Assembly (NCBI RefSeq): GCF_013359815.1
Contig: NZ_JABMCF010000036.1
Location: 1-64,000, forward strand
Origin: Curtobacterium flaccumfaciens
GTDB taxonomy: Bacteria > Actinomycetota > Actinomycetes > Actinomycetales > Microbacteriaceae
Direction: 5' to 3'
DNA length: 64,000 nt
The notes under the pieces were generated by a model. It did not search any database. It was given only the letters and a program-made list of their open reading frames with translations, and had not been told where the DNA came from. The translations under genes were made by a program, and so were the position numbers. Each line of letters starts with the position of its first letter. Position 1 is the stretch's first letter. Of this stretch, positions 1 to 64,000 are shown piece after piece.

Positions 1-2697
1 GGCCAGCCCGGATCGGGCCAGCCCGCTTCCGGCCAGCCCGCCTGGAACGGCCAGCCCGCCTGGCAGCAGCAGCCTGGAGGCCCGCAGCAGTGGTCGGGTC
101 AGCCCGCCCCCGCCGCGCAGCCGTCCGATGCGTTCGGTCGCTTCCTGCGGTCCGTGTCCGGCCGCGACTGGCTCGCGGCCGTGCTCGCCGCAGTCGGCGG
201 CTGGGTCGCGGCGTACGTCGTCGCCGGGCTCTCGCTGCTCATCACCGTCGGACTGCTCGCGTCGGGCGGCAGCGGGTCGGCCGCTCCGTCCACCGGGTCC
301 GGCACCGACCTCGGCGCGGGCTCGGCCCCCGACGTGGAGTCCCTGCTCTCCGGCGTGAGCGTCCTGCTCGGCGCGCCGGCGCAGCTCGTGGCCCTCGCCG
401 ACCTCGGCCGACTGCACCTGTCCGGGTCGATCGGGTTCCTCGGTTCCGGCTCGGGCTCGCTCGCCGTGGTGCCCGCGCTGGTGCTCGCCGCGCAGGTCGT
501 CCTGGCCGTCGTGCTCACCCGCCGGATCCGCACGCGTGGCCTCGGCCGCACGCAGGTGCTCGTCACCGCGGTGGTCTCCGGCCTCGTCACCACCGTGCTC
601 ACGAACGTCGCCGCCGGCCTCTTCGCGATCCGGTTCCCGTCGGTGTCCGGTGCGGTCATCGAGCCGGTGCACGCCGTCGGCGCCGGCAGCATCATCGGCG
701 CGTTCGTCATCGGGGCCCTGGCGGCACTCCTCGCCCGGCCCTCCGTCCTCGCCGGGCGCAACGTCTTCGCCGCCCGTCTGCTCGGCACGCTCCGGGTCGC
801 GGCGTCGCAGCTCACGGTCCTCGTGGTGCTGGTCGCCCTCGTCGTCATCGTCGTCGCCCTGATCGCCCAGCCGTCCTACGGCTCCGCGTTGCCGCTCCTG
901 CTCGGCAACGTCGCGATCGGACTGACCGCGCTCGGGTTCTTCGGTGGTGTGGGGACGTCTGGCTTCGGGTCCGCCAGCGACACCGCCTCGGTGTTCGGTG
1001 GAGCCGGTGGCTGGATCTGGCTCGTCGTGCTGTTCGTCGTCGTCACCTCGGTCGCGGCCGGGCTCGCCCTCGCCGTCCGCCGCAACGACCGGATCCGCAC
1101 CACGCTCGACTGGGTCGTCACGCCGCTGGTGTGGTTCGCACTCGGTCTGCTCTGCTTCGTCCTCGGCACCGGCGTCGTCTCGTACCAGGTGAGCAGCACG
1201 AGCTCCGTGGACGGGTCGGGGTCGATCGGCATCGCGCCGTGGACGCCGATCGTCTTCGCCTTGTGGGGCGGCGCGATCGAGGTCGTCGCCCGGTACCTCG
1301 CCCCGGTGCTCCTGCCCCGCCTCGGCGGAGCCGTGGTGCTCCGGACGTCCCGCCTGGTCGGAGCGGACCCCCGCCCAGTCGTGCCGCCGGCGTTCCCGGC
1401 CGGGCCCGCTGCCGACCAGGGTGCTCCCGTCGCGCCCACCGCGACCGTCGACCCGGCCGCGCCCGGTGCGCCCGGCGCTCCCGTTGCGCCCGGCGCGCCT
1501 GGTGCCGCCGACGCACCGGCTGCCGCCGCGTGGAACACTCCCCCGGCCGCTGACCAGCACGTGCCGTACCCGCCGGCCGGGCCTACCCAGGAGCCCGCGT
1601 ACGGCGTGCAGTCGATCTCCGGCGCGCAGCCGGCTGCCGGGTCGCAGCCGCCCTACGGCACGCAGCCCCCGTACGGCGCAGAACCGGCCTACGGGTCGCA
1701 GCCGTTCATCGGCGGTGGTGCCCCGGCTCCGGCACCGATGTCCCCGCGGGCCAAGAAGATCCTGGTCCGTTCGCTCATCGCCGGTGGCGCCGTGATCGTC
1801 GTCGTCATCGCCGGTGCGGTCACGACGAGTGTCCTCCGCACCAACGTCTGGGGTCCAGCGCCGACCGTGAAGTCCTACGTGCAGGCCATCGCCAGCGGTG
1901 ACGCCGACACCGCCGCCGACCTGAGCGAGATCCCCGACGACGCGGCGATGCTCGACTCGAAGGTGCTCGGGAGCGCGAAGGACCGCCCGTCGGACATCCG
2001 CGTCGGCCGGGTCGCCCGGACCGGTGACACCGCCATCGCCACCCTGAGCTACACCCAGGACGGCAAGAACCGCTCCGGCCAGGTGTCGCTGCGGCGCACG
2101 GGCACCTCGTTCCTGGTGAAGGACGAGTGGCGTGTCACGCAGCCGCTGGCGCAGCAGGTCACCCTGACGGCCTCCGACGTCCTCGAGGGCGCTCCGGTGA
2201 CCGTCGGCGGCAAGGAGATCGGGAAGATCAGCGACGGCAAGTTCACGTCCCTCGCCTACCCCGGCACCTACCAGGTCTCGGTCGGCGGGACGAAGTACTT
2301 CACCGGCGGCACCGAGAAGGTCGCCGTGGGCGCGGTCACGTCCGGCTACGTCGACTTCGCGCCGAAGGCGACCAAGGCACTCGAGCAGGACGCCGAGCAG
2401 TACGTGACCGACCTCATCGACGACTGCGCCGAGAAGACCGAACTCCGGGCCCTGAGCGGCTGCCCCTGGTACGGGCCCTACGACGCCGACGGCGGCGTGC
2501 AGTACGACGTCACGTCGATGCCCGAGCTGGAGGTCGAGGCGTCCCGCGCCGGCACCGTGATGGTGACGAGCACGAAGGACGGGAGCGTCTCGTACGGCTA
2601 CACCTCGTACCTCGGTGACAAGAAGCGCGGCGAGGACTCGTTCGATGTGAACCAGTACCTGAAGGTGGAGGACGGCAAGCTCGTCTCCGCCTACTGA
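1..2697 (+). CDS. Multi-pass membrane protein with TcaA-like extracytoplasmic C-terminus (5' end outside window)
   Basis: The frame is open to the first base, so the true start lies upstream; the GTG at 154 is only an internal candidate. The visible N-terminus is a Gly-Gln-Pro repeat segment (GQPA/W units). It is followed by about eight hydrophobic segments over the next 400 residues, then a low-complexity Ala/Pro/Gly and YGxQPPYG linker. One more transmembrane helix (near 1750-1830) precedes a soluble domain of about 280 residues ending in KLVSAY. A cytoplasmic linker, a single helix and a beta-rich outer domain recall TcaA/YvbJ-type envelope proteins, but this is architecture only. The function is unknown. 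A strong hairpin follows the stop codon. Confidence 0.75.
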   Translation, partial: GQPGSGQPASGQPAWNGQPAWQQQPGGPQQWSGQPAPAAQPSDAFGRFLRSVSGRDWLAAVLAAVGGWVAAYVVAGLSLLITVGLLASGGSGSAAPSTGSGTDLGAGSAPDVESLLSGVSVLLGAPAQLVALADLGRLHLSGSIGFLGSGSGSLAVVPALVLAAQVVLAVVLTRRIRTRGLGRTQVLVTAVVSGLVTTVLTNVAAGLFAIRFPSVSGAVIEPVHAVGAGSIIGAFVIGALAALLARPSVLAGRNVFAARLLGTLRVAASQLTVLVVLVALVVIVVALIAQPSYGSALPLLLGNVAIGLTALGFFGGVGTSGFGSASDTASVFGGAGGWIWLVVLFVVVTSVAAGLALAVRRNDRIRTTLDWVVTPLVWFALGLLCFVLGTGVVSYQVSSTSSVDGSGSIGIAPWTPIVFALWGGAIEVVARYLAPVLLPRLGGAVVLRTSRLVGADPRPVVPPAFPAGPAADQGAPVAPTATVDPAAPGAPGAPVAPGAPGAADAPAAAAWNTPPAADQHVPYPPAGPTQEPAYGVQSISGAQPAAGSQPPYGTQPPYGAEPAYGSQPFIGGGAPAPAPMSPRAKKILVRSLIAGGAVIVVVIAGAVTTSVLRTNVWGPAPTVKSYVQAIASGDADTAADLSEIPDDAAMLDSKVLGSAKDRPSDIRVGRVARTGDTAIATLSYTQDGKNRSGQVSLRRTGTSFLVKDEWRVTQPLAQQVTLTASDVLEGAPVTVGGKEIGKISDGKFTSLAYPGTYQVSVGGTKYFTGGTEKVAVGAVTSGYVDFAPKATKALEQDAEQYVTDLIDDCAEKTELRALSGCPWYGPYDADGGVQYDVTSMPELEVEASRAGTVMVTSTKDGSVSYGYTSYLGDKKRGEDSFDVNQYLKVEDGKLVSAY

Positions 2698-2730
2698 GCA
2701 GGAGCCGACCGAGCGGCTCCGCAGCACCAC

Positions 2731-2763
2731 GACGGCCGACCCGGATCTCCCGGGTCGGCCGTC
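2731..2763 (+). terminator. Hairpin terminator after the first gene
   Basis: Perfect 14-bp arms (GACGGCCGACCCGG and its complement) enclose a 5-nt loop 33 bases after the stop codon. There is no T-tract, as is common in high-GC actinobacteria. It separates the membrane protein from the corA-like gene, whose own -10 box starts 5 bases later. Confidence 0.75.
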
Positions 2764-2767
2764 TCAG

Positions 2768-2773
2768 TAGGCT
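2768..2773 (+). promoter_or_regulatory. -10 box, probable leaderless promoter of the corA-like gene
   Basis: TAGGCT lies 7 nt before the ATG at 2781 and no Shine-Dalgarno sequence is present. This fits a transcript starting at the A of the start codon. Confidence 0.55.
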
Positions 2774-2780
2774 GACGAGC

Positions 2781-3752
2781 ATGGTCAGGACACGGGCGTG
2801 GTGCAAGGGCGACACGGTCGAACGGGACTTCCCCGTCGACCGGATCTCCGACCTCGTCGCCGACCCGGACACCTTCGTCTGGATCGACTACACCGACCCG
2901 ACGTCGGCGGACCTCGAGCAGATCGAGGAGGAGCTCGGCATCCACGCGCTCGCCGTCGAGGACGCCGTCGAGCACGGACAGCGGCCGAAGCTCGACCGGT
3001 ACCGGGACAGCCTGTTCCTGGTCGTCTACGACGTGGGCGGCACGGACGACGAAGGTGACCTGATCACGCACGAGGTCAAGGCCTTCGTCACCGAACGGGC
3101 GCTCGTCACCATCCACGGGTCCGACGTCGACACCACCCCGATGGAACACCGGCTCACGGCGAACTCCGACATCGCCGAACACGGCGTGCCCTGGCTCGTC
3201 TGGGCGCTGCTCGACGCGGTCGTCGACCGGGCCACCGACACCGTCGAGGACCTCGAGCGGCAGATCGATGCGCTCGAGGACGACCTGTTCGAACCGGGCG
3301 ACCCCCGCGAGCAGCAGATCCAGCGGCGGTCGTTCCGGCTCCGCAAGACCCTCGGGGTGCTCCGACGGCTGGTCGTCCCGACGCGGGACAGCGTCGCCTC
3401 GTTGCTGCACGGTGACGCGGAGACGATCTCGAACGGCATCCGGCCGTACTTCCGCGACGTCGAGGACCACCTCGTTTCGATCGCCGACTCCGTCGAACAG
3501 CTCCGTGACGCCGTGTCGAGCGTGCTCGACACGACGCTGAACCTGGCGTCGAACCGGCAGAACACCGTCATGAAGAAGGTCACGAGCTGGGCGGCGATCA
3601 TCGCGATCCCCACCGGTGTGACGAGCTTCTTCGGGCAGAACGTGAAGTTCCCGGGCGAGGGCGCCTGGAGTGGTCTCTGGGCCTCGCTCGCGATCATCAC
3701 CGCGTCGTCGCTCGTGCTCTACCGCGTCTTCAAGACCCGCGACTGGCTCTGA
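2781..3752 (+). CDS. corA: CorA-family divalent cation channel
   Basis: This 323-residue protein has the CorA layout: an acidic alpha/beta cytoplasmic domain (about residues 1-200), a long helix bundle, then two C-terminal transmembrane helices and a short basic tail ending in RDWL. CorA proteins form pentameric Mg2+/Co2+ channels in the cytoplasmic membrane. The conserved pore-loop signature YGMN between the two helices reads F-G-Q-N here (about residues 283-286), so the Met of the selectivity motif is replaced by Gln. The ATG is supported by a leaderless -10 box. The gene stands alone and converges on the permease at 3810. The family is clear; the transported ion is not. Confidence 0.88.
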   Translation: MVRTRAWCKGDTVERDFPVDRISDLVADPDTFVWIDYTDPTSADLEQIEEELGIHALAVEDAVEHGQRPKLDRYRDSLFLVVYDVGGTDDEGDLITHEVKAFVTERALVTIHGSDVDTTPMEHRLTANSDIAEHGVPWLVWALLDAVVDRATDTVEDLERQIDALEDDLFEPGDPREQQIQRRSFRLRKTLGVLRRLVVPTRDSVASLLHGDAETISNGIRPYFRDVEDHLVSIADSVEQLRDAVSSVLDTTLNLASNRQNTVMKKVTSWAAIIAIPTGVTSFFGQNVKFPGEGAWSGLWASLAIITASSLVLYRVFKTRDWL

Positions 3753-3760
3753 CCGCGCAC

Positions 3761-3784
3761 GGCACCGGCACCGGCACCGGCACC
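3761..3784. repeat. Hexanucleotide tandem repeat (GGCACC)x4
   Basis: Four exact GGCACC copies lie between two convergent genes. The complementary unit GCCGGT/GGTGCC also occurs five times inside the PepSY lipoprotein gene at 9113. It is simple-sequence DNA that could vary in copy number. Confidence 0.85.
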
Positions 3785-3809
3785 GCCTCGGCACCAGGCT
3801 CCGCCGGCG

Positions 3810-4961
3810 TCAGAGCGCGAGCGCCAGGACCCCGGCGACGACGGTGAGCGGCGCGACGACGCACCCGAGCGCCATGTACCGGCCCCAGGACAGGTGCACG
3901 CCCTCGGCCGACAGCCGTGCGTGCCACAACAGCGTCGCGAGCGAGGCCCACGGTGTGATGAGGCAGCCGGCGTTGACGCCGATGAGCAGCGCCGCGTACC
4001 GGACGGCCTCGTGCCCGGCGGCCGGTTCGAGCACCAGGTAGGCCGGCAGGTTGTCGATGCCGTTCGCGGCGACCGCGCCCGCTCCGCCGAGCAGCAGCAG
4101 CGGGCCGGTCCCGGTGCCGCCCTGCAGCGCGTGCACGATCGGGTCGGTGATGCCCGTCGTGTGCAGCGCCTCGACCACCACGAAGAGCCCGGCGGCGAAC
4201 AGCAGGGTCGACCACGGCACGCGGGACACCCGGAGTTCGGACGGGGACCGGAACGCCGCGACCACGACGAGCACCGCGGCGGCCAGGACCGCGGCGATCC
4301 ACACGGTCACCCCGGCCGTCAGGGCGACGACGAGCGCGACGAGCACCGCGGAGGCCGCCCAGAAGAACACCGGGTCCTTCGGCGTGCGGACGGACACCGG
4401 CGAGTAGCGGCCGAACAGCTTGCCGCGGAACACCACGAGCAGGACGACGCACGGCACGACCACCCCGGCGACCGCGGGCCAGGCCATCAGCCCGGCGAAC
4501 GGCAGCGGGCCGCCGAGCCCCATCCGGTCGACGGCGAGCAGGTTCGTCAGGTTCGACACCGGCAGCAGCAGCGAGGCCGTGTTCGCGAGCCAGACCGTGG
4601 TCAGGGCGAACGGCATCGGGGGCAGTCCCACGCGCCGTGCGAGCGAGATCACGATGGGGGTGAGGAGCACCGCGGTGGTGTCGATCGACAGGAAGACGGT
4701 GCAGAGCACGGCGAGCACCACGACCGCGCCCCAGAGGCCGATGGTGCGCCCGCCACCGACCCGGGCGGCGACGTCGGCGAGGCGGTCGAACACCCCGGCG
4801 TCCGCGGCGAGCTCGGCGACGACGGTCAGCCCGAGCACGAACCCGAGGACCGGCAGGACCCGGTCGGCGAGGACGGCGAGGTCGTCGAGGGGCAGCAGCC
4901 CGAACACGACGCAGACCGCGCCGACCACGAGCAGGGCCGCTCCGATGACCGCTTGACGCAC
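3810..4961 (-). CDS. SLC13/ArsB-type membrane permease
   Basis: A very hydrophobic protein of about 383 residues with ten to twelve predicted helices. Two half-repeats carry the small-residue hairpin regions typical of the ion-transporter superfamily (NTASLLLPVSNLTN in the first half; NGIDNLPAYL and GVNAGCLITPWAS in the second). Family members export arsenite or import dicarboxylates, sulfate or phosphate; nothing here identifies the substrate, and no ArsR regulator or arsenate reductase is adjacent. I chose the GTG at 4961 because GGAGGA (4968-4973) sits 6 nt upstream; a GTG at 4982 would add seven residues but would place that Shine-Dalgarno sequence inside the gene. It is divergent from the small protein at 5055. 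Confidence 0.8.
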   Translation of the reverse strand: MRQAVIGAALLVVGAVCVVFGLLPLDDLAVLADRVLPVLGFVLGLTVVAELAADAGVFDRLADVAARVGGGRTIGLWGAVVVLAVLCTVFLSIDTTAVLLTPIVISLARRVGLPPMPFALTTVWLANTASLLLPVSNLTNLLAVDRMGLGGPLPFAGLMAWPAVAGVVVPCVVLLVVFRGKLFGRYSPVSVRTPKDPVFFWAASAVLVALVVALTAGVTVWIAAVLAAAVLVVVAAFRSPSELRVSRVPWSTLLFAAGLFVVVEALHTTGITDPIVHALQGGTGTGPLLLLGGAGAVAANGIDNLPAYLVLEPAAGHEAVRYAALLIGVNAGCLITPWASLATLLWHARLSAEGVHLSWGRYMALGCVVAPLTVVAGVLALAL

Positions 4962-5022
4962 GAACACTCCTCCGGCAGACACCGCGGCAGGGTGACCGGC
5001 GGCGCTCCAATGTACGGGCCGG

Positions 5023-5028
5023 TAGCGT
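5023..5028 (+). promoter_or_regulatory. -10 box for the small membrane protein gene
   Basis: TAGCGT about 27 nt before the GTG at 5055 would give a leader of roughly 20 nt that includes the AGGAGG ribosome binding site at 5044-5049. Confidence 0.4.
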
Positions 5029-5054
5029 TGTCAGCACGACGACAGGAGGCCTCT

Positions 5055-5243
5055 GTGCGCAAGTTCATGTTCAACGGTGCGGTGTGGAGTTCGCTCATCA
5101 GCGGCTACAGCGTGCTGCAGACCACCCGCCAGGGACCGCGTGACTGGCGGCTCGCGCTGACCTGGGTCGCGTGGCTCGCCACGACGATCGTGGCGATCGG
5201 CACGGTCGTCGAGGACGACCGCGCGGTCAAGGCGCGCCAGTAG
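5055..5243 (+). CDS. Small conserved-looking membrane protein, 62 residues
   Basis: The GTG start is set by a perfect AGGAGG five bases upstream (5044-5049). The protein begins MRKFMFNGAVWSS and has one clear hydrophobic helix (WVAWLATTIVAIGTVV) followed by a charged tail EDDRAVKARQ. A preceding amphipathic segment (SLISGYSVLQTTRQGPRDWR) may lie along the membrane. I do not recognise a named family. The strong ribosome binding site and a plausible -10 box make it a real gene. It converges on mscS, with a long palindrome in the gap. Confidence 0.72.
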   Translation: MRKFMFNGAVWSSLISGYSVLQTTRQGPRDWRLALTWVAWLATTIVAIGTVVEDDRAVKARQ

Positions 5244-5281
5244 CTCGAGACGCGGCAGGGGGTCGCGGACGCGACCGGACT

Positions 5282-5329
5282 GACGGACGGGAGGCCCGGT
5301 GCCAGCTGGCACCGGGCCTCCCGTCCGTC
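5282..5329. terminator. Family A palindrome (copy A1), candidate bidirectional terminator
   Basis: A perfect 48-bp palindrome of two 24-base arms centred on CAGCTG, with the core GGGAGGCCCGGTGCC. It lies between two convergent genes (ends at 5243 and 5367), has no T-tract, and is shared almost letter for letter with copies A4 and A5. Confidence 0.75.
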
Positions 5330-5366
5330 GTCCGTCCCGTGCACGGCACGCGGTCACGTCACCGGG

Positions 5367-6530
5367 TCAACGCTCGGACTCCGGGATGCCGGAGGTCTGG
5401 ATCGGTCCGGTGAAGAGCGCGCCGCGCTCGTCGTCACCGAACAGCTGCGAGTCCCCCTCTGCCGGGCGTCCGCGTCGGCGCGGTGCCGCCGCACCCGGCT
5501 CGGTGAGCTGCACCCGCTGGACCGGCAGGGCGTCCGGGTGGGTGCGCTGGATCCACTCGACCATCTCCTCGCGGACGTAGCAGCGGAGGTCGAACAGGCC
5601 TCCGGCGTCGGGTGCCGTCACGAGGATGCGGACCCGGACCAGTCCCCCGACGGCGTCCGTGACCTGGAGCACCTTGACCCGGCGGTCCCAGATCGTCGAG
5701 GTGTCGAGGATCCGGTCGAGCTCCGCCCGCATGTCCGCCGGGCTCACCCGCCAGTCGAGGTCGAACTCGACGGCACCGAGCAGTTCGCTGCCGGTCCGGG
5801 TCCAGTTCTCGAACGGCGTGCTCGTGAAGTACGTCGACGGCAGCACGAACCGACGGTCGTCCCACAGGTGCACGACGACGTAGGTCAGGGTGATCTCCTC
5901 GATCCGTCCCCACTGCTGCTCGACCACGACGACGTCGTCGACGCGGATCGACCCGGAGAACGCCAGCTGCATGCCGGCGAACACGTTGCCGAGCGTGGAC
6001 TGCGCGGCGAGGCCCGCGACCACGGAGATGAGGCCGGCGCTGGCGAGCACGCTCGCGCCCGCGGCCTCGACCCCGTCGAAGGTCAGCAGGATCGCGCCGA
6101 CCGCGATGATGACGAGCACGGCGACGGTGAGCCGCCGGATGATGAGCACCTGGGTGCGGATGCGACGCGCCTGCCGGTTGTCGGGCACGTCGATGCGGAA
6201 GCGGTGGAGCCCGAGGTCCTCGAGGAAGATCGCGACCTGGCACGCGAGCCAGCAACCGGTCGCGATCGTGACGATCAGGAAGGCGTGCGCGACCTCGTCG
6301 CGCCACGGGTAGTCGTCGGGGTTCCGCGGGATGCTCGACGTGAACGCGATCCAGAGCAGGACGACCAGCAGCACGGTGCGGAAGGGGTGCTTCGTCCGTC
6401 GCGAGAGCACGCCGGCCCAGCGTTCCCTGCGCGCGATCGCCCGGAGGACCAGGTGCAGGACGAGGGCGACGACGGCGGTGACGAGCAGGGCGAACCCGAT
6501 CGCGACGAGGAGTCGGAGGAGGATGTCCAT
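5367..6530 (-). CDS. MscS-family mechanosensitive ion channel
   Basis: The protein has about 387 residues. N-terminal transmembrane helices (first near residues 4-28) precede a basic cytoplasmic stretch and further helices. Then comes the pore-lining MscS helix region ([20 protein letters not shown]) and the beta domain beginning [20 protein letters not shown]. The C-terminal alpha/beta domain and a charged tail follow. MscS channels open on membrane tension and release solutes during hypo-osmotic shock. The ATG at 6530 directly abuts GGAGGG, which is poor spacing; a TTG at 6542 is the alternative. Divergent from the asparagine-permease gene. Confidence 0.88.
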
Positions 6531-6655
6531 CCCTCCATGCAAGCAACGGACGACGGTCGTCGTTCAGGTTCGGGCAGCCGTCGGCTGTGCGGACGTTCAG
6601 TCGCTGCGGTTCGACCGAACCGGGTTTTGCGTGACGCCCCGGTCCGGTGCGCATG

Positions 6656-6661
6656 TAGGTT
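6656..6661 (+). promoter_or_regulatory. -10 box, probable leaderless promoter of ansP
   Basis: TAGGTT preceded by TG (extended -10) lies 7 nt before the ATG at 6669. There is no Shine-Dalgarno sequence between them, so initiation at the A of the ATG is likely. Confidence 0.55.
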
Positions 6662-6668
6662 CTCTCGC

Positions 6669-8201
6669 ATGACAGCGCAGAACGACACGGGTGGCAACCG
6701 AGCGCCGGCGAACGACTTCTCGCACGAGCAGGAGGGCTACCAGCACGGTCTGAAGCCCCGGCAACTGCAGATGATCGCGATCGGCGGCGCGATCGGCACC
6801 GGCCTCTTCCTCGGTGCCGGTGGACGCCTGCACACCGCGGGCCCCGCGCTCGCGCTGACCTACCTGGTCGCCGGGATCTTCGCCTTCTTCATCCTGCGGG
6901 CCCTGGGCGAGCTGGTGCTGCACCGCCCGTCCTCGGGGTCGTTCATCTCGTACGCCCGCGAGTTCTACGGCGAGAAGTTCGCGTACGCCGCCGGCTGGAT
7001 GTACTTCCTGAACTGGGCGATGACCTCGATCGTCGACACCACCGCGGTCGCGATCTACCTGCAGTACTGGTCGGCCTTCACCGCGGCGCCGCAGTGGCTG
7101 CTGGCGCTGATCGCCCTGATCGTCGTCCTCGCGGCGAACATGGTCGCCGTGAAGGTGTTCGGCGAGCTCGAGTTCTGGTTCGCCCTGATCAAGGTCGCCG
7201 CACTGGTGGCGTTCCTCGTCGTCGCGATCATCTGGCTCGTCTTCGCGTTCCCCGTCGAGGCCGGTGGCGAGGCCGTGCGCACCGGCTTCTCGATCTGGGG
7301 CGACAACGGCGGGCTGTTCCCGAACGGGCTGCTCCCCGCGGTCATCGTGATCCAGGGTGTCGTCTTCGCCTACGCCGCGATCGAGCTCGTCGGCACGGCA
7401 TCTGGTGAGACGCAGAACGCCGAGAAGGTCATCCCGCGCGCGATCAACTCCGTCGTCTTCCGCATCGCGGTCTTCTACGTCGGGTCGATCGTCCTGCTCT
7501 CCCTGCTGCTGCCGTACACGGCCTACAAGGAGGGCGAGAGCCCCTTCGTGACGTTCTTCTCGTCGCTCGGCAACCCGCACGTCGGTGCGATCGTCGGCGG
7601 CATCATGAACTTCGTCGTGCTCACCGCCGCGTTGTCGTCGCTGAACGCCGGCCTGTACTCCACCGGACGCGCGCTCCACTCGATGGGCATGAACGGTTCA
7701 GCGCCGAAGTGGACCACGAAGATGTCGAAGGGCGGCGTCCCCTACGCCGGCATCCTGCTCACCGCGGCGTTCACCGTCGCGGGCGTCGTGCTGAACTACT
7801 TCGTCCCGAAGCAGGCGTTCGAGATCGCGCTGAACATCGCCAGCCTCGGCATCATCACCGCGTGGGGCACGATCATCCTGTGCCAGATGCGACTGCGCCA
7901 GTGGGCCAAGCAGGGGCTCGCGAAGGAACCCTCGTTCAAGCTCCCCGGGGCGCCGGTCACCGCCTGGCTGACCCTGGCGTTCCTCGCCTCGGTCATCGTC
8001 CTGATGGCGATCGACTACCCCGTCGGCACGTACACGATCGCGTCGCTCGTCATCATCATCCCGCTGCTCGTCGTCGGCTGGTTCCTGCAGCGTGACCGCA
8101 TCCTGCGCATCGCCGCCCTGCGTGAGGGCGTCACGGGCCCCTACCCGATCGGCGTCCGCGACCCCGCCGCCTCGGTGCGACGCGACGGCGACGGGAGCTA
8201 G
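6669..8201 (+). CDS. ansP: Amino acid permease, L-asparagine permease (AnsP) type
   Basis: This 510-residue APC-superfamily transporter has twelve predicted helices. Helix 1 carries the substrate-binding motif [16 protein letters not shown], preceded by [11 protein letters not shown]. Helix 3 carries [24 protein letters not shown], and helix 6 reads [17 protein letters not shown]. These stretches closely match mycobacterial AnsP as I remember it, more than GabP or CycA. The expected role is proton-coupled uptake of asparagine or a related amino acid. The ATG is supported by the leaderless -10 box; a long open frame upstream in the same phase is antisense to mscS and not coding. No asparaginase is adjacent. 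Confidence 0.88.
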
Positions 8202-8265
8202 CGCTCCGCTTGTCCCCGGAACGCAAGGCCCCAGCGCCGAACACGAGCGGTCCGGCACCCGTCGC

Positions 8266-8271
8266 TACCAT
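8266..8271 (+). promoter_or_regulatory. -10 box, probable leaderless promoter
   Basis: TACCAT lies 6 nt before the GTG at 8278, with no ribosome binding site. Confidence 0.5.
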
Positions 8272-8277
8272 CAGCGG

Positions 8278-8577
8278 GTGCCGGACCGCTCTCCTTCTCC
8301 CACCCTCGACCTGCAGCTCAGCTGGCGAGGTGCCTACGGACGCCTCCGGGTGTTCGCGGATCGTCTCGAGGCCGAGACCGACTACCAGCGCGAGACCCGC
8401 ACCGTGGTGCCGATGGACGCGGTGCAGGGGTGGCGCCTCGGACCGTGCGACGAGGACGCCGTCTGCGTCGAGTTCATCGCCGGGCAGGACACCTACCGGG
8501 TGCTGCTCGACACCCCGGACGAGCAGCTCGCTGCGCTGGCGATCCGGAAGGTGCTCGGCCCGCCGCTGGAGTCCTGA
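8278..8577 (+). CDS. Small hypothetical protein, 99 residues
   Basis: The start MPDRSPSPTLDLQL is chosen from the leaderless -10 box; in-frame codons further upstream overlap the permease gene. The protein is soluble, acidic and beta-rich in appearance (WRGAYGRLRVFADRLEAETDYQRETRTVVP), with no signal peptide and no membrane helix. It resembles a single small beta-barrel or PH-like domain, but I recognise no named family. Codon use matches its neighbours. It converges on the PepSY lipoprotein gene. Confidence 0.65.
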   Translation: MPDRSPSPTLDLQLSWRGAYGRLRVFADRLEAETDYQRETRTVVPMDAVQGWRLGPCDEDAVCVEFIAGQDTYRVLLDTPDEQLAALAIRKVLGPPLES

Positions 8578-8585
8578 GGACGCCG

Positions 8586-8641
8586 GTGCCGGGGCCCGGG
8601 GCCCGCAGCCCCGTTGCCCGGGGCCCCGTTGCCCGGGGGCC
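8586..8641. other. GC-only low-complexity spacer between convergent genes
   Basis: The gap is almost purely G and C, with the block CCCGTTGCCCGGGGCC occurring twice and several mutually complementary GGGGCCC runs. It can fold into alternative hairpins and probably ends transcription in both directions. It lacks the palindrome families found at other convergent junctions. Confidence 0.45.
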
Positions 8642-8644
8642 GGC

Positions 8645-9316
8645 TCAGTCGTCGGTGTCGACGCGGTCGGTGACGACGTCCCCCGAGCCGGCGTCGATGC
8701 GCACGCTGTGCTTCGTGCCGGACGAGTCGAGCACGTCGCCCTCCCAGACGACCGTGCCGACGTGGTCGTCGAGTCCGAGCTCGGTCACGGTCCCCGCGTG
8801 CAGGTCCTGGAAGGCGTCGACGGCCTGCTTGACGCTCAGGTCGGCGGCGGCGACGAAGCGCTCGTGCTCGGCCTTGTCGTCCGCGTCGGCGGCCTCGGTC
8901 TGCGGGGTGCCGGCGACCGCGGAACCGTCGGCGTCCGTGTGCACCTCGTGCTCGGTGCCGTCCTTCGTGACGACGAGGACCTCGTAGGCGGAAGCACCCT
9001 GCTCCTGCTCGACCGAGATGACGGTGCCCGAGCCGACCTCGCCGCGTGCGGTGGCGACGGCGGCGAGCAGGGCCTTGTTCGAGCCGGAGGACGCCGAGCC
9101 GGACGACGACGAGCCGGTGCCGGTGCCGGTGCCGGTGCCGGTGCCGGCCGAGTCCGTCGCCGACGAGCCGACCGAGCCGGAGCCGGCCGAGCCGGTGTCG
9201 TCGTCGGAGTCGTCGCTGGCGCACCCGGTGAGTGCGAGCGCCGCGACGATCGGCAGGGCGGCGAACGCGGCGATGCGGCGGGCGGAGGGCTTCTGGTGCT
9301 GGGTACGGGAGTTCAT
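8645..9316 (-). CDS. PepSY-domain lipoprotein
   Basis: The 223-residue protein starts MNSRTQHQKPSARR and has a lipoprotein signal peptide ending in the lipobox LTGC (Cys at about residue 31). A Ser/Asp/Gly/Thr linker with five GT units follows, then two PepSY-like modules (for example SAYEVLVVTKDGTEHEV and LDSSGTKHSVRIDAGSGDVV). PepSY domains are thought to bind peptides or modulate proteases and often sit beside two-component systems. Here it is the third gene of a regulator-kinase-PepSY operon, 49 bases after the kinase stop, so it is probably a sensor accessory or a target of that system. ATG 9328 is a possible earlier start. Confidence 0.82.
   Translation of the reverse strand: MNSRTQHQKPSARRIAAFAALPIVAALALTGCASDDSDDDTGSAGSGSVGSSATDSAGTGTGTGTGTGSSSSGSASSGSNKALLAAVATARGEVGSGTVISVEQEQGASAYEVLVVTKDGTEHEVHTDADGSAVAGTPQTEAADADDKAEHERFVAAADLSVKQAVDAFQDLHAGTVTELGLDDHVGTVVWEGDVLDSSGTKHSVRIDAGSGDVVTDRVDTDD
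9113..9142. repeat. (GCCGGT)x5 microsatellite inside the PepSY lipoprotein gene
   Basis: Five exact hexamers encode a Gly-Thr repeat in the linker between lipid anchor and PepSY domains. Gain or loss of whole units stays in frame and would only change linker length. Confidence 0.85.
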
Positions 9317-9365
9317 GTGGACGAGCATCGCGTCGGGGTGCTGAAGCAGCCCTGAAGCCGCCTGT

Positions 9366-10763
9366 TCAGCCGCCGAGTGCGATGCGGACGACGAACCGTG
9401 CGCCACCGAGCGGGGACGCGACCACCGTCGTCTCGCCGCCGTGAGCCCGCACGGCGTCGCGGACGATGGCGAGGCCGAGCCCCGCGCCGCCGGCGTCCCG
9501 GCTGCGGGCCTCGTCGAGACGGACGAACCGCTCGAAGACGCGCTCGCGCTCGTCCTCGGGGACGCCGGTGCCGTCGTCGTCGACCGTGAGCACCGCGGAC
9601 CCGTCGTGCTCGGTGAGCGACACGGCGACGCGTGTGCTCGCGTGCCGGACGGCGTTGTCGACGAGGTTCCGGACCACCCCCGCCAGCACGCGCTCGTCAC
9701 CGAGGACGCGCGCTGCCGAGATCGCCGAGCCGTCCACCCGCACCGTCGAGGCGTCGCCGTCCCGCGCCGGCGCGACACCGGCCGTCGACCGCGCCCGAGC
9801 CCGAGCCACCGCGTCGAGCGCCAGGTCGTCGAGGTCGACGGGGCGCCGCGTGCGGATCCCGCCCTCGTCGAGGCGGGAGAGCTCGAGCAGCCCGGTCACC
9901 AGGTCCTGCAGGCGCACCGCCTCGGACCGGACGACGTCAGCGAGGTCCGCCACCTCGGTCCGTTCCGGGTGCGCGACGGCGACCTCGGCGTGCTGCCGGA
10001 TCGACGCGATCGGCGACCGGAGTTCGTGGGAGGCATCGGACACGAAGCGCCGCTGGCTCTCGGCGGACCGTTCGAGGCGGTCGAGCATGGCGTTCATGGT
10101 GCTCGCGAGCCGGGCGACCTCGTCGCCGGTGTCCGGGACCTCCACCCGGGCGTCGGGACGGGCCGCCCGGATCGTCTCGACCTCGGTGCGCATCCGTTCC
10201 ACCGGCCGCAGCGAGCGCCCGGTGACGGCCCAGGTGACCGCGACCAGCAGGAGCACCAGCACGGGCACCCCCACGGCGAGGAGCACGACGGCGGTGCGGA
10301 CCGCGGTGTCGGCCTGGTCGAGCGTGGCGCCGTAGACGAGCGTCGCCTCGCCGCCGCCGGGCAGGTCCACGTCGTCCGCCAGGAGCAGCCAGCGTTCGCC
10401 GTCGTGGGTCCACCGGGACTCGTCGGCGGTCGGGAGGGCGTCCCCGTCGGCGTCCTCGCCGTGCGCCAGGACCACTCCGCCGTCGCCGATCACCTGGACC
10501 AGGACGTCCTCGTAGCCGGTCACCGCGGCCGCACCGTCCGCCTCGACCCGGGAGGACACCTGCTCGAGACCGGCCTCGGCCGAGGTCCGCACGCCGTCGA
10601 GCAGCACGAGCCGCAGCACGACGACGAACGCGACAGCACCGATCACCAGTGCCGCGAGGACGACGGCACCGGCGCCGAGCGTGGTGCGGGCCCGGACCGA
10701 CCGGGCGCGCCGTGGCCGGGCCGGTGCGACTCCGCTCGCACCGGGCTTCGGCCGCTCAGCCAC
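9366..10763 (-). CDS. Two-component sensor histidine kinase
   Basis: This is a classical membrane kinase of about 465 residues. It has TM1 near 30-54, an outer sensor domain of about 100 residues, TM2 near 155-180, then HAMP and HisKA with phospho-acceptor His246 in SHELRSP. The HATPase carries an N box (NLVDNAVRH), DDDGTGVP, and GGAGLGLAIV. The GTG at 10763 overlaps the regulator stop by 8 bases, indicating translational coupling; an upstream GTG at 10793 lies deeper in the regulator gene. The stimulus is unknown; the downstream PepSY lipoprotein suggests an envelope signal. Confidence 0.92.
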   Translation of the reverse strand: MAERPKPGASGVAPARPRRARSVRARTTLGAGAVVLAALVIGAVAFVVVLRLVLLDGVRTSAEAGLEQVSSRVEADGAAAVTGYEDVLVQVIGDGGVVLAHGEDADGDALPTADESRWTHDGERWLLLADDVDLPGGGEATLVYGATLDQADTAVRTAVVLLAVGVPVLVLLLVAVTWAVTGRSLRPVERMRTEVETIRAARPDARVEVPDTGDEVARLASTMNAMLDRLERSAESQRRFVSDASHELRSPIASIRQHAEVAVAHPERTEVADLADVVRSEAVRLQDLVTGLLELSRLDEGGIRTRRPVDLDDLALDAVARARARSTAGVAPARDGDASTVRVDGSAISAARVLGDERVLAGVVRNLVDNAVRHASTRVAVSLTEHDGSAVLTVDDDGTGVPEDERERVFERFVRLDEARSRDAGGAGLGLAIVRDAVRAHGGETTVVASPLGGARFVVRIALGG

Positions 10764-11433
10764 CGTCCGCCGCCAAGCGGTACCCGGCACCACGGACCGT
10801 CTCGATCGCGGCGCGCCCGAACGGTCGGTCGAGCTTCCGGCGCAGGTGCCCGACGTACACCTCGACGATGTTCGGGTCGCCCTCGAAGTCGACGTCCCAG
10901 ACGTTCTCGATGACGTCGCGCTTCGACCGGACCTGTCCCGGGTGCCGTGCGAGGTACTCGAGCACGGCGAACTCTCGGCTGGTCAGTTCGACGGGGGTCT
11001 CGCCGCGGGCCACGGTGCGCGCAGCGGGGTCGACCACCAGGTCGCCGAGGGTCAGCACGGTGGGGCGCTCACGGGCACCCCGTCGGACGAGCGCCCGCAG
11101 CCGTGCGACGAGCACCGGGTGCGAGAACGGCTTGGTGACGTAGTCGTCGGCCCCCGCGTCGAGCGCCTCGACCTGGTCCCACTCGCCGTCCTTGGCCGTC
11201 AGCATGAGCACGGGGGTCCAGTCACCGTCGGCGCGGAGCTGCGCGCACACGGCCCAGCCGCTCAGGCCGGGCATCATCAGGTCGAGCACGATCGCGTCGT
11301 AGCGGAACTCACGCGCGTGCCACAGACCGTCCACGCCGTCGTTCGCGACGTCGACCGCGCACCCCTCGGCCTCGAGGCCGCGGCGCACGCCGTCGGCGAG
11401 CCGGACCTCGTCGTCGACCACCAGCACCCGCAT
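10756..11433 (-). CDS. OmpR/PhoB-family response regulator
   Basis: The 225-residue regulator has a receiver domain with the acidic pocket VVDDE, phospho-acceptor Asp51 (VLDLMMPG), Thr79 and Lys101 (TKPF). A winged-helix DNA-binding domain follows with the typical ending VRGAGYRLA. The ATG beginning MRVLVVDDE is chosen because the longer open frame upstream is low-complexity and lacks homologous-looking sequence; a CAGGAT box 7 nt upstream could be a leaderless -10. It is the first gene of the regulator-kinase-PepSY operon and presumably autoregulates it. Confidence 0.93.
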   Translation of the reverse strand: MRVLVVDDEVRLADGVRRGLEAEGCAVDVANDGVDGLWHAREFRYDAIVLDLMMPGLSGWAVCAQLRADGDWTPVLMLTAKDGEWDQVEALDAGADDYVTKPFSHPVLVARLRALVRRGARERPTVLTLGDLVVDPAARTVARGETPVELTSREFAVLEYLARHPGQVRSKRDVIENVWDVDFEGDPNIVEVYVGHLRRKLDRPFGRAAIETVRGAGYRLAADGG

Positions 11434-11508
11434 GGGGTCGATCCTGCCGTGCCCCGCTGAAGCAGGGCTGAAGCGGCCCGCCAGCGCGGCTCGCGACGGT
11501 GCCCGGGG

Positions 11509-11552
11509 CGGACGGGAGGCCCGTGGCGGCGCCGCCACGGGCCTCCCGTCCG
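11509..11552. terminator. Family A palindrome (copy A2)
   Basis: A perfect 44-bp palindrome with the core GGACGGGAGGCCCGTGGCGG. It lies between two minus-strand genes, the only family member in the window that is not at a convergent junction. It would end the transcript of the SCO4848-like gene before the regulator promoter. Confidence 0.7.
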
Positions 11553-11590
11553 GCGGTGGTCCGGACCAGGGCCGCGCCGACCCGGCGGGC

Positions 11591-11803
11591 TCAGACCAGC
11601 AGCAGGATCCCGGCGATCACGGACGCGACGGCGATCGCGAGCGCGATGAGCAGGAGCACGAGGTGCACCGTGTAGAACGTCGTCGGCTTCCCGGCGGCGT
11701 CGCGGGCACGCGAGTCCTTCGCGACGCGCTGGAAGAAGCGCGGCCAGGTGACGACGTTGAAGACGGCGCCGATGAACAGGACGACTGCGGCGAAGACGAG
11801 CAC
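11591..11803 (-). CDS. SCO4848-family small membrane protein, 70 residues
   Basis: Two hydrophobic helices (about residues 2-18 and 48-70) flank a basic loop containing WPRFFQRVAKDSRARDAAGKPTTFYTVH. The conserved-looking W-P-x-F near the end of helix 1 and the F-x-x-VH before helix 2 match the family named after Streptomyces SCO4848, as I recall it. The function is unknown. The GTG start is set by TAGGAT (11810-11815) 6 nt upstream, so the mRNA is probably leaderless. Confidence 0.65.
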   Translation of the reverse strand: MLVFAAVVLFIGAVFNVVTWPRFFQRVAKDSRARDAAGKPTTFYTVHLVLLLIALAIAVASVIAGILLLV

Positions 11804-11809
11804 GGGACG

Positions 11810-11815
11810 ATCCTA
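11810..11815 (-). promoter_or_regulatory. -10 box, probable leaderless promoter
   Basis: TAGGAT on the minus strand, 6 nt before the GTG at 11803; no ribosome binding site. Confidence 0.5.
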
Positions 11816-11914
11816 GTGAACGTTCGCGGCGACGATGCCGGTACGTCGACGCCGGGCGGGTGGTGCTCGGCCGCCCCCAACGCGGCCGAGTCCCGACCCG
11901 GCAGGCCACAGGAT

Positions 11915-11932
11915 CTGTAGCACTTGCTACAG
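11915..11932. promoter_or_regulatory. Perfect 8-bp inverted repeat, candidate operator
   Basis: CTGTAGCA-CT-TGCTACAG is an exact dyad with a 2-bp spacer in a locally AT-richer patch. It lies 33 bases beyond the stop of the 7-TM gene and about 100 bp upstream of the SCO4848-like promoter. It is too short and weak for a terminator here and has the size of a dimeric regulator site. Confidence 0.4.
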
Positions 11933-11965
11933 ACTGTACACGGCCTGTTCGGCAGCGTCGAGGGA

Positions 11966-12892
11966 CTACGCCGTCTCGAGCGCGGCCTCGGCGTCGGCGA
12001 GGGCGGCACGCTCGGCGTCGGTCAGGGACGCCCGTGCTCCCCGGACGCCGTCGTTGATCTCGACGATGCGGCGGCTGAGCCGGGTCGCGGGGTCGTCGGT
12101 CGGCGGGTAGGCGTTGTCCACGCCGATCCGTTCGTGCAGCGGCGCCAGGCGGCGGAGCGCATCGTCCACACGGCGGGCACGGCGGCGGCGGGAGATCCGG
12201 TGCCCGACGACGAGCAGGAGCATGCCGGACGCCACGCACAGCACGGCTCCCGGCGTGGTGACGTCGTAGGGTAGCGAGAGCGCGTGCGTGACGTCCAGGT
12301 CGCCGGCGACGTGGGCGACGTCCATCACGACGACCACGACCATGCGGACGACCCCGAGCACCCCGCCGAGGACCAGGACCCACAGCCCCACCAGGTCGGT
12401 GGTCGTCCGGGCTTCGCGCAGCCGGAGCACGCAGATGAACCCCGTGGCGCCGAGGGCCACTCCGAGGTACACGGTCTGCGCGATCGAGTAGACGGTGGCA
12501 GCCGGGTGCGAGCCGGCGTCGAGCATGAAGGTCGTCGTCGTCGCGGGCTTCTCGAGCACGGTGAACGCGACGACGACCACCACGACGACCACGACGAACG
12601 ACACCACGACCGCGTTCCGGAGCCAGGGCCGCGCCGCGCCGACCGCCTTCGCCACGCCCCACAGCAGCGTGCTCGTGCCGGCCACCATGAGGCAGTCGCT
12701 GATGACGGTGACGACGTTGAACCCGCCGAGCAGCGGGTCGAGCCACCGGTACAGCGGGTCGACGTTCGTCACGATGGTGGCGGCGAAGAGCAGGAACGTG
12801 AACGCCAGGGTGCGGTCCTGCCCGCGCTGCAGGACCAACAGCACGATCGTCCCGACGATGAGCAGCACCGCCTGGACGACGGCGATGATCAC
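11966..12892 (-). CDS. MAB_1171c-like seven-helix membrane protein
   Basis: This 308-residue protein has about seven transmembrane helices (residues 1-230, including a striking run of valines near 95-107). A cytoplasmic tail of about 75 residues follows, rich in Arg, Asp and Ala (RRRRARRVDDALRRLAPLHERIG, ending in a probable helix). The layout and the neighbours match the proteins annotated as 'MAB_1171c family putative transporter', whose real role is not established. The GTG start overlaps the protease stop as GTGA. The fixed seven-helix-plus-tail shape looks more like a receptor than a transporter, which is inference. Confidence 0.65.
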   Translation of the reverse strand: MIIAVVQAVLLIVGTIVLLVLQRGQDRTLAFTFLLFAATIVTNVDPLYRWLDPLLGGFNVVTVISDCLMVAGTSTLLWGVAKAVGAARPWLRNAVVVSFVVVVVVVVVAFTVLEKPATTTTFMLDAGSHPAATVYSIAQTVYLGVALGATGFICVLRLREARTTTDLVGLWVLVLGGVLGVVRMVVVVVMDVAHVAGDLDVTHALSLPYDVTTPGAVLCVASGMLLLVVGHRISRRRRARRVDDALRRLAPLHERIGVDNAYPPTDDPATRLSRRIVEINDGVRGARASLTDAERAALADAEAALETA

Positions 12893-13350
12893 CCGAAGAC
12901 CCCGCGGAAGGCGCTCGGGCGGCCGCGGTGCTGGCGGATCACGGTGGCCAGGCGGTCGGCGAAGACCTCGGCCTCGTGCTCGTAGGTGTTCGAGAACAGC
13001 CCACGGGCGAGTGCCCGCTCGACCTTGTACTCGGGCAGGTCGGGGATGACGTCACGGATGTAGGCGCTCTGCGGGGCGTGCTCCTGGTGCCGGTGCAGGA
13101 CGTGTCCGAGCTCGTGCCCGATCACGAACGAGCGGAACGTCGGCGAGGTCGTCGGGGAGATCATCACGAGGTGCGCGTGCTCGAGGGTGGCCACGAAGCC
13201 GCACACGGGTTCGGCGGCCAGGAACGACTCCTCGCGCACCACGATCGGCTTGCCGACGACGTCAGCGGCGGCGGCGACGGCCTGGTCGACGTCCGACCAC
13301 CCCTCGGCGGCACCACGAGCCCAGAACGCCTCGACGAGGGCGTCGGTCAT
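12889..13350 (-). CDS. ImmA/IrrE-family metallo-endopeptidase
   Basis: The protein has 153 residues with the zinc motif HELGH (in VIGHELGHVLHRH) and a downstream acidic segment YEHEAEVFADRLA that supplies the third ligand and the family's helix. IrrE and ImmA cleave XRE-type repressors (DdrO, ImmR) and so switch on stress or mobile-element genes. Here the partner XRE protein is encoded immediately upstream with an ATGA overlap, and a 7-TM protein immediately downstream with a GTGA overlap. It is cytoplasmic with no signal peptide. The family assignment is firm; cleavage of the neighbour is inferred. Confidence 0.85.
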   Translation of the reverse strand: MTDALVEAFWARGAAEGWSDVDQAVAAAADVVGKPIVVREESFLAAEPVCGFVATLEHAHLVMISPTTSPTFRSFVIGHELGHVLHRHQEHAPQSAYIRDVIPDLPEYKVERALARGLFSNTYEHEAEVFADRLATVIRQHRGRPSAFRGVFG

Positions 13351-13787
13351 GCGACGCTCCCCCGCTGCGATTCCTCCTCGAGCACCTCGGCGATGCGCCG
13401 CAGCGCGTCGGGTGAGAGCTCACCGGGGAAGGTCCGGGCCGCGAAGCCGCTCACCCGGGCGGACCGCAGGGACCGGACGAGTGCGAGCTGGGCACCGATC
13501 CGTTCCGGTACCTCGCTGTCCTCGAGCAGGAAGCGTTCGTCGACCTCGAAGTACCCGGCCAGCAGGCGCAGGAGCTCGGTGTCGCGGTTGCGGCGGCCGT
13601 CGCCGGAGAGCATGTAGGTCCACTTCGCCCGCGACAGCGAGCCGCCGTGCGCCGCGACGTACTCCTCGATCGAGGAGAACGGCACCGGGGCGCCACGCTG
13701 CGACTCCTCGAAGTCGAGGAGCAGGTTGAGGCGGCGCGCGAGCTCGGCGGCGTCGAGCGCCCCGCCCTTCAGATCACCCGTGTCCAT
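13347..13787 (-). CDS. XRE-type helix-turn-helix regulator
   Basis: In this 146-residue protein residues about 20-80 form an XRE-like DNA-binding domain (SSIEEYVAAHGGSLSRAKWTYM...TELLRLLAGYFEVDERFLL). The C-terminal part is helical (ERIGAQLALVRSLRSARVSG) and probably mediates dimerisation or contact with the protease. The ATG is preceded by GGGGAGGAG at good distance, with a TAGCAT box about 60 nt upstream on the minus strand. It is the first gene of an operon with the ImmA/IrrE protease and the 7-TM protein, all linked by 4-base overlaps. Confidence 0.78.
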   Translation of the reverse strand: MDTGDLKGGALDAAELARRLNLLLDFEESQRGAPVPFSSIEEYVAAHGGSLSRAKWTYMLSGDGRRNRDTELLRLLAGYFEVDERFLLEDSEVPERIGAQLALVRSLRSARVSGFAARTFPGELSPDALRRIAEVLEEESQRGSVA

Positions 13788-13875
13788 CTCGGACTCCTCC
13801 CCAGCCGTGTCCGCGCGACCTGTGGGTCCGGCGCGTGGACGCCATGCTAGCGCGGGTGCCCGGCACTCGCGCCGC

Positions 13876-13881
13876 TACCCT
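13876..13881 (+). promoter_or_regulatory. -10 box, probable leaderless promoter of the yigZ-like gene
   Basis: TACCCT lies 7 nt before the ATG at 13889, with no ribosome binding site. Confidence 0.5.
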
Positions 13882-13888
13882 CGTGGGC

Positions 13889-14539
13889 ATGCCCCGCCGC
13901 TTCCCCGCCACCGTCGCGGCACCGGTCGAGCACGAGATCGTCATCACGAAGTCGCGGTTCATCACGACCGTCGCGCCGGTTACCGGGGTCGAGGACGCCG
14001 ACCGCGTGATCGCCGAGGTCCGCCGGCGGTACTGGGACGCCCGGCACAACTGCACGGCGATGGTCACCGGCGTGCTCGGCGACCAGGCCCGTTCCTCGGA
14101 CGACGGGGAGCCCTCCGGCACCGCGGGCGTCCCGATGCTCGAGGTCCTGCGACGCCGCGGGCTGACCGACGTCGTCGCGGTCGTCACGCGGTACTTCGGC
14201 GGGGTCAAGCTCGGTGCCGGCGGACTGGTCCGGGCCTACTCGACCTCGGTGTCCGAGGCGCTCGACACGGCGGTCCTCGTCCGTCGCGAGGCCCTGACGC
14301 AGGTGCGCTTCGACGTCGACCACGCCGACGCCGGGCGGCTCGACAACGTGCTGCGCGACTGGGTGCGGCACCACCACGCGACGCTCGGTCCGACCGAGTA
14401 CGGGCAGGCGGCGACCTTCGAGGTGTGGGTCCCCCACGAGGCGCTCGGCGCCCTGACCGCCGACCTCGCCGCCGCCTCGGCCGGTTCGCTCGAACCCGTC
14501 ATCGGCGAGGAGCGGATCGTCGACGTCCGCGCCGACTGA
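13889..14539 (+). CDS. yigZ: YigZ/IMPACT-family protein
   Basis: The 216-residue protein has the N-terminal IMPACT (UPF0029) domain with the family signatures SRFITTVAPV, WDARHNCTA, DDGEPSGTAG and TRYFGGVKLGAGGLVRAY, followed by a ferredoxin-like DUF1949 domain. Bacterial members are cytoplasmic proteins of unclear function; eukaryotic IMPACT regulates translation through GCN1. The start is decided by the leaderless -10 box; an ATG at 13835 would add 18 residues with no support. Divergent from the XRE operon and followed by tRNA-Lys on the other strand. Confidence 0.92.
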   Translation: MPRRFPATVAAPVEHEIVITKSRFITTVAPVTGVEDADRVIAEVRRRYWDARHNCTAMVTGVLGDQARSSDDGEPSGTAGVPMLEVLRRRGLTDVVAVVTRYFGGVKLGAGGLVRAYSTSVSEALDTAVLVRREALTQVRFDVDHADAGRLDNVLRDWVRHHHATLGPTEYGQAATFEVWVPHEALGALTADLAAASAGSLEPVIGEERIVDVRAD

Positions 14540-14603
14540 ATTCGCGGTTCCTGCACACCTCGGGCGTGTCTCGGCATCGGCGTGGAAACCCGCCGGGAAC
14601 GCA

Positions 14604-14636
14604 CGAACGCCCCGACTCGATGAGCCGGGGCGTTCG
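14604..14636 (-). terminator. Terminator of tRNA-Lys
   Basis: A strong hairpin with 15-base arms (CGAACGCCCCGACTC against GAGCCGGGGCGTTCG) begins 9 bases beyond the 3' end of the tRNA on the minus strand. Confidence 0.7.
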
Positions 14637-14644
14637 TCCCGCGG

Positions 14645-14717
<73 letters not shown>

Positions 14718-14812
14718 ATGTTCCGGCTTCCGTGCCGCAACGGGAATCAACAATAGCATGGGTTTCGCGCGCCAACGACCACTCGCGGGCGCACGACGCG
14801 AACAGGAGCACC

Positions 14813-15283
14813 ATGACCGACCGTCTCGTCCCCGGCGACACCGCCCCCGACTTCACGCTGCCCGACCAGGACGGCGTCGAGCACTCCCTCGCTGCCCTCC
14901 GTGGCAAGAAGGTCATCGTGTACTTCTACCCGGCGGCGTCCACCCCGGGCTGCACCACCGAGGCCTGCGACTTCCGCGACAACATGTCCTCGCTGCAGGC
15001 CGCCGGCTACGAGGTCCTCGGCGTCTCGAAGGACGAGCAGGCGAAGCTCAAGACGTTCCAGCACGAGCAGGCGCTGACCTTCCCGCTGCTGAGCGACCCC
15101 GACCTCGCCGTGCACAAGGCCTACGCGGCCTGGGGTGAGAAGAACAACTACGGCAAGATCGTCACCGGCACGATCCGGTCCACGATCGTGGTCGACGAGG
15201 ACGGCGCCGTGCAGCTGCCGCTCTACAACGTCAAGGCCACCGGGCACGTGGCGAGCCTGCGGAAGAAGCTCGGCCTGGTCTGA
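14813..15283 (+). CDS. bcp: Thioredoxin-dependent peroxiredoxin, BCP/PrxQ type
   Basis: The 156-residue cytoplasmic enzyme has the thioredoxin-like peroxiredoxin fold. The active site reads PAASTPGCTTEAC, with peroxidatic Cys47 and the nearby Cys52 four residues on, the arrangement of PrxQ enzymes that form an intramolecular disulfide. It reduces H2O2 and organic hydroperoxides using thioredoxin. The ATG is preceded by AGGAG at good spacing and a TAGCAT box lies about 55 nt upstream. It converges on a small membrane protein, with a 59-bp palindrome 7 bases after the stop. Confidence 0.95.
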   Translation: MTDRLVPGDTAPDFTLPDQDGVEHSLAALRGKKVIVYFYPAASTPGCTTEACDFRDNMSSLQAAGYEVLGVSKDEQAKLKTFQHEQALTFPLLSDPDLAVHKAYAAWGEKNNYGKIVTGTIRSTIVVDEDGAVQLPLYNVKATGHVASLRKKLGLV

Positions 15284-15290
15284 GGGCCGG

Positions 15291-15349
15291 CCACGCACTG
15301 GAGGCCCGGTGCCGGTTCCGAGAACCGGCACCGGGCCTCCAGTGCGTGG
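15291..15349. terminator. Family A palindrome (copy A3), the longest
   Basis: Perfect 28-base arms around a 3-nt loop, sharing the core GGAGGCCCGGTGCCGG with other family A copies. It fills the gap between convergent genes ending at 15283 and 15363 and has no T-tract. Confidence 0.8.
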
Positions 15350-15362
15350 CGGACCAGACCGC

Positions 15363-15794
15363 CTACTCGGCCGGACGCGCGAGCGCGGCGGTCACCGACC
15401 GCGACAGCACCAGCGTGATGCCGAGCAGGGCCGGGACGAGCAGCACCCAGCCGACCGCGGCGACGCGGAAGACGCCCTGGAACGCCCCGATCGCGATGGC
15501 ACCCTGCAGGACCTGCCAGACGATGATGCCGGAGCGCACCCACGCCCGGCCCTGCCACAGGCCGTTCAGCAGCGCACCGAGCCAGAGCGCAGCGATGGCG
15601 ACGAGGACGGTGAGGGCGATGCCGGAGGCGATGCTCGTGGCCGGGGCGACGAGCAGTTCGACGACCAGGACGACGGTGACGACCACCAGCGCGAGGAACT
15701 CGAGGCCGACCACGGCGAGCAGCCCCAGCATCGCCGGCGACCGGCGCGCGACGGGTGCGGAGGGTTCGGTGTCGTTCGGGGTGTCGTCGTGCAC
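15363..15794 (-). CDS. Hypothetical four-helix membrane protein
   Basis: The 143-residue protein has a short acidic N-terminal tail (HDDTPNDTEPSAP) followed by about four hydrophobic helices; the loop NGLWQGRAWVRSG between helices 2 and 3 is the most distinctive part. The GTG start has GGAGG upstream (GGAGGATCACT-GTG). I recognise no characterised family; several actinobacteria carry four-helix proteins of this size with the same short W-R-S/G loop. A candidate operator and promoter lie upstream at 15833-15852. Confidence 0.72.
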   Translation of the reverse strand: MHDDTPNDTEPSAPVARRSPAMLGLLAVVGLEFLALVVVTVVLVVELLVAPATSIASGIALTVLVAIAALWLGALLNGLWQGRAWVRSGIIVWQVLQGAIAIGAFQGVFRVAAVGWVLLVPALLGITLVLSRSVTAALARPAE

Positions 15795-15832
15795 AGTGAT
15801 CCTCCAGCATCGGAACCCTTGATTTGGCCCTA

Positions 15833-15852
15833 CCAGTATGGAACGATATTGG
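15833..15852. promoter_or_regulatory. Candidate operator, inverted repeat CCAGTAT-N6-ATATTGG
   Basis: Arms of 7 bases match at 6 positions around a 6-bp spacer in an unusually AT-rich patch, about 40 bp upstream of the minus-strand membrane protein start. It overlaps the likely promoter of that gene. It is far (about 200 bp) from the whiB1 start on the other side. Confidence 0.4.
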
Positions 15853-16055
15853 AGGTCGTTTGGACGGCACGATGTGGTGTGCGTCTCCCGTGGTTCATCG
15901 CTCCTCCCCCGAGCGTCTCGCGGGCGTCAGACACGCTTCCTGCGGACTCCTCCCCACAGTTGTCCCCTCCATGCCGCATGCATGGTCAGCGGTCCGATCC
16001 CCCGAGCCACGGCCCCGGCCTGCCGTTCGAGCATCGACATCAAGGAGCACCACAC

Positions 16056-16304
16056 ATGGACTGGCGTGACAAGGCTGCCTGCCTCACCGCAGACCCCGAG
16101 CTCTTCTTCCCCGTCGGGAACACCGGGCCCGCCGTCGACCAGATCGAGAAGGCCAAGTCGGTCTGTGCGCGTTGCACGGTCACCGAGATGTGCCTGCAGT
16201 ACGCACTCGAGAACAACCAGGACTCGGGTGTCTGGGGTGGTCTCAGCGAGGACGAGCGTCGTGCGCTGAAGCGTCGCGCCGCCCGCGCTCGCCGCGCGTC
16301 CTGA
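16056..16304 (+). CDS. whiB1: WhiB1-like iron-sulfur transcription factor
   Basis: The 82-residue protein has the four [4Fe-4S] cluster ligands Cys9, Cys37, Cys40 and Cys46, the turn motif GVWGG near residues 57-61, and a basic C-terminal tail (RRALKRRAARARRAS) for DNA contact. The N-terminus MDWRDKAAC and the segment ELFFPVGNTGPA closely match mycobacterial WhiB1, an essential NO-responsive regulator that binds the principal sigma factor. The ATG follows AAGGAG at suitable distance. As in M. tuberculosis (Rv3219/Rv3220c), the neighbour on the opposite strand is the PdtaS-type kinase. The roughly 260-bp upstream region probably holds the promoter, but I see no clear -35/-10 pair. Confidence 0.93.
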   Translation: MDWRDKAACLTADPELFFPVGNTGPAVDQIEKAKSVCARCTVTEMCLQYALENNQDSGVWGGLSEDERRALKRRAARARRAS

Positions 16305-16322
16305 CCCCGGTCGTCTGACACC

Positions 16323-16362
16323 ACGACGCCCGTCGTCCCCTCGGGGGCGGCGGGCGTCGTCG
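16323..16362 (+). terminator. Hairpin terminator after whiB1
   Basis: Arms ACGACGCCCG and CGGGCGTCGTCGT around a GC-rich loop containing a second small hairpin, 18 bases after the stop codon. Confidence 0.65.
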
Positions 16363-16387
16363 TGCGCGCGGTGCGGCAGCGACCGGA

Positions 16388-16449
16388 GGAACCAGGTTCC
16401 GGACACGACACCGTGGATCTCCGTGGTGCTGTGTCCGGAACCTGGTTCC
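16388..16449. terminator. Family B palindrome (copy B1)
   Basis: A 62-bp near-perfect palindrome whose outer ends are GGAACCAGGTTCC (itself a dyad) and whose inner arm reads GGACACGACACC around GTGGATCTCC. It ends 13 bases before the 3' end of the pdtaS-like gene, between convergent genes. Confidence 0.75.
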
Positions 16450-16462
16450 GGCGGTGCAGAGA

Positions 16463-17965
16463 CTAGGCGGCGGGGGCGGTCAGCCAGCGGAACGGGATGG
16501 TGATCGTCACCTCGGTGCCGCTGCCCGTCAGGGTGTGCCAGTCGATGGTGCCGCCGAGCTCGCCCTGGATGAGCGTTCGGACGATCTGGGTGCCGAGGCC
16601 CGAGCCGACCTTGCCCTCGGGGAGCCCCACGCCGTTGTCGCGGACCTCGATCTCCAGGTGGTCGTCGAAGCGGCGGGCGACGATCTCGACCTCGCCGTCA
16701 CGGCCGTCCAGCCCGTGCTCGACGGCGTTCGTCACGAGTTCGGTGAGGCCGAGGGCGAGGGGCGTCGCGGCCTCCGACGGCAGCACGCCGAACTCGCCGG
16801 TCTTCTTCGGGTGCACGGTGGTGTTGTGCGACGCGGCGACCTCGGTCACGAGCTTGAGCACCGAGTCGAACACCTCGTCGAAGTCCACGGTCTGACTGAG
16901 CCCGCTCGACAGGGTGTCGTGCACGACGGCGATGGCCGCGACACGGCGCATGGCGTTCTGGAGCGAGGTCCGCGCCTCGTCCGAGTGCGTGCGACGCGCC
17001 TGGATCCGCAGCAGGGACGCCACCGTCTGCAGGTTGTTCTTCACGCGGTGGTGGATCTCGCGGATCGTGGCGTCCTTGGTGATGAGCTCACGCTCCTGGT
17101 GCCGCAGCTCGGACACGTCGCGGCAGAGCACGATGGCACCGATGCGCTCACCGTGGTCGCGGAGCGGGATCGAGCGGAGCGACACCGTGACGCCCTTCGA
17201 CTCGATGTCAGCCCGCCACGGTGCACGGCCGGTGACGACGAGCGGCAGGGACTCGTCGACGTCGAGCTGGGCGCCGATGAGCTCGGTGGTGACCTCGGCG
17301 AGGGACTTCCGCTCGAGTTCCCCCTCGAAGCCCATGCGGTTGAACGCGCTCAGGCCGTTCGGGCTCGCGAACGTGACGATGCCGGCGGTGTCGAGGCGCA
17401 GCAGGCCGTCGCTGGCACGGGGCGCACCACGACGGGGGCCCGCCGGTGCGCCGAGGTCGGGGAAGTCACCGGTGGCGATCATGCCGAACAGGTCGTTCGC
17501 GCTCGCGGTGAAGTTGAGCTCCTGGCGGCTCGGGGTCCGCATCTCGTCCTGGTTGGAGTGCCGGGTGACGACGGCGATCGGTCGCTCGGTCGTCTCGGCG
17601 CTCTTCGCGCTCAGGCGGCGGAGCACCGGGATCGCGCGGACACGGGTCGGGGTGTCCTCGTACCAGTCCGGCTCGGCGGAGTCGACGACCCGTGACCCGG
17701 CGAAGCTCTCGGTCACCTGGCCGCGCCACTCCTCGCGGATCTCCTGCCCGACGATGTCGCGGTAGAACAGCGTCGCCGCGGAGCTCGGCCGGGCGTGTGC
17801 GACGGCCACGAACGAGCCGTCCTCGGCGGTCGGGACCCAGAGCACCATGTCGGCGAAGGACAGGTCGGCGAGGAGCTGCCAGTCCCCCACGAGCAGGTGG
17901 AGCCACTCCACGTCTGCTTCCGAGGAACGGCCTTGCGCGAGGACGAGGTCACTGAGGGTCGACAC
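16463..17965 (-). CDS. pdtaS: PdtaS-like cytosolic sensor histidine kinase
   Basis: The 500-residue protein has no membrane helix. Residues about 1-160 resemble the PdtaS GAF domain and about 185-290 a PAS domain. The HisKA_2 dimerisation domain carries the phospho-acceptor in REIHHRVKNNLQTVASLLR (His305 or His306). The HATPase carries ELVTNAVEHGLDG, DNGVGLP and GSGLGTQIV. In mycobacteria PdtaS phosphorylates PdtaR, an RNA-binding antiterminator, in response to metal and NO signals. No pdtaR lies nearby. The GTG start is set by TAGACT 6 nt upstream. The position opposite whiB1 matches Rv3220c in M. tuberculosis. Confidence 0.92.
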   Translation of the reverse strand: MSTLSDLVLAQGRSSEADVEWLHLLVGDWQLLADLSFADMVLWVPTAEDGSFVAVAHARPSSAATLFYRDIVGQEIREEWRGQVTESFAGSRVVDSAEPDWYEDTPTRVRAIPVLRRLSAKSAETTERPIAVVTRHSNQDEMRTPSRQELNFTASANDLFGMIATGDFPDLGAPAGPRRGAPRASDGLLRLDTAGIVTFASPNGLSAFNRMGFEGELERKSLAEVTTELIGAQLDVDESLPLVVTGRAPWRADIESKGVTVSLRSIPLRDHGERIGAIVLCRDVSELRHQERELITKDATIREIHHRVKNNLQTVASLLRIQARRTHSDEARTSLQNAMRRVAAIAVVHDTLSSGLSQTVDFDEVFDSVLKLVTEVAASHNTTVHPKKTGEFGVLPSEAATPLALGLTELVTNAVEHGLDGRDGEVEIVARRFDDHLEIEVRDNGVGLPEGKVGSGLGTQIVRTLIQGELGGTIDWHTLTGSGTEVTITIPFRWLTAPAA

Positions 17966-17971
17966 CCAGCC

Positions 17972-17977
17972 AGTCTA
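17972..17977 (-). promoter_or_regulatory. -10 box, probable leaderless promoter of pdtaS
   Basis: TAGACT on the minus strand lies 6 nt before the GTG at 17965; no ribosome binding site. Confidence 0.55.
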
Positions 17978-18083
17978 GGTCCGCTGCCTTGTGGAGAACG
18001 TCGCCCTCTCCACAGGGCAGACCGGTGTGTATTTCGTATGTCGCACGCCCCATACGCTCGCTCCAACGACGGAAGGGGCAGGG

Positions 18084-18524
18084 GTGGCAGAGCAGGCACG
18101 CCGCATCGATCACGAGACGACGACGGCGCACCCGCCGCCGCTGCGGATCGTCGAACCGGCACCGGAGCCCTCCGTGGCGACCGGTCCCCCGGACCCGGCG
18201 ACGACCGCACGGGCGCTCGGGCTCTGCGTCGCCGAGGTGCTCACCGGCGCGCGGGAGGTCGACAGCATCGCCCGGTGGATCAGCGACGACGTGCAGCGCC
18301 ACCTGCAGCAGCGGGCCGCGGTGGCCGCGCACGCCCGGGGCTCCGGTCGGCGGGCACGCGGACGACCGGTGCTCCGGGTCGGTAGCGTCCTCGTCTGCCG
18401 CCCCGCGGCGGGCGTCGCCGAGGCGACGGTGGTCGTGCACACGCGCAGTCATGCGCGAGCGGTCGCCATGCGGCTCGAAGAGCGACACGGACGGTGGCAG
18501 GCGACCGCGATCGGCGTCCTGTAG
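18084..18524 (+). CDS. Rv3235-family protein
   Basis: The 146-residue protein has a variable N-terminus and a conserved-looking C-terminal half: TARALGLCVAEVLTGAREVDSIARWISDDVQRHLQQRAAV, then RVGSVLVCRPAAGVAEATVVVHTRSHARAVAMRLEERHGRWQATAIGVL. It matches the family named after M. tuberculosis Rv3235, of unknown function, usually encoded close to secA. The GTG at 18084 follows a GGAAGGGGCAGG purine tract, with a TACGCT box about 27 nt upstream. An earlier in-frame start at 17991 is less likely because it precedes that promoter. It converges on secA across two palindromes. Confidence 0.82.
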   Translation: MAEQARRIDHETTTAHPPPLRIVEPAPEPSVATGPPDPATTARALGLCVAEVLTGAREVDSIARWISDDVQRHLQQRAAVAAHARGSGRRARGRPVLRVGSVLVCRPAAGVAEATVVVHTRSHARAVAMRLEERHGRWQATAIGVL

Positions 18525-18531
18525 CCGGGTG

Positions 18532-18585
18532 GCCGACGGACGGGAGGCCCGGTGCCAGCTGGCACCGGGCCTCCCGTCCGTCGGC
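18532..18585. terminator. Family A palindrome (copy A4)
   Basis: A perfect 54-bp palindrome (27-base arms, centre CAGCTG) 7 bases after a stop codon, essentially identical to A1 over its inner 48 bases. It is immediately followed by a family C palindrome. Confidence 0.78.
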
Positions 18586-18591
18586 GGTCAC

Positions 18592-18652
18592 GCATGGTGA
18601 GCAGGAATGGTCGGGTCCCGACGTGGGACCCGACCATTCCTGCTCACGATGC
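18592..18652. terminator. Family C palindrome (copy C1)
   Basis: Perfect 23-base arms starting GTGAGCAGGAATGGTCGGG around a 5-nt loop, extended by GCAT/ATGC beyond one mismatch. Together with A4 it fills the gap between convergent genes; it ends 16 bases before the secA 3' end. Confidence 0.75.
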
Positions 18653-18667
18653 GCTCGCGCGCGGACG

Positions 18668-21448
<2,781 letters not shown>

Positions 21449-21558
21449 GTGAACTCCTTACGAGGTCGTCGCGCGCGACCTGCACGCCCGATCGACCAGT
21501 CATGCTAGCAACCCGCGAACGCACGGCGCTGTGAGCGGCGCGGCTGTCGCGGACACGG

Positions 21559-21590
21559 GTGTGCGCGGCCCGCGAACGGACCGCGCACAC
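21559..21590 (-). terminator. Hairpin terminator after hpf
   Basis: Perfect 10-base arms GTGTGCGCGG and CCGCGCACAC with a 12-nt loop between the hpf stop and the secA promoter. It probably ends the lpqB-comF-hpf side of transcription. Confidence 0.65.
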
Positions 21591-21618
21591 GGTGCGGGAC
21601 CGGAGGTCCCGAGTCGGA

Positions 21619-22335
21619 TCAGGCGATCGCGGCTGCGCGCTCCGCTTCGGCGTCGGTGTCGACCGCGGCCGGCGCCTGGCCTGCGGGCACCTCGTCGATG
21701 CCGATCACGCCGTAGTCCCAGCCCTTGCGTCGGTACACGACACTCGGACGGCGGGTCTCGGCGTCGAGGAACAGGTAGAAGTCGTGCCCGACGAGTTCCA
21801 TGTAGTACAGGGCGTCGTCGACCGTCATCGGGGCGGCCTCGAAGACCTTGTGCCGGATGACGACCGGGCTGTAGACCTCGTTCTCGTCCTCGGCGGCCTC
21901 TTGGTCGACGACCGGGACGGCACCGGTCGCGACGTCCTCGATGAGCTTGCCGTCGGCCGGGACGACGCCCATGCCGTCGAACCCGCTGCCGGCGGCCTCG
22001 GCGACCGAGGTGGGTCGGTGCCGGCCGTGGTGCACCTTGCGGCGGTCACGCGCCCGACGGAGGCGTTCCATGATCCGCGCGAAGGCGAGGTCGAAGGCGG
22101 CGTACTTGTCCGACGCCGCGGACTCGGCCCGTACGAGCGGCCCCGGTCCGATCAGCGTGAGCTCCACGCGGTCCTCGCCCTGGCTGCCGCTCGACTTCTC
22201 GTGGTGGCGGCTGATGCGCACCTCGAAGGCGAGGGCGCGGTCGGCGAGCACGTCGATCTTCTCGGACTTCTGTTCGACGTAGGTGCGGAAACGGTCGGTG
22301 ACCCCGACGTTCCGGCCCGTGATCGTCACGTCCAT
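21619..22335 (-). CDS. hpf: Long-form ribosome hibernation promoting factor
   Basis: The 238-residue protein has an N-terminal ribosome-binding beta-alpha-beta domain (MDVTITGRNVGVTDRFRTYV, about residues 1-110) and a C-terminal dimerisation domain (VIRHKVFEAAPMTVDDALYYMELVGHDFYLFLDAETRRPSVVYRRKGWDYGVIG; about 165-215). An acidic linker joins them and an Ala-rich tail ends the protein. Long HPFs pair two 70S ribosomes into inactive 100S dimers in stationary phase or stress. A TAGCCT box lies upstream on the minus strand and GGGAG precedes the ATG. Position between comF and secA matches Rv3241c. Confidence 0.95.
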   Translation of the reverse strand: MDVTITGRNVGVTDRFRTYVEQKSEKIDVLADRALAFEVRISRHHEKSSGSQGEDRVELTLIGPGPLVRAESAASDKYAAFDLAFARIMERLRRARDRRKVHHGRHRPTSVAEAAGSGFDGMGVVPADGKLIEDVATGAVPVVDQEAAEDENEVYSPVVIRHKVFEAAPMTVDDALYYMELVGHDFYLFLDAETRRPSVVYRRKGWDYGVIGIDEVPAGQAPAAVDTDAEAERAAAIA

Positions 22336-22493
22336 GTGGCGGCTCCCATCCAGTGTCGGCGCGTCGCCTCCGTCCGGCGACCCGAACGCCTTGTCGCGAG
22401 GCTAGACCCGGCGCACCCTCGGCGTCACGGGGAGGCGGCGAGTCCGTCGGACACTCACCGGACACACAGCGGCCACCGGGTGTTCACCGATCA

Positions 22494-23156
22494 TCAGTCG
22501 TCGACGCTCGCCACAGCGACGCAGCGCACCACCCGGCCGCCCGCCGCCCGCACCGCGCGCACGCCCTCGGCCATCGTGACGCCCGTCGTCACGACGTCGT
22601 CGACGAGCACGACGTCGCGGCCGTCGACACCGGTCGCCCGCAGGGTCCCGACGGTCGCGGCGACGCGTTCCACCGCCGACCGCTCCTTCTGCCCCGGTCC
22701 GGATCGCCGTCGTCCGGCAGGGGTCCGACCGAGGCACCCCGCGTACCGGACACCGCCGCGGGCGAGCAGCAGCACCACCGGGTCGAACCCACGGCGTCGG
22801 GCACCCGCGCGGGACGGCGGCACCCGGAGCACCACGGTGCCGTCCGGGGCCGCGGCGAGCGCCGCGCGGACGAGGGCACCGAAGCGGACGCCGAGCGGAG
22901 GGGCGACGTCGACCCGGCCCCGGAGCTTGAGTTCGAGCACCAGGGTGCGGACCAGCCCCTCGTACTCGAAGGCCGCGTCGAGCCGGACGCCGGCGACCAG
23001 CCGGACCCGCCGGGGCCGTGCGTCGAGCGCCGCGCGGCACGGTGGGCAGAGCGCGCGGTCCGGGCGGCCGCAACCCAGGCAGGCGACGGGCAGGAAGATC
23101 CCGAGCACGGCGAGCAGGGCGTCACGCCACGGGGTGGGGGCGTCGTCAGGGGGCAT
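22494..23156 (-). CDS. comF: ComF-family phosphoribosyltransferase-like protein
   Basis: The protein has about 220 residues. A zinc-binding N-terminus (CLGCG...LCPPC, Cys near 27-47) precedes a type I phosphoribosyltransferase fold with the PRPP loop VVLVDDVVTTGVTM near residues 180-193. Family members (ComFC, GntX) assist DNA uptake or other unknown tasks; catalytic activity is unproved. The segment RRSGPGQKERSAVERV corresponds to the family's conserved Q-K/R-x-L region. The start is MPPDDAPTP at ATG 23156; GTG 23162 is equally possible. It follows lpqB on the same strand after about 97 bases. Confidence 0.87.
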   Translation of the reverse strand: MPPDDAPTPWRDALLAVLGIFLPVACLGCGRPDRALCPPCRAALDARPRRVRLVAGVRLDAAFEYEGLVRTLVLELKLRGRVDVAPPLGVRFGALVRAALAAAPDGTVVLRVPPSRAGARRRGFDPVVLLLARGGVRYAGCLGRTPAGRRRSGPGQKERSAVERVAATVGTLRATGVDGRDVVLVDDVVTTGVTMAEGVRAVRAAGGRVVRCVAVASVDD

Positions 23157-23253
23157 GCCCACGACTGTGGTGGTGACCGGACGACGGCGGTGGGCCGGTG
23201 TGCCGGACGGTGGACGGGCCTCCAGGCCGGCTGGGGTGTGGAGGACAGTGGCG

Positions 23254-24936
23254 TCAGCGCTGGACGCCGAGCACGTCGGCGGTGACGCCCGTCGAGTCCC
23301 AGCCGCCCCCGGTGGACTGCAGGACGTCGCCGCTCGACATCCGGAGCAGCAGCGCGCCGCCGCTGCCGCCGCTGATCGCGGTGGCGCGCCCGTCGGGCTT
23401 CGGCAGGGTGCTCGACTTGCCGCCGATGGTGGTGCGGACGATGTTCGGACCGGTCGGCGTCTGCCCGACCGAGGCGACGTCGGTGTCGTTCACCCACGTG
23501 GCGTCGACCGCGGTGCCGCTGGCGGCCTGCACCCGGACCGGGGCACCGAACGAGGTCGGTGACCGGTCGGAACCGCGGATGATCGCCATCACGTACAGGC
23601 CGGGGCCGTCCGCGGTCTCGATGAGCGCGAGGGCCCTGGTGGAGTCGCGGGACACCTGGAACGACACGAGGTCGCCGCGCGGCAGGGTGGTGCGCACCTG
23701 GTGGGGGTCGCCGCCGAGGCCGTACGCGGTGATGTGACGGGTGTCGGACTGCTGCCCCACCCAGACGAAGCCGAGGTCGTCGACGGCGGGGGCGACGAGG
23801 CCCTCGCGGGCGTCGACGCGCAGGCGGTCCTTACCACGCACGACGACGACGCCGTCCCGGTTGCCGACGGCGGCGGTGGTGCCGGACGCCGACAGGGCGA
23901 TCGAGGTCGGGTCGAGGCCGGCGATCGCGGCCCCGACGCCGCTGCCGAGTTCGGCGACCTTGCCGGTGCCCGAGGCGGCGTAGCCGACGACGCCGTCCTC
24001 GTCGACCAGGGGTCGGGGGTCGACGTCGGGGTTCTGCTGGGCGTCCGCTCCCCCGGAGTCCGGCACCGACAGCGTCGCGCCCTCGATCGTCATCGACACC
24101 GACGAGATGGTGGCGACCGAGGCGAGGGACTTGCTGAGCTGTTCGCGCATCCGGACCTTGTCGACCGTGCTCGCACGCAGGGCGTCGCTCGACAGGTCGA
24201 CCAGGGCGGTGCCGCTGTCGATCGTCACCGCGTTGAGGGACAGCTGTGTGCCCTCCGGGAACGACGAGACGACGGCGCCCTTCAACCAGTCGGCGGGGCC
24301 GGCGAGCAGGGCGCTGGCGATGCGGGTGCTGGTGGAGGACCGAGCGAGGAACCAGCGCTGGTCGGGCACCAGGAAGCGGTAGGTCGGGTCGTAGAAGTAC
24401 AGGGCGTGCGCCTGGAACACCGACTCGAAGCTGACCGGCGACAGGATGATGCCGTCCGGGGCGTAGGCGATGCGCCACTCGCCGTCTTCGCGGACGAACT
24501 GGAACGTCAGCGTCGACGAGGTCGGGCGGACCGCCTGGGTGTACTCCCCGTCGGAGTCGACCGTGGCACTGGCCGTCATCGTGTAGGTGAGCTCGCGGTC
24601 GTCGGCGCGCTCGACGGTGCCGCTGCCGTCCCGGATCGTGACGCCCTGCCGGGGGTTCCACCGCTGGGCGAAGTCGGCGGCCAGGAACTGCCGGGCGATC
24701 GCGTAGTTGTCCTGGGCGCCGGTGGCGGCGGCGATGAACCCACGGAGGATCGCCGTCTGGTCGGACCCGGTGATCGGCTTGTCCGGCCGGAAGTCGACGC
24801 CCGAGAGCGACTCGTCCTTGATCGTCTGCCCGGTGCGCACGGCACCGTCGGTCGGGATGGCCGCGCAGGCGGTGACCGCGAGCAGGCTGACCGCGGCGAG
24901 CGCGACGGCGAGGACGTGGCGGATCCGGTGGCGCAT
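23254..24936 (-). CDS. lpqB: Lipoprotein LpqB, partner of MtrB
   Basis: This 560-residue lipoprotein has a signal peptide and lipobox VTAC (Cys near 24). It is followed by a GerMN-like domain (for example ALLAGPADWLKGAVVSSFPEGTQL) and a C-terminal beta-propeller-like LpqB domain. In actinobacteria LpqB binds the outer part of MtrB and tunes MtrA phosphorylation, linking envelope state to division. Its ATG overlaps the mtrB stop by one base (TGATG), so translation is coupled. The much longer open frame running upstream in this phase is not coding, because it overlaps mtrB completely. Confidence 0.95.
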   Translation of the reverse strand: MRHRIRHVLAVALAAVSLLAVTACAAIPTDGAVRTGQTIKDESLSGVDFRPDKPITGSDQTAILRGFIAAATGAQDNYAIARQFLAADFAQRWNPRQGVTIRDGSGTVERADDRELTYTMTASATVDSDGEYTQAVRPTSSTLTFQFVREDGEWRIAYAPDGIILSPVSFESVFQAHALYFYDPTYRFLVPDQRWFLARSSTSTRIASALLAGPADWLKGAVVSSFPEGTQLSLNAVTIDSGTALVDLSSDALRASTVDKVRMREQLSKSLASVATISSVSMTIEGATLSVPDSGGADAQQNPDVDPRPLVDEDGVVGYAASGTGKVAELGSGVGAAIAGLDPTSIALSASGTTAAVGNRDGVVVVRGKDRLRVDAREGLVAPAVDDLGFVWVGQQSDTRHITAYGLGGDPHQVRTTLPRGDLVSFQVSRDSTRALALIETADGPGLYVMAIIRGSDRSPTSFGAPVRVQAASGTAVDATWVNDTDVASVGQTPTGPNIVRTTIGGKSSTLPKPDGRATAISGGSGGALLLRMSSGDVLQSTGGGWDSTGVTADVLGVQR

Positions 24937-26690
24937 CAGGACTCCTCTCGCACGGCGCGGGGGCCGTCGTACGACTCGTCGAGCTCGGGCAGCGGGATGG
25001 CCGAGGTGGCGGTGGTGCCCTGCTCGTTGCGGGGCAGGGTGAGCACGAACGTCGATCCCGCGCCCGGTCGGGACCACACGTCGATGCGCCCGCCGTGGAG
25101 CTTCGCGTCGCCGAGGCTGATCGCGAGGCCGAGGCCGGTGCCGCCGATGGTGCGCTTGCGGCTCGGGTCGGCCCGCCAGAAGCGGTCGAACACCCGTGCG
25201 GCGTCCTCCGGCGGCATGCCGACGCCCTGGTCGCGGACGGCGATGGCGACGGTGCGTGCGTCGCTGTCGACGACGACCTGCACGGGCTTCGCGTCGCCGT
25301 GCTCGATGGCGTTGCCGACGAGGTTGCGCAGGATCCGTCGGACCCGCTTGGCGTCGAGCCGCATCGTGGTGTGGCCGCCGGGGGTCGCGAGCTGCAGGTC
25401 GATGCCGGCGCGTTCGGCCAGCGGGCGGAACTCCTCGACGATGTCCGCGGCGAGGGAGGCCGGCACGACGGGTGCGGTGTCGAGCTGCACGGCCTGGGCG
25501 TCGTACCGGGAGATCTCGAGCAGGTCGGCGAGGAGCATCTCGAAGCGCTCCACCTGGGCGTGCAGGAGCTCGGCGGACCGGCCGACCGACGGTTCGAACG
25601 CGTGCCGGGAGTCGTAGAGCATGTCGCCGGCGAGCCGGATCGTGGTGAGCGGGGTCCGGAGCTCGTGCGACACGTCGGAGACGAACCGCTGCTGCACGCG
25701 GGAGAGCTCGGCGAGCTGGGTGATCTGGCGGCTGACCGCCTCGGCCATCCCGTTGAAGCTCCGTGCCAGGGTCGCCAGGTCGTCCTGGCCGCGCACCGGG
25801 ATGCGCTCGTCGAGGCGACCCGCGGCGATCTTCCGGCTCGTCTCGGCGGCACCGCGGATCGGCACGACGACGAGCCGGACGACGAGCGAGGTGACCAGGG
25901 CGATGAGCACCATGAGCGCCACACCGCCGATCGAGAGTGTCTGGGAGACGAAGTCCAGGGTCTGCTGCGCGTCGGAGAGGTCGTAGACCAGGTACAGCTC
26001 GTACTGGCCGGCGCTCGGGATCTGCAGCGTGGAGCCGACGGCGAGGCCCGGCACCCGGCGCCCGTCGTCGTCGAGTTCGACGGGCTGCAGGCTGAGCCGA
26101 CCGGTGTTCTGCGCGACCTCCTTGCGCAGGGCGTCGGTGATCACCGCGTCCGGGAAGTCCTGGCTGGCGATGGTCTGCAGCGTCTGCGGGGTGGACTGGT
26201 CCGGGCTCCGCTCGATGGCGATGCTCGTGCCGCCCGGACTCGTCGTGTTCGACAGGATCGCCTGCTGCGCCTCGTTCTGCAGGGTCTCGAGCTCGGACTG
26301 GTTGTTGTCCTCGGCCGCCGTCGCCGCGTCGAAGATCCCCTGGGCGACGATGGTGGCCCGTGCGGACTCGGACTCGATCTGGTCGCGGCGCTGCGAGTAG
26401 ACGTTCGTCGAGATGCTCACCATGACCGCGGTGCCGATGATCCCCACCGCGAGCCCGGTCGTCATCACGGTGATGGCGACCGAGCGGAACATGAGCGAGC
26501 GCCGCCACAGGTAGGCGATCGGACGCCAGGCGCGTCGGAGCCAGCGCCGCATCCGGCGACGGCTGCGGTCGACGACGCCGATCGAGACGGTGGTGCTGTC
26601 GGACCCACCGGCACCGGCGCCGGTGGCCCGGCCGGCGCCGCCGACCCGGCCGGAGCGTGCCGAGCCCGGCGGGCGCGTCGAGGGCGGCAC
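24936..26690 (-). CDS. mtrB: Sensor histidine kinase MtrB
   Basis: The 584-residue membrane kinase has a basic cytoplasmic N-terminus, TM1 near 70-92, and an outer domain of about 155 residues. TM2 is near 252-274, then HAMP, HisKA with His342 (SHELRTPL), and HATPase (NLVGNAIEHG, DQGVGMP, GGTGLGLAI). The C-terminal tail is acidic. MtrB phosphorylates MtrA and controls cell-wall hydrolases, osmotic response and division. The GTG start lies 5 bases after the mtrA stop. The first 45 residues are low-complexity; a later start cannot be excluded. Confidence 0.95.
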   Translation of the reverse strand: MPPSTRPPGSARSGRVGGAGRATGAGAGGSDSTTVSIGVVDRSRRRMRRWLRRAWRPIAYLWRRSLMFRSVAITVMTTGLAVGIIGTAVMVSISTNVYSQRRDQIESESARATIVAQGIFDAATAAEDNNQSELETLQNEAQQAILSNTTSPGGTSIAIERSPDQSTPQTLQTIASQDFPDAVITDALRKEVAQNTGRLSLQPVELDDDGRRVPGLAVGSTLQIPSAGQYELYLVYDLSDAQQTLDFVSQTLSIGGVALMVLIALVTSLVVRLVVVPIRGAAETSRKIAAGRLDERIPVRGQDDLATLARSFNGMAEAVSRQITQLAELSRVQQRFVSDVSHELRTPLTTIRLAGDMLYDSRHAFEPSVGRSAELLHAQVERFEMLLADLLEISRYDAQAVQLDTAPVVPASLAADIVEEFRPLAERAGIDLQLATPGGHTTMRLDAKRVRRILRNLVGNAIEHGDAKPVQVVVDSDARTVAIAVRDQGVGMPPEDAARVFDRFWRADPSRKRTIGGTGLGLAISLGDAKLHGGRIDVWSRPGAGSTFVLTLPRNEQGTTATSAIPLPELDESYDGPRAVREES

Positions 26691-26695
26691 GGTGC

Positions 26696-27370
26696 TCAGG
26701 CTCCTCCGGCGCGGTACCCGACGCCGCGGACCGTGGTGACGGTCTTCGGGTTGTCCGGGTCGTGCTCGATCTTCGCGCGGAGCCGCTGCACGTGCACGTT
26801 CACCAGGCGGGTGTCCGCCTTGTAGTGGTAGCCCCAGACCTGCTCGAGCAGCATCTCGCGGGTGAACACCTGGTTCGGCTTCTCGGCGAGCGCCCGGAGC
26901 AGGTCGAACTCGAGCGGCGTGAGCGCGATCACGGTGTCACCGCGGCGCACCTCGTGCCCGGCGACGTCGACCGTGACGTCGCCGACGTGCAGCACGGTGG
27001 CGTCGGACGCGCTCGGCCGCAGGCGGGTCCGGATGCGCGCGACGAGCTCCTTCGGGTTGAAGGGCTTCACGACGTAGTCGTCGGCACCGTTCTCGAGCCC
27101 GAGGACGACGTCGGCGGTGTCGCTCTTCGCCGTGAGCATGATGATCGGCGTGCCGCTCTCGGCACGGATGCGCTTGCACACCTCGATGCCGTCGATGCCG
27201 GGCAGCATGACGTCGAGCAGGACGAGGTCCGGCTTGGTGGCGTGGAACGCGTCGACGGCGTCGTTGCCGTCGGCGCTGAACTCGGGTTCGTACCCCTCGG
27301 AGCGGAGCACGATGCCGATCATCTCGGAGAGGGCCTGGTCGTCGTCGACGACGAGGATGCGCGGTGTCAT
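26696..27370 (-). CDS. mtrA: Response regulator MtrA
   Basis: The 224-residue OmpR-family regulator has receiver Asp53 (LLDVMLPG), Thr80 and Lys102 (VVKPFNPKE). Its winged-helix domain ends TVRGVGYRAG and includes the DNA-recognition region ADTRLVNVHVQRLRAKIE. The sequence is close to mycobacterial and corynebacterial MtrA. It starts the minus-strand mtrA-mtrB-lpqB unit that may continue into comF and hpf. A TATCGT box at 27424-27429 on the minus strand would give a leader of roughly 50 nt. Confidence 0.97.
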   Translation of the reverse strand: MTPRILVVDDDQALSEMIGIVLRSEGYEPEFSADGNDAVDAFHATKPDLVLLDVMLPGIDGIEVCKRIRAESGTPIIMLTAKSDTADVVLGLENGADDYVVKPFNPKELVARIRTRLRPSASDATVLHVGDVTVDVAGHEVRRGDTVIALTPLEFDLLRALAEKPNQVFTREMLLEQVWGYHYKADTRLVNVHVQRLRAKIEHDPDNPKTVTTVRGVGYRAGGA

Positions 27371-27423
27371 GTGATCTGGACTCCGGGTGGCGTGCGGGTG
27401 CCGTGGTCGGCACGTGTCCCCAC

Positions 27424-27429
27424 ACGATA
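27424..27429 (-). promoter_or_regulatory. Possible -10 box of the mtrA operon
   Basis: TATCGT on the minus strand, 54-59 nt before the mtrA ATG. The -35 region is not recognisable. The 149-bp gap between divergent mtrA and the 27520 gene must hold both promoters. Confidence 0.35.
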
Positions 27430-27519
27430 GCCGAGGCCCCGCCGCGCCGGGTTTTCCGCCAGGATGGGGGTGGACCGTGCATCGCTGGCTCGGTCCGACA
27501 CGACGAGGGGGCTGGAGTC

Positions 27520-28944
27520 ATGTCCGATTGGCACACACCGGGCGGTGGGCAGCAGGGTGCGCCGACGCCGACGCCGCCGGCGTCCGGACCGGCGCAGGGA
27601 CCAGGACCCCGGCCTGGAGGCCCGTCCCGCTTCTCCGTGCCGCCGCAGCCCGCCCCGGGGCCGGGTCCGGGGCGACCGGGCGGTCCGTCCGGTGGCTCAC
27701 GTCCGGTGATCCCGCTGCGCCCGCTCGGTCTCGGTGACATCCTGGCCGGGGCGTTCACGGTCTTCCGCCGGAACGCCCGCGTGCTGCTGCTCTGGAGCGT
27801 GCTGCTGAGCGGTGTGCTCGGCCTGCTCTCGACGCTTGCCAGCACCTTCGGGCAGCAGGCGTTGCAGTCGCGGATGTTCTCGGCCCTCGACGGCGGCAGC
27901 GGTGCCGACTCGGTGGTCGCGGGCACGCTGACGCTCACGGCACTGCTCTCGGTCGTGCTGCCGTTCCTCGCCTACCTCGGTCGCGGGTTCCTGGTGGCGC
28001 CGGTCGCCGCGGACACCGGGCAGCGGGTGCTCGGCCGTCGCGCCACGTTCCGGGGGCTGTGGGCGCTGCTCGCCGGCCGCCGGTGGTCCGTCGTCGCGTG
28101 GATGCTCGTGCAGATCGGGGCCGGCGTGGTCCTCGCGATCCTGGCCGGACTCGTGTTCTTCGGGGTGTTCGCGGCCATGGGCGCCGCCGACTCCGGCACC
28201 GGGTGGTTCGTGCTGGTGCTCGTGCTGTTCGTGCTCGGCATCGGTGTCGTCGTCGTGTGGCTCGCCACGCGCTTCGTGCTCACCGTCCCGACCATCGCGC
28301 TCGAGGGCCGGCCGGTCTTCGCCGCAGCCGCACAGTCGTGGCGCCTGACCCGCGGGGCCTTCTGGCGGACCTTCGGCATCCTGCTGCTCGTCCAGCTCAT
28401 GTTCGGGTTCGCGGCGTCCATCGCGTCGATCCCGCTCACCATCGGCGCCGTGCTCGTCGGGGGCACGTTCGACCCGCTCGGGCAGACGGGTGGCACGTCA
28501 GGAGCCGGCACCGGTGCGGTCATCGCCATCGTCGTCGGCAGCCTGCTCGCGATCGCGGTGCAGTGCATCACCGACGTGCTGAGCGCCTCGATCACCACGT
28601 TCCTCGCCATCGACCGGCGGATCCGCACCGAGGCCCTCGACCAGCGGATCGCGTCGCACCTGGACTCCGGGCAGCCGACCGACCCGTTCGCCCCGTCCGA
28701 GCCCGTCGCACGCCCGCCGTGGCCGCCGCAGCAGCAGTGGGGTGGCCAGCAGTGGCAGGCGCAGCAGCAGCAGCAGTGGCCGGGGCAGCAGCAGTGGCAG
28801 CCCGGTCAGCAGCAGCAACCGTGGCAGCCCGGCCAGCAGCAACAGCCGCAGCAGCAACCGTGGCAGCCCGGCCAGCAGCAACAGCCGCAGCAGCAACCGT
28901 GGCAGCAGGGTCCGGGCCAGGCGCCGCCGAACGGCTCCGCGTGA
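27520..28944 (+). CDS. Membrane protein with Q-rich tail, Rv3689-like position
   Basis: The 474-residue protein has a Gly/Pro-rich cytoplasmic N-terminus (about residues 1-60). About six transmembrane helices form two blocks of the type seen in glycerophosphodiester-phosphodiesterase membrane domains (PLGLGDILAGAFTVFRRN, WRLTRGAFWRTFGILLLVQ). A C-terminal tail of about 75 residues is nearly all Gln, Pro, Trp and Gly. The ATG follows GGGGCTGGAG. The next gene starts inside its stop (GTGA). The tail contains an exact 39-bp tandem duplication. It heads a cluster whose order resembles Rv3689-Rv3695. Function unknown. Confidence 0.78.
   Translation: MSDWHTPGGGQQGAPTPTPPASGPAQGPGPRPGGPSRFSVPPQPAPGPGPGRPGGPSGGSRPVIPLRPLGLGDILAGAFTVFRRNARVLLLWSVLLSGVLGLLSTLASTFGQQALQSRMFSALDGGSGADSVVAGTLTLTALLSVVLPFLAYLGRGFLVAPVAADTGQRVLGRRATFRGLWALLAGRRWSVVAWMLVQIGAGVVLAILAGLVFFGVFAAMGAADSGTGWFVLVLVLFVLGIGVVVVWLATRFVLTVPTIALEGRPVFAAAAQSWRLTRGAFWRTFGILLLVQLMFGFAASIASIPLTIGAVLVGGTFDPLGQTGGTSGAGTGAVIAIVVGSLLAIAVQCITDVLSASITTFLAIDRRIRTEALDQRIASHLDSGQPTDPFAPSEPVARPPWPPQQQWGGQQWQAQQQQQWPGQQQWQPGQQQQPWQPGQQQQPQQQPWQPGQQQQPQQQPWQQGPGQAPPNGSA
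28822..28899. repeat. Exact 39-bp tandem duplication in the Q-rich tail
   Basis: Two identical 39-base units encode WQPGQQQQPQQQP twice; a shorter imperfect unit precedes them. In-frame, so length changes would be tolerated. Confidence 0.9.
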
Positions 28945-29582
28945 CGGCGGTCGACCCGGACGAGGCACGTCGCCTGCTCGAGCGCGAGCTCGAACGGTCC
29001 GCCTACGACGGTGCCCGGCCGACGTGGTGGGACCGTGCCTCGCGCTCCTTCCTCGACTGGCTCGGGTCGCTCCGCGCCGACGGCATCGACTCCCCCGCTG
29101 CGGCCCGCATCGCGCTGGTGATCGCGATCGTGGTGCTCGTCGCGGTCGTCGTGCTCGTCGTCGTCGCCCGGGGACTCCCCCGTCGGCGCGCCCGGGCCGG
29201 TGACGGTGACACCGGCGGGGTGTTCGACGCCGACGACCTGCGCTCCGCCCGGGAACTCCTCGAAGCGGCCCAGGCCGCCGTCCGTCGCGCCGACTGGTCG
29301 GCAGCGGTGCTCGACGGGTTCCGCGCGATCGCCAGGGGGCTCGGCGAACGCGACCTGGTGCCCGACGTGCCCGGAGCCACCGCGCGGACGATCGCCACGC
29401 GGGGTGCCGTGCCGTTCCCCGCGTCGGCCGGAGCACTCGACGCGGCAGCGACCACCTTCGACGCGGTCCGGTACCTCGGTGCCGAGGCCGACGAAGCCGC
29501 GGCCCTGCGCGTGCTCGACACCGAGCGGACCGTCCGGCAGGCCCGGCCCGCCCGGGCCGAGGGACCGGTGGTGCCGGCATGA
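28941..29582 (+). CDS. DUF4129-domain membrane protein
   Basis: The protein has 213 residues. The N-terminal DEARRLLERELERSAYDGARPTWWDRASRSF segment, one central transmembrane helix (about residues 52-75) and a C-terminal helical DUF4129 domain (ADDLRSARELLEAAQAAVRRADWSAAVLDGFRAIARGLGERDLV) match the family. DUF4129 proteins are encoded with MoxR ATPases and DUF58 proteins. The GTG overlaps the upstream stop by 4 bases and its own stop overlaps the next ATG, so the cluster is translationally coupled. Comparable to Rv3690 by position. Confidence 0.82.
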   Translation: MTAVDPDEARRLLERELERSAYDGARPTWWDRASRSFLDWLGSLRADGIDSPAAARIALVIAIVVLVAVVVLVVVARGLPRRRARAGDGDTGGVFDADDLRSARELLEAAQAAVRRADWSAAVLDGFRAIARGLGERDLVPDVPGATARTIATRGAVPFPASAGALDAAATTFDAVRYLGAEADEAAALRVLDTERTVRQARPARAEGPVVPA

Positions 29583-30832
29583 CGACCGACACCGCCACAC
29601 GGACGAGCGCCGGACCGACTCCTGCTCGGGCTCCGGCTCCTGCTCCGGCCGAGGGACGCCGGTTCCGCATCGGGTTCTGGGTCGCGATCGTCCTGGTCGG
29701 CGTCCTGCTCGCCGCGCTGACCGCCGTCGTGCAGGGCACCGACCCGGACGCACCGCGCGCACTCGACCCGACCTCGACGACGGCCAGTGGTTCGGCCGCG
29801 CTCGTCCGGGTGCTCGAGCAGCGGGGCACCGCGGTCGCCGTCACCGACACCGTCGACGGCGTCGGCGGGATCGACGGCGGCACGGTGTTCATCGACGACT
29901 CCGACGGGGCGCTCGACCCCGCTGTCGCGGAACGCATCGCCCGCACGGCCCGGCACGTCGTGGTCGTCGGGACGAGCGGCGCAGGCCTCGACGCGCTGCT
30001 CGGGTTCCCGGTCGACCCGCCCGCCGAGATCGACGGTGACGCCACCGTCTCGACGGCCTCGTGCGGGATCCCGGCGGCGGCCTCGGCAGCGCGGGTGACG
30101 ACCGCCGGCTCCGGGTACACCGTGCAGGACGCGACCGCCGAGCGGTGTGCGCCGACCGGCGAGGGCGCCTCCCGGGTCTGGGGCCTCGTGCGCACCACGA
30201 CCCCGGGCGGTGACGTCACCCTGCTCGGCACGACCTCGGCGTTCCGGAACGACACGATCGCCACCGCCGGGAACGCCGCGCTCGCCCTCGGGCTGCTCGG
30301 CGCCGACGAGCGACTCGTCTGGTACACCCCGGCCGTCGGCACCCCCGACGCCGCACCGACCCTCGGCGAGCTCGCACCGCCGTGGGTCCCGAGCGCCCTC
30401 GCACTGCTCGCCCTCGTCGCCGTCGCGGCCGGCGTCTGGCGCGGCCGACGGCTCGGCCCGCTCGTCGTCGAGCGGTTGCCCGTCGTCGTCCGTGCTGCGG
30501 AGACCACCGAGGGGCGCGCCCGGATGTACGCCCGCACCCGTGACCGCACCCACGCCCTCGACACCCTGCGCGTCGCCGCCGTCCGCCGCATCGGCCGGAT
30601 GCTCGGACTTCCCCGATCGGCACACGTCGACGAGGTCGTCCGGACCGCGGCCCAGGCCACCGGCATCCCGCACACCCGTGTCGGCGCCGTGCTCGTCGGT
30701 GGGACCACCGACGACGACCGTGCGCTCGTCGACGGCACCGCCGCGCTCGACGACCTCGAACGCGCCGTCCGCCGGGCGACCTCCGGTGACAGACCGACCT
30801 CCGACCCCGACCGACCAGGAGCACGACCGTGA
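29579..30832 (+). CDS. DUF4350-domain membrane protein
   Basis: The 417-residue protein has TM1 near 30-52, then an outer alpha/beta domain. It begins with the DUF4350 pattern DPTSTTASGSAALVRVLEQRGTAVAV and contains GGTVFIDDSDGAL and ARHVVVVGTSGAGLDALL. TM2 (about 265-285) and a cytoplasmic helical tail follow. DUF4350 is related to class I glutamine-amidotransferase-like folds, but no activity is known. It sits between DUF4129 and moxR with 4-base overlaps on both sides, as in the mycobacterial Rv3690-Rv3692 series. Confidence 0.82.
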   Translation: MTTDTATRTSAGPTPARAPAPAPAEGRRFRIGFWVAIVLVGVLLAALTAVVQGTDPDAPRALDPTSTTASGSAALVRVLEQRGTAVAVTDTVDGVGGIDGGTVFIDDSDGALDPAVAERIARTARHVVVVGTSGAGLDALLGFPVDPPAEIDGDATVSTASCGIPAAASAARVTTAGSGYTVQDATAERCAPTGEGASRVWGLVRTTTPGGDVTLLGTTSAFRNDTIATAGNAALALGLLGADERLVWYTPAVGTPDAAPTLGELAPPWVPSALALLALVAVAAGVWRGRRLGPLVVERLPVVVRAAETTEGRARMYARTRDRTHALDTLRVAAVRRIGRMLGLPRSAHVDEVVRTAAQATGIPHTRVGAVLVGGTTDDDRALVDGTAALDDLERAVRRATSGDRPTSDPDRPGARP

Positions 30833-31845
30833 CCGACCTGCCCCCTGCCACCACCGAGCACACCGCACCGGAGCACGACCCGACGATCGCGGCCGGCACC
30901 GACCTGCGCGACGCGTTCGGCCGGGTCCGCACCGAGGTCGCCAAGGCCGTCGTCGGCCAGGAGGGCGCGGTCTCCGGCATGATCGTCGGACTCCTCGCAC
31001 AGGGGCACGTGCTGCTCGAGGGTGTCCCCGGTGTCGCGAAGACCCTGCTCGTCCGCAGCCTCGCCGCCGCGATGACGCTCGACACGAAGCGCATCCAGTT
31101 CACACCGGACCTGATGCCCGGCGACGTCACCGGGTCGCTCGTCTACGACGCCTCGACCGGCACGTTCCCGTTCCGCGAGGGCCCCGTCTTCACGAACGTC
31201 CTGCTCGCCGACGAGGTCAACCGCACGCCGCCGAAGACCCAGTCGGCCCTGCTCGAGGCGATGGAGGAACGCCAGGTGAGCGTCGACGGCGACGCCCGGG
31301 CGCTGCCGGACCCCTTCTTCGTCGCCGCGACGATGAACCCGATCGAGTTCGAGGGCACGTACACGCTGCCCGAGGCGCAGCTCGACCGGTTCCTGATGAA
31401 GCTGACGCTCGACATCCCGCCGCGCGACGTCGAGTGGCAGGTGCTCCGGCGCCACGCCGACGGGTTCGTCCCGCGCGACGTCCGGTCGGCCGGCATCACC
31501 CCGGTGGTCGGCGTCGACGAGGTCGTCCGTGCGCAGCGTGCCGTCCGCGGCGTCGGGGCCCGCGACGACGTGCTCGCGTACATCGTCGACCTCGCCCGGG
31601 CCACCCGGCAGGCACCGTCCGTCCGCGTCGGGGTGAGCCCCCGCGGAGCGACGGCACTGCTCGCGGCCGCCAAGGCCTGGGCCTGGCTCACCGGCTACGA
31701 CGCGATCACCCCGGACCACGTGCAGGCCATGGCCCTGCCGGTCTGGCGGCACCGCCTGCGGGTCGCCGCGGACGCCGAGCTCGAGGGCGTCGGCGCCGAC
31801 GGCGTGCTCCAGCAGGTGCTCGAGCAGGTGCGGGTGCCGATCTAG
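30829..31845 (+). CDS. moxR: MoxR-family AAA+ ATPase
   Basis: The 338-residue AAA+ protein has Walker A GVPGVAKT near residues 63-70, Walker B LLADEVNRTPPKTQSALLEAMEE, sensor 1 FVAATMNPIE, and an arginine-finger region EAQLDRFLMKL. A helical lid domain ends the protein. MoxR ATPases act as chaperones for metal or complex insertion, often with a MIDAS/DUF58 partner, which is the next gene. It overlaps its neighbours on both sides by 4 and 1 bases. Equivalent to M. tuberculosis moxR2 (Rv3692) by context. Confidence 0.92.
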   Translation: MTDLPPATTEHTAPEHDPTIAAGTDLRDAFGRVRTEVAKAVVGQEGAVSGMIVGLLAQGHVLLEGVPGVAKTLLVRSLAAAMTLDTKRIQFTPDLMPGDVTGSLVYDASTGTFPFREGPVFTNVLLADEVNRTPPKTQSALLEAMEERQVSVDGDARALPDPFFVAATMNPIEFEGTYTLPEAQLDRFLMKLTLDIPPRDVEWQVLRRHADGFVPRDVRSAGITPVVGVDEVVRAQRAVRGVGARDDVLAYIVDLARATRQAPSVRVGVSPRGATALLAAAKAWAWLTGYDAITPDHVQAMALPVWRHRLRVAADAELEGVGADGVLQQVLEQVRVPI

Positions 31846-33197
31846 TGGCGGTCTCCGGCCGGTTCGTCGCGCTCCTCGCCGTCGCCCTCGTGCCCACCGT
31901 GCTGCTCGGCAGCGGGTGGGCCGGTCTGGCGTGGGTCGGGGTGGTGCTGCTCGCCGCGGCGCTCGACGTCGTGCTCGCCGCCGACCTGCGACGGGTCCGC
32001 GTGGAGCGGCGGATGCCCAGGCTCGCTCGACGCGACAGCACCGCGGACGGCACCCTCGTGCTCGCCAACGACGGCTCCCGGACGGTCCGCGGTGTGGTCC
32101 GTGACATGTGGGAGCCGTCGGCCGGCCACCGTCCCCGTCGGATCCGGATGACGGTCCCCGCCGGGGAGCGACGGACGGCCCGGATGCGCTTCACACCGTT
32201 CCGTCGTGGTCGACGCCGCACCACCGGGGTCGCCGTGCGGTCCTTCGGTCCCCTGGGCCTCGCCGCACGGCAGCGGGTCGTCGCGGCACCGGGCGAACTC
32301 GTCGTGACGCCGCCGTTCCGCTCCCGGCGGCACCTGCCGTCACGGTTGGCACGGCTCCGCGAGCTCGACGGCGAGACCACGCTGCAGCTCCGCGGGCACG
32401 GCACCGAGTTCGACTCGCTGCGCGACTACGTGCGCGGCGACGACGTGCGGTCGATCGACTGGCGTGCCACCGCGCGGCGGCAGGACCTCGTCGTCCGCAC
32501 CTGGCGTCCGGAACGCGACCGACGCGTGGTCGTCGTGGTCGACGCGGGCCGGGCGGGTGCCGGCCGCGTCGCCGACGAACCCCGACTCGACACGTTCATC
32601 GAGTCGGCGCTGCTCCTCGGTGCCCTCGCGGCAGCCGCCGGTGACCGCGTCGACCTGGTGGTCCTCGACGACACGGCACACGACCGCGTGCACGGCGCCA
32701 CCCGCACCGACGTCGTGCAGCGCTTCGGCGAGGCACTCGCGATGGCCGAAGCCGGGCTCGCCGCGACCGACTGGGCATCCGTGCCCGCACTCGTCGACTC
32801 GATCACGACCTCGCGCGCCATGGTCGTCCTCGCCTCGAGCCTCGACTCCGTCGGCGCCTCGGGCGACCTGCTCGCCGTGCTCCCCCGGCTGTCCCGACGG
32901 CACGCCGTCGTCGTGACGAGCATCGAGGACCCGGCCGTCCAGCGGATGGCGCGCGGCGGGGTGGACCCGACCACGGCAATCCGCACGGCGCGGGGCGGAA
33001 AGGTGCCGGGCCTCCCGACCGGCGCGGAGCGCGACGTCTACCGACGCGCGGCCGCCGAACGCACCCTGCTCGACGCGGACGGTGCGGCCGACGTCGCACG
33101 GCGCTCCGGCGCCGAGGTCGTGCGCGGCGCAGCGGCGGACGTCCCGCCGCTCGTCGCGGACGCCTACATCCGGGCGAAGGCCACCGGCCGGCTCTGA
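31845..33197 (+). CDS. DUF58-domain protein, MoxR partner
   Basis: The 450-residue protein has two closely spaced N-terminal membrane helices (about residues 5-45), a beta domain, then the DUF58 signature YVRGDDVRSIDWRATARRQDLVVRTW followed by a vWA-like fold (RRVVVVVDAGRAG). The GTG start overlaps the moxR stop by one base (TAGTG). DUF58 proteins are thought to be substrates or adaptors of MoxR. The region corresponds to Rv3693. It converges with only 13 bases to the SpoIIM-like gene. Confidence 0.88.
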   Translation: MAVSGRFVALLAVALVPTVLLGSGWAGLAWVGVVLLAAALDVVLAADLRRVRVERRMPRLARRDSTADGTLVLANDGSRTVRGVVRDMWEPSAGHRPRRIRMTVPAGERRTARMRFTPFRRGRRRTTGVAVRSFGPLGLAARQRVVAAPGELVVTPPFRSRRHLPSRLARLRELDGETTLQLRGHGTEFDSLRDYVRGDDVRSIDWRATARRQDLVVRTWRPERDRRVVVVVDAGRAGAGRVADEPRLDTFIESALLLGALAAAAGDRVDLVVLDDTAHDRVHGATRTDVVQRFGEALAMAEAGLAATDWASVPALVDSITTSRAMVVLASSLDSVGASGDLLAVLPRLSRRHAVVVTSIEDPAVQRMARGGVDPTTAIRTARGGKVPGLPTGAERDVYRRAAAERTLLDADGAADVARRSGAEVVRGAAADVPPLVADAYIRAKATGRL

Positions 33198-33210
33198 ACC
33201 GGGACGGACG

Positions 33211-34209
33211 CTAGCCGGCCACCAGGGCGGTGGAGCCGCGCTCGAACTCCTCGAGGTCGCCGCGCTCCCCCGCTCGGTACGCGCGGCCGCCGAGCACCCA
33301 CTGGTAGGCGAGCACCGCGACCAGGGCGAGGGTGCCGATGCCGATCTTGATCGGCCACGGCCAGTCCTGCCGCGTCACCACGCCCTCGACGATGCCGGAC
33401 AGCAGCAGGGTCAGGGTCAGGCCGATCGCGATGGTGATGAGTGCGCGGCCGTCCTCGGCGAGGGCCTGGGCGCGCGTGCGTCCGGGCCCCGGTGCCACCC
33501 ACGACCAGAAGATCATCAGCCCCGCACCGCCAGCGAGGAACACCGAGTAGAGCTCGAGCTGCCCGTGCGGGGAGATGTAGAGGAAGAAGTCGGCCAGGCG
33601 CCCCTGGGAGTGCATGATCGCCGCGGAGACCCCGAGGCTGACGGCGTTCTGCATGATCGAGAACGGCACGAAGACCCCGGTGATGCCGAACGCCACCATC
33701 GTCGCGGCGATGTAGGCGTTGTTCGTCCAGACCTGCGCGGTGAAGGCCCCGAGGCCACGGTCGGAGTAGTAGTCGACGAAGTCCTGCGTGGCGTACCGGC
33801 GCAGGGCCTCGTCGCTGCCGAACGTCGCCGTCGCACCCGGGGTGGTGGTGATCCAGACGGCGACGATCGCCCCGATCGCCACCGTCGCGAGCGCGACCCA
33901 GATCGTCACCCAGCGGATCCGGTAGAGCGCCGCGGGCAGCTGCCGCGTGAAGAACAGGGCGACGGCGGTCAACGGGTCGACGGGCGTGCCGGTGAAGCGC
34001 AGGCGGGCGCGGAACAGCGTGAGCGAGAGCCGGTCGCCGGTCACGGTGCGCGGTGCTGCGCCCCGGATGCGGGCGAGGTCGGTCGCGGCCTCCTGGTAGC
34101 CGGCGACGAGCCGGTCGACGTCCGCACCGGACCGGTGCCGGGCACGCGCCAGACGGTCGAGCTCCTGCCACCGGTCACGGTGCACCTCGGTGTAGGCATC
34201 CAGGTCCAC
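33211..34209 (-). CDS. Stage II sporulation protein M-like membrane protein
   Basis: The 332-residue protein has a soluble helical N-terminus (MDLDAYTEVHRDRWQELDRLARARHRSGADVDRLVAGYQEAATDLARIRG) and then about six helices of the SpoIIM/DUF95 type. These include WTNNAYIAATMVAFGITGVFVPFSIMQNAVSLGVSAAIMHS and the polar ISPHGQLELYSVFLAGGAGL. In non-sporulating actinobacteria the function is unknown. The GTG follows GAGGGG. It is on the strand opposite its neighbours, exactly as Rv3694c lies opposite Rv3693 and Rv3695. Confidence 0.88.
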   Translation of the reverse strand: MDLDAYTEVHRDRWQELDRLARARHRSGADVDRLVAGYQEAATDLARIRGAAPRTVTGDRLSLTLFRARLRFTGTPVDPLTAVALFFTRQLPAALYRIRWVTIWVALATVAIGAIVAVWITTTPGATATFGSDEALRRYATQDFVDYYSDRGLGAFTAQVWTNNAYIAATMVAFGITGVFVPFSIMQNAVSLGVSAAIMHSQGRLADFFLYISPHGQLELYSVFLAGGAGLMIFWSWVAPGPGRTRAQALAEDGRALITIAIGLTLTLLLSGIVEGVVTRQDWPWPIKIGIGTLALVAVLAYQWVLGGRAYRAGERGDLEEFERGSTALVAG

Positions 34210-34239
34210 GTGTTCCCCCTCAGGTCGCGCGATCTCCGA

Positions 34240-34245
34240 CAGAAT
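34240..34245 (+). promoter_or_regulatory. -10-like box, probable leaderless promoter of the RDD gene
   Basis: CAGAAT lies 6 nt before the ATG at 34252; the first T of the consensus is C. No ribosome binding site. Confidence 0.42.
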
Positions 34246-34251
34246 GATCCC

Positions 34252-35121
34252 ATGCCGAAGCCCCGCACGCCGCGTGACCTCGCCGACGCCCGGTTCTCGC
34301 GCGACCTCGACGAGACCGCCGACGAGCTGGTGGTGGGCGAGGGCGTCGCGCTCGACGTCCAGCCCGCCGGACTCGTGCTGCGACTCGCGGCCGCGCTGCT
34401 GGACGGCCTGTGCGTCCTCGTCCTGTTCGTGCTGGCGCTGTTCGGCGTCTGGCGGCTCTGGCCGAGGGGGCTCGAGCCGGCCTGGGGTGCTGCCCTCAAC
34501 ATCGTGCTGCTCGTCGTCGTGCTCGTGCTGGTGCCCGCGGCGGTCGAGACCGTGACGAAGGGGCGGAGCGTCGGACGGTTCGCCACCGGCACCCGCGTCG
34601 TCCGGCTCGACGGCGGCGCGATCGGGTTCCGGCACGCCTTCACCCGGTCGCTCGTCGGCCTGTTCGAGCTCTGGATGACGTTCGGCTCGGTCGCCCTGCT
34701 CGTCGCGCTGTTCGGCAGTCGGCCGCGGCGCCTCGGGGACCTGCTGGCGGGCACGATCGTGCAGCACGAGCGACTGCCGAAGCAGCGGGACCCCGAGGTG
34801 CTGCTGCCCCCGGAGCTGACGGCCTGGGCCGGCGTCGCGGACGTCTCGGCGCTGCCGCAGCGGTTGGAGAACCGCCTCGGTGCGTTCTTCCGCGGGGCCG
34901 CACTGATGCGCCCCGAACTGCGCGAGGCGGCGGCGCAGACCCTGGCGGCCGAGGTGTCCGCGTTCGCACACCCGGTGCCGTCGGTCCCGCCCGAGGTCTT
35001 CCTGGCCGGGGTCGTCGTGCTGCGGCGTCGTCGGGACGTCCGGGCGCTGAGTGCCCGCGCGGAGCTGCTGACCGCCGCGGGGGCGACGGCGGCCGCGCCC
35101 CCGCCGGGCTTCCCGCGCTGA
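34252..35121 (+). CDS. RDD-family membrane protein
   Basis: The 289-residue protein begins with a basic N-terminus and has the RDD domain with about three to four helices. A TKGRSVGRFATGTRVVRLDGG signature and GSRPRRLGDLLAGTIV match the family. A soluble C-terminal extension of about 110 residues (from KQRDPEVLLPPELTAW onward) is rich in Ala, Arg and Leu. RDD proteins are small membrane proteins, some linked to Na+/H+ exchange; the role here is unknown. Divergent from the SpoIIM-like gene with a leaderless-type start. Matches Rv3695 by position. Confidence 0.85.
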   Translation: MPKPRTPRDLADARFSRDLDETADELVVGEGVALDVQPAGLVLRLAAALLDGLCVLVLFVLALFGVWRLWPRGLEPAWGAALNIVLLVVVLVLVPAAVETVTKGRSVGRFATGTRVVRLDGGAIGFRHAFTRSLVGLFELWMTFGSVALLVALFGSRPRRLGDLLAGTIVQHERLPKQRDPEVLLPPELTAWAGVADVSALPQRLENRLGAFFRGAALMRPELREAAAQTLAAEVSAFAHPVPSVPPEVFLAGVVVLRRRRDVRALSARAELLTAAGATAAAPPPGFPR

Positions 35122-35155
35122 CGCGCGGAGCGGCGCTGACTGCCCCCGCGCAACA

Positions 35156-35217
35156 CCGCGGAACGGACACAGCACCGCGGAGATCCACGGTGCTGTGTCC
35201 GGAACCAGGTTCCGCGG
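35156..35217. terminator. Family B palindrome (copy B2, partly degraded)
   Basis: The inner arms GGACACAGCACC(GCGG) and (CCAC)GGTGCTGTGTCC are intact. On the right the GGAACCAGGTTCC end is present; on the left it is reduced to GGAAC. It lies between convergent genes ending at 35121 and 35240. Confidence 0.68.
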
Positions 35218-35239
35218 GCCCCAGGCCGCTCCGCCGCGC

Positions 35240-36718
<1,479 letters not shown>

Positions 36719-36823
36719 GCCCACCAGTCTTCCATGCCGGGAGGCGCGGATCACCAGCCGATCCCGGTCACGTTCCCCGGGCCTCCAGATCGACCCCCGC
36801 ACCCACGTCGCGGACGTGAGCCG

Positions 36824-37039
36824 TCAGTCGGCGTCGCGCGGGAGCGGCTCGCGCCGCACCACCTGCCAGCCGCGCGGGACGCGCAGGGAGGCAGCGTGCC
36901 GGGCGCAGAGGTCGTAGCCGTGCGGCTCGACCCGGGTCGACAGCGGACCGACGACCACCATGGAGTCGCCGTAGTCGTACGTCAGGGTCGACGAAGCGCT
37001 GTTGGCACACGCCACCTTGCTGCAGATCCGCACGTCCAT
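36824..37039 (-). CDS. DUF3499-family protein, 71 residues
   Basis: The small protein MDVRICSKVACANSASSTL...YDLCARHAASLRVPRGW has Cys residues in C-x4-C and C-x2-H patterns that could bind zinc. DUF3499 is a conserved actinobacterial family of unknown function, present beside whiB2 in many genomes (Rv3258c in M. tuberculosis, which is longer). The ATG is placed 10 nt after a TAGGCT box (37050-37055), so the mRNA would have a leader of only about three bases. Divergent from the zincin-like gene. Confidence 0.82.
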   Translation of the reverse strand: MDVRICSKVACANSASSTLTYDYGDSMVVVGPLSTRVEPHGYDLCARHAASLRVPRGWQVVRREPLPRDAD

Positions 37040-37049
37040 CTCGACAGGG

Positions 37050-37055
37050 AGCCTA
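37050..37055 (-). promoter_or_regulatory. -10 box, near-leaderless promoter of the DUF3499 gene
   Basis: TAGGCT on the minus strand with 10 nt to the ATG at 37039; transcription would start about three bases before the start codon. Confidence 0.45.
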
Positions 37056-37086
37056 GCGGAGCGTCCGGCGCGCACCCGTCCCCGCG

Positions 37087-37092
37087 TACGAT
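37087..37092 (+). promoter_or_regulatory. -10 box, probable leaderless promoter
   Basis: TACGAT lies 6 nt before the ATG at 37099. It favours this ATG over the GTG at 37093. Confidence 0.48.
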
Positions 37093-37098
37093 GTGGGG

Positions 37099-37539
37099 AT
37101 GCGTCGGAAGCCTCGCCTCGTCACCCCGGTCGACCGCGGTCGAGGGCGCTCCCGGCACGGCCGCGGTGGGCGCTCGAGCGTCGCCGGGCCCGAGCTCGCG
37201 CCGATCATCACCCGCGCCGAGGCGTTCGACCGGATCGTCGGCGACAGCGCGCACTACCTGCTCGGTCTCTGGCCCGAGGAGCTCTCCGGCGTCGTGTTCC
37301 AGGTGGCGGACATGCCGAGCGACACGACCCTGCCGGACGAGATGCCGCGCTGGCGGATCGACCGCGACACCCGCCGCGTGACCGTCTTCCGGATCCCCGT
37401 CGAGCGGGTGAACCGGAGTCCCGAGAAGGACGACTCGGACCGCCGCATCATCATCGAGACCGCGGTGTTCCGCGCGGTCGGCGAGCTGATCGGCAAGGAC
37501 CCCTGGGACCTGGCACCGGACCGTTACCGACACTGGTGA
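37099..37539 (+). CDS. Metallopeptidase-family (zincin-fold) protein lacking HExxH
   Basis: The 146-residue protein has a basic N-terminus (RRKPRLVTPVDRGRGRSRHGRGGR), followed by a domain like M. tuberculosis Rv3259. In the family the helix after the VFRIPVERV strand carries the zinc motif HExxH; here the corresponding helix reads IIIETAVFRAVGELIG, with no histidine pair. Either the Rv3259 branch is a catalytically dead zincin or its function differs. The protein sits divergently beside DUF3499, as Rv3259 does beside Rv3258c. The ATG is set by the leaderless -10 box. Confidence 0.78.
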   Translation: MRRKPRLVTPVDRGRGRSRHGRGGRSSVAGPELAPIITRAEAFDRIVGDSAHYLLGLWPEELSGVVFQVADMPSDTTLPDEMPRWRIDRDTRRVTVFRIPVERVNRSPEKDDSDRRIIIETAVFRAVGELIGKDPWDLAPDRYRHW

Positions 37540-37561
37540 GCCGGGCGGACCGCGCCGGGCG

Positions 37562-38971
37562 TCAGGGGTAGACGCGGACCGGGGTGGAGACGTCGGTCGC
37601 CGGACGCACCGGGAACCCGGCGATGCCGTCGGCCCCGCGGTAGGTCACGCCCGCGACGATGCCCTCCGTCCCGGTCAGCGTGAGCTGCTTCGCGGTCTGC
37701 ACCGGGAGCGTCACGGTCGCACCGGACAGGATCTTCAGCGTGCGCCGCTCGTCGCCCGACCGCACCGTGACGGAGCGGTCCTGGCGGGTGGGGTTCACGA
37801 AGTTCAGCCGCACCCCCTCGCCCGGGGCGATGGCGGTGATCGTCCGGTCGCCCAGCGGCTCGGCCGAGGCGAACCACCCGAGGTCGGTGCCGCTGCTGGC
37901 ACCGTCGGTCGGCGTCGTGGTGCGTGCACCGGTGACGACCGGCTCGGTCGAGGTGACGGTGAACGAGTACCGGCCGTCCGGGAAGTCGTCGAGCGCGACG
38001 TCGGTGACGACCCCGGGCTCGGCGGTGGCGTTGACGGTCGTGCCGCCGCCGTCGGCCGTGCTGATGCCGAGGGTGACGCGGGCCGACTTCGTGCCGGGGA
38101 CGAACAGCCGGACGATCGGCGCCGCGTCGGCCGTGTCGTCGCCGCGCTGGGCGGCCTGCGCGTCGGCGAGGGCGACGGCGGGGATGACCTGCGAGCGTGA
38201 CGGCGCGGCCCCACCGGAGACGATGTCGTAGCCGCCCGGGGTGAGGGTGCGGACGACGGACTCCTGCATGTGCGCGACGATCTGGCCGCCGGACGACGTG
38301 ACGTGCACGACGGTCGAGGCGGCGTCGGACACGAAGCCCGACAGCGGGACGACCTTCTGCGTGTTCGGCGCGACGACGATGCCGGTGGTCCCGGGCGCGC
38401 TGACCGTCCCCGAGCCGTCGAAGATCGACAGGTCGACCGTGGCGTTCACGTCGGTCGGGTTCGAGAGCGTGACGAGGCTCGTCCGACCGGTCTCCGTCGA
38501 GCCGCCGACGAGCCACGTGGACTGGGTCGGGTCGTCGCACGAGGCAGCGCCAGCGCCCACCAGGTCGCCGCTCGAGACGCTCTGGAAGCTGCTGCCCGCG
38601 ACCTGCGGCGTCGTCTCGCCAGCGGGGGCCGTCAGGAGCCGGGGGTCGCTGCCGCCGGTGGTCGAGGAGTCGAGCGAGGACCGCTCGACCGTCGAACCGG
38701 TCGTCGCCGTCGCGACGGTCGCGGTGCCGACGGTGCTCGCCTGCGTCGCGTCGTTGCCGGCGTCGTCGGACAGTCGCAGCGCACTGCCGGCGCAGACACG
38801 CTCGGCCGCAGCGGGGACCGGCGTGACGGTGCGCCCGGCCGGTCGACCGGGTTCGGACTCGGTGCCGATGGCGTGGGCCGCGGTGACGGCACCCGCGGCG
38901 ACGACGACGGCGACGGCCGTGGCGGTGCCGCGGACGATCCAGCGCCGGACCGAGGAGGGGTTGGTGCTCAT
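37562..38971 (-). CDS. DUF5719-family envelope protein
   Basis: The 469-residue protein has a single N-terminal membrane helix (about residues 15-33). A long Ser/Thr/Gly-rich extracytoplasmic region of beta-sandwich character follows (LVTLSNPTDVNATVDLSIFDGSG, GIVVAPNTQKVVPLSGF). DUF5719 is always encoded after the large GT2 membrane protein in actinobacteria; its ATG overlaps that gene's stop by 4 bases. It probably assists the upstream glycosyltransferase in the outer leaflet, which is inference from coupling. Two Cys residues (C60, C145 approximately) could form a disulfide. Confidence 0.82.
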   Translation of the reverse strand: MSTNPSSVRRWIVRGTATAVAVVVAAGAVTAAHAIGTESEPGRPAGRTVTPVPAAAERVCAGSALRLSDDAGNDATQASTVGTATVATATTGSTVERSSLDSSTTGGSDPRLLTAPAGETTPQVAGSSFQSVSSGDLVGAGAASCDDPTQSTWLVGGSTETGRTSLVTLSNPTDVNATVDLSIFDGSGTVSAPGTTGIVVAPNTQKVVPLSGFVSDAASTVVHVTSSGGQIVAHMQESVVRTLTPGGYDIVSGGAAPSRSQVIPAVALADAQAAQRGDDTADAAPIVRLFVPGTKSARVTLGISTADGGGTTVNATAEPGVVTDVALDDFPDGRYSFTVTSTEPVVTGARTTTPTDGASSGTDLGWFASAEPLGDRTITAIAPGEGVRLNFVNPTRQDRSVTVRSGDERRTLKILSGATVTLPVQTAKQLTLTGTEGIVAGVTYRGADGIAGFPVRPATDVSTPVRVYP

Positions 38972-41805
38972 TCGTCGCGCTCCTCGTCGAAGGTGGTGGC
39001 GGGTTCCTCGGCCTCGATGACGTTCGAGGTGGCGCGGCGGCGGCGCGGGGCCGTCGGGACCGCGAGGAGTGCTGCGGCGCCGAAGACCACGCCGAGCACG
39101 ACGAGGTACAGCACGTGGGTGGCCTGGGTCGCCGCGGAGCCGGAGCGGGTGCGGTCGACCTCGCCCTCGTAGTGGAACAGCTGGCCGTTCGTGGTCTCGC
39201 CGATGCTCGTGAAGAGCGCGTTCTGACCGATCGCACCGGCGGCCCGGTCGTGCACCGTCTGCGCCTCGGGGTCGTCACCGGCGTCGTCGATGAGCACGAA
39301 GCTCACGCCGAGCTCGCGGAGCGCCGGCCGGGGGTCGTACCCGCTGCGGCTCGCCAGGTTGCCGGCGAGCGTCGTCAGCCGTGCGCCGGACTCGCTCAGC
39401 CGGAGCGCGGTGGCGTCGAGCGTCGACTGGTCGTCGAGGGTGGAACCCTGCCCGCGCTCGAGCGTGACGGCGAGCGAACCGTCGTCCTGCGGGACGACCA
39501 CGAGCGTGCCGACGTCCGGGTTCGCCTGGGCCTCGGCGTTCACGTACGCGCTGAGCACCCGGCCGGTGGTCGGCTCGATCGTGGCGGTGCCGAGGTAGAA
39601 CGCCGCGAAGGCCGGAGCCACGGCCACACCGGCGAGCACGGTCGCGACGAGCCCGGTGACCGGGGCGGCCTTCGGCAGCACGTCGATGCCGATGCAGGCC
39701 GCGACCACGAGGGCGAGCCAGTACACGGACAGACCGCTGCCGGGCCAGACGATGGTGGTGGTCGAACCGACACCGGTGACCGTGACGTGGGTGGCGGCGA
39801 AGGCCGTGGCGAAGCCGAGGAGCGCGATGACGAGCGCCGAGCCCGCGACCGCCCAGCGGTGGCCGAGCATCGCCCCGATCGCGGCGACGGCCACGGGGAG
39901 CGCGAGGACGGCCATCACGATCGGCAGGACCGTGGCGACCAGTGCGAGTCCGGAGGTCGCGGGGAGCCAGCCGCTCCAGTCGGGCAGGGGCTGTCCGATG
40001 GCCAGCTGGAGTGCGGACGGCGCCCGGGTCGCGGACGGCGCACCCGGGTCGGCGAACACCGCGAGCAGGTTGCCGCGTGCGGCCTGCGCCAGGATCAGCG
40101 GCAGGAAGAGCACCGCGGTCGGCACCGGGATGAACAGACGACGGTGGGCCCGGCGCCAGCCGACCAGGAGCGCCACGAGCCAGCCGACCAGCAGGACCGG
40201 CAGCAGCGACGGCGCCGAGGCGGCGACGACGGCGAACAGGAGCGACGCTCCCGAGGCCCAGGCCCACGAGCGGTGCGCCTCGAGCACGGCGACGAACAGC
40301 CACGGCAGCACCAGGTGCGCGATCACGGCGCCGAGGTGACCGGTCGTCACGGCTCCGACGAGCGACGGGGCGATCGCGTAGAGCGACGCACCGATGACCG
40401 GCACCCAGGTGCGGGTCGTGACCTTGCGGACCGCGAACCAGGCGCCGAGCGCGGACAGCGGGAACGCGACGAGCATGACGAGCACGACCGCGGTGGACGG
40501 CGACCAGAACACGATCGAGCCGAGCACGGCGAGCACCGCGGCGAAGGGGTCCGACGGGCCGGTGAAGCCCGTGCCGAGCGAGTGGAAGCCGTACCCGACG
40601 TTCTGCCAGAGCTGTCCGGGCGTCGCGGAGAGGGGTAGGAGTCCCCCGCCGGTCAGGGCCGGCGACCCGAGCAGGGGGTAGAGCGTCACGACGCTGAGGA
40701 CCGCCGCGGCCAGGACCACCCAGATGCCGCCGTCACTGAGGAACGACGCCCGGGCGATCGGGGCGTCCTCGGCCCGGGCGAGTTCGACGTCCCGCGAGGT
40801 GGTGCGGTGCTCGTGCACCCGACGCCAGCTCACGCGGAGCGGTTCGACGGCGGCCCAGCCGAGCTTCTTCGTGCGGGCGAGGTTCTTGCGCGCACGTCCC
40901 GTGCCGCCGCCGAACGCGACGGCGAACGCGGCGGAGAGCTCGGGGACCACGGCGGCGGGGTGCTTCGCGACCAGGTGACCGAGCGCGCGGCCGATCGCGA
41001 ACGGCACGAGCGTGAGCCAGTGCAGCCAGACCAGCGCGGCGGGCGCGTACGTCATCCGGCGGTGCAGCTGCGCCTGCCGGTGCATCCGGACGCGCCGCGC
41101 CTCGGACACGCGCTTGCGGCCGAATTCCTCGATCGGTCCGGCGCTGGTGACCTTGGCCTCCGGCACGAGGGCGACGCGGTGCCCGGCGAGACGGACCCGC
41201 ACCGAGAAGTCGAGGGCCGCGTCGACGTCCGGCAGCGCCGGGTCGAAGCCGCCGAGTTCGTTCCAGACCGAGCGGCGCACGAGCATGCCGCCCGCGGCGA
41301 CACCGAGCACGTCGGTGTTGCGGTCGTGCTGGCCCTGGTCGAGCTCGTCCTGCACCAGCACGATCGACCGGCCGAAGCGGGTCATGCTCTCGCCGAAGGC
41401 GCGGATGAGCGAGGGGTCGTCGTCGGCGACGAGCTTCGGACCGGCGACGACGACCGAGGGCGCGATCTCGACGGCGGACAGCAGGTCGGCGAGCGCGGTC
41501 GGTGCCGGCGCGTTGTCGTGGCCGAGGACCCACAGCCACTCGTCGACCGGCTCGTCGGTCGCCACGGGCGGCGCGCTGCGCTCGCCCTGGCGGACGGCGT
41601 CACCGAACGCGGTGCCGGCGGGCAGCCGGACGAGCTGCGCGGACCCGCCGAAGGACAGTTCGGCGGTCGATCCGTCGGTCGTGCCGACGTCGACGACCAC
41701 CAGGTTCTCGGGGTGGCGGGTCTGGGCGGCGAGCGCGTCCAGGGTCCGGTCGAGGTGGGCCGCCCCGTTGGCGGCGACGAGGATCGCGGTGACTCTGGGC
41801 TGCAT
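38968..41805 (-). CDS. Large membrane glycosyltransferase, GT2 domain plus multi-helix region
   Basis: The protein has about 945 residues. Residues 1-300 form a GT2 domain (RVTAILVAANGAAHLDRTL, VVDVGTTDGS, DEWLWVLGHDNAP; acidic D-x-D-like segments). A helical region follows, then about twelve transmembrane segments and a C-terminal outer domain. One-protein fusions of this kind are encoded near whiB2 and are thought to build cell-wall polysaccharide (Rv3267/Rv3268 neighbourhood is comparable only loosely). ATG 41805 is chosen because TAGAGT (41816-41821) lies 10 nt upstream; GTG 41817 overlaps that box. It forms a coupled pair with DUF5719. Confidence 0.85.
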   Translation of the reverse strand: MQPRVTAILVAANGAAHLDRTLDALAAQTRHPENLVVVDVGTTDGSTAELSFGGSAQLVRLPAGTAFGDAVRQGERSAPPVATDEPVDEWLWVLGHDNAPAPTALADLLSAVEIAPSVVVAGPKLVADDDPSLIRAFGESMTRFGRSIVLVQDELDQGQHDRNTDVLGVAAGGMLVRRSVWNELGGFDPALPDVDAALDFSVRVRLAGHRVALVPEAKVTSAGPIEEFGRKRVSEARRVRMHRQAQLHRRMTYAPAALVWLHWLTLVPFAIGRALGHLVAKHPAAVVPELSAAFAVAFGGGTGRARKNLARTKKLGWAAVEPLRVSWRRVHEHRTTSRDVELARAEDAPIARASFLSDGGIWVVLAAAVLSVVTLYPLLGSPALTGGGLLPLSATPGQLWQNVGYGFHSLGTGFTGPSDPFAAVLAVLGSIVFWSPSTAVVLVMLVAFPLSALGAWFAVRKVTTRTWVPVIGASLYAIAPSLVGAVTTGHLGAVIAHLVLPWLFVAVLEAHRSWAWASGASLLFAVVAASAPSLLPVLLVGWLVALLVGWRRAHRRLFIPVPTAVLFLPLILAQAARGNLLAVFADPGAPSATRAPSALQLAIGQPLPDWSGWLPATSGLALVATVLPIVMAVLALPVAVAAIGAMLGHRWAVAGSALVIALLGFATAFAATHVTVTGVGSTTTIVWPGSGLSVYWLALVVAACIGIDVLPKAAPVTGLVATVLAGVAVAPAFAAFYLGTATIEPTTGRVLSAYVNAEAQANPDVGTLVVVPQDDGSLAVTLERGQGSTLDDQSTLDATALRLSESGARLTTLAGNLASRSGYDPRPALRELGVSFVLIDDAGDDPEAQTVHDRAAGAIGQNALFTSIGETTNGQLFHYEGEVDRTRSGSAATQATHVLYLVVLGVVFGAAALLAVPTAPRRRRATSNVIEAEEPATTFDEERDE

Positions 41806-41815
41806 GACGGGCGTC

Positions 41816-41821
41816 ACTCTA
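41816..41821 (-). promoter_or_regulatory. -10 box, near-leaderless promoter of the GT2 membrane protein
   Basis: TAGAGT on the minus strand, 10 nt before ATG 41805; the predicted start of transcription lies inside the GTG codon at 41817's reading, arguing against that start. Confidence 0.4.
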
Positions 41822-41983
41822 CGGTCTGGAGGCGCGGTGTCGGCTGCGGACGGCGGCGCGCCGTGAACCTTTGGATGCGCTCACTGCACGGTGCGGGGCG
41901 GGCGGAGGTGGTCGCCTTCCGGCGCCTTCGTCGCAGGCTCCTCAGGGGCGCAGTCGCACGGCGCTGGCGCGCCGTGAACGCTC

Positions 41984-42307
41984 CTACGCCCTTTTCCGCA
42001 ACTTGCGGCGTTCACGCTCGGAGAGGCCACCCCAGATGCCGAAGCGTTCGTCGTTCTCGAGCGCGTACTCGAGGCACTGCGCCCGGACCTCGCACGAGGT
42101 GCAGATCTTCTTCGCCTCGCGCGTGGAGCCGCCCTTCTCGGGGAAGAACGCCTCGGGGTCGGTCTGCGCGCAGAGCGAGTCGACCTGCCAGGCGAGCGGG
42201 TTCTCCTCGTCGTCGGTCTCCGGACGTCGGACACCCGGGACGCCGAGCGCCACGGGATCGACGTGCCAGTCCTCCGGAACTCCGGCGTGGAACTCGGAAC
42301 CGTTCAC
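41984..42307 (-). CDS. whiB2: WhiB2-like (WhmD) iron-sulfur regulator
   Basis: The protein has about 107 residues. Cluster ligands are near Cys46, Cys69, Cys72 and Cys78, in the contexts SLCAQTDPEAFFPEKGGSTREAKKIC and CEVRAQC. The turn motif GIWGG and a basic tail RERRKLRKRA follow. WhiB2/WhmD is an essential septation regulator in mycobacteria and Streptomyces (WhiB). The N-terminal extension is longer than in M. tuberculosis WhiB2. I placed the GTG at 42307 because AGGGG lies 8 nt upstream; GTG 42316 or TTG 42343 are alternatives. A good promoter lies at 42365-42393. Confidence 0.92.
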   Translation of the reverse strand: MNGSEFHAGVPEDWHVDPVALGVPGVRRPETDDEENPLAWQVDSLCAQTDPEAFFPEKGGSTREAKKICTSCEVRAQCLEYALENDERFGIWGGLSERERRKLRKRA

Positions 42308-42364
42308 CCTGATCACCCCTGCCGCCTCGACAACGAACCCCAACTCTTGCGGCCGTTGCCTGTA

Positions 42365-42393
42365 ATTACAGCGGTGTCATTCGCCTGAGTCAA
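42365..42393 (-). promoter_or_regulatory. Promoter of whiB2 (-35 TTGACT, 17 bp, -10 TGTAAT)
   Basis: On the minus strand TTGACT (42388-42393) and TGTAAT (42365-42370) are separated by 17 bp in an AT-rich patch. The transcript would start near 42358, leaving a leader of about 50 nt. It is the most canonical promoter in the window. Confidence 0.65.
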
Positions 42394-42504
42394 GTCGCGG
42401 ATCATAGAAGGCACTGACCGCTCCAGCGTGTCATGTCCCCCGTTTGGGCGTGTCGCACCCCTCGGGTGGGCCTTCCGGGGGACAACTGACTCGTCCTCAG
42501 GCGC

Positions 42505-43467
42505 TCAGGAGGCGCTGCGACGGGCCTCCCAGGCGCTCGACACCATCTCGTCCAGGGAGTGCCGCATGGCCCACTCGAGGTCACGGGCGGCGGCTTCGCC
42601 GGTCGCGACGATGCGGGCCGGGTCACCGGGGCGCCGCGGTGCGATCTCGGGGTCGAAGGCGATCCCGGTGCCCGCCGCCATCGCGTCCATGATCTGCCGG
42701 ACGCTCACACCGTCGCCGCTGCCGAGGTTGTAGGCACGCTCGAGCGGCTCCCCCGCCTCGAGCTTCCGCGCGGCCACCGCGTGCGAGTGCGCCAGGTCGG
42801 CCACGTGCACGTAGTCGCGGACGCAGGTGCCGTCCGGGGTGGCGTAGTCGTCGCCGTTGATCCGCGGGGTCCGGCCGGCGAGCAGCGCGTCGAAGACCAG
42901 CGGGAACAGGTTGTGCGGGCTGGCGTCGTACAGGTCGGGCTCCCCCGAACCGACGACGTTGAAGTACCGGAGCGACGTGGTGGTGAAGCCCGCGGCGACC
43001 TCCATGTCGCGCAGCAGCCACTCGCCGATGAGCTTCGACTCGCCGTACGGCGACTCCGGGTTCTTCGGGGTGGACTCGACCACGGTCTCGACGTCCGGAG
43101 TGCCGTAGACCGCCGCGCTGGACGAGAAGACCGCCTTGGTGACGCCGGTCTCCGCCATCGCGCGCAGCAGGGTCGCCATGCCGGTGACGTTCTGCTCGTA
43201 GGTGTGCAGCGGGCGCTCGACCGAGACGCCGGCGTACTTGAACCCCGCGACGTGGACCACGCCGGTGACCGCGTGCTCGCGCAGCGTGCGTGCGACGAGC
43301 TCGCCGTCGAGGATCGTGCCCTCGACGAACGGCACGTCGTCCGGGACGAACGCGCGGAAGCCGCTCGACAGATCGTCGAACGCGACCGTGTCGATGCCGG
43401 CCGAGCGCAGCGCTCGGACGACGTGGGACCCGATGTACCCGGCACCGCCGGTGACCAGCCAACTCAT
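42505..43467 (-). CDS. galE: UDP-glucose 4-epimerase
   Basis: The 320-residue extended short-chain dehydrogenase/reductase interconverts UDP-glucose and UDP-galactose with bound NAD. It has the Rossmann motif GGAGYIGSH, catalytic Ser in SSSAAVYG, and Tyr-x3-Lys in PYGESKL. Substrate-loop YNLGSGDGVSVRQI also matches GalE. It supplies galactose donors for the surrounding glycan genes. The ATG is set by TAGCGT 7 nt upstream (leaderless); the first 18 codons of the longer open frame are rejected. It is followed on the same strand by the whiB2 promoter region. Confidence 0.93.
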   Translation of the reverse strand: MSWLVTGGAGYIGSHVVRALRSAGIDTVAFDDLSSGFRAFVPDDVPFVEGTILDGELVARTLREHAVTGVVHVAGFKYAGVSVERPLHTYEQNVTGMATLLRAMAETGVTKAVFSSSAAVYGTPDVETVVESTPKNPESPYGESKLIGEWLLRDMEVAAGFTTTSLRYFNVVGSGEPDLYDASPHNLFPLVFDALLAGRTPRINGDDYATPDGTCVRDYVHVADLAHSHAVAARKLEAGEPLERAYNLGSGDGVSVRQIMDAMAAGTGIAFDPEIAPRRPGDPARIVATGEAAARDLEWAMRHSLDEMVSSAWEARRSAS

Positions 43468-43474
43468 GCTCGCC

Positions 43475-43480
43475 ACGCTA
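43475..43480 (-). promoter_or_regulatory. -10 box, probable leaderless promoter of galE
   Basis: TAGCGT on the minus strand, 7 nt before ATG 43467, no ribosome binding site. Confidence 0.55.
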
Positions 43481-43567
43481 GCGGACGTCGGCGACGCCCC
43501 GGTGGCGGTGTGCGGGTCCACGCCACGGCGTGCGGCCCCGCGCCGGTCCCGGTGCCGGTCCGCGCCC

Positions 43568-44776
43568 CTAGGCGCCGGTGGCGATGAACACGGTCGACGT
43601 GATGCCGTCGGAGGAGTCCGCCTCGACCGTCACGTCGCCCTCGTCCGGGGTGATGAAGCACGACTCGCCCTTGCGGAGCAGGGTCGCCGACTGCGCGCCG
43701 ACGAGCGTGACGACGCCCTCGGTGCAGATCGCGATCGACGGCCCCACGAGCGGGGCGACCCCGCCGGTGCTCAGTCCCACCGGGCGACCGTCACCGTCCA
43801 CCCGCAGCAGCGCGAAGCCGACGCCGTCCGGCGCGAACCGGTCGACGCCCTGGGCGATGCGCTCGGGCTCGAGGACCGGTGCCGGGTACGCGGTGAAGTC
43901 GAGCACCCGCAGGAGCTCCGGCACGTCGACGTGCTTCGGCGTGAGCCCGCCGCGCAGCACGTTGTCCGACGGCGCCATCAGCTCGATGCCGAGCCCGTCC
44001 AGGTACGCGTGGATGTTGCCGGCGGGCAGGTACATGGCCTGCCCCGCGGTGAGCGTCACCCGGTGCATGAGCAGGGAGACGACGATGCCGGGGTCAGCGG
44101 GCCAGCTGGTCGCCAGGTCGCGGACGGTCGCGGTGTTCGGGGTGAGCAGGTCGTCGTCGAGCGAGACGGCCAGGTCGCTCGCGGCCTGCACCACGGCGAG
44201 CGCGGACTCGTCGGCGGTCTCGAGCCAGCGGACGGTGTCCTCGAGCCCGTGCAGCAGGTGTACCTCGAGCGGACCGAGGCGTCCGGTGCCGGCGTCGAGC
44301 ACGCGGACCTCGGCCAGGGTCTCCTCGACCGGGCGGAAGCCGCTCAGCGCCTCGAACCGCTCGCTCAGCGCGACGACGAGCTCGGGCTTCGGGAACGGGT
44401 CCTTGTAGTTGCGGGCCGGGTCGTCGAGCGGGATCCCCTCGCGCTCCTCGCGGGCGAAACCCTCTTCTGCCTGCTCCGGGGTCGGGTGCGCCTGCAGCGA
44501 GAGCGGTGCCGCCGCCGCGAGCACCTTGAGCAGGAAGGGCAGGCCGGTGCGGTCCGGACCGAGTGCGGTCTCCGGCTCGTCGGCGATCCAGTCGCGGAGC
44601 GTGTCGGCCCCGCCGACCATGGCCGGGTTGACGACGACACTGGGGCTGCCGGCGTGGGCGCCGAGCCAGAGCTCCGCCTGCGGGGCACCCGTGACGGTGC
44701 GGCCGAGGAGCTCCGGGATCGCGGTGACCGAGCCCCAGGCGTAGTCGCGGGGGGTGTTCGTGATGCCGAGGAACAT
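43568..44776 (-). CDS. manA: Mannose-6-phosphate isomerase, class I
   Basis: The 402-residue cupin enzyme interconverts fructose-6-phosphate and mannose-6-phosphate, the entry to GDP-mannose and polyprenyl-phosphate-mannose. Zinc ligands fall in LQAHPTPEQA, DPFPKPELVVAL and YLPAGNIHAYL; the substrate region has SDNVLRGGLTPKHVDVPELL. The ATG is set by TAGGCT 7 nt upstream (leaderless). It matches Rv3255c by position. It lies divergent from an O-antigen-ligase-like gene, in keeping with a mannose-rich surface glycan. Confidence 0.95.
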   Translation of the reverse strand: MFLGITNTPRDYAWGSVTAIPELLGRTVTGAPQAELWLGAHAGSPSVVVNPAMVGGADTLRDWIADEPETALGPDRTGLPFLLKVLAAAAPLSLQAHPTPEQAEEGFAREEREGIPLDDPARNYKDPFPKPELVVALSERFEALSGFRPVEETLAEVRVLDAGTGRLGPLEVHLLHGLEDTVRWLETADESALAVVQAASDLAVSLDDDLLTPNTATVRDLATSWPADPGIVVSLLMHRVTLTAGQAMYLPAGNIHAYLDGLGIELMAPSDNVLRGGLTPKHVDVPELLRVLDFTAYPAPVLEPERIAQGVDRFAPDGVGFALLRVDGDGRPVGLSTGGVAPLVGPSIAICTEGVVTLVGAQSATLLRKGESCFITPDEGDVTVEADSSDGITSTVFIATGA

Positions 44777-44783
44777 GGGCCAG

Positions 44784-44789
44784 AGCCTA
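44784..44789 (-). promoter_or_regulatory. -10 box, probable leaderless promoter of manA
   Basis: TAGGCT on the minus strand, 7 nt before ATG 44776, no ribosome binding site. Confidence 0.55.
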
Positions 44790-44830
44790 CCGGCGCTGCC
44801 GGTGGAGTCCTGCGGACGGCGACCGGCCGG

Positions 44831-44836
44831 TAGCCT
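44831..44836 (+). promoter_or_regulatory. -10 box, probable leaderless promoter
   Basis: TAGCCT lies 6 nt before the GTG at 44843, back-to-back with the manA promoter. Confidence 0.52.
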
Positions 44837-44842
44837 GGCGTC

Positions 44843-46222
44843 GTGACGAACACCTGGCCGCTGGCGCGCGGGACCGTACCGGAGCGCGAGGCGTTCGCCT
44901 TCGGGGCGACGACCCTGTTCGTGCTGTTCGCGGGCGACGCCGTGCCGAACACCCTGACCTGGGTCGGGGCCGGTGTCCTCTGGGCCCTCGTCGCGGCGTG
45001 GGGCATCACGATCCTGGTCCGGGCGAAGCCACCGCTCGTCCGCACCCCCTGGGCGCTCTGGGCGTTCCTCGGCTGGTGCCTGGTGACCCTCGTCTGGTCG
45101 CACTGGCGCTTCGCGACGATCTCGAGCCTGACCGTGCAGGTGATCTGCGCGGCCGTGGCGTTCACGATCGCCTCGACCCTGACGTGGCGCCGGATCACCG
45201 ATGCCCTGAGCCTCGCGCTCCGCTGGGTCCTCATGCTCTCGCTCCTGTTCGAGGCCGCCGTCGCGGTGTTCGTCCGGCACCCGATCGCCCCGATCTGGAC
45301 GGACTACGGCGACCGCGACGTCCCCGACGCCTTCTACTTCTCGCGCGCCGAGCTCTTCACCGGGGGTCGGATCCAGGGGCTGCCCGGCAACGCCAACCTG
45401 CTCGCGATGGTGGCCCTGCTGGTCGCGATCGTGGTCGCCGTGCAGTTCGCCGAGGGCCGGATCCGCCGGAACCAGGCGATCGGCTGGCTCGTCGTCGCGG
45501 CACTCGGCTTCGTCCTCACCCGCTCGTCGACGGTCATCGCCGCCGCACTCGTGGTCGCCGTGGTCGCACTGGCCGCCGTCTGGATGCGCCGTGTCCCGAC
45601 CGAGCGCCGCACCCCGCGCTACCTGCTGCTGGCGGTGGGTGCCGTCGTGGTCGCCGTCGCCGCGTTCGTGCTGCGCGGCCCGGTGTCCGAACTGCTCGGC
45701 AAGGGCTCGGACGCCACCGGACGCGGGGAGATCTGGGCCAAGGTCCTCGGCCTGATCGACCAGCACCCCGTGGGAGGCTGGGGCTGGATCGGGTACTGGT
45801 GGCCGGGCATCCCGACGCTCGCCGACCTGGCGCAGCGCAAGGGCGTCACGTACCTGCAGGCCCACGACGCCTACCTGGACGTCTGGATGCAGACCGGCAT
45901 CATCGGCCTGGTGCTCTTCGCGATCTACGTGGTCACGACGCTGTCCCGCTCGTGGGCGTGCGCGACCCGCATCGGGTACGACGCCGCGCTGCGTCCGCGG
46001 GCCTTCGACCCGGTGTCGCTCCTGCCGCTCCTGGTCGTCGTCGCCCTGCTCGTGCAGTCCGTCGCCGAGTCCCGCCTGCTCTACCAGGGGAACTGGGTGC
46101 TCTTCGCCCTGCTCGCGATCAAGACGCGCATCGTGCTGACCGGCGAGGAACCGGTCTCGACCGGCGACGGCCCGCGCACGCCCCCCGCCAAGCGCGAGTT
46201 CCGGTGGGCGGGCACGCGCTGA
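44843..46222 (+). CDS. O-antigen ligase/polymerase-like membrane protein (first copy)
   Basis: The 459-residue protein has about twelve helices of the WaaL/Wzy superfamily. The large outer loop carries GRGEIWAKVLGLIDQHPVGGWGWIGYWWPG and the conserved HDAYLDVWMQTGIIGLVLF, whose histidine is typical of active ligases. The helix preceding it contains RIQGLPGNANLLAMVALL. The expected role is transfer or polymerisation of lipid-linked glycan on the outer face. The GTG start is set by the leaderless box. It converges with 12 bases to the next gene. Confidence 0.85.
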   Translation: MTNTWPLARGTVPEREAFAFGATTLFVLFAGDAVPNTLTWVGAGVLWALVAAWGITILVRAKPPLVRTPWALWAFLGWCLVTLVWSHWRFATISSLTVQVICAAVAFTIASTLTWRRITDALSLALRWVLMLSLLFEAAVAVFVRHPIAPIWTDYGDRDVPDAFYFSRAELFTGGRIQGLPGNANLLAMVALLVAIVVAVQFAEGRIRRNQAIGWLVVAALGFVLTRSSTVIAAALVVAVVALAAVWMRRVPTERRTPRYLLLAVGAVVVAVAAFVLRGPVSELLGKGSDATGRGEIWAKVLGLIDQHPVGGWGWIGYWWPGIPTLADLAQRKGVTYLQAHDAYLDVWMQTGIIGLVLFAIYVVTTLSRSWACATRIGYDAALRPRAFDPVSLLPLLVVVALLVQSVAESRLLYQGNWVLFALLAIKTRIVLTGEEPVSTGDGPRTPPAKREFRWAGTR

Positions 46223-46234
46223 CCCGACGCTCCC

Positions 46235-47587
46235 TCAGCGCGACAGCCACGAGCACGACACCGGGGACGACCACGGGTTCGACTTCACCCGGGCGACCTC
46301 GAGCGTCGGGTCCGCGTCGCACGCCGCCACCGCCGCCGGCAGCTGCCCTGCCCACACCGGGCCGCCGCTCCGCCGCGTGTCGGTCGGCGCGACGTGCAGG
46401 ACCGCCGACGCGACGACGGCGGTGACCACGCACCAACCGGCCAGCGCGCCGACGAGGCGACCAGGGCCTCCCGTCCGTCCGGCAGCACGCGACCAGCTGC
46501 GGGCGTCCACGAGCGTGGCGGCGGCGACCACCGCGGCGCTCACCAGCAGCAGGCCGGCGGCCGCGGCGTAGCGCTGCGGCGGCACGGCGGCCATCGCGGC
46601 GACCGGCGCCGACCAGTGGATGCCGTCGCCGCCGTTGGCGAGCAGGGCCACCCACCACACCGCGACGGAGCCGACGGCGAGGGCTGCGACCATCCACCGG
46701 GTGCGCGCCGGCCCGACCACGACGGCCGCCACCAGGACGACGAGCAGCAGGGCTGCGGGCACCACGACCACCGCCCAGCCGTGCTCGACCACCGCCGTCA
46801 GGACCGCGCCGAGGTCCGGGTCCCAGGCGCCCGCCACGGGACGCAGCAGGTACCCCGCGAGCACGTCGCGCACCGCTGGCGACCCCGTGGCGAGGGCCCG
46901 CGGGCTCGTCAGGGTCGTGATGCCCTGCACCGCCAGGGCGACGACCACGACGAGCGTGACCGGCAGCGCGGTCCACCGGCCGGCCGGTCCGGGCGCACGG
47001 CCACGCGGCGTCCAGGCGAGGAGCAGCAGGGGCGCGAACAGGGCGGTGAGCGGTTCGGTGAGGACCGCTGCACCCGCGACCACGGCGAGTGCTCCGGCCG
47101 CCCACCACGACCGAGCACGCCACGCGAAGACCCACGGCACCAGGACGAGCAGGAACCAGTGCAGGTTCGCCGCGTTGCCGCTGATCTCGTACGGGGCGAG
47201 CGGCAGGACGACGGGGACGGCGGCGAGCACCAGCCGCAACGGCCAGGGGCGGACGACGTCACGGGACAGCACGAACACCAGGGCGCAGACCCCGCCGACG
47301 GCCGTGCACGCGGCGAGCGCCACCACCTGCGCGTACCGCTCGGGCGGCAGCGCGTACCCGAGGTCGACGATGAGGCGCGGCAGCAGGTGCACGTACCCGG
47401 CGTAGGGGTGCAGCAGGGTGTCGACGGGACCCATCGCGATCCGTTCGCGCAGGAACACGCCGCCGTCCTCGGCCCAGACGGTGTTCCGCGGCACCGGGCC
47501 GAGCCGGTACCAGGCCAGGGCGGTCGTGAGCAGGCCGACGACGACCGCGACGAGGGGGACGCCGGCGACCCTGCGCGCGAGGTCCAT
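46235..47587 (-). CDS. Multi-helix membrane protein, candidate GT-C glycosyltransferase
   Basis: The 450-residue protein has about eleven helices. The first outer loop carries an acidic motif NTVWAEDGGVFLRERI followed by HPYAGYVHLLPRLIVD, the position where GT-C enzymes hold their catalytic Asp/Glu. NAANLHWFLLVLVPW and TEPLTALFAPLLLL are other notable segments. The C-terminus ends in a short outer region with two Cys (ACDADPTLEVARV...VSCSWLS). I recognise no named family; GT-C is inferred. A leaderless TATCCT box 6 nt upstream sets the ATG. It lies between two O-antigen-ligase-like genes. Confidence 0.65.
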   Translation of the reverse strand: MDLARRVAGVPLVAVVVGLLTTALAWYRLGPVPRNTVWAEDGGVFLRERIAMGPVDTLLHPYAGYVHLLPRLIVDLGYALPPERYAQVVALAACTAVGGVCALVFVLSRDVVRPWPLRLVLAAVPVVLPLAPYEISGNAANLHWFLLVLVPWVFAWRARSWWAAGALAVVAGAAVLTEPLTALFAPLLLLAWTPRGRAPGPAGRWTALPVTLVVVVALAVQGITTLTSPRALATGSPAVRDVLAGYLLRPVAGAWDPDLGAVLTAVVEHGWAVVVVPAALLLVVLVAAVVVGPARTRWMVAALAVGSVAVWWVALLANGGDGIHWSAPVAAMAAVPPQRYAAAAGLLLVSAAVVAAATLVDARSWSRAAGRTGGPGRLVGALAGWCVVTAVVASAVLHVAPTDTRRSGGPVWAGQLPAAVAACDADPTLEVARVKSNPWSSPVSCSWLSR

Positions 47588-47593
47588 CCGGTG

Positions 47594-47599
47594 AGGATA
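47594..47599 (-). promoter_or_regulatory. -10 box, probable leaderless promoter
   Basis: TATCCT on the minus strand, 6 nt before ATG 47587. Confidence 0.5.
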
Positions 47600-47679
47600 G
47601 TTCGGTCATCACGCATCGTCGATACAGCCACACCGCGATGCGGTGTGCTCGTCACAAGGTCGTGCGCCAAGATGGACGC

Positions 47680-48981
47680 GTGACGGACGGCCGGGTGAGC
47701 AGACAGGTGCTCGGGCGCCGGTACCTCTCCGCCTGGATCGGCTTCTCGGCCGGTGGACGGTTCAGCCAGGCGCTCGCGACGGTCATCGTGCTGTTCGGGT
47801 TCGGCCAGCCCACCGTCGAGGCCCTGGTCGGCCGGGCGGGGACCTGGGCGGTGCTCGTGACGCTGTTCGTGCTCGCGGGGCTGAGCCTGCTCGGCCAGCG
47901 CTACCGGATCGAGTGGCACGGGGTCCTCCCCCTCTCGCTGCTGGCCTTCGTCGGCTACTGCGCGTTGAGCGTGCTCTGGAGCGAGTACTCCTGGGTGGCG
48001 CTCCGCGGACTGGTGCAGACCGTGTGCTTCATCGGCCTCGGGCTGTACCTGGCCCTCGGCCGCGACCTGGTGCAGGTGATCCGGGCCTCGGGCGACGCCT
48101 TCCGGATCCTGCTCGTGACGGCCCTCGGACTCGAGGTCCTGTCCGGCCTGGTCCTCGACGTCCCGTTCCCGGCGTTCGGCATCCGCGGCGACATCGCGTA
48201 CGGCGGCCCGATCCAGGGCATCGGCGGCACCCGCAACTTCATGGGCTTCATCGCCGCGATGGCCCTGGTCACCTTCGTGGTCGAGTTCCTCACCCGGTCG
48301 GTCACGGTCTGGCGCGCGATCGCCTCGACCTCACTCGCCGTGATCGCCCTGATGCTCGTGCAGTCCCCCATCACCGGGCTCGCGATGATCGCGCTCGCCG
48401 TCACCGCACTGGCGCTCTGGTCACTCCGGCACGCACGACCGGCGACCAGACCGGTGGTCAACGGCGTCCTCGGCGCGGTCGTCCTGCTGACGCTCGCCGT
48501 CGGGGTGCTCGCCCGGCACCGTCTGCTCGCCGAGATCGGGGCGGCCGGCGGCACGGCCACCCGGACGGACCTGTGGTCGCAGATCCGGGTCCTGGTGGAG
48601 CGCTACCCGATCCAGGGCTGGGGCTGGGTGGGCACGTGGCCGACCGAGCCCGTCGTGCCCTACGTCACGCTCATCGACCCTGCCGGCGTCCGGTTCACCT
48701 CGGGCCTGAACGCCTTCGTGGACGCCTGGCTGCAGATCGGGTTCGCGGGCACGCTCATCCTCGGCATCACCGCGTTGCTCGCCTTCGCGCGCGCCTGGGT
48801 GACGGCGACGACGTTCCCCGGGGTGGCGTACGTGTGGCCGGCCGCCGTGCTCGTGCTGCTCGCCGTCACCAGCACGGCGGAGAGCTACCTGCTGCACGGC
48901 GCGGGGCTGATGTTCTTCGTGACGGTCCTCGTGATCGCCGCGCGGCGCCGCTCGTGGCGCCGACACCTGCCGCGCGTGTAG
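47680..48981 (+). CDS. O-antigen ligase/polymerase-like membrane protein (second copy)
   Basis: The 433-residue protein has ten to twelve helices, related in layout to the 44843 gene. The loop reads TRTDLWSQIRVLVERYPIQGWGWVGTWP, and the counterpart of the HDAYLDVW motif reads LNAFVDAWLQIGFAGTLIL, with Asn replacing the usual His. GGPIQGIGGTRNFMGFIAAM matches the first copy's PGNANLLAM helix. The GTG at 47680 has CAAGAT 6 nt upstream, a weak leaderless box. Activity may differ from the first copy because of the changed residue. Confidence 0.8.
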   Translation: MTDGRVSRQVLGRRYLSAWIGFSAGGRFSQALATVIVLFGFGQPTVEALVGRAGTWAVLVTLFVLAGLSLLGQRYRIEWHGVLPLSLLAFVGYCALSVLWSEYSWVALRGLVQTVCFIGLGLYLALGRDLVQVIRASGDAFRILLVTALGLEVLSGLVLDVPFPAFGIRGDIAYGGPIQGIGGTRNFMGFIAAMALVTFVVEFLTRSVTVWRAIASTSLAVIALMLVQSPITGLAMIALAVTALALWSLRHARPATRPVVNGVLGAVVLLTLAVGVLARHRLLAEIGAAGGTATRTDLWSQIRVLVERYPIQGWGWVGTWPTEPVVPYVTLIDPAGVRFTSGLNAFVDAWLQIGFAGTLILGITALLAFARAWVTATTFPGVAYVWPAAVLVLLAVTSTAESYLLHGAGLMFFVTVLVIAARRRSWRRHLPRV

Positions 48982-49010
48982 CGCGGGCGTTTCGCGCCGT
49001 GCGCCGTGGC

Positions 49011-49071
49011 GCTTCGTGAGCAGGAATGGTCGCCTCCGCGGAGGCGACCCGACCGTTGCTGCTCACGAAGC
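49011..49071. terminator. Family C palindrome (copy C2)
   Basis: Arms GCTTCGTGAGCAGGAATGGT and ACCGTTGCTGCTCACGAAGC with an inner GTCGCCTCC/GGAGGCGAC stem; small mismatches only. It lies 29 bases after the stop of the second ligase-like gene. Confidence 0.72.
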
Positions 49072-49095
49072 GGCGGTACGGCGCGACCCGCCTCC

Positions 49096-49140
49096 GGACG
49101 GGAGGCCCGTGGCGGCCCCGCACCGCGCCTCCAGGCCGTC
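49096..49140. repeat. Degenerate family A palindrome (copy A6)
   Basis: The left arm GGACGGGAGGCCCGTGGCGG matches A2 exactly; the right arm is mutated (CCGCACCGCGCCTCCAGG). It is sandwiched between copies C2 and C3. Confidence 0.6.
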
Positions 49141-49162
49141 GCGCCCAGCGTTCCGGGCGCGC

Positions 49163-49223
49163 GCTTCGTGAGCAGGAACGGTCGCCTCCGCGGAGGCGAC
49201 CCGACCGTTGCTGCTCACGAAGC
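49163..49223. terminator. Family C palindrome (copy C3)
   Basis: It differs from C2 at a single base (AACGGTC for AATGGTC) over 61 bp and is in the same orientation 152 bp away. It ends 15 bases before the next convergent gene. Confidence 0.72.
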
Positions 49224-49238
49224 GAGCGAGCGAGCGCC

Positions 49239-49985
49239 CTACGGGCGCGTGCGGCGACCGAGGCGGCGCTGCACGCCCCACTGGGTGACGCGGAGCATCG
49301 CCTCGAGGACGATGGACCGGCTCATCTTGGAGACGCCGTGCACGCGGTCACGGAAGCGGATGGGCACCTCGACGATGCGGCCGCCGAGGGCGTCCACGCG
49401 CAGCGTCATGTCCACCTGGAAGCAGTACCCCTTCGAGTCCACCGACCCGAGGTCCATCCGCGCGATCGCCGACGAGCGGTACACGCGGTAGCCGGCGGTG
49501 ATGTCCCGCACGTCGAGCCCGAGCACCAGGCGGGCGTAGGTGTTGGCCCCGCGGCTGAGCGCCTGGCGCCGGAGCGGCCAGTCGACGACCGACCCACCGG
49601 GGACCCAGCGGGACCCGATGGCGAGCAGGACGTCGTCGGACGCGGTCACGGCGTCGACCAGGGCCGGCAACCGGTCGGCCGGGTGCGAGCCGTCGGCGTC
49701 CATCTCGACCAGCAGCGGGTACCCGCGCTCCAGACCCCACCGGAACCCGGCGACGTACGCCGTGCCGAGCCCGAGCTTGCCGGAGCGCTGCAGCAGGTGC
49801 ACACGGTCGTCCGCGGCCGCCAGGGACCGCACGATGTCCCCGGTGCCGTCCGGGCTGCCGTCGTCGACGACGAGCACGTGGGCACCGGGCACCGCCGCCA
49901 GCACGGCGGCGGTGATCGCACGGATGTTCTCCGCCTCGTCGTACGTCGGGACGATGACGAGGGCGGTGGTCTCCCCCGGGGTCAC
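49239..49985 (-). CDS. Polyprenol-phosphate mannosyltransferase (DPM1/Ppm1-like)
   Basis: The 248-residue soluble GT2 enzyme has ALVIVPTYDEAENI, VVDDGSPDGTGDI, the metal-binding LVEMDADGSHPAD and SRWVPGGSVVDWPLRRQALSRGAN. These match dolichol-phosphate-mannose synthases without the membrane anchor. It would make polyprenyl-phosphate-mannose from GDP-mannose, the donor for GT-C enzymes such as the candidate at 46235. The GTG overlaps the stop of the upstream GT fusion (GTGA). A longer frame upstream overlaps that gene and is rejected. Confidence 0.9.
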   Translation of the reverse strand: MTPGETTALVIVPTYDEAENIRAITAAVLAAVPGAHVLVVDDGSPDGTGDIVRSLAAADDRVHLLQRSGKLGLGTAYVAGFRWGLERGYPLLVEMDADGSHPADRLPALVDAVTASDDVLLAIGSRWVPGGSVVDWPLRRQALSRGANTYARLVLGLDVRDITAGYRVYRSSAIARMDLGSVDSKGYCFQVDMTLRVDALGGRIVEVPIRFRDRVHGVSKMSRSIVLEAMLRVTQWGVQRRLGRRTRP

Positions 49986-52468
49986 CGGTTCAGGCGCCGC
50001 TTCACCTTGCCGGCGACGCTCCGGGGGCCCTCGGTGCGCAGGTAGTGCACGGCACGGCCGAGGTCGTAGCGGACGCCGGAGAGCTTCTTGCGCTCCGGGA
50101 CGCGGACGCGCATCTTGTGCGGCTCGATCGATGACGCGGTGTCGCGCACCGACTTGTCCGCAGCGCGGATCGGGTTCCGGCAGAACTCGACGAGCGGGGC
50201 GAGGACGTTCTCCCACGTGAACTGCTCGCGCACGCGGTCGACGTTGCCGATGAACTCCGTGCGGGCCTTCTTGTCGAAGAGCGCCGTCTCGAGCGCGGTG
50301 GCCAGGCCGTCGATGTCCTGCTCGTGCACCGCGATGCCGAGCTTCTCTTCTGCGACGAGGTCACCGAACGAGTCGCCGGCCGTCGTGACGATCGGCAGGC
50401 GTGCCCACAGGTAGTCGAGGATGCGGGTCCGGAACGAGAAGGTGGTCTCGAGGTGCTCGTAGTGCGTCGAGACGCCGGCGTCGGCCTCGAGCAGGTAGGC
50501 GCCGCGCTCCTCGTACGGGATCCACTGGTCGTTGAAGAACACGTGCTTGCCGGTGAGACCGAGGGCGTCGGCCTCAGCGCGGACCTTCGCGACGATGTCC
50601 ATCTCGGGGACGTCGGGGTTCGGGTGCTGCACGCCCATGAAGAAGAGCTTCACCGACGGGCGGCGCTCGGCGAGCTGGGCGATCGAGCGGACCAGGGTGA
50701 TCGGGTCGAACCAGTCGTAGATCCCACCACCCCAGACGACGAGCTTGTCGGTCTTGCCGATGCCCGGCACGACGCCCTTGACGCGCTGCTGGTCGTGGAC
50801 CGGCGGCGTCGAGGACAGGCCGAACGGCACGACGCCGATGAGCGAGCGCAGGTCGGCGTCGCGCGAGTAGGTGCGGGCGTTCACGCGGCCGGAGCCGGCG
50901 AGCTGCCCGAGCCAGAACATCCGCTGGCGCTCGGAGGCGCAGATGAAGTAGTCACCGAGCTCGAGCTGGTGGTTCAGCGTGTCCGAGGCGTCGAGGATCT
51001 GGCGGTTCCACTTGTCGACGTCGTCGCTGCGGCCCTGTTCCAGCTGCTCGAGGTGCAGCGGGTCGTAGACGTCGACGACCAGGATCTTGCTGGTCGACTC
51101 GAGCACCGGGAACAGCCGGAGCGCGTGACCCTGCACGATGATGACGTCGGCCCAGCCCTCGTGCTCGACCATCTGGCGCGGGTGCCGGTGCGGGACCGTG
51201 ACGACCTCGTACGACGGGTCGATCGGCGACGAGCGGGTCAGGCTGACCACGCGGACGTCGTGCTCGGACGCCAGCTGCTTGGCCATCTGCGTGGCACGGA
51301 TCGCCGGACCGGCCATCTTGGCGCCGATCGAGTCGCCCGTGATGATGAGGACGCGGCGACGGGTACCGACCTCGAGCACGCCGAGGGAGTGCACGATCTT
51401 GTCGTAGCCGGCCAGGTAGTTCTCGATCGGGTACGCGGGCTCGTCGCGGTTGCCGAACAGGCGGAGGAGTTCACGGTCCGACCGGACGCGGGTCGCCTGG
51501 ATCTGGCGGCGGGACTCGGTCATCGACGGCAGCTGCTCGACGAACTGGTCGACGCCGTAGATGCCCGCCATGCTCGTCTTCGGCACCGGGATCGTCGGGA
51601 CGCTGTCGTCGCCGGGGTTGCGCAGGTCGAGCTCGGTGGAGTCGAGCTCCCCGCGGCCCACGGCACGGCGGACGGCGAGTGCCAGGGAACCGGGCAGTGC
51701 CGCGGCGAGCTGCTCGTCACCGAGGTTCTTGTAGAGCGTGAACAGTGCGTTCCGCTCGAGCAGGTAGGTCTCGCGGAAGTCGCCGAACTTGTTCATCGAC
51801 GCGTGGTGCTTGTGGAACGCGACCGACTTCGGCTGGTACCGGAAGCGCCAGCCGAGCAGGTTGAGCCGCCAGCCGAGGTCGACGTCCTCGTAGAACATGA
51901 AGTAGCGGTCGTCGAAGCCGTCGAGCTGCTCGAAGAGCTCGGCGCGGATGAACATCGCGGCGCCGGTGCCGAACAGGACGTCGGTCTCGCTCTCCCACCG
52001 GCCGGTGTCCGGCGACCCGGCGAAGGGCTTGTAGCCCATGCCGTACCAGGTCATCGCGGCCTCGGTGAAGTCGACGTTGACGCCTTCCCAGTCGAGGACC
52101 TTCGAGGCGACGGCGCCGATGTCGGCACCGGAGGCGAAGGTGGCCATCGCCTCGCGCACCCAGCCGGTGTCCGGGCGGGCGTCGTTGTTGAGGAACGCCA
52201 CGACCTCGCCGGAGGACTTCTCGACGCCGAGGTTGCACCCACCGGTGAACCCGAGGTTCGCGCCCGCGTCGATCAGGGTGAAGTCGAGGCTCGAGGCCTT
52301 GAGACGCCCGAGGTGCTCGGGGCCCGAACCGTTCTCGACGACGATCACCTCGAGCTTGTCCTGCGGCCAGTCCTGCTTGCGGAGTTCCGCGATGCTCGTC
52401 AGGGTGTCGTCCGTGCCCTTGTAGTTCACGAGGATGACGGACACGACTCCCGGCTTGCGCTCTGTCAC
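49982..52468 (-). CDS. Two-domain glycosyltransferase, GT2 fused to GT4-like
   Basis: The 828-residue cytoplasmic protein has a GT2 domain over residues about 8-290: VSVILVNYKGTDDTL, VVENGSGPEHL, FLNNDARPDTGW, and GFDDRYFMFYEDVDLGWRL, a rhamnosyltransferase-like pattern. A linker of about 120 residues follows. Residues about 410-760 form a GT-B fold (RVLIITGDSIGAKMAGPAIRATQMAKQL, WGGGIYDWFDPITLV, HYEHLETTFSFRTRILDYLWARLPIVTTAGDSFG). The tail is basic. The GTG start follows GGAGGAAC. Coupled to the DPM1-like gene. It may add two successive sugars to a lipid-linked glycan. Confidence 0.88.
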   Translation of the reverse strand: MTERKPGVVSVILVNYKGTDDTLTSIAELRKQDWPQDKLEVIVVENGSGPEHLGRLKASSLDFTLIDAGANLGFTGGCNLGVEKSSGEVVAFLNNDARPDTGWVREAMATFASGADIGAVASKVLDWEGVNVDFTEAAMTWYGMGYKPFAGSPDTGRWESETDVLFGTGAAMFIRAELFEQLDGFDDRYFMFYEDVDLGWRLNLLGWRFRYQPKSVAFHKHHASMNKFGDFRETYLLERNALFTLYKNLGDEQLAAALPGSLALAVRRAVGRGELDSTELDLRNPGDDSVPTIPVPKTSMAGIYGVDQFVEQLPSMTESRRQIQATRVRSDRELLRLFGNRDEPAYPIENYLAGYDKIVHSLGVLEVGTRRRVLIITGDSIGAKMAGPAIRATQMAKQLASEHDVRVVSLTRSSPIDPSYEVVTVPHRHPRQMVEHEGWADVIIVQGHALRLFPVLESTSKILVVDVYDPLHLEQLEQGRSDDVDKWNRQILDASDTLNHQLELGDYFICASERQRMFWLGQLAGSGRVNARTYSRDADLRSLIGVVPFGLSSTPPVHDQQRVKGVVPGIGKTDKLVVWGGGIYDWFDPITLVRSIAQLAERRPSVKLFFMGVQHPNPDVPEMDIVAKVRAEADALGLTGKHVFFNDQWIPYEERGAYLLEADAGVSTHYEHLETTFSFRTRILDYLWARLPIVTTAGDSFGDLVAEEKLGIAVHEQDIDGLATALETALFDKKARTEFIGNVDRVREQFTWENVLAPLVEFCRNPIRAADKSVRDTASSIEPHKMRVRVPERKKLSGVRYDLGRAVHYLRTEGPRSVAGKVKRRLNR

Positions 52469-52593
52469 GCGAGTTCCTCCAGCAGCTGCCGCGCACCGGG
52501 CGCGGGTCGATGGGTCGGCCGACGGGGTGCCGCGGGCCGATGACACCCTACAAGGCGCGCCCAGGGACTCCCTGCTGCCGCTGCGGATTCGTG

Positions 52594-52599
52594 CAGAAT
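52594..52599 (+). promoter_or_regulatory. -10-like box, probable leaderless promoter
   Basis: CAGAAT lies 7 nt before GTG 52607; the consensus first T is C. It favours this start over ATG 52598, which it overlaps. Confidence 0.42.
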
Positions 52600-52606
52600 G
52601 GCGTGC

Positions 52607-53893
52607 GTGACCGCAGTGATCCCGAGCACCCCCATGTCCTCTCCCCTCCGCGAGGACTACGCGGCCCTCGCGGCTGACGAGCACGCCGAGGGCCCCCGCG
52701 GCACGATCCGCTTCGCGGTGTCGACCGCCGATCCGTCCGAGGGCAAGGGCGACCTGTTCGTCGCGCTCGGGCTGGCGCGGGCGCTCCGGGCCGAGGGCTG
52801 GGGCGTCGCGATGTGGCCGCTCGAGCGCTGGGGCGAGGAGCTCCCCGCCGACACCGCCGTCGTGGTCAGCATGATCGAGTCCTTCGTGCCCGGGTACGTC
52901 CCCGCCGGCACCGCCCTGGTGGCGTGGGTGCGGAACTGGACCGCCAAGTGGGCCGCCCTGCCGTACCTCGACGAGTTCGACGCGGTCTGGACCTCGTCCG
53001 GGACCGCCCGCGACGCGATCGCCGCGGCCTACTCCGGCCCCGTCGAGGTGGTGCCGATCGGCGTCGACACCGAGCTGTTCACGACCGACGCCCCCGCACC
53101 GCGCGAGCGCACGGACCGCGCCGTGACCACCGTCAACTTCTGGGGCGTCCGCCGCCGGGTGCAGGACGTCCTCGCCGAGGTCGCCCCGGCCGAACCGATC
53201 GTCTGGTTCGCCGCGAACGTCGACCACGTCGAGGCCTCCGCGGGCGTCGAGCTCCGCCCGGCCGTGTCCTACTTCGCCCTGCCCGAGGTCTACCGCGCCG
53301 CCGGTTTCGTGGTCGACGACGTCATCGAGCCGGCCGCCGAGTACGGCACCCTGAACTCCCGCCTGTACGAGTCGCTCGCGTCCGGTGCACTGCCCGTCAC
53401 CGACTGCGCGCTCGGGCTCGACGAGCTCGGCCTGTCCGACGTGCCGGTGTTCGACGACGCCGACTCGCTCGAGCGCGTGCTCGCGATGCCCCGCGACGAG
53501 CGCACCGCCCTGGTCGCCCGGCTCCGCGCCGTCGTGGTCGAGCGGCACTCGTTCCGCAGCCGCGCCGAACAGGTCGGTCCGTCGCTCGACGCCGCCGTCG
53601 CCGCCGCCTCGGGCCGGAGCGGCGAGCGTGGCGCGTTCCTGCGGTGGGCCACCGCCCAGCGCGAGACGCTCCGGCAGACCGAGCACGACCGCGACGTGCA
53701 CCTGGCCGGCGTGCACGACATCAACGCTCGCCTGGTCGCGTCGGAGCAGAAGGTCGGCGCGTACGACACCGCCCGCCGCCTGGCCGAGGCGGAGCGCGAC
53801 CAGATCGCGGCCCGCTTCGAGGGCCTCACGCGCTCCCCCGAGTACCGGCTGCTGCACGGCGTGGGCCTGATGGCGCGGCGCGCGCGCCGCTGA
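52607..53893 (+). CDS. Glycosyltransferase family 1-like protein
   Basis: The 428-residue cytoplasmic protein has a GT-B-like layout. The N-terminal domain reads RFAVSTADPSEGKGDLFVALGLARALRAEGW and GTALVAWVRNWTAKWAALPYLDEFDAVWTSS. The C-terminal domain reads VVPIGVDTELF, YFALPEVYRAAGFVVDDVIEPAAEYGTLNSRLYESLASGALPVT (the nucleotide-sugar-binding region of CgeB-like enzymes). A helical tail of about 90 residues with heptad-like spacing (RETLRQTEHDRDVHLAGVHDINARLVASEQK) ends it. It lies divergent from the GT fusion and is probably part of the same glycan pathway. Confidence 0.78.
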   Translation: MTAVIPSTPMSSPLREDYAALAADEHAEGPRGTIRFAVSTADPSEGKGDLFVALGLARALRAEGWGVAMWPLERWGEELPADTAVVVSMIESFVPGYVPAGTALVAWVRNWTAKWAALPYLDEFDAVWTSSGTARDAIAAAYSGPVEVVPIGVDTELFTTDAPAPRERTDRAVTTVNFWGVRRRVQDVLAEVAPAEPIVWFAANVDHVEASAGVELRPAVSYFALPEVYRAAGFVVDDVIEPAAEYGTLNSRLYESLASGALPVTDCALGLDELGLSDVPVFDDADSLERVLAMPRDERTALVARLRAVVVERHSFRSRAEQVGPSLDAAVAAASGRSGERGAFLRWATAQRETLRQTEHDRDVHLAGVHDINARLVASEQKVGAYDTARRLAEAERDQIAARFEGLTRSPEYRLLHGVGLMARRARR

Positions 53894-53910
53894 CGGCGGT
53901 CGACGCGACC

Positions 53911-53964
53911 CACGACGGACGGGAGGCCCGGTACCAGCTGGTACCGGGCCTCCCGTCCGTCGTG
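53911..53964. terminator. Family A palindrome (copy A5)
   Basis: A perfect 54-bp palindrome with the family A core, in which CAGCTG is flanked by GGTAC/GTACC instead of GGTGC/GCACC. The paired change on both arms shows compensatory drift. Between convergent genes. Confidence 0.78.
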
Positions 53965-53965
53965 T

Positions 53966-54001
53966 GGTGACCGTCTACTGCACGGTGACCGTCTACTGCA
54001 C
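53966..54001. repeat. 18-bp exact tandem duplication at the 3' end of a gene
   Basis: Two identical 18-base units; the second contains the last codons and stop of the repeat-protein gene, the first is an in-frame echo beyond the stop, encoding T-V-T-V-Q-stop again. Confidence 0.88.
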
Positions 54002-56578
54002 GGTGACGGTCTTCGTGCCGAAGCTCTTGTAGGTGCCGCTCGGCAGGTCCTGGAAGTAGACGCGCACGGTGTGCGTGCCCTTCTTCACCCCGGTGAGCTT
54101 CCGCGACAGCCCGACGTCCGGACCCCAGTCCGGGTGCACGGCCTGCACGTCGGTGCGGGTCGCGTTGACGGTGCCCGGCGAGACGGCGACGCCGTCCAGG
54201 TGGATCTTGTACTTGACCGGGTCCCAGACGTCCGGGTCGATCGCCCAGCCGGCCACGGTGATGGTGCCCGTGCCGCCGGTGACGGACTCGTACAGGCCCT
54301 TGACCGAGCCGGTCTTGCCCGTCTTGCCGGTGGTCGGCGGGTCGGTGACCGTCACGCTCTTCGTGCCGAAGCTCTTGTACGTGCCGCTCGGCAGCTCCCG
54401 GAAGTACACGCGCACGGTGTGCGTGCCGGCGGTCAGCCCGGGGATCTTCAGCGAGAGGCCGACGTCGGAGCCCCACGCGGGGTGCACGGCCTCGACGTCG
54501 GTCCGCTTCGCGTTCGCGGTCCCGGGGGCGATGGCGACACCGTCGACGTGGATCTTGTAGGCGACGGGGTCCCAGACGTCGGGGTCGATCGCCCAGCCGC
54601 GCACCGTGGCGCTGTTCACGCCACCGACCACGGACTCGAACGCACCCTTGACCGAGCCGGTCTTGCCCGTCTTGCCGGTCGTCCCCGACGCATCGGGTTC
54701 GGCGGTCGACGCGGCGGTCACGGTCACGGACTTGGTGCCGAAGCTGACGTACTTGCCGCCCTGCAGGTCCTGGAAGTAGACGCGCACGGTGTGCTTGCCC
54801 GCCTTCAGGCCGGTGAGCCGGAGCGTCAGGCCGACGTCGGAGCCCCACGTGGGGTGCGTCGCCTCGACGTCGGTGCGGGTGGCGTCCGCGACCCCGCTGT
54901 TCGTGCTCACGCCGTCGACGTGGATCTTGTACTTGACCGGGTCCCACACGTCCGGGTCGATCGCCCAGCCGCGCACGGTGGCCGTGCCGACGCCGCCGGT
55001 GACGGAGTCGTACGACCCGCGCACGGCACCGGTCTTGCCGGTCTTGCCGGTGGTCGGGGCGTCCACGACGACCGACTTCGACGCGACCTTCACGTACTTC
55101 GTGCCGGGCTTGTCCATCACGTACAGCGTCACCGCGCGCGAGCCCGCGCTGATGCCGCCGATCGTCTTCGAGAAGCCGAGGGTGCTGCCGACGCCCGGGT
55201 AGACCTTCGCCACGTCGGTGCGGGTCTTGTCCGCCGTGCCGGTCGCCTTGCTCACGCCGTCGACGAGGATCTTCCACGAGCCGGGCTTGGACGAGTCGGG
55301 GTCGAGGACCCACCCGGTGGCCGAGATCGTGCCGACGCCGCCGGTCACCGAGTCGAGGACGCCCTTGGGCGCCGCGCTCGTGATGGTGCGGGTGTAGCAG
55401 CCGAGCAGGGTGTTCGCCCCGCGACCCTGGTTGATGGCGTAGCTGCAGACGGAGTGCTTGCCGAGGCTCAGCCCGGTCAGTTCGGCCGAGAACCCGTGCC
55501 GGGTGTTGTTCGCGCCGAGGGTGCCGGCGAGGTCGCTCCGGGTCGTGTCCGCCGTGACGGTCTTCGCGCCGGTGCCGTCGACGTAGAACGCGACGCGCAG
55601 GGCGTTGGTGGTGTCCGGGTCGGCCGCCCAGCCGGTGACCGTGATCGACGAGGTGGAGGTCGCGGTCACGGAGTCGACGTCGCCGTAGGGGTTGCCGCCG
55701 CCGGCCGCAGCACCGAACCAGTCGGTGTACATGCGCCAGAAGTTGCGGTTGCCGTAGGCGGAGCAGCTGTCACCGGAACCGTAGAGGTTCGACATGGCCG
55801 CGGCGTTCGGGGTGTACGGGGTGTAGATGTACAGGCTCGCGGTGGCCTGGTTCTGGATGTAGACGGACTTCCGACCGCAGGCCGCGTTCGGGTTGAGCAG
55901 GATCGAGTTCGTCCGGCCCGCCTGGTACGCCCACGAGGTCGGCGACGCCTGGTACCGCTTGAACTGCAGGGCCGCTGCGTAGACCTGCTGGCCGAAGCCG
56001 AAGTACGCCGGGTCGCACGGGGCGGTGTCCGGGCACGCGAAGCCGGTGGCGTGCAGGTACATGTAGGACGTCGGCGAGGACGTCGTGACGATGCCCTGCT
56101 CCTTCTGCAGGAGCACGAGGAGCACCTTCTGGCTGATGCCGCACGCGGCACCGACCTGGGCGATCATCGTCGCGGCCGACTTGGTGCCACCCGCGATGGC
56201 CGCGCACCGGCCGGAGACGGCGCCGATCGAGCTCATCTTCTGCGAGAAGTCCTTGAGGCAGGCGGGGCCGCTCGACGACTTCCGGCAGTTCGGCGCGACG
56301 CTCGTCAGGAACGACTGCACGGCGGCGGCGTTCATCGCCGAGCCGTTGTAGAAGTTCGCGTCGCTGATGATGTTGCCCGGGTCGAAGTCCGAGGCGACCG
56401 CGGCCGAGGCCGACTGGGTCGTGGTCTGCTCCGCGAGCACCGTGCCGAAGGTCAGGCCGCTCACCGCGACGGCGAAGGCCGCCACCAGGGCGAGGGAGCT
56501 CCGGAGGGAACGACGGGAGCGGGCTGCTCGGGCGGAACGGGTGGTGCGGGGGGTGCGGGGGGTGCGGGGGGTGCGCAT
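53993..56578 (-). CDS. Secreted protein with lysozyme-like N-terminus and five beta-repeat domains
   Basis: The 861-residue protein has a basic N-region with RTP repeats and a signal peptide (LALVAAFAVAVSGLTF...). Residues about 60-280 resemble the actinobacterial 'hemagglutinin'/cell-wall-binding domain often fused to hydrolases (DPGNIISDANFYNGSAMNA, ACGISQKVLLVLLQKEQGIVT, YFGFGQQVYAAALQFKRYQ, FWRMYTDWFG). Five repeats of about 105 residues follow, each with GWAxDPDxxDPVxYKIHVDG and HTVRVYFQDLxSGxYxSFGTKSVTV, joined by TGKTGKTG linkers. The ATG overlaps the lipoprotein stop (TGATG). Likely a surface or cell-wall protein. Confidence 0.8.
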   Translation of the reverse strand: MRTPRTPRTPRTTRSARAARSRRSLRSSLALVAAFAVAVSGLTFGTVLAEQTTTQSASAAVASDFDPGNIISDANFYNGSAMNAAAVQSFLTSVAPNCRKSSSGPACLKDFSQKMSSIGAVSGRCAAIAGGTKSAATMIAQVGAACGISQKVLLVLLQKEQGIVTTSSPTSYMYLHATGFACPDTAPCDPAYFGFGQQVYAAALQFKRYQASPTSWAYQAGRTNSILLNPNAACGRKSVYIQNQATASLYIYTPYTPNAAAMSNLYGSGDSCSAYGNRNFWRMYTDWFGAAAGGGNPYGDVDSVTATSTSSITVTGWAADPDTTNALRVAFYVDGTGAKTVTADTTRSDLAGTLGANNTRHGFSAELTGLSLGKHSVCSYAINQGRGANTLLGCYTRTITSAAPKGVLDSVTGGVGTISATGWVLDPDSSKPGSWKILVDGVSKATGTADKTRTDVAKVYPGVGSTLGFSKTIGGISAGSRAVTLYVMDKPGTKYVKVASKSVVVDAPTTGKTGKTGAVRGSYDSVTGGVGTATVRGWAIDPDVWDPVKYKIHVDGVSTNSGVADATRTDVEATHPTWGSDVGLTLRLTGLKAGKHTVRVYFQDLQGGKYVSFGTKSVTVTAASTAEPDASGTTGKTGKTGSVKGAFESVVGGVNSATVRGWAIDPDVWDPVAYKIHVDGVAIAPGTANAKRTDVEAVHPAWGSDVGLSLKIPGLTAGTHTVRVYFRELPSGTYKSFGTKSVTVTDPPTTGKTGKTGSVKGLYESVTGGTGTITVAGWAIDPDVWDPVKYKIHLDGVAVSPGTVNATRTDVQAVHPDWGPDVGLSRKLTGVKKGTHTVRVYFQDLPSGTYKSFGTKTVTVQ
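56544..56570. repeat. (GTGCGGGGG)x3 repeat at the start of the secreted protein gene
   Basis: Three exact 9-bp units beginning eight bases after the ATG encode R-T-P repeats on the minus strand. Unit changes keep frame and alter the charge of the signal-peptide N-region. Confidence 0.85.
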
Positions 56579-57186
56579 CACGGGACCTCGGCGGTCAGGG
56601 GGTCGGACGTCGTCGACGCGGAGCCGACGGCGTAGGTCAGGGTGACGGACCAGGTGCCGCTCGACACCTTCGCCGCGGGGAACGACACCTGCGCGCAGTT
56701 CACCGACGAGGCACTCGCCTGCGCGGTGCTCGTGGCGGTGCGCGTGACGCCGTCCTTCGTCGCGGTGAAGGTGCACTTCCCGCTCGTGTCGGTCGTACCG
56801 GAGACCAAGCCACCGGCCTGGAGGGTCTTCGAGCCGGTGTCCCAGCCGGCGAACGTGACGACGGACGTGGCCGGGTACTCCGACGGGTCGGTGTCCGGCT
56901 GGTTCGTCGCGCCGCTGCCCGGGAACGCACCGGGGGTGTCGTCGTCGGAGGCGCCGACATCGTCGCCGTCACCGTCGTCGGACCCACCGTCGGTCGGCGT
57001 CGAGGCCGCGTCGGTGGGGGCCGAGGTCGCCGAGTCGTCGTCGGTCGGGGTCGCACTCGGGGTGCGCGAGACGGACGCGGACGGCGACGGGGTGGCGTCG
57101 TCGCCACCACCGGAACAACCGGCCAAGAGGAGACTGAGTGCACCGACCACCGCGAACGCAGCGATCGGCCTGGATGCGAGGAGCAT
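56578..57186 (-). CDS. Secreted lipoprotein
   Basis: The 202-residue protein has a signal peptide ending in the lipobox LAGC (Cys near 25). A Ser/Thr/Asp-rich linker of about 80 residues and a C-terminal beta domain follow (VVTFAGWDTGSKTLQAGGLVSGTTDTSGKCTFTATKDGVTRTATS...NCAQVSF). The two Cys of that domain probably pair. I recognise no family. It is translationally coupled to the downstream repeat protein, suggesting that the lipoprotein holds or helps display it. The ATG 57186 is chosen because residues upstream are not signal-like. Confidence 0.78.
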   Translation of the reverse strand: MLLASRPIAAFAVVGALSLLLAGCSGGGDDATPSPSASVSRTPSATPTDDDSATSAPTDAASTPTDGGSDDGDGDDVGASDDDTPGAFPGSGATNQPDTDPSEYPATSVVTFAGWDTGSKTLQAGGLVSGTTDTSGKCTFTATKDGVTRTATSTAQASASSVNCAQVSFPAAKVSSGTWSVTLTYAVGSASTTSDPLTAEVP

Positions 57187-57336
57187 GCTGACGGGCCGTC
57201 CTGTGGATGTTGACAAGGGTCCGGGTTGCAACAACGGTAACTCGAAAGTGAAGGTTGAGGGTTGGATCGGCCGGAATCACCCCCACTCGGGGTGCACGAC
57301 GACCGTCGCCCAACCCCGTCCCGCGGGCCCGGTGAG

Positions 57337-57342
57337 TATGCT
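57337..57342 (+). promoter_or_regulatory. Possible -10 box of the ABC exporter operon
   Basis: TATGCT lies 34-39 nt before ATG 57376; no convincing -35. The 189-bp gap to the divergent lipoprotein gene must hold both promoters. Confidence 0.35.
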
Positions 57343-57375
57343 GTTCCGGTCCTGCCCCCACGAACGAAGAGACGT

Positions 57376-58278
57376 ATGGTCGACCAAGCCCGCATGACCG
57401 CGCTCGCGAAGGAACCCCTCGTCGTGATCGGCGCTCCGACGAGCGCCTTCCGCGGGACCTTCCGTGAGCTGCGCGACGTCTTCCGGCAGCGCGAGATGCT
57501 CGGCATGCTCGTCCGACGTGACCTGAAGGCCCGGTACAAGGACTCGGCACTCGGGTTCGTGTGGACGCTCGTGCGCCCGCTGACACAGCTGCTCATCTAC
57601 TACTTCGTCATCGGCAAGGTCCTCGGCGCCGCCAACGGCATCGACAACTTCGCGATCTACGTCTTCACCGGCCTGACCGCCTACACGCTCTTCAGCGAGA
57701 TCGTCGCCGGGTCGACCGGCTCGATCGTCGGCAACTCCGGGCTGATCAAGAAGGTCTACGTCCCGCGCGAGGTCTTCCCGCTCGCCAGCGTGGGCGCGGC
57801 CCTGGTGAACTTCACCATCCAGTTCGCGATCCTGCTGGCCGCGACGGTCGTCATCGGCGTCTTCCCGTGGCACGAGGGTCTGGTCTACCTGATCCCCTCG
57901 CTCGCGGTGATCCTGGTCTACGGCGCCGCCATCGGCCTGGTGCTGTCCGCGCTCAACGTGTACCTGCGCGACGTGCAGTTCGTCATCGACGTCGGCCTGA
58001 TGGTCCTGCTCTGGGCCTCGCCGATCGTCTACTCGTACTCGCGGGTGGTCGCCACCGTGAACGCCGACTGGCTCCTCACCCTCTACACGAACAACCCGCT
58101 GACCCTGTCGGTGCTCGGCCTGCAGAACGCGATCTGGCTGCACGACCCGGCCGACGTCACGTACCCCGACCACCTGATGCTGCGGCTGGGGATCGCGTTC
58201 GTGATCGGTCTCCTCTGCCTCATCGGTGCGCAGCGGATCTTCTCCCGCCTGCAGGGCAACTTCGCGCAGGAGCTCTAG
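57376..58278 (+). CDS. Polysaccharide ABC exporter permease, Wzm/TagG type
   Basis: The 300-residue ABC-2 type permease has six helices. Before TM1 comes the amphipathic FRQREMLGMLVRRDLKARYKDSALGFVWTLVRPL, then FVIGKVLGAANGIDNFAIYVFTGL, and VLSALNVYLRDVQFVIDVGLMVLLWASPIVYS. These are the standard motifs of O-antigen and teichoic acid exporters. It pairs with the ATPase 3 bases downstream to move lipid-linked glycan across the membrane. Residues before the chosen ATG in the long frame are GC-rich and not protein-like. Confidence 0.93.
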   Translation: MVDQARMTALAKEPLVVIGAPTSAFRGTFRELRDVFRQREMLGMLVRRDLKARYKDSALGFVWTLVRPLTQLLIYYFVIGKVLGAANGIDNFAIYVFTGLTAYTLFSEIVAGSTGSIVGNSGLIKKVYVPREVFPLASVGAALVNFTIQFAILLAATVVIGVFPWHEGLVYLIPSLAVILVYGAAIGLVLSALNVYLRDVQFVIDVGLMVLLWASPIVYSYSRVVATVNADWLLTLYTNNPLTLSVLGLQNAIWLHDPADVTYPDHLMLRLGIAFVIGLLCLIGAQRIFSRLQGNFAQEL

Positions 58279-58281
58279 ACC

Positions 58282-59511
58282 ATGGCCATCAGCACCCCCG
58301 TCGCCCCGACGACCGCCGGCGAGACCGCCGAGCGTCCCGACGTCATCGTCATCGACCACGTCCGCAAGCGCTTCACGGTCCGCAAGGACAACACCCTGCG
58401 CGAGCGCATCGTCACCCTCGGCCGCGCCGGGCGGAAGCACCGCCAGGACTTCTGGGCCCTCGACGACGTCACGGTGTCGATCCAGGCCGGCTCGACCGTC
58501 GGGCTCATCGGCCAGAACGGCTCCGGCAAGTCGACCCTGCTCAAGGCCATCGGCGGCATCATCCAGCCGACCTCCGGCACGGTGTCCCGCCGCGGTCGCC
58601 TCGCCGCCCTGCTCGAGCTCGGCGCGGGGTTCCACCCCGACCTGTCCGGCCGCGAGAACGTCTACCTCAACGCGAGCCTGCTCGGCCTCAGCCGCAAGCA
58701 GACCGACGAGAAGTTCGACGACATCCTGGCGTTCTCGGGCATCGGGGACTTCATCGACACCCAGGTGAAGTTCTACTCATCGGGCATGTACGTGCGGCTC
58801 GCGTTCGCCGTCGCCGTGCACACCGACCCCGACGTCCTGCTCGTCGACGAGGTGCTGGCCGTCGGTGACGAGGCCTTCCAGCGCAAGTGCCTCGACCGCA
58901 TCCGCACCTTCCAGGAGGCCGGCAAGACGATCATCATCGTCACGCACTCCCTCAGCCAGGTGCAGGAGATGTGCGACCGCGTCGTCCTGCTCAACAAGGG
59001 CAAGGTGCTGCACGACGGTGACCCCGTCCAGGCCGTGAGCATGTTCCGCGAGGTGCTCGAGGAACGCCGGCAGGGCGAGCTCAGCACCGACGTCGCCGTC
59101 GGCCGGGGCAAGGTCATCGGCGCGAGCGTGCGCGTCGACGGCAAGGAGCCCCGCGCGGACGTCATGCCGGGCGACGACCTCGTCGTGGACATGGAGTTCG
59201 AGCACCTGGACGGCATCGCCGACTGGGAGGCCGCGGTCCAGATCAACAACGCCGGTGGCCAGGTCGTCTACGGCACCACCACCGGCATCATGGGCCTCGA
59301 ACTGCAGCCGCTGCACGGTCGCCGGAAGCTCCGCCTGCGGATCGCCGACACCGCGTTCGGCACCGGCAAGTACTTCATCAACGTGTCGATGATGGACTCG
59401 GCCGGGCGCCACCTGCACGACATGCCGGAGTGCGACTCGTTCGAGGTCCCCGGGTTCGAGCACGCCGTGGGCACGGTCTACGCCGAACCCTCGATCGAGG
59501 AGCTCGACTGA
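58282..59511 (+). CDS. Polysaccharide ABC exporter ATPase, Wzt/TagH type with carbohydrate-binding tail
   Basis: In this 409-residue protein the nucleotide-binding domain has Walker A GQNGSGKST (77-85), the signature YSSGMYVRLAFA, Walker B VLLVDEVLAVGDEAF and the switch VTHSLSQV. The C-terminal part (about 265-409) is a beta-sandwich like the Wzt carbohydrate-binding domain (VDMEFEHLDGIADWEAAVQINNAGG, YFINVSMMDSAGRHLHD), which in E. coli O9a reads a terminal sugar before export. That suggests chain-capped glycan export. GCAGGAG precedes the ATG. Confidence 0.93.
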   Translation: MAISTPVAPTTAGETAERPDVIVIDHVRKRFTVRKDNTLRERIVTLGRAGRKHRQDFWALDDVTVSIQAGSTVGLIGQNGSGKSTLLKAIGGIIQPTSGTVSRRGRLAALLELGAGFHPDLSGRENVYLNASLLGLSRKQTDEKFDDILAFSGIGDFIDTQVKFYSSGMYVRLAFAVAVHTDPDVLLVDEVLAVGDEAFQRKCLDRIRTFQEAGKTIIIVTHSLSQVQEMCDRVVLLNKGKVLHDGDPVQAVSMFREVLEERRQGELSTDVAVGRGKVIGASVRVDGKEPRADVMPGDDLVVDMEFEHLDGIADWEAAVQINNAGGQVVYGTTTGIMGLELQPLHGRRKLRLRIADTAFGTGKYFINVSMMDSAGRHLHDMPECDSFEVPGFEHAVGTVYAEPSIEELD

Positions 59512-59549
59512 CCCCGGACGACGGCGACACCGGGACCCGCGCCGACGGC

Positions 59550-60605
59550 ATGCCCCGTGGTGACTCCGCGCCCCGGACCGACGGCACGCTCCGCACCGCG
59601 GTCGTCGTCGTCAACTGGAACCGCGCCGACCTGACCACCGCGGCCGTCCGCGCCGTGCTCGACGAGGGCACGGCCGACGACGTCATCGTCGTCGACAACG
59701 GGTCGTCCGACGACTCCGTCGCGGTGCTCCGCCGTGCCCTGCCGGACGCCACCGTCATCGCACGCGACGACAACGGCGGCTTCGCGGCCGGTGCCAACAC
59801 CGGCATCCGGCACACGGACGCCGACGTCGTCGTGCTCCTGAACAACGACGCCGTGCCCGCACCGGGCTTCGTCGCGGCGCTCCGCGACCACCTGGCGCAC
59901 GCCGGGCCCGAGGTCGCCGCCGTGACGGGCCGGATCGTGCTCGCCGGACGCTGGACGGGCCTCCCGGCCGGGGTGGAGCCCGCCCCCGGCCAGCGCGTGC
60001 TGCGCGACCACGACGGCCGTCGCTGGACGCCGTCGGCGGACGGCGAGGTCCGGCTCAACTCGACCGGCGTCCGTGTCGACCGCGACGGCAACGGGATGGA
60101 CCGCGACTGGTTCGCGCCCGTCGACCGGGTCGCCGACGTCGACGTCTTCGGGTTCTCCGGCGGCGCGTCCGCGCTCCGCCGATCGGCGCTGGACGACGTC
60201 GGCCTGCTCGACGAGTCCCTGTTCATGTACTACGAGGACACCGAGCTCGCCTGGCGGCTGCGCCGCCGCGGATGGCGCGTCGAGCACGCGGCGGACGCGG
60301 TCGTCGAGCACGACCACTCGGCGTCGTCCGGCGTGCAGAGCGACCTGTTCGTCTTCCGGAACGCGCGCAACCGCATCGTCGTCGCGCTCTGGCACGCCCC
60401 GTGGCCGACCGTCGTGCGGGCGAGCGTCCGCACCCTGGTGCGCGGCCTGCGCGGGCTGGCCTCCGGTCGCACCCGCCGGGAGGCGCGGCTCGTCCTGACG
60501 GCGTTCGCGGACGTCGCGGGGACCCTGCCGGTCCACCTCGCGCGCCGGCTGCGCGAGACCCGGCGCGCGTCCGTCCCGCGCCGCAGCGTGGACCCGGGCG
60601 CATGA
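59550..60605 (+). CDS. GT2-family glycosyltransferase
   Basis: The 351-residue enzyme has a GT2 core TAVVVVNWNRADLTTAAV, VVDNGSSDDSV, LLNNDAVPAPGF, DVFGFSGGASALRRSAL and LFMYYEDTELAWRLRRRGWRVEH (the D-T/E-E-D region typical of rhamnosyl/galactosyl transferases). A basic C-terminal tail ends in SVDPGA. ATG 59550 is chosen; a CTG at 59508 inside the preceding stop is possible because coupled starts are common here, but CTG is rare. It belongs to the same run as wzm-wzt. Confidence 0.85.
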   Translation: MPRGDSAPRTDGTLRTAVVVVNWNRADLTTAAVRAVLDEGTADDVIVVDNGSSDDSVAVLRRALPDATVIARDDNGGFAAGANTGIRHTDADVVVLLNNDAVPAPGFVAALRDHLAHAGPEVAAVTGRIVLAGRWTGLPAGVEPAPGQRVLRDHDGRRWTPSADGEVRLNSTGVRVDRDGNGMDRDWFAPVDRVADVDVFGFSGGASALRRSALDDVGLLDESLFMYYEDTELAWRLRRRGWRVEHAADAVVEHDHSASSGVQSDLFVFRNARNRIVVALWHAPWPTVVRASVRTLVRGLRGLASGRTRREARLVLTAFADVAGTLPVHLARRLRETRRASVPRRSVDPGA

Positions 60606-60616
60606 GTGCAGCGGGC

Positions 60617-60622
60617 TATCCT
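60617..60622 (+). promoter_or_regulatory. Possible internal -10 box
   Basis: TATCCT about 58 nt before GTG 60680 would allow separate transcription of the GT4 gene and supports that start over ATG 60602. Confidence 0.35.
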
Positions 60623-60679
60623 GGACACTCCCCCGTCGACGGCCCCGGCCACGACGTCCCCGCCCGGAAGGAACCACGC

Positions 60680-61849
60680 GTGCCGCAGCTCACCGTCCTC
60701 GTCGACGGGACCGCGGTACCGCAGGCGCTCGGCGGCGTCGGACGCTACGTCGAGGGGGTCGTGTCGCACCTGACCGACCCGTCGCTCGACGTCCACCTGG
60801 TCGTCCGCCCCGTGCACGCTCCGCACTTCGCCGCCGTCGCGCCGCACGCGACCGTGCACACCGCGCCGGGCTGGACCGACTCGGTGCCGCTGCGGTTCCT
60901 GTGGGAGCAGACCGGGCTGCCGGCGCTCGGCCGTCGGCTCGGGGCGCAGGTGCTGCACTCCCCGCACTACACGTTCCCGTTCGGCTGGCGCGGCGGGTCC
61001 GTCGTCACGCTGCACGACGCCACGTTCTTCTCGAACCCCGAGTGGCACTCGCGCCTGAAGCGCACCTTCTTCACCTGGTGGAGCCGCCGGTCCCTGCGCA
61101 CCCGACCCGTCGTCATCGTGCCGAGCGCCGCGACCGCGACCGAGGCCGCCCGGGTCGTGCGGGGCATCCGCGCTGACGTCCGGGTCGCACCGCTCGGCGT
61201 CGACCGCACGGTGTTCCACGAGCCCGACGTCGCCGCGGTCGAGGACGCCCGGATCGCCGCCACCCTGCCCGAGGGCGCCCCGTGGATCGCGTTCCTCGGC
61301 ACCATCGAACCGCGGAAGAACGTCACGGCGCTGCTCGACGCGTACGCCTCGGTGCGCGCCGCGCGTGCGGTTGCCGGGTCGGACGGTCACCCGGGTGCGG
61401 AGACCCCGTGGCTCGTGCTGTCCGGGGCCCGCGGCTGGGACGAGTCGGCCGTCGCGCGGCTCGACGCCCTGCAGCCCACCGACCACGTCATCGAGGCCGG
61501 CTACCTGCCGCTCGAGGACCTCGCCGGGTTCCTCGGCGGTGCCGAGTTCGTCGTCTACCCGTCCCTCGGCGAGGGCTTCGGGCTGCCCGTGGTCGAGGCC
61601 ATGGCCTCCGGCGCGTGCGTCCTGACCACCCGGCGGCTGTCGCTGCCCGAGGTCGGCGGTGACGCGGCCGTCTACAGCGAGCCCGACGCGACCGCGCTGG
61701 CGTCCGCGATGACGGCACTGCTGGACGATCCCGCGCTCGTGGCCTCGCACCGTGCGGCGGCGCTGACGCGGGCCTCCGCGTTCACCTGGGACGCCACCGC
61801 CGCCGTGCACGTCGAGGCCTACGAGTCCGTCGCCGGAGGTGCCCGGTGA
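60680..61849 (+). CDS. GT4-family glycosyltransferase
   Basis: The 389-residue GT-B enzyme has the N-terminal VDGTAVPQALGGVGRYVEGVV (acceptor-side GGVGRY motif), HSPHYTFPFGWRGGSVVTLHDATFF, and VAPLGVDRTVF. The C-terminal nucleotide-sugar domain has FLGTIEPRKNV, EAGYLPLEDLAGFLGGAEFVVYPSLGEGFGLPVVEAMASG (E-x7-E). Homologues are mannosyl or rhamnosyl transferases. The GTG is chosen because GGAAGGAA lies 6 nt upstream; ATG 60602 overlaps the previous stop as ATGA and would add 26 residues. The GTGA overlap with the next gene indicates an operon. Confidence 0.88.
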   Translation: MPQLTVLVDGTAVPQALGGVGRYVEGVVSHLTDPSLDVHLVVRPVHAPHFAAVAPHATVHTAPGWTDSVPLRFLWEQTGLPALGRRLGAQVLHSPHYTFPFGWRGGSVVTLHDATFFSNPEWHSRLKRTFFTWWSRRSLRTRPVVIVPSAATATEAARVVRGIRADVRVAPLGVDRTVFHEPDVAAVEDARIAATLPEGAPWIAFLGTIEPRKNVTALLDAYASVRAARAVAGSDGHPGAETPWLVLSGARGWDESAVARLDALQPTDHVIEAGYLPLEDLAGFLGGAEFVVYPSLGEGFGLPVVEAMASGACVLTTRRLSLPEVGGDAAVYSEPDATALASAMTALLDDPALVASHRAAALTRASAFTWDATAAVHVEAYESVAGGAR

Positions 61850-62700
61850 TCCGGGTCGCGGTGCTGACGGTCACCTACAACACCGGCGAGACCATCCGGC
61901 CGTTCCTGGCGAGCGTCGCCGGTGCCTCGAAGGACCCGGTCGCCGTCATCATCGCGGACAACGGTTCGGCCGACATCGACGCACTCCGGGCGATCGGTGA
62001 GTCCTACGGCGCCGTCGTGGTGTCCTCCGGCGGCAACCGCGGCTACGGCGGTGGGATCGACGCGGCCCTGAGCGCCCTCGACGACGTGCTGCCGGACGTC
62101 CGCCCGGAGTTCCTGCTCGTCACGAACCCCGACGTCGTGCTCGGTGAGGGCTCGATCGACGAACTCGTGGCCGCCGCGGACCGGTTGCCGTCCGGTGGGT
62201 CGTTCGGGCCCCGGATCCTCGACGACCAGGGCGAGACCTACCCGTCCGCCCGGCAGCTCCCCTCGCTCCGGACCGGCCTCGGCCACGCGGCGTTCTCGCG
62301 GTTCTGGCCGGCGAACCCGTGGAGCCAGCGGTACTGGTCCACCACGAAGGTCGTCGAGCGCGAGGCCGGCTGGCTCTCCGGCGCGTGCTTCCTCATCCGG
62401 ACGTCGCTCTTCCGCGAACTCGACGGGTTCGACGAGTCGTACTTCATGTACTTCGAGGACGTCGACCTCGGGCAGCGCGTCGGTCGGTCGGGTCGGGCGA
62501 ACGTGTACGTCCCCTCGGCGGTCGTCACCCACACCGGAGCCCACTCGACGTCGTCCAACCGGCGCCGGATGGAGATCGAGCACCACCGGAGCGCCTACCG
62601 GTTCCTGTCGCGGAAGTACCGGGCGTGGTGGCTCTGGCCCCTGCGCGTCGTGCTGCACGCGGGCCTCTCGCTCCGCGCACGCTGGGTCACGCGGAAGTAG
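61846..62700 (+). CDS. GT2-family glycosyltransferase, WbbL/rhamnosyltransferase-like
   Basis: The 284-residue enzyme has VAVLTVTYNTGETI, IIADNGSADIDAL, the D-x-D-like LLVTNPDVVLGEGS, WLSGACFLIRTSLFRELDGFDESYFMYFEDVDLGQRVGRSG, and a C-terminal SRKYRAWWLWPLRVVLHAG segment. This order matches WbbL-type rhamnosyltransferases, which in mycobacteria build the linker sugar of the cell-wall core (Rv3265c lies in the equivalent region). The GTG overlaps the previous stop. It may begin a lipid-linked chain exported by the ABC transporter. Confidence 0.88.
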   Translation: MIRVAVLTVTYNTGETIRPFLASVAGASKDPVAVIIADNGSADIDALRAIGESYGAVVVSSGGNRGYGGGIDAALSALDDVLPDVRPEFLLVTNPDVVLGEGSIDELVAAADRLPSGGSFGPRILDDQGETYPSARQLPSLRTGLGHAAFSRFWPANPWSQRYWSTTKVVEREAGWLSGACFLIRTSLFRELDGFDESYFMYFEDVDLGQRVGRSGRANVYVPSAVVTHTGAHSTSSNRRRMEIEHHRSAYRFLSRKYRAWWLWPLRVVLHAGLSLRARWVTRK

Positions 62701-62712
62701 CTCCCGCTCGCG

Positions 62713-62774
62713 GGAACCAGGTTCCGGACACAGCACCACGGATCTTCACGGTGCGGTGTCCGAAACCTGGTTCC
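62713..62774. terminator. Family B palindrome (copy B3), overlapping a coding 3' end
   Basis: Ends GGAACCAGGTTCC and GGAAACC..GGTTCC with inner arms GGACACAGCACC and GGTGCGGTGTCC. It begins 13 bases after the stop of the GT2 gene and runs 29 bases into the coding sequence on the opposite strand, providing its last codons and stop. Confidence 0.75.
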
Positions 62775-64000
62775 GGCGGCGTCGGCGCGTGCGCTCGGCG
62801 CGGGCCGCCGCCAGCAGCACGGCAGCGCGGGCGTCGAAGGAGTGCTCGGCGGCGATGCGCTCGGCCACGGCGGCCCGCTCGGCAGCCGACGGCCACGCGT
62901 GCGCCTGTTCGAGCAGGTCGGCCAGCCCGTCACGGGAGCCCGCGACCGCGAGCGTTGGGACGTCCAGCACGTCGGACAGCCCGGCCACCGGGTCGGTCAC
63001 GACGACTCCCCCGGACGCCAGCACGTCGAACACCCGGTTCGACACGAAGCCCCCGGCGGCCATGTCGGGCCAGTGGTCGTTGAGCACCACACGCGCCGAG
63101 GCGTAGGCCGCCGCGACCTCGGCCCGGGTCAGCGAAGGTTCGCCGAGCGACTCCGCGGGGACGACCTCGTCCCAGCCCGGACCGTGCACGCGCAGATCGG
63201 CACCGAGCGCGACCGCGTCGGACACGATGGGTCGCGCGGCACCGCGAGTCGAGCCGACGAACACCACGCGGTCGGCATCGGGGCTCGTCGCCGTGCGCGC
63301 GCCCGGGCGGAACACCGCCGGCTCGGTCGCCTGCAGCAGGGTCCGGACCGGCACGCCCGCACGCGCAGCGGCTGCGGCTGCCCACACCGGTCCGGCCGCG
63401 AAGGCCGCGTCGAACGACCGCAGTTCGGTGTCGGCGACGTCGTCGGGGTGGCTGATCACCCAGAGCAGGTTCACCGACGCCGGGTTCGGCGGCACCCGGT
63501 CGAGGCCCCGGATCACCAGCGTGACGTCGTCCGAGGCATCGTCGTCCCGCACGTGGGCGTCGCGTCGGTCGACGCGGACGCGCTGCCCCAGCCGCTCGAG
63601 TGCCCCGGCGAGCTCGGCGGCGAAGTGCACGTCGCCCCAGCCGTCGCCCTCCGGCCCGGCGGGCGCAGCGATCTTGAGCGACCAGACGAGGTGTTCGGCG
63701 TCACCGCCGGTCACCCGCGCGGCCGGGGCCACCGGCCGGGCACCCCAGGGCGGCAGCGGCGGTCCGGCGACGACACCGTCACCGTCGGACGCGCGGTCGC
63801 GCCAGGTGGCGAACGCGTCGACGGTCGCGGCGTCGACCGTGCGGCCGGCCTCGACCGAGCGGGTCGCCTCGCCGACGACGCGCACCGGTCCGCCGTGGGC
63901 ATCGGCGACTGCGCGGCTCCAGGCCGTCAGGGTCATGCGTTCGTCCGGGAGGCACGGTGCCGGCACCAGCGCCGCCCCCGGCACCGAGAGCACCGGCTGG
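62746..64000 (-). CDS. CgeB-like glycosyltransferase (5' end outside window)
   Basis: At least 418 residues are visible; the frame is open to the window edge, so the start lies beyond it. The last third has the CgeB/GT-B pattern ARVVLNDHWPDMAAGGFVSNRVFDVLASGGVVVTDPVAGL and VVFVGSTRGAARPI. The first half has HLVWSLKIAAPAGPEGDGWGDVHFAAELAGALERLGQRVRVD. The protein's final NQVSDTAP residues are encoded by the arm of palindrome B3, so the natural C-terminus was probably shorter or different. Converges on the GT2 gene. Confidence 0.8.
   Translation of the reverse strand, partial: QPVLSVPGAALVPAPCLPDERMTLTAWSRAVADAHGGPVRVVGEATRSVEAGRTVDAATVDAFATWRDRASDGDGVVAGPPLPPWGARPVAPAARVTGGDAEHLVWSLKIAAPAGPEGDGWGDVHFAAELAGALERLGQRVRVDRRDAHVRDDDASDDVTLVIRGLDRVPPNPASVNLLWVISHPDDVADTELRSFDAAFAAGPVWAAAAAARAGVPVRTLLQATEPAVFRPGARTATSPDADRVVFVGSTRGAARPIVSDAVALGADLRVHGPGWDEVVPAESLGEPSLTRAEVAAAYASARVVLNDHWPDMAAGGFVSNRVFDVLASGGVVVTDPVAGLSDVLDVPTLAVAGSRDGLADLLEQAHAWPSAAERAAVAERIAAEHSFDARAAVLLAAARAERTRRRRRNQVSDTAP

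What the first reader, a model, noticed from the sequence alone, without database searches (positions are those of the whole stretch)
5282..62774. Three families of long palindromes occupy almost all convergent gene junctions
Family A (5282, 11509, 15291, 18532, 53911, and degenerate 49096), family B (16388, 35156, 62713) and family C (18592, 49011, 49163) are 44-61 bp near-perfect palindromes with family-specific cores. Of thirteen convergent junctions, eight carry one or more; three others have gaps under 25 bp and two hold GC repeats. Only copy A2 sits between co-oriented genes. No T-tract follows any of them. The placement says bidirectional terminators; the shared sequence says dispersal by a copying mechanism such as REP-like elements. 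I know no published name for them.
Basis: partly seen in the sequence, partly recalled or inferred. Interest (0 to 1): 0.72.

Follow-up and report, generated by a model that had tools for sequence, protein, structure and literature searches.

The report
Swappable palindromes at gene 3' ends
Curtobacterium chromosomes carry many near-identical DNA palindromes just after the ends of genes, where they seem to have taken the place of ordinary terminator hairpins and where their central halves can be exchanged as a unit, although the enzyme known to spread similar repeats in other bacteria was not found.

Summary
The palindromes are real. In this Curtobacterium genome family A has about 100 half-sites per strand (reversed-pattern control 0/1), C about 45 elements, B 13. 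A is in 40 of 40 sampled genus genomes, rare in divergent genus member G202, nearly absent from the rest of the family. Anatomy of A: constant 12-bp arms, fixed 20-bp core, core variable yet self-complementary. Elements mark 3' ends rather than convergent junctions as such: A occupies 45/159 convergent, 46/426 tandem, 2/189 divergent gaps of at least 60 bp. Convergent gaps with a family element rarely have another hairpin (5 seen, 13.3 expected). At secA, 21 of 23 other genus members carry A; G202 and two genomes of another genus have an unrelated hairpin there. Two of 22 sites shared with a same-species strain differ by exchange of both core halves. Against a pure RNA role: tandem copies show no G.U-over-A.C bias, ordinary hairpins do. 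PF01797 (REP transposase) is absent from 40/40. A second hairpin element inserts into A arms. Best reading: REP-like palindromes recruited as 3'-end hairpins, renewed by DNA-level copying. Termination and mechanism are inferred, not shown.

The parts
5282..5329 (.). A1, perfect family A palindrome in convergent gap 5243|5367
11509..11552 (.). A2, family A palindrome between two minus-strand genes; absent in same-species G001
15290..15350 (.). A3, family A relative with other outer arms, convergent gap 15283|15363
16319..16364 (.). Ordinary GC hairpin (not a family element) in gap 16304|16463, found in 20 of 21 genomes compared
16388..16449 (.). B1, family B palindrome in the same gap; other palindrome families stand here in other species
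18532..18585 (.). A4, family A palindrome between a DUF6459 gene and secA; whole core exchanged in same-species G001
18591..18653 (.). C1, family C palindrome in the same gap
35156..35211 (.). B2, lopsided family B element, convergent gap 35121|35240
49010..49072 (.). C2, family C palindrome, convergent gap 48981|49239
49095..49138 (.). A6, degenerate family A element in the same gap
49158..49228 (.). C3, family C palindrome in the same gap
53911..53964 (.). A5, perfect family A palindrome, convergent gap 53893|53993
62709..62778 (.). B3, family B palindrome at convergent junction 62700|62746, overlapping the called end of the minus-strand gene

Best explanation
The elements are REP-like dispersed palindromes of Curtobacterium that settle just after stop codons and have been recruited as 3'-end hairpins. 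At convergent gaps they do, in both directions, what an ordinary GC hairpin does elsewhere: end or bound the two facing transcripts. Family A is a fixed-geometry cassette (12-bp constant arm, 20-bp core, 12-bp arm). SHOWN: copy number, genus restriction, 3'-end placement, avoidance of divergent gaps, exclusivity with other hairpins, covariation, exchange of whole cores with flanks kept, and at secA the presence of A where outgroups have an unrelated hairpin. INFERRED: that the hairpin acts by terminating or protecting RNA ends; that cores are copied from other A elements (ectopic conversion, perhaps started by breakage at the palindrome); and that pairing of the halves is restored by intrastrand template switching as well as by selection. 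How new sites are colonised is unknown; the only REP transposase family tested (PF01797) was not found.
For: Placement: A in 45/159 convergent, 46/426 tandem, 2/189 divergent gaps of at least 60 bp in 1.56 Mb; in tandem gaps 38 of 51 copies are nearer the upstream stop, median 38 bp after it. Exclusivity: convergent gaps with a family element have another hairpin in 5 of 68, 13.3 expected from gaps matched on free length, p 0.005. Native terminator site: at the secA junction A is in 19 of 20 relatives and, by eye, 2 of 2 further ones; the 20th has family C; divergent G202 and two genomes of another genus have one non-family hairpin. Structure kept while sequence changes: on all 90 convergent and tandem A elements with a 20-bp core 87.9% of pairs are Watson-Crick against 79.0 +- 0.7% with arms shuffled, 0 of 500; covariation score 0.195 against 0.080 +- 0.009 on 49 hand-picked elements. 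Core exchange at window 18537 and C32:132390. Core pairs are better matched at convergent than tandem sites, 335/384 against 309/408. Nine folded window elements give -52 to -75 kcal/mol.
Against: Tandem copies show no preference for G.U over A.C on the transcribed strand: 18:30 in the unbiased set, 52:51 in a larger, partly biased set, whereas ordinary tandem hairpins do, 30:14 without the same-species duplicate (33:17 with it); the difference is p 0.004 or 0.07 depending on the A set. No U-tract. Gap 16304|16463 keeps an ordinary hairpin in 20 of 21 genomes and B or other palindromes are extras there. A2 is absent in the same-species strain. Per element the better pairing at convergent sites is only p 0.06. 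One covariation measure, further pair types, is reached by 43 of 500 shuffles. Exclusivity could also arise if insertions destroy old hairpins. No transcript data.
Confidence: 0.55

Rival explanations
1. Selfish or neutral REP-like repeats. The palindromes copy themselves by an unknown route and persist behind stop codons only because insertions elsewhere hit genes or promoters; they do nothing for transcription.
For: Avoidance of divergent gaps fits promoter protection; no RNA-strand bias in tandem copies; extras beside a kept ordinary hairpin; unpaired half-sites in excess, 117 against 21 for the reversed pattern, like decayed singlets; polymorphic presence.
Against: Exclusivity with other hairpins; A at secA in 21 of 23 other genus members; better core pairing at convergent gaps.
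Confidence: 0.27
2. DNA-level sites: the palindromes bind a protein (gyrase or a nucleoid protein) or extrude as cruciforms to relieve positive supercoiling between converging genes, as proposed for some REP/BIME elements (recalled).
For: Strand-symmetric pairing; constant arms with variable core would suit a bound arm; modest convergent excess beyond two 3' ends.
Against: Half of the A copies are in tandem gaps; mutual exclusion with ordinary hairpins points to a transcript-end role; no binding data.
Confidence: 0.11
3. Ordinary terminators with no dispersal: similar hairpins kept or arrived at independently at many junctions.
For: Some sites are old, e.g. the secA junction across the genus.
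Against: 12-bp arms and a 20-bp core length shared by about 100 unrelated sites, recurrent discrete half-cores, same-site core exchange.
Confidence: 0.04

Closest known systems
REP elements and REPINs (GTAG and CGTC super-families; passages seen in PMC3733652 and PMC3116915)
   Same: Short extragenic palindromes in high copy behind stop codons between convergent and co-oriented genes, inverted doublets with a less conserved inside, singlets, clusters; CGTC REPs too lack a dedicated transposase.
   Different: Near-perfect 44-61 bp palindrome of fixed geometry rather than two REPs with an unpaired tetranucleotide tag; PF01797 not found in 40 of 40 genomes; whole cores exchanged at conserved sites; an actinobacterial host (the word 'actinobacteria' does not occur in the main text of PMC3733652).
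I-shaped (U-less) terminators of mycobacteria (passages of PMC12288462; the repeated TRIT family of M. tuberculosis is recalled only)
   Same: GC-rich hairpin without a U-tract within about 50 bp of the stop codon in a high-GC actinobacterium.
   Different: Here the hairpins belong to a few repeated families with interchangeable cores; termination is untested, and the cited literature disagrees on whether a U-tract is needed (titles of Ahmad 2020 and Czyz 2014 in the reference list).
Inverted DNA-uptake sequences used as terminators in Neisseria and Haemophilus (recalled)
   Same: A repeated sequence in inverted pairs at gene ends.
   Different: Uptake sequences are mostly single and inside genes; here 162 of 301 half-sites lie in pairs 20-21 bp apart.
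Quasipalindrome correction by replication template switching (abstract of PMC8794818)
   Same: Explains multi-base compensatory changes and perfected hairpins without RNA selection.
   Different: Cannot by itself bring in a different core known from other A copies.

Membership tests
REP / REPIN | High-copy extragenic palindromic repeat | tested here: met
REP / REPIN | Unpaired GTAG or CGTC tag at one end | tested here: not met
   Element is symmetric; flanking positions show no such tag (G 0.71 at -2, A 0.48 at -1), and CGTC occurs inside paired arms of many copies (by eye)
REP / REPIN | RAYT / Y1 tyrosine transposase (PF01797) in the genome | tested here: not met
   0 of 40 genus genomes; the same search finds it in 5 of 14 control genomes
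REP / REPIN | Placement behind stop codons, avoidance of divergent gaps | tested here: met
Canonical intrinsic terminator | Stable GC hairpin after the stop codon | tested here: met
Canonical intrinsic terminator | U-tract after the hairpin | tested here: not met
   At least 4 T in 8 nt in 0.039 of tandem and 0 of convergent A ends
Canonical intrinsic terminator | RNA-strand selection (G.U tolerated over A.C) | tested here: not met
   A tandem copies 18:30 and 52:51; ordinary hairpins 30:14. Cannot be asked of convergent copies
Canonical intrinsic terminator | Transcripts end there | not testable with these tools
   No RNA data
MITE of a known IS | Target-site duplication and parental transposase with the same ends | tested here: inconclusive
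   No clean empty site found; the one same-species presence/absence case read in full looks like a deletion; no search for a parental IS was made
DNA-uptake sequence terminator | Mostly single copies inside genes | tested here: not met
   162 of 301 half-sites paired at 20/21 bp; 62 of 117 unpaired half-sites inside genes, reversed control 20 of 21

The most novel reading that the evidence does not exclude
A lineage-wide pool of interchangeable 3'-end cassettes. Curtobacterium has replaced many ancestral terminators, even beside secA, by members of a few palindrome families whose cores are continually overwritten from one another by a RAYT-independent copying process acting at the hairpin (breakage and conversion plus template switching), so that terminator hairpins evolve in concert; a second hairpin element (G) exploits the constant arm as its landing site.
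Probability: 0.3. Interest if true: 0.78.

Novelty: new variant of a known kind. Interest (0 to 1): 0.56.

Why it matters
How high-GC actinobacteria end transcripts without U-tracts is disputed, and how REP-like repeats multiply without a RAYT is unexplained. These elements give about 100 natural copies per genome, dozens of related genomes, orthologous sites with and without the element, and same-site core exchanges. Transcript-end mapping and conversion assays could therefore test both questions directly. The G.U against A.C comparison at tandem sites is also a simple way to ask whether a repeated hairpin is kept as RNA or as DNA.

Tried and rejected
RAYT-driven dispersal: PF01797 not found. 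Viral source: the exact A pattern has no match in viral contigs. Rfam: only a tRNA at gathering scores in the window; with a loose threshold the A/C region matches microRNA and sRNA models far below their cut-offs, taken as chance hairpin matches. Strictly convergent role: rejected by the tandem copies. DNA-uptake sequences: rejected.

False positives and limits. At up to 5 arm mismatches my detector flagged 7 of 20 relatives in gap 23156|23253; the sequences read (16 relatives and the window) show a conserved single GGAGGC motif, not a palindrome. The genome statistics therefore use up to 4 mismatches. Searches use up to 5, and a few of the 22 shared sites are doubtful members. A first census of element G at 4 mismatches was mostly noise and was discarded. 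The B count at 3 mismatches (13, control 8) is too loose; I rely. In one search the loci L001-L112 had been chosen by an intact A pattern, so its pairing percentages are not used. The 49 elements were picked by hand from the 74 rows with a 20-bp core; duplicates and several poorly paired or doubtful rows were left out, which favours pairing, so repeats the pairing test on all 90 unselected elements. The 117 elements include orthologous copies. One search counted the same-species strain as well; one search repeats it without. G202 genes are poorly called by my finder (70% coding), so its gap statistics are not used. G202 is not free of A: one element with 0 and 1 arm mismatches lies in the 400 kb seen.

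Not done: count over the whole assembly by gap type, insertion-site survey, search for a parental transposase, palindrome census in a neighbouring genus.
Full report
WHERE. The window is contig C32:1-64000 of a 3.83 Mb, 41-contig genome, window GC 72%. Its genus is Curtobacterium: in a scan of named genomes with the A palindrome, 78 of the 80 listed loci bear that name; the others are one 'Microbacteriaceae bacterium' and one short 'Cellulosimicrobium' metagenome contig that may be misbinned.

OBSERVATION. All twelve palindromes are present. In the whole genome the A half-site (15 bases, up to 1 mismatch) occurs 100 times forward and 99 times reverse, against 0 and 1 for the reversed pattern. 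B half-sites occur 17 and 12 times against 0; 24 of these 29 form twelve pairs exactly 29 bases apart, one more is B2, four are stray. C half-sites occur 44 and 45 times against 0, the listed pairs being 34 apart. De novo, 69 palindromes lie in 864 kb: 39 in convergent gaps (133 junctions), 24 in tandem (515), 0 in divergent (130), 6 inside called genes; one Markov control has none. Besides A, B and C there are further repeated families (E, F) and unique GC hairpins.

RANGE. A is in 40 of 40 sampled genus genomes, 20-101 half-sites per strand, control 0 in 38 and 1 in 2. In 199 genomes of the family it is abundant in 3 of the 4 genus members drawn and unmatched by the pattern in the fourth, G202; 4 of the other 195 have one or two stray hits. 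G202 has at least one A-like element in the 400 kb read, so there A is rare rather than absent.

ANATOMY OF A. Two constant 12-bp arms CGGACGGGAGGC / GCCTCCCGTCCG enclose 20 bp, less often 21. The core is variable but self-complementary, with frequent half-cores (CCGTGGCGGC, CCGGTGCCAG, GCGGTGCCAG, GCGGTGCGGG) among 91 distinct ones in 117 elements, and some hybrids of two kinds. On all 90 convergent and tandem elements with a 20-bp core, 87.9% of pairs are Watson-Crick against 79.0 +- 0.7% when arms are shuffled among elements, 0 of 500. On 49 hand-picked elements the covariation score is 0.195 against 0.080 +- 0.009, slid structures at most 0.108; the number of further pair types is less telling, 43 of 500 shuffles reach it. 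At pair 13 all four Watson-Crick types occur. Nine window elements folded as RNA (not A6, C2, C3) give -52 to -75 kcal/mol, z -4.5 to -10.

PLACEMENT. In 1.16 Mb of this genome plus 0.4 Mb of G019: 48 convergent, 51 tandem, 2 divergent and 7 'inside' copies; expected by intergenic length 19.6, 57.4 and 24.0. Occupied gaps of at least 60 bp: 45/159, 46/426, 2/189. One rate per 3' end, taken from tandem gaps, predicts 32.5 convergent gaps, so much of the convergent excess is simply two 3' ends per gap, with a modest remainder, p 0.018. In tandem gaps 38 of 51 copies are nearer the upstream stop, median distance 38 bp; in convergent gaps the median to the nearer stop is 24 bp. Genes are from my own finder, not a standard annotation.

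A ROLE AT 3' ENDS. Convergent gaps with a family element contain another hairpin in 5 of 68 cases; 13.3 are expected from gaps matched on free length, p 0.005. At the junction of a DUF6459 gene with secA (names), A is found in 19 of 20 relatives and by eye in 2 of 2 more; the twentieth has family C. In divergent genus member G202 and two genomes of another genus of the family, the same junction holds one hairpin of unrelated sequence. In the five divergent gaps of the compared 20-kb region no relative has A. Gap 16304|16463 shows another situation: an ordinary hairpin in 20 of 21 genomes, plus a different extra palindrome family in different species.

DNA OR RNA. If hairpins are kept as RNA, G.U pairs on the transcribed strand should be tolerated more than A.C. 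Ordinary tandem hairpins show this (30:14; 33:17 when the same-species strain is counted too). Tandem A copies do not (18:30; 52:51 in a larger, partly biased set); the contrast is p 0.004 or 0.07. Convergent copies cannot be tested this way. There is no U-tract, but ordinary hairpins here barely have one either. I infer that a DNA-level process has a large part in keeping the halves matched; template switching is reported to do this (abstract of PMC8794818).

TURNOVER. Against G001, a strain of the same species, 210 of 224 gaps of at least 30 bp were paired. 22 have A (up to 5 mismatches) in both, 4 only here, 1 only there. Two of the 22 differ by exchange of the whole core: at window 18537, 10 of 20 core bases differ but 1 of 24 arm bases and 3 of 50 flank bases (95.2 and 98.5% identity in 600 bp on either side); at C32:132390, 13 of 20 core bases, 1 of 24 arm bases and 0 of 50 flank bases (98.8 and 99.0%). 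Stepwise point mutation is an unlikely cause; copying from another A element or from another strain's allele is a likely one. A2 is absent in G001 and, by eye, in three other relatives. I found no clean empty site, so how new sites are colonised remains open.

A SECOND ELEMENT. A hairpin element of about 66 bp (G, ending GGCGCGCCGACCGAGCCTGCGAGG) occurs in 38 of 40 genus genomes, up to 14 copies. Of 30 loci, one per genome, 22 by script and 25 by eye lie in an arm of an A element, between GACGG and GGAGG. The other five share one context shortly upstream of a start codon.

KNOWN KINDS. REPs elsewhere also sit behind stop codons between convergent and co-oriented genes, and CGTC REPs lack a known transposase (abstract and passages of PMC3733652). 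REPINs are inverted doublets with a less conserved inside and decayed singlets (passages of PMC3116915). Here the single-ended unpaired tag is not seen and PF01797 was not found in 40 of 40 genomes, so I do not file these as REPs, though they look and behave much like them. Mycobacteria are described with U-less I-shaped terminators close to the stop codon, with conflicting reports on the need for a U-tract (passages and reference titles of PMC12288462).

NOVELTY. Searches in the open-licence PubMed Central library (listings and starts of abstracts only) showed no description of these Curtobacterium elements; subscription papers are not covered.

Noticed in passing
L226, L227, L232, L237 and loci L278-L307: Element G, a hairpin of about 66 bp whose copies mostly lie inside an arm of family A palindromes at one fixed point; its own inner hairpin varies with compensating changes (by eye).
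   Followed up: partly
G000:C36:157380-158095 (L120): Four units about 186 bp apart, each holding one degenerate A element, in a tandem gap in front of a gene; a smaller case in G019 near 295040 and 295192.
   Followed up: no
L231 gap orthologous to window 11433|11591; L233 and L236 gaps orthologous to 16304|16463: Gaps of 600-800 bp filled with repeated palindromic units of several families, i.e. local element clusters.
   Followed up: no
L294, L296, L298, L301, L304: Element G at one shared context shortly upstream of a start codon (GACAGCATGGGG...CATG), the only non-A context among 30 loci; might be a native source of G.
   Followed up: no
G202 (same genus g1, first 400 kb 67.8% GC): A genus member with very few A elements and only 4 long palindromes in 400 kb, useful as an outgroup for the origin of the system.
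   Followed up: partly
L004: A 3.2-kb contig labelled Cellulosimicrobium MAG with two A palindromes, possibly a misbinned Curtobacterium contig.
   Followed up: no
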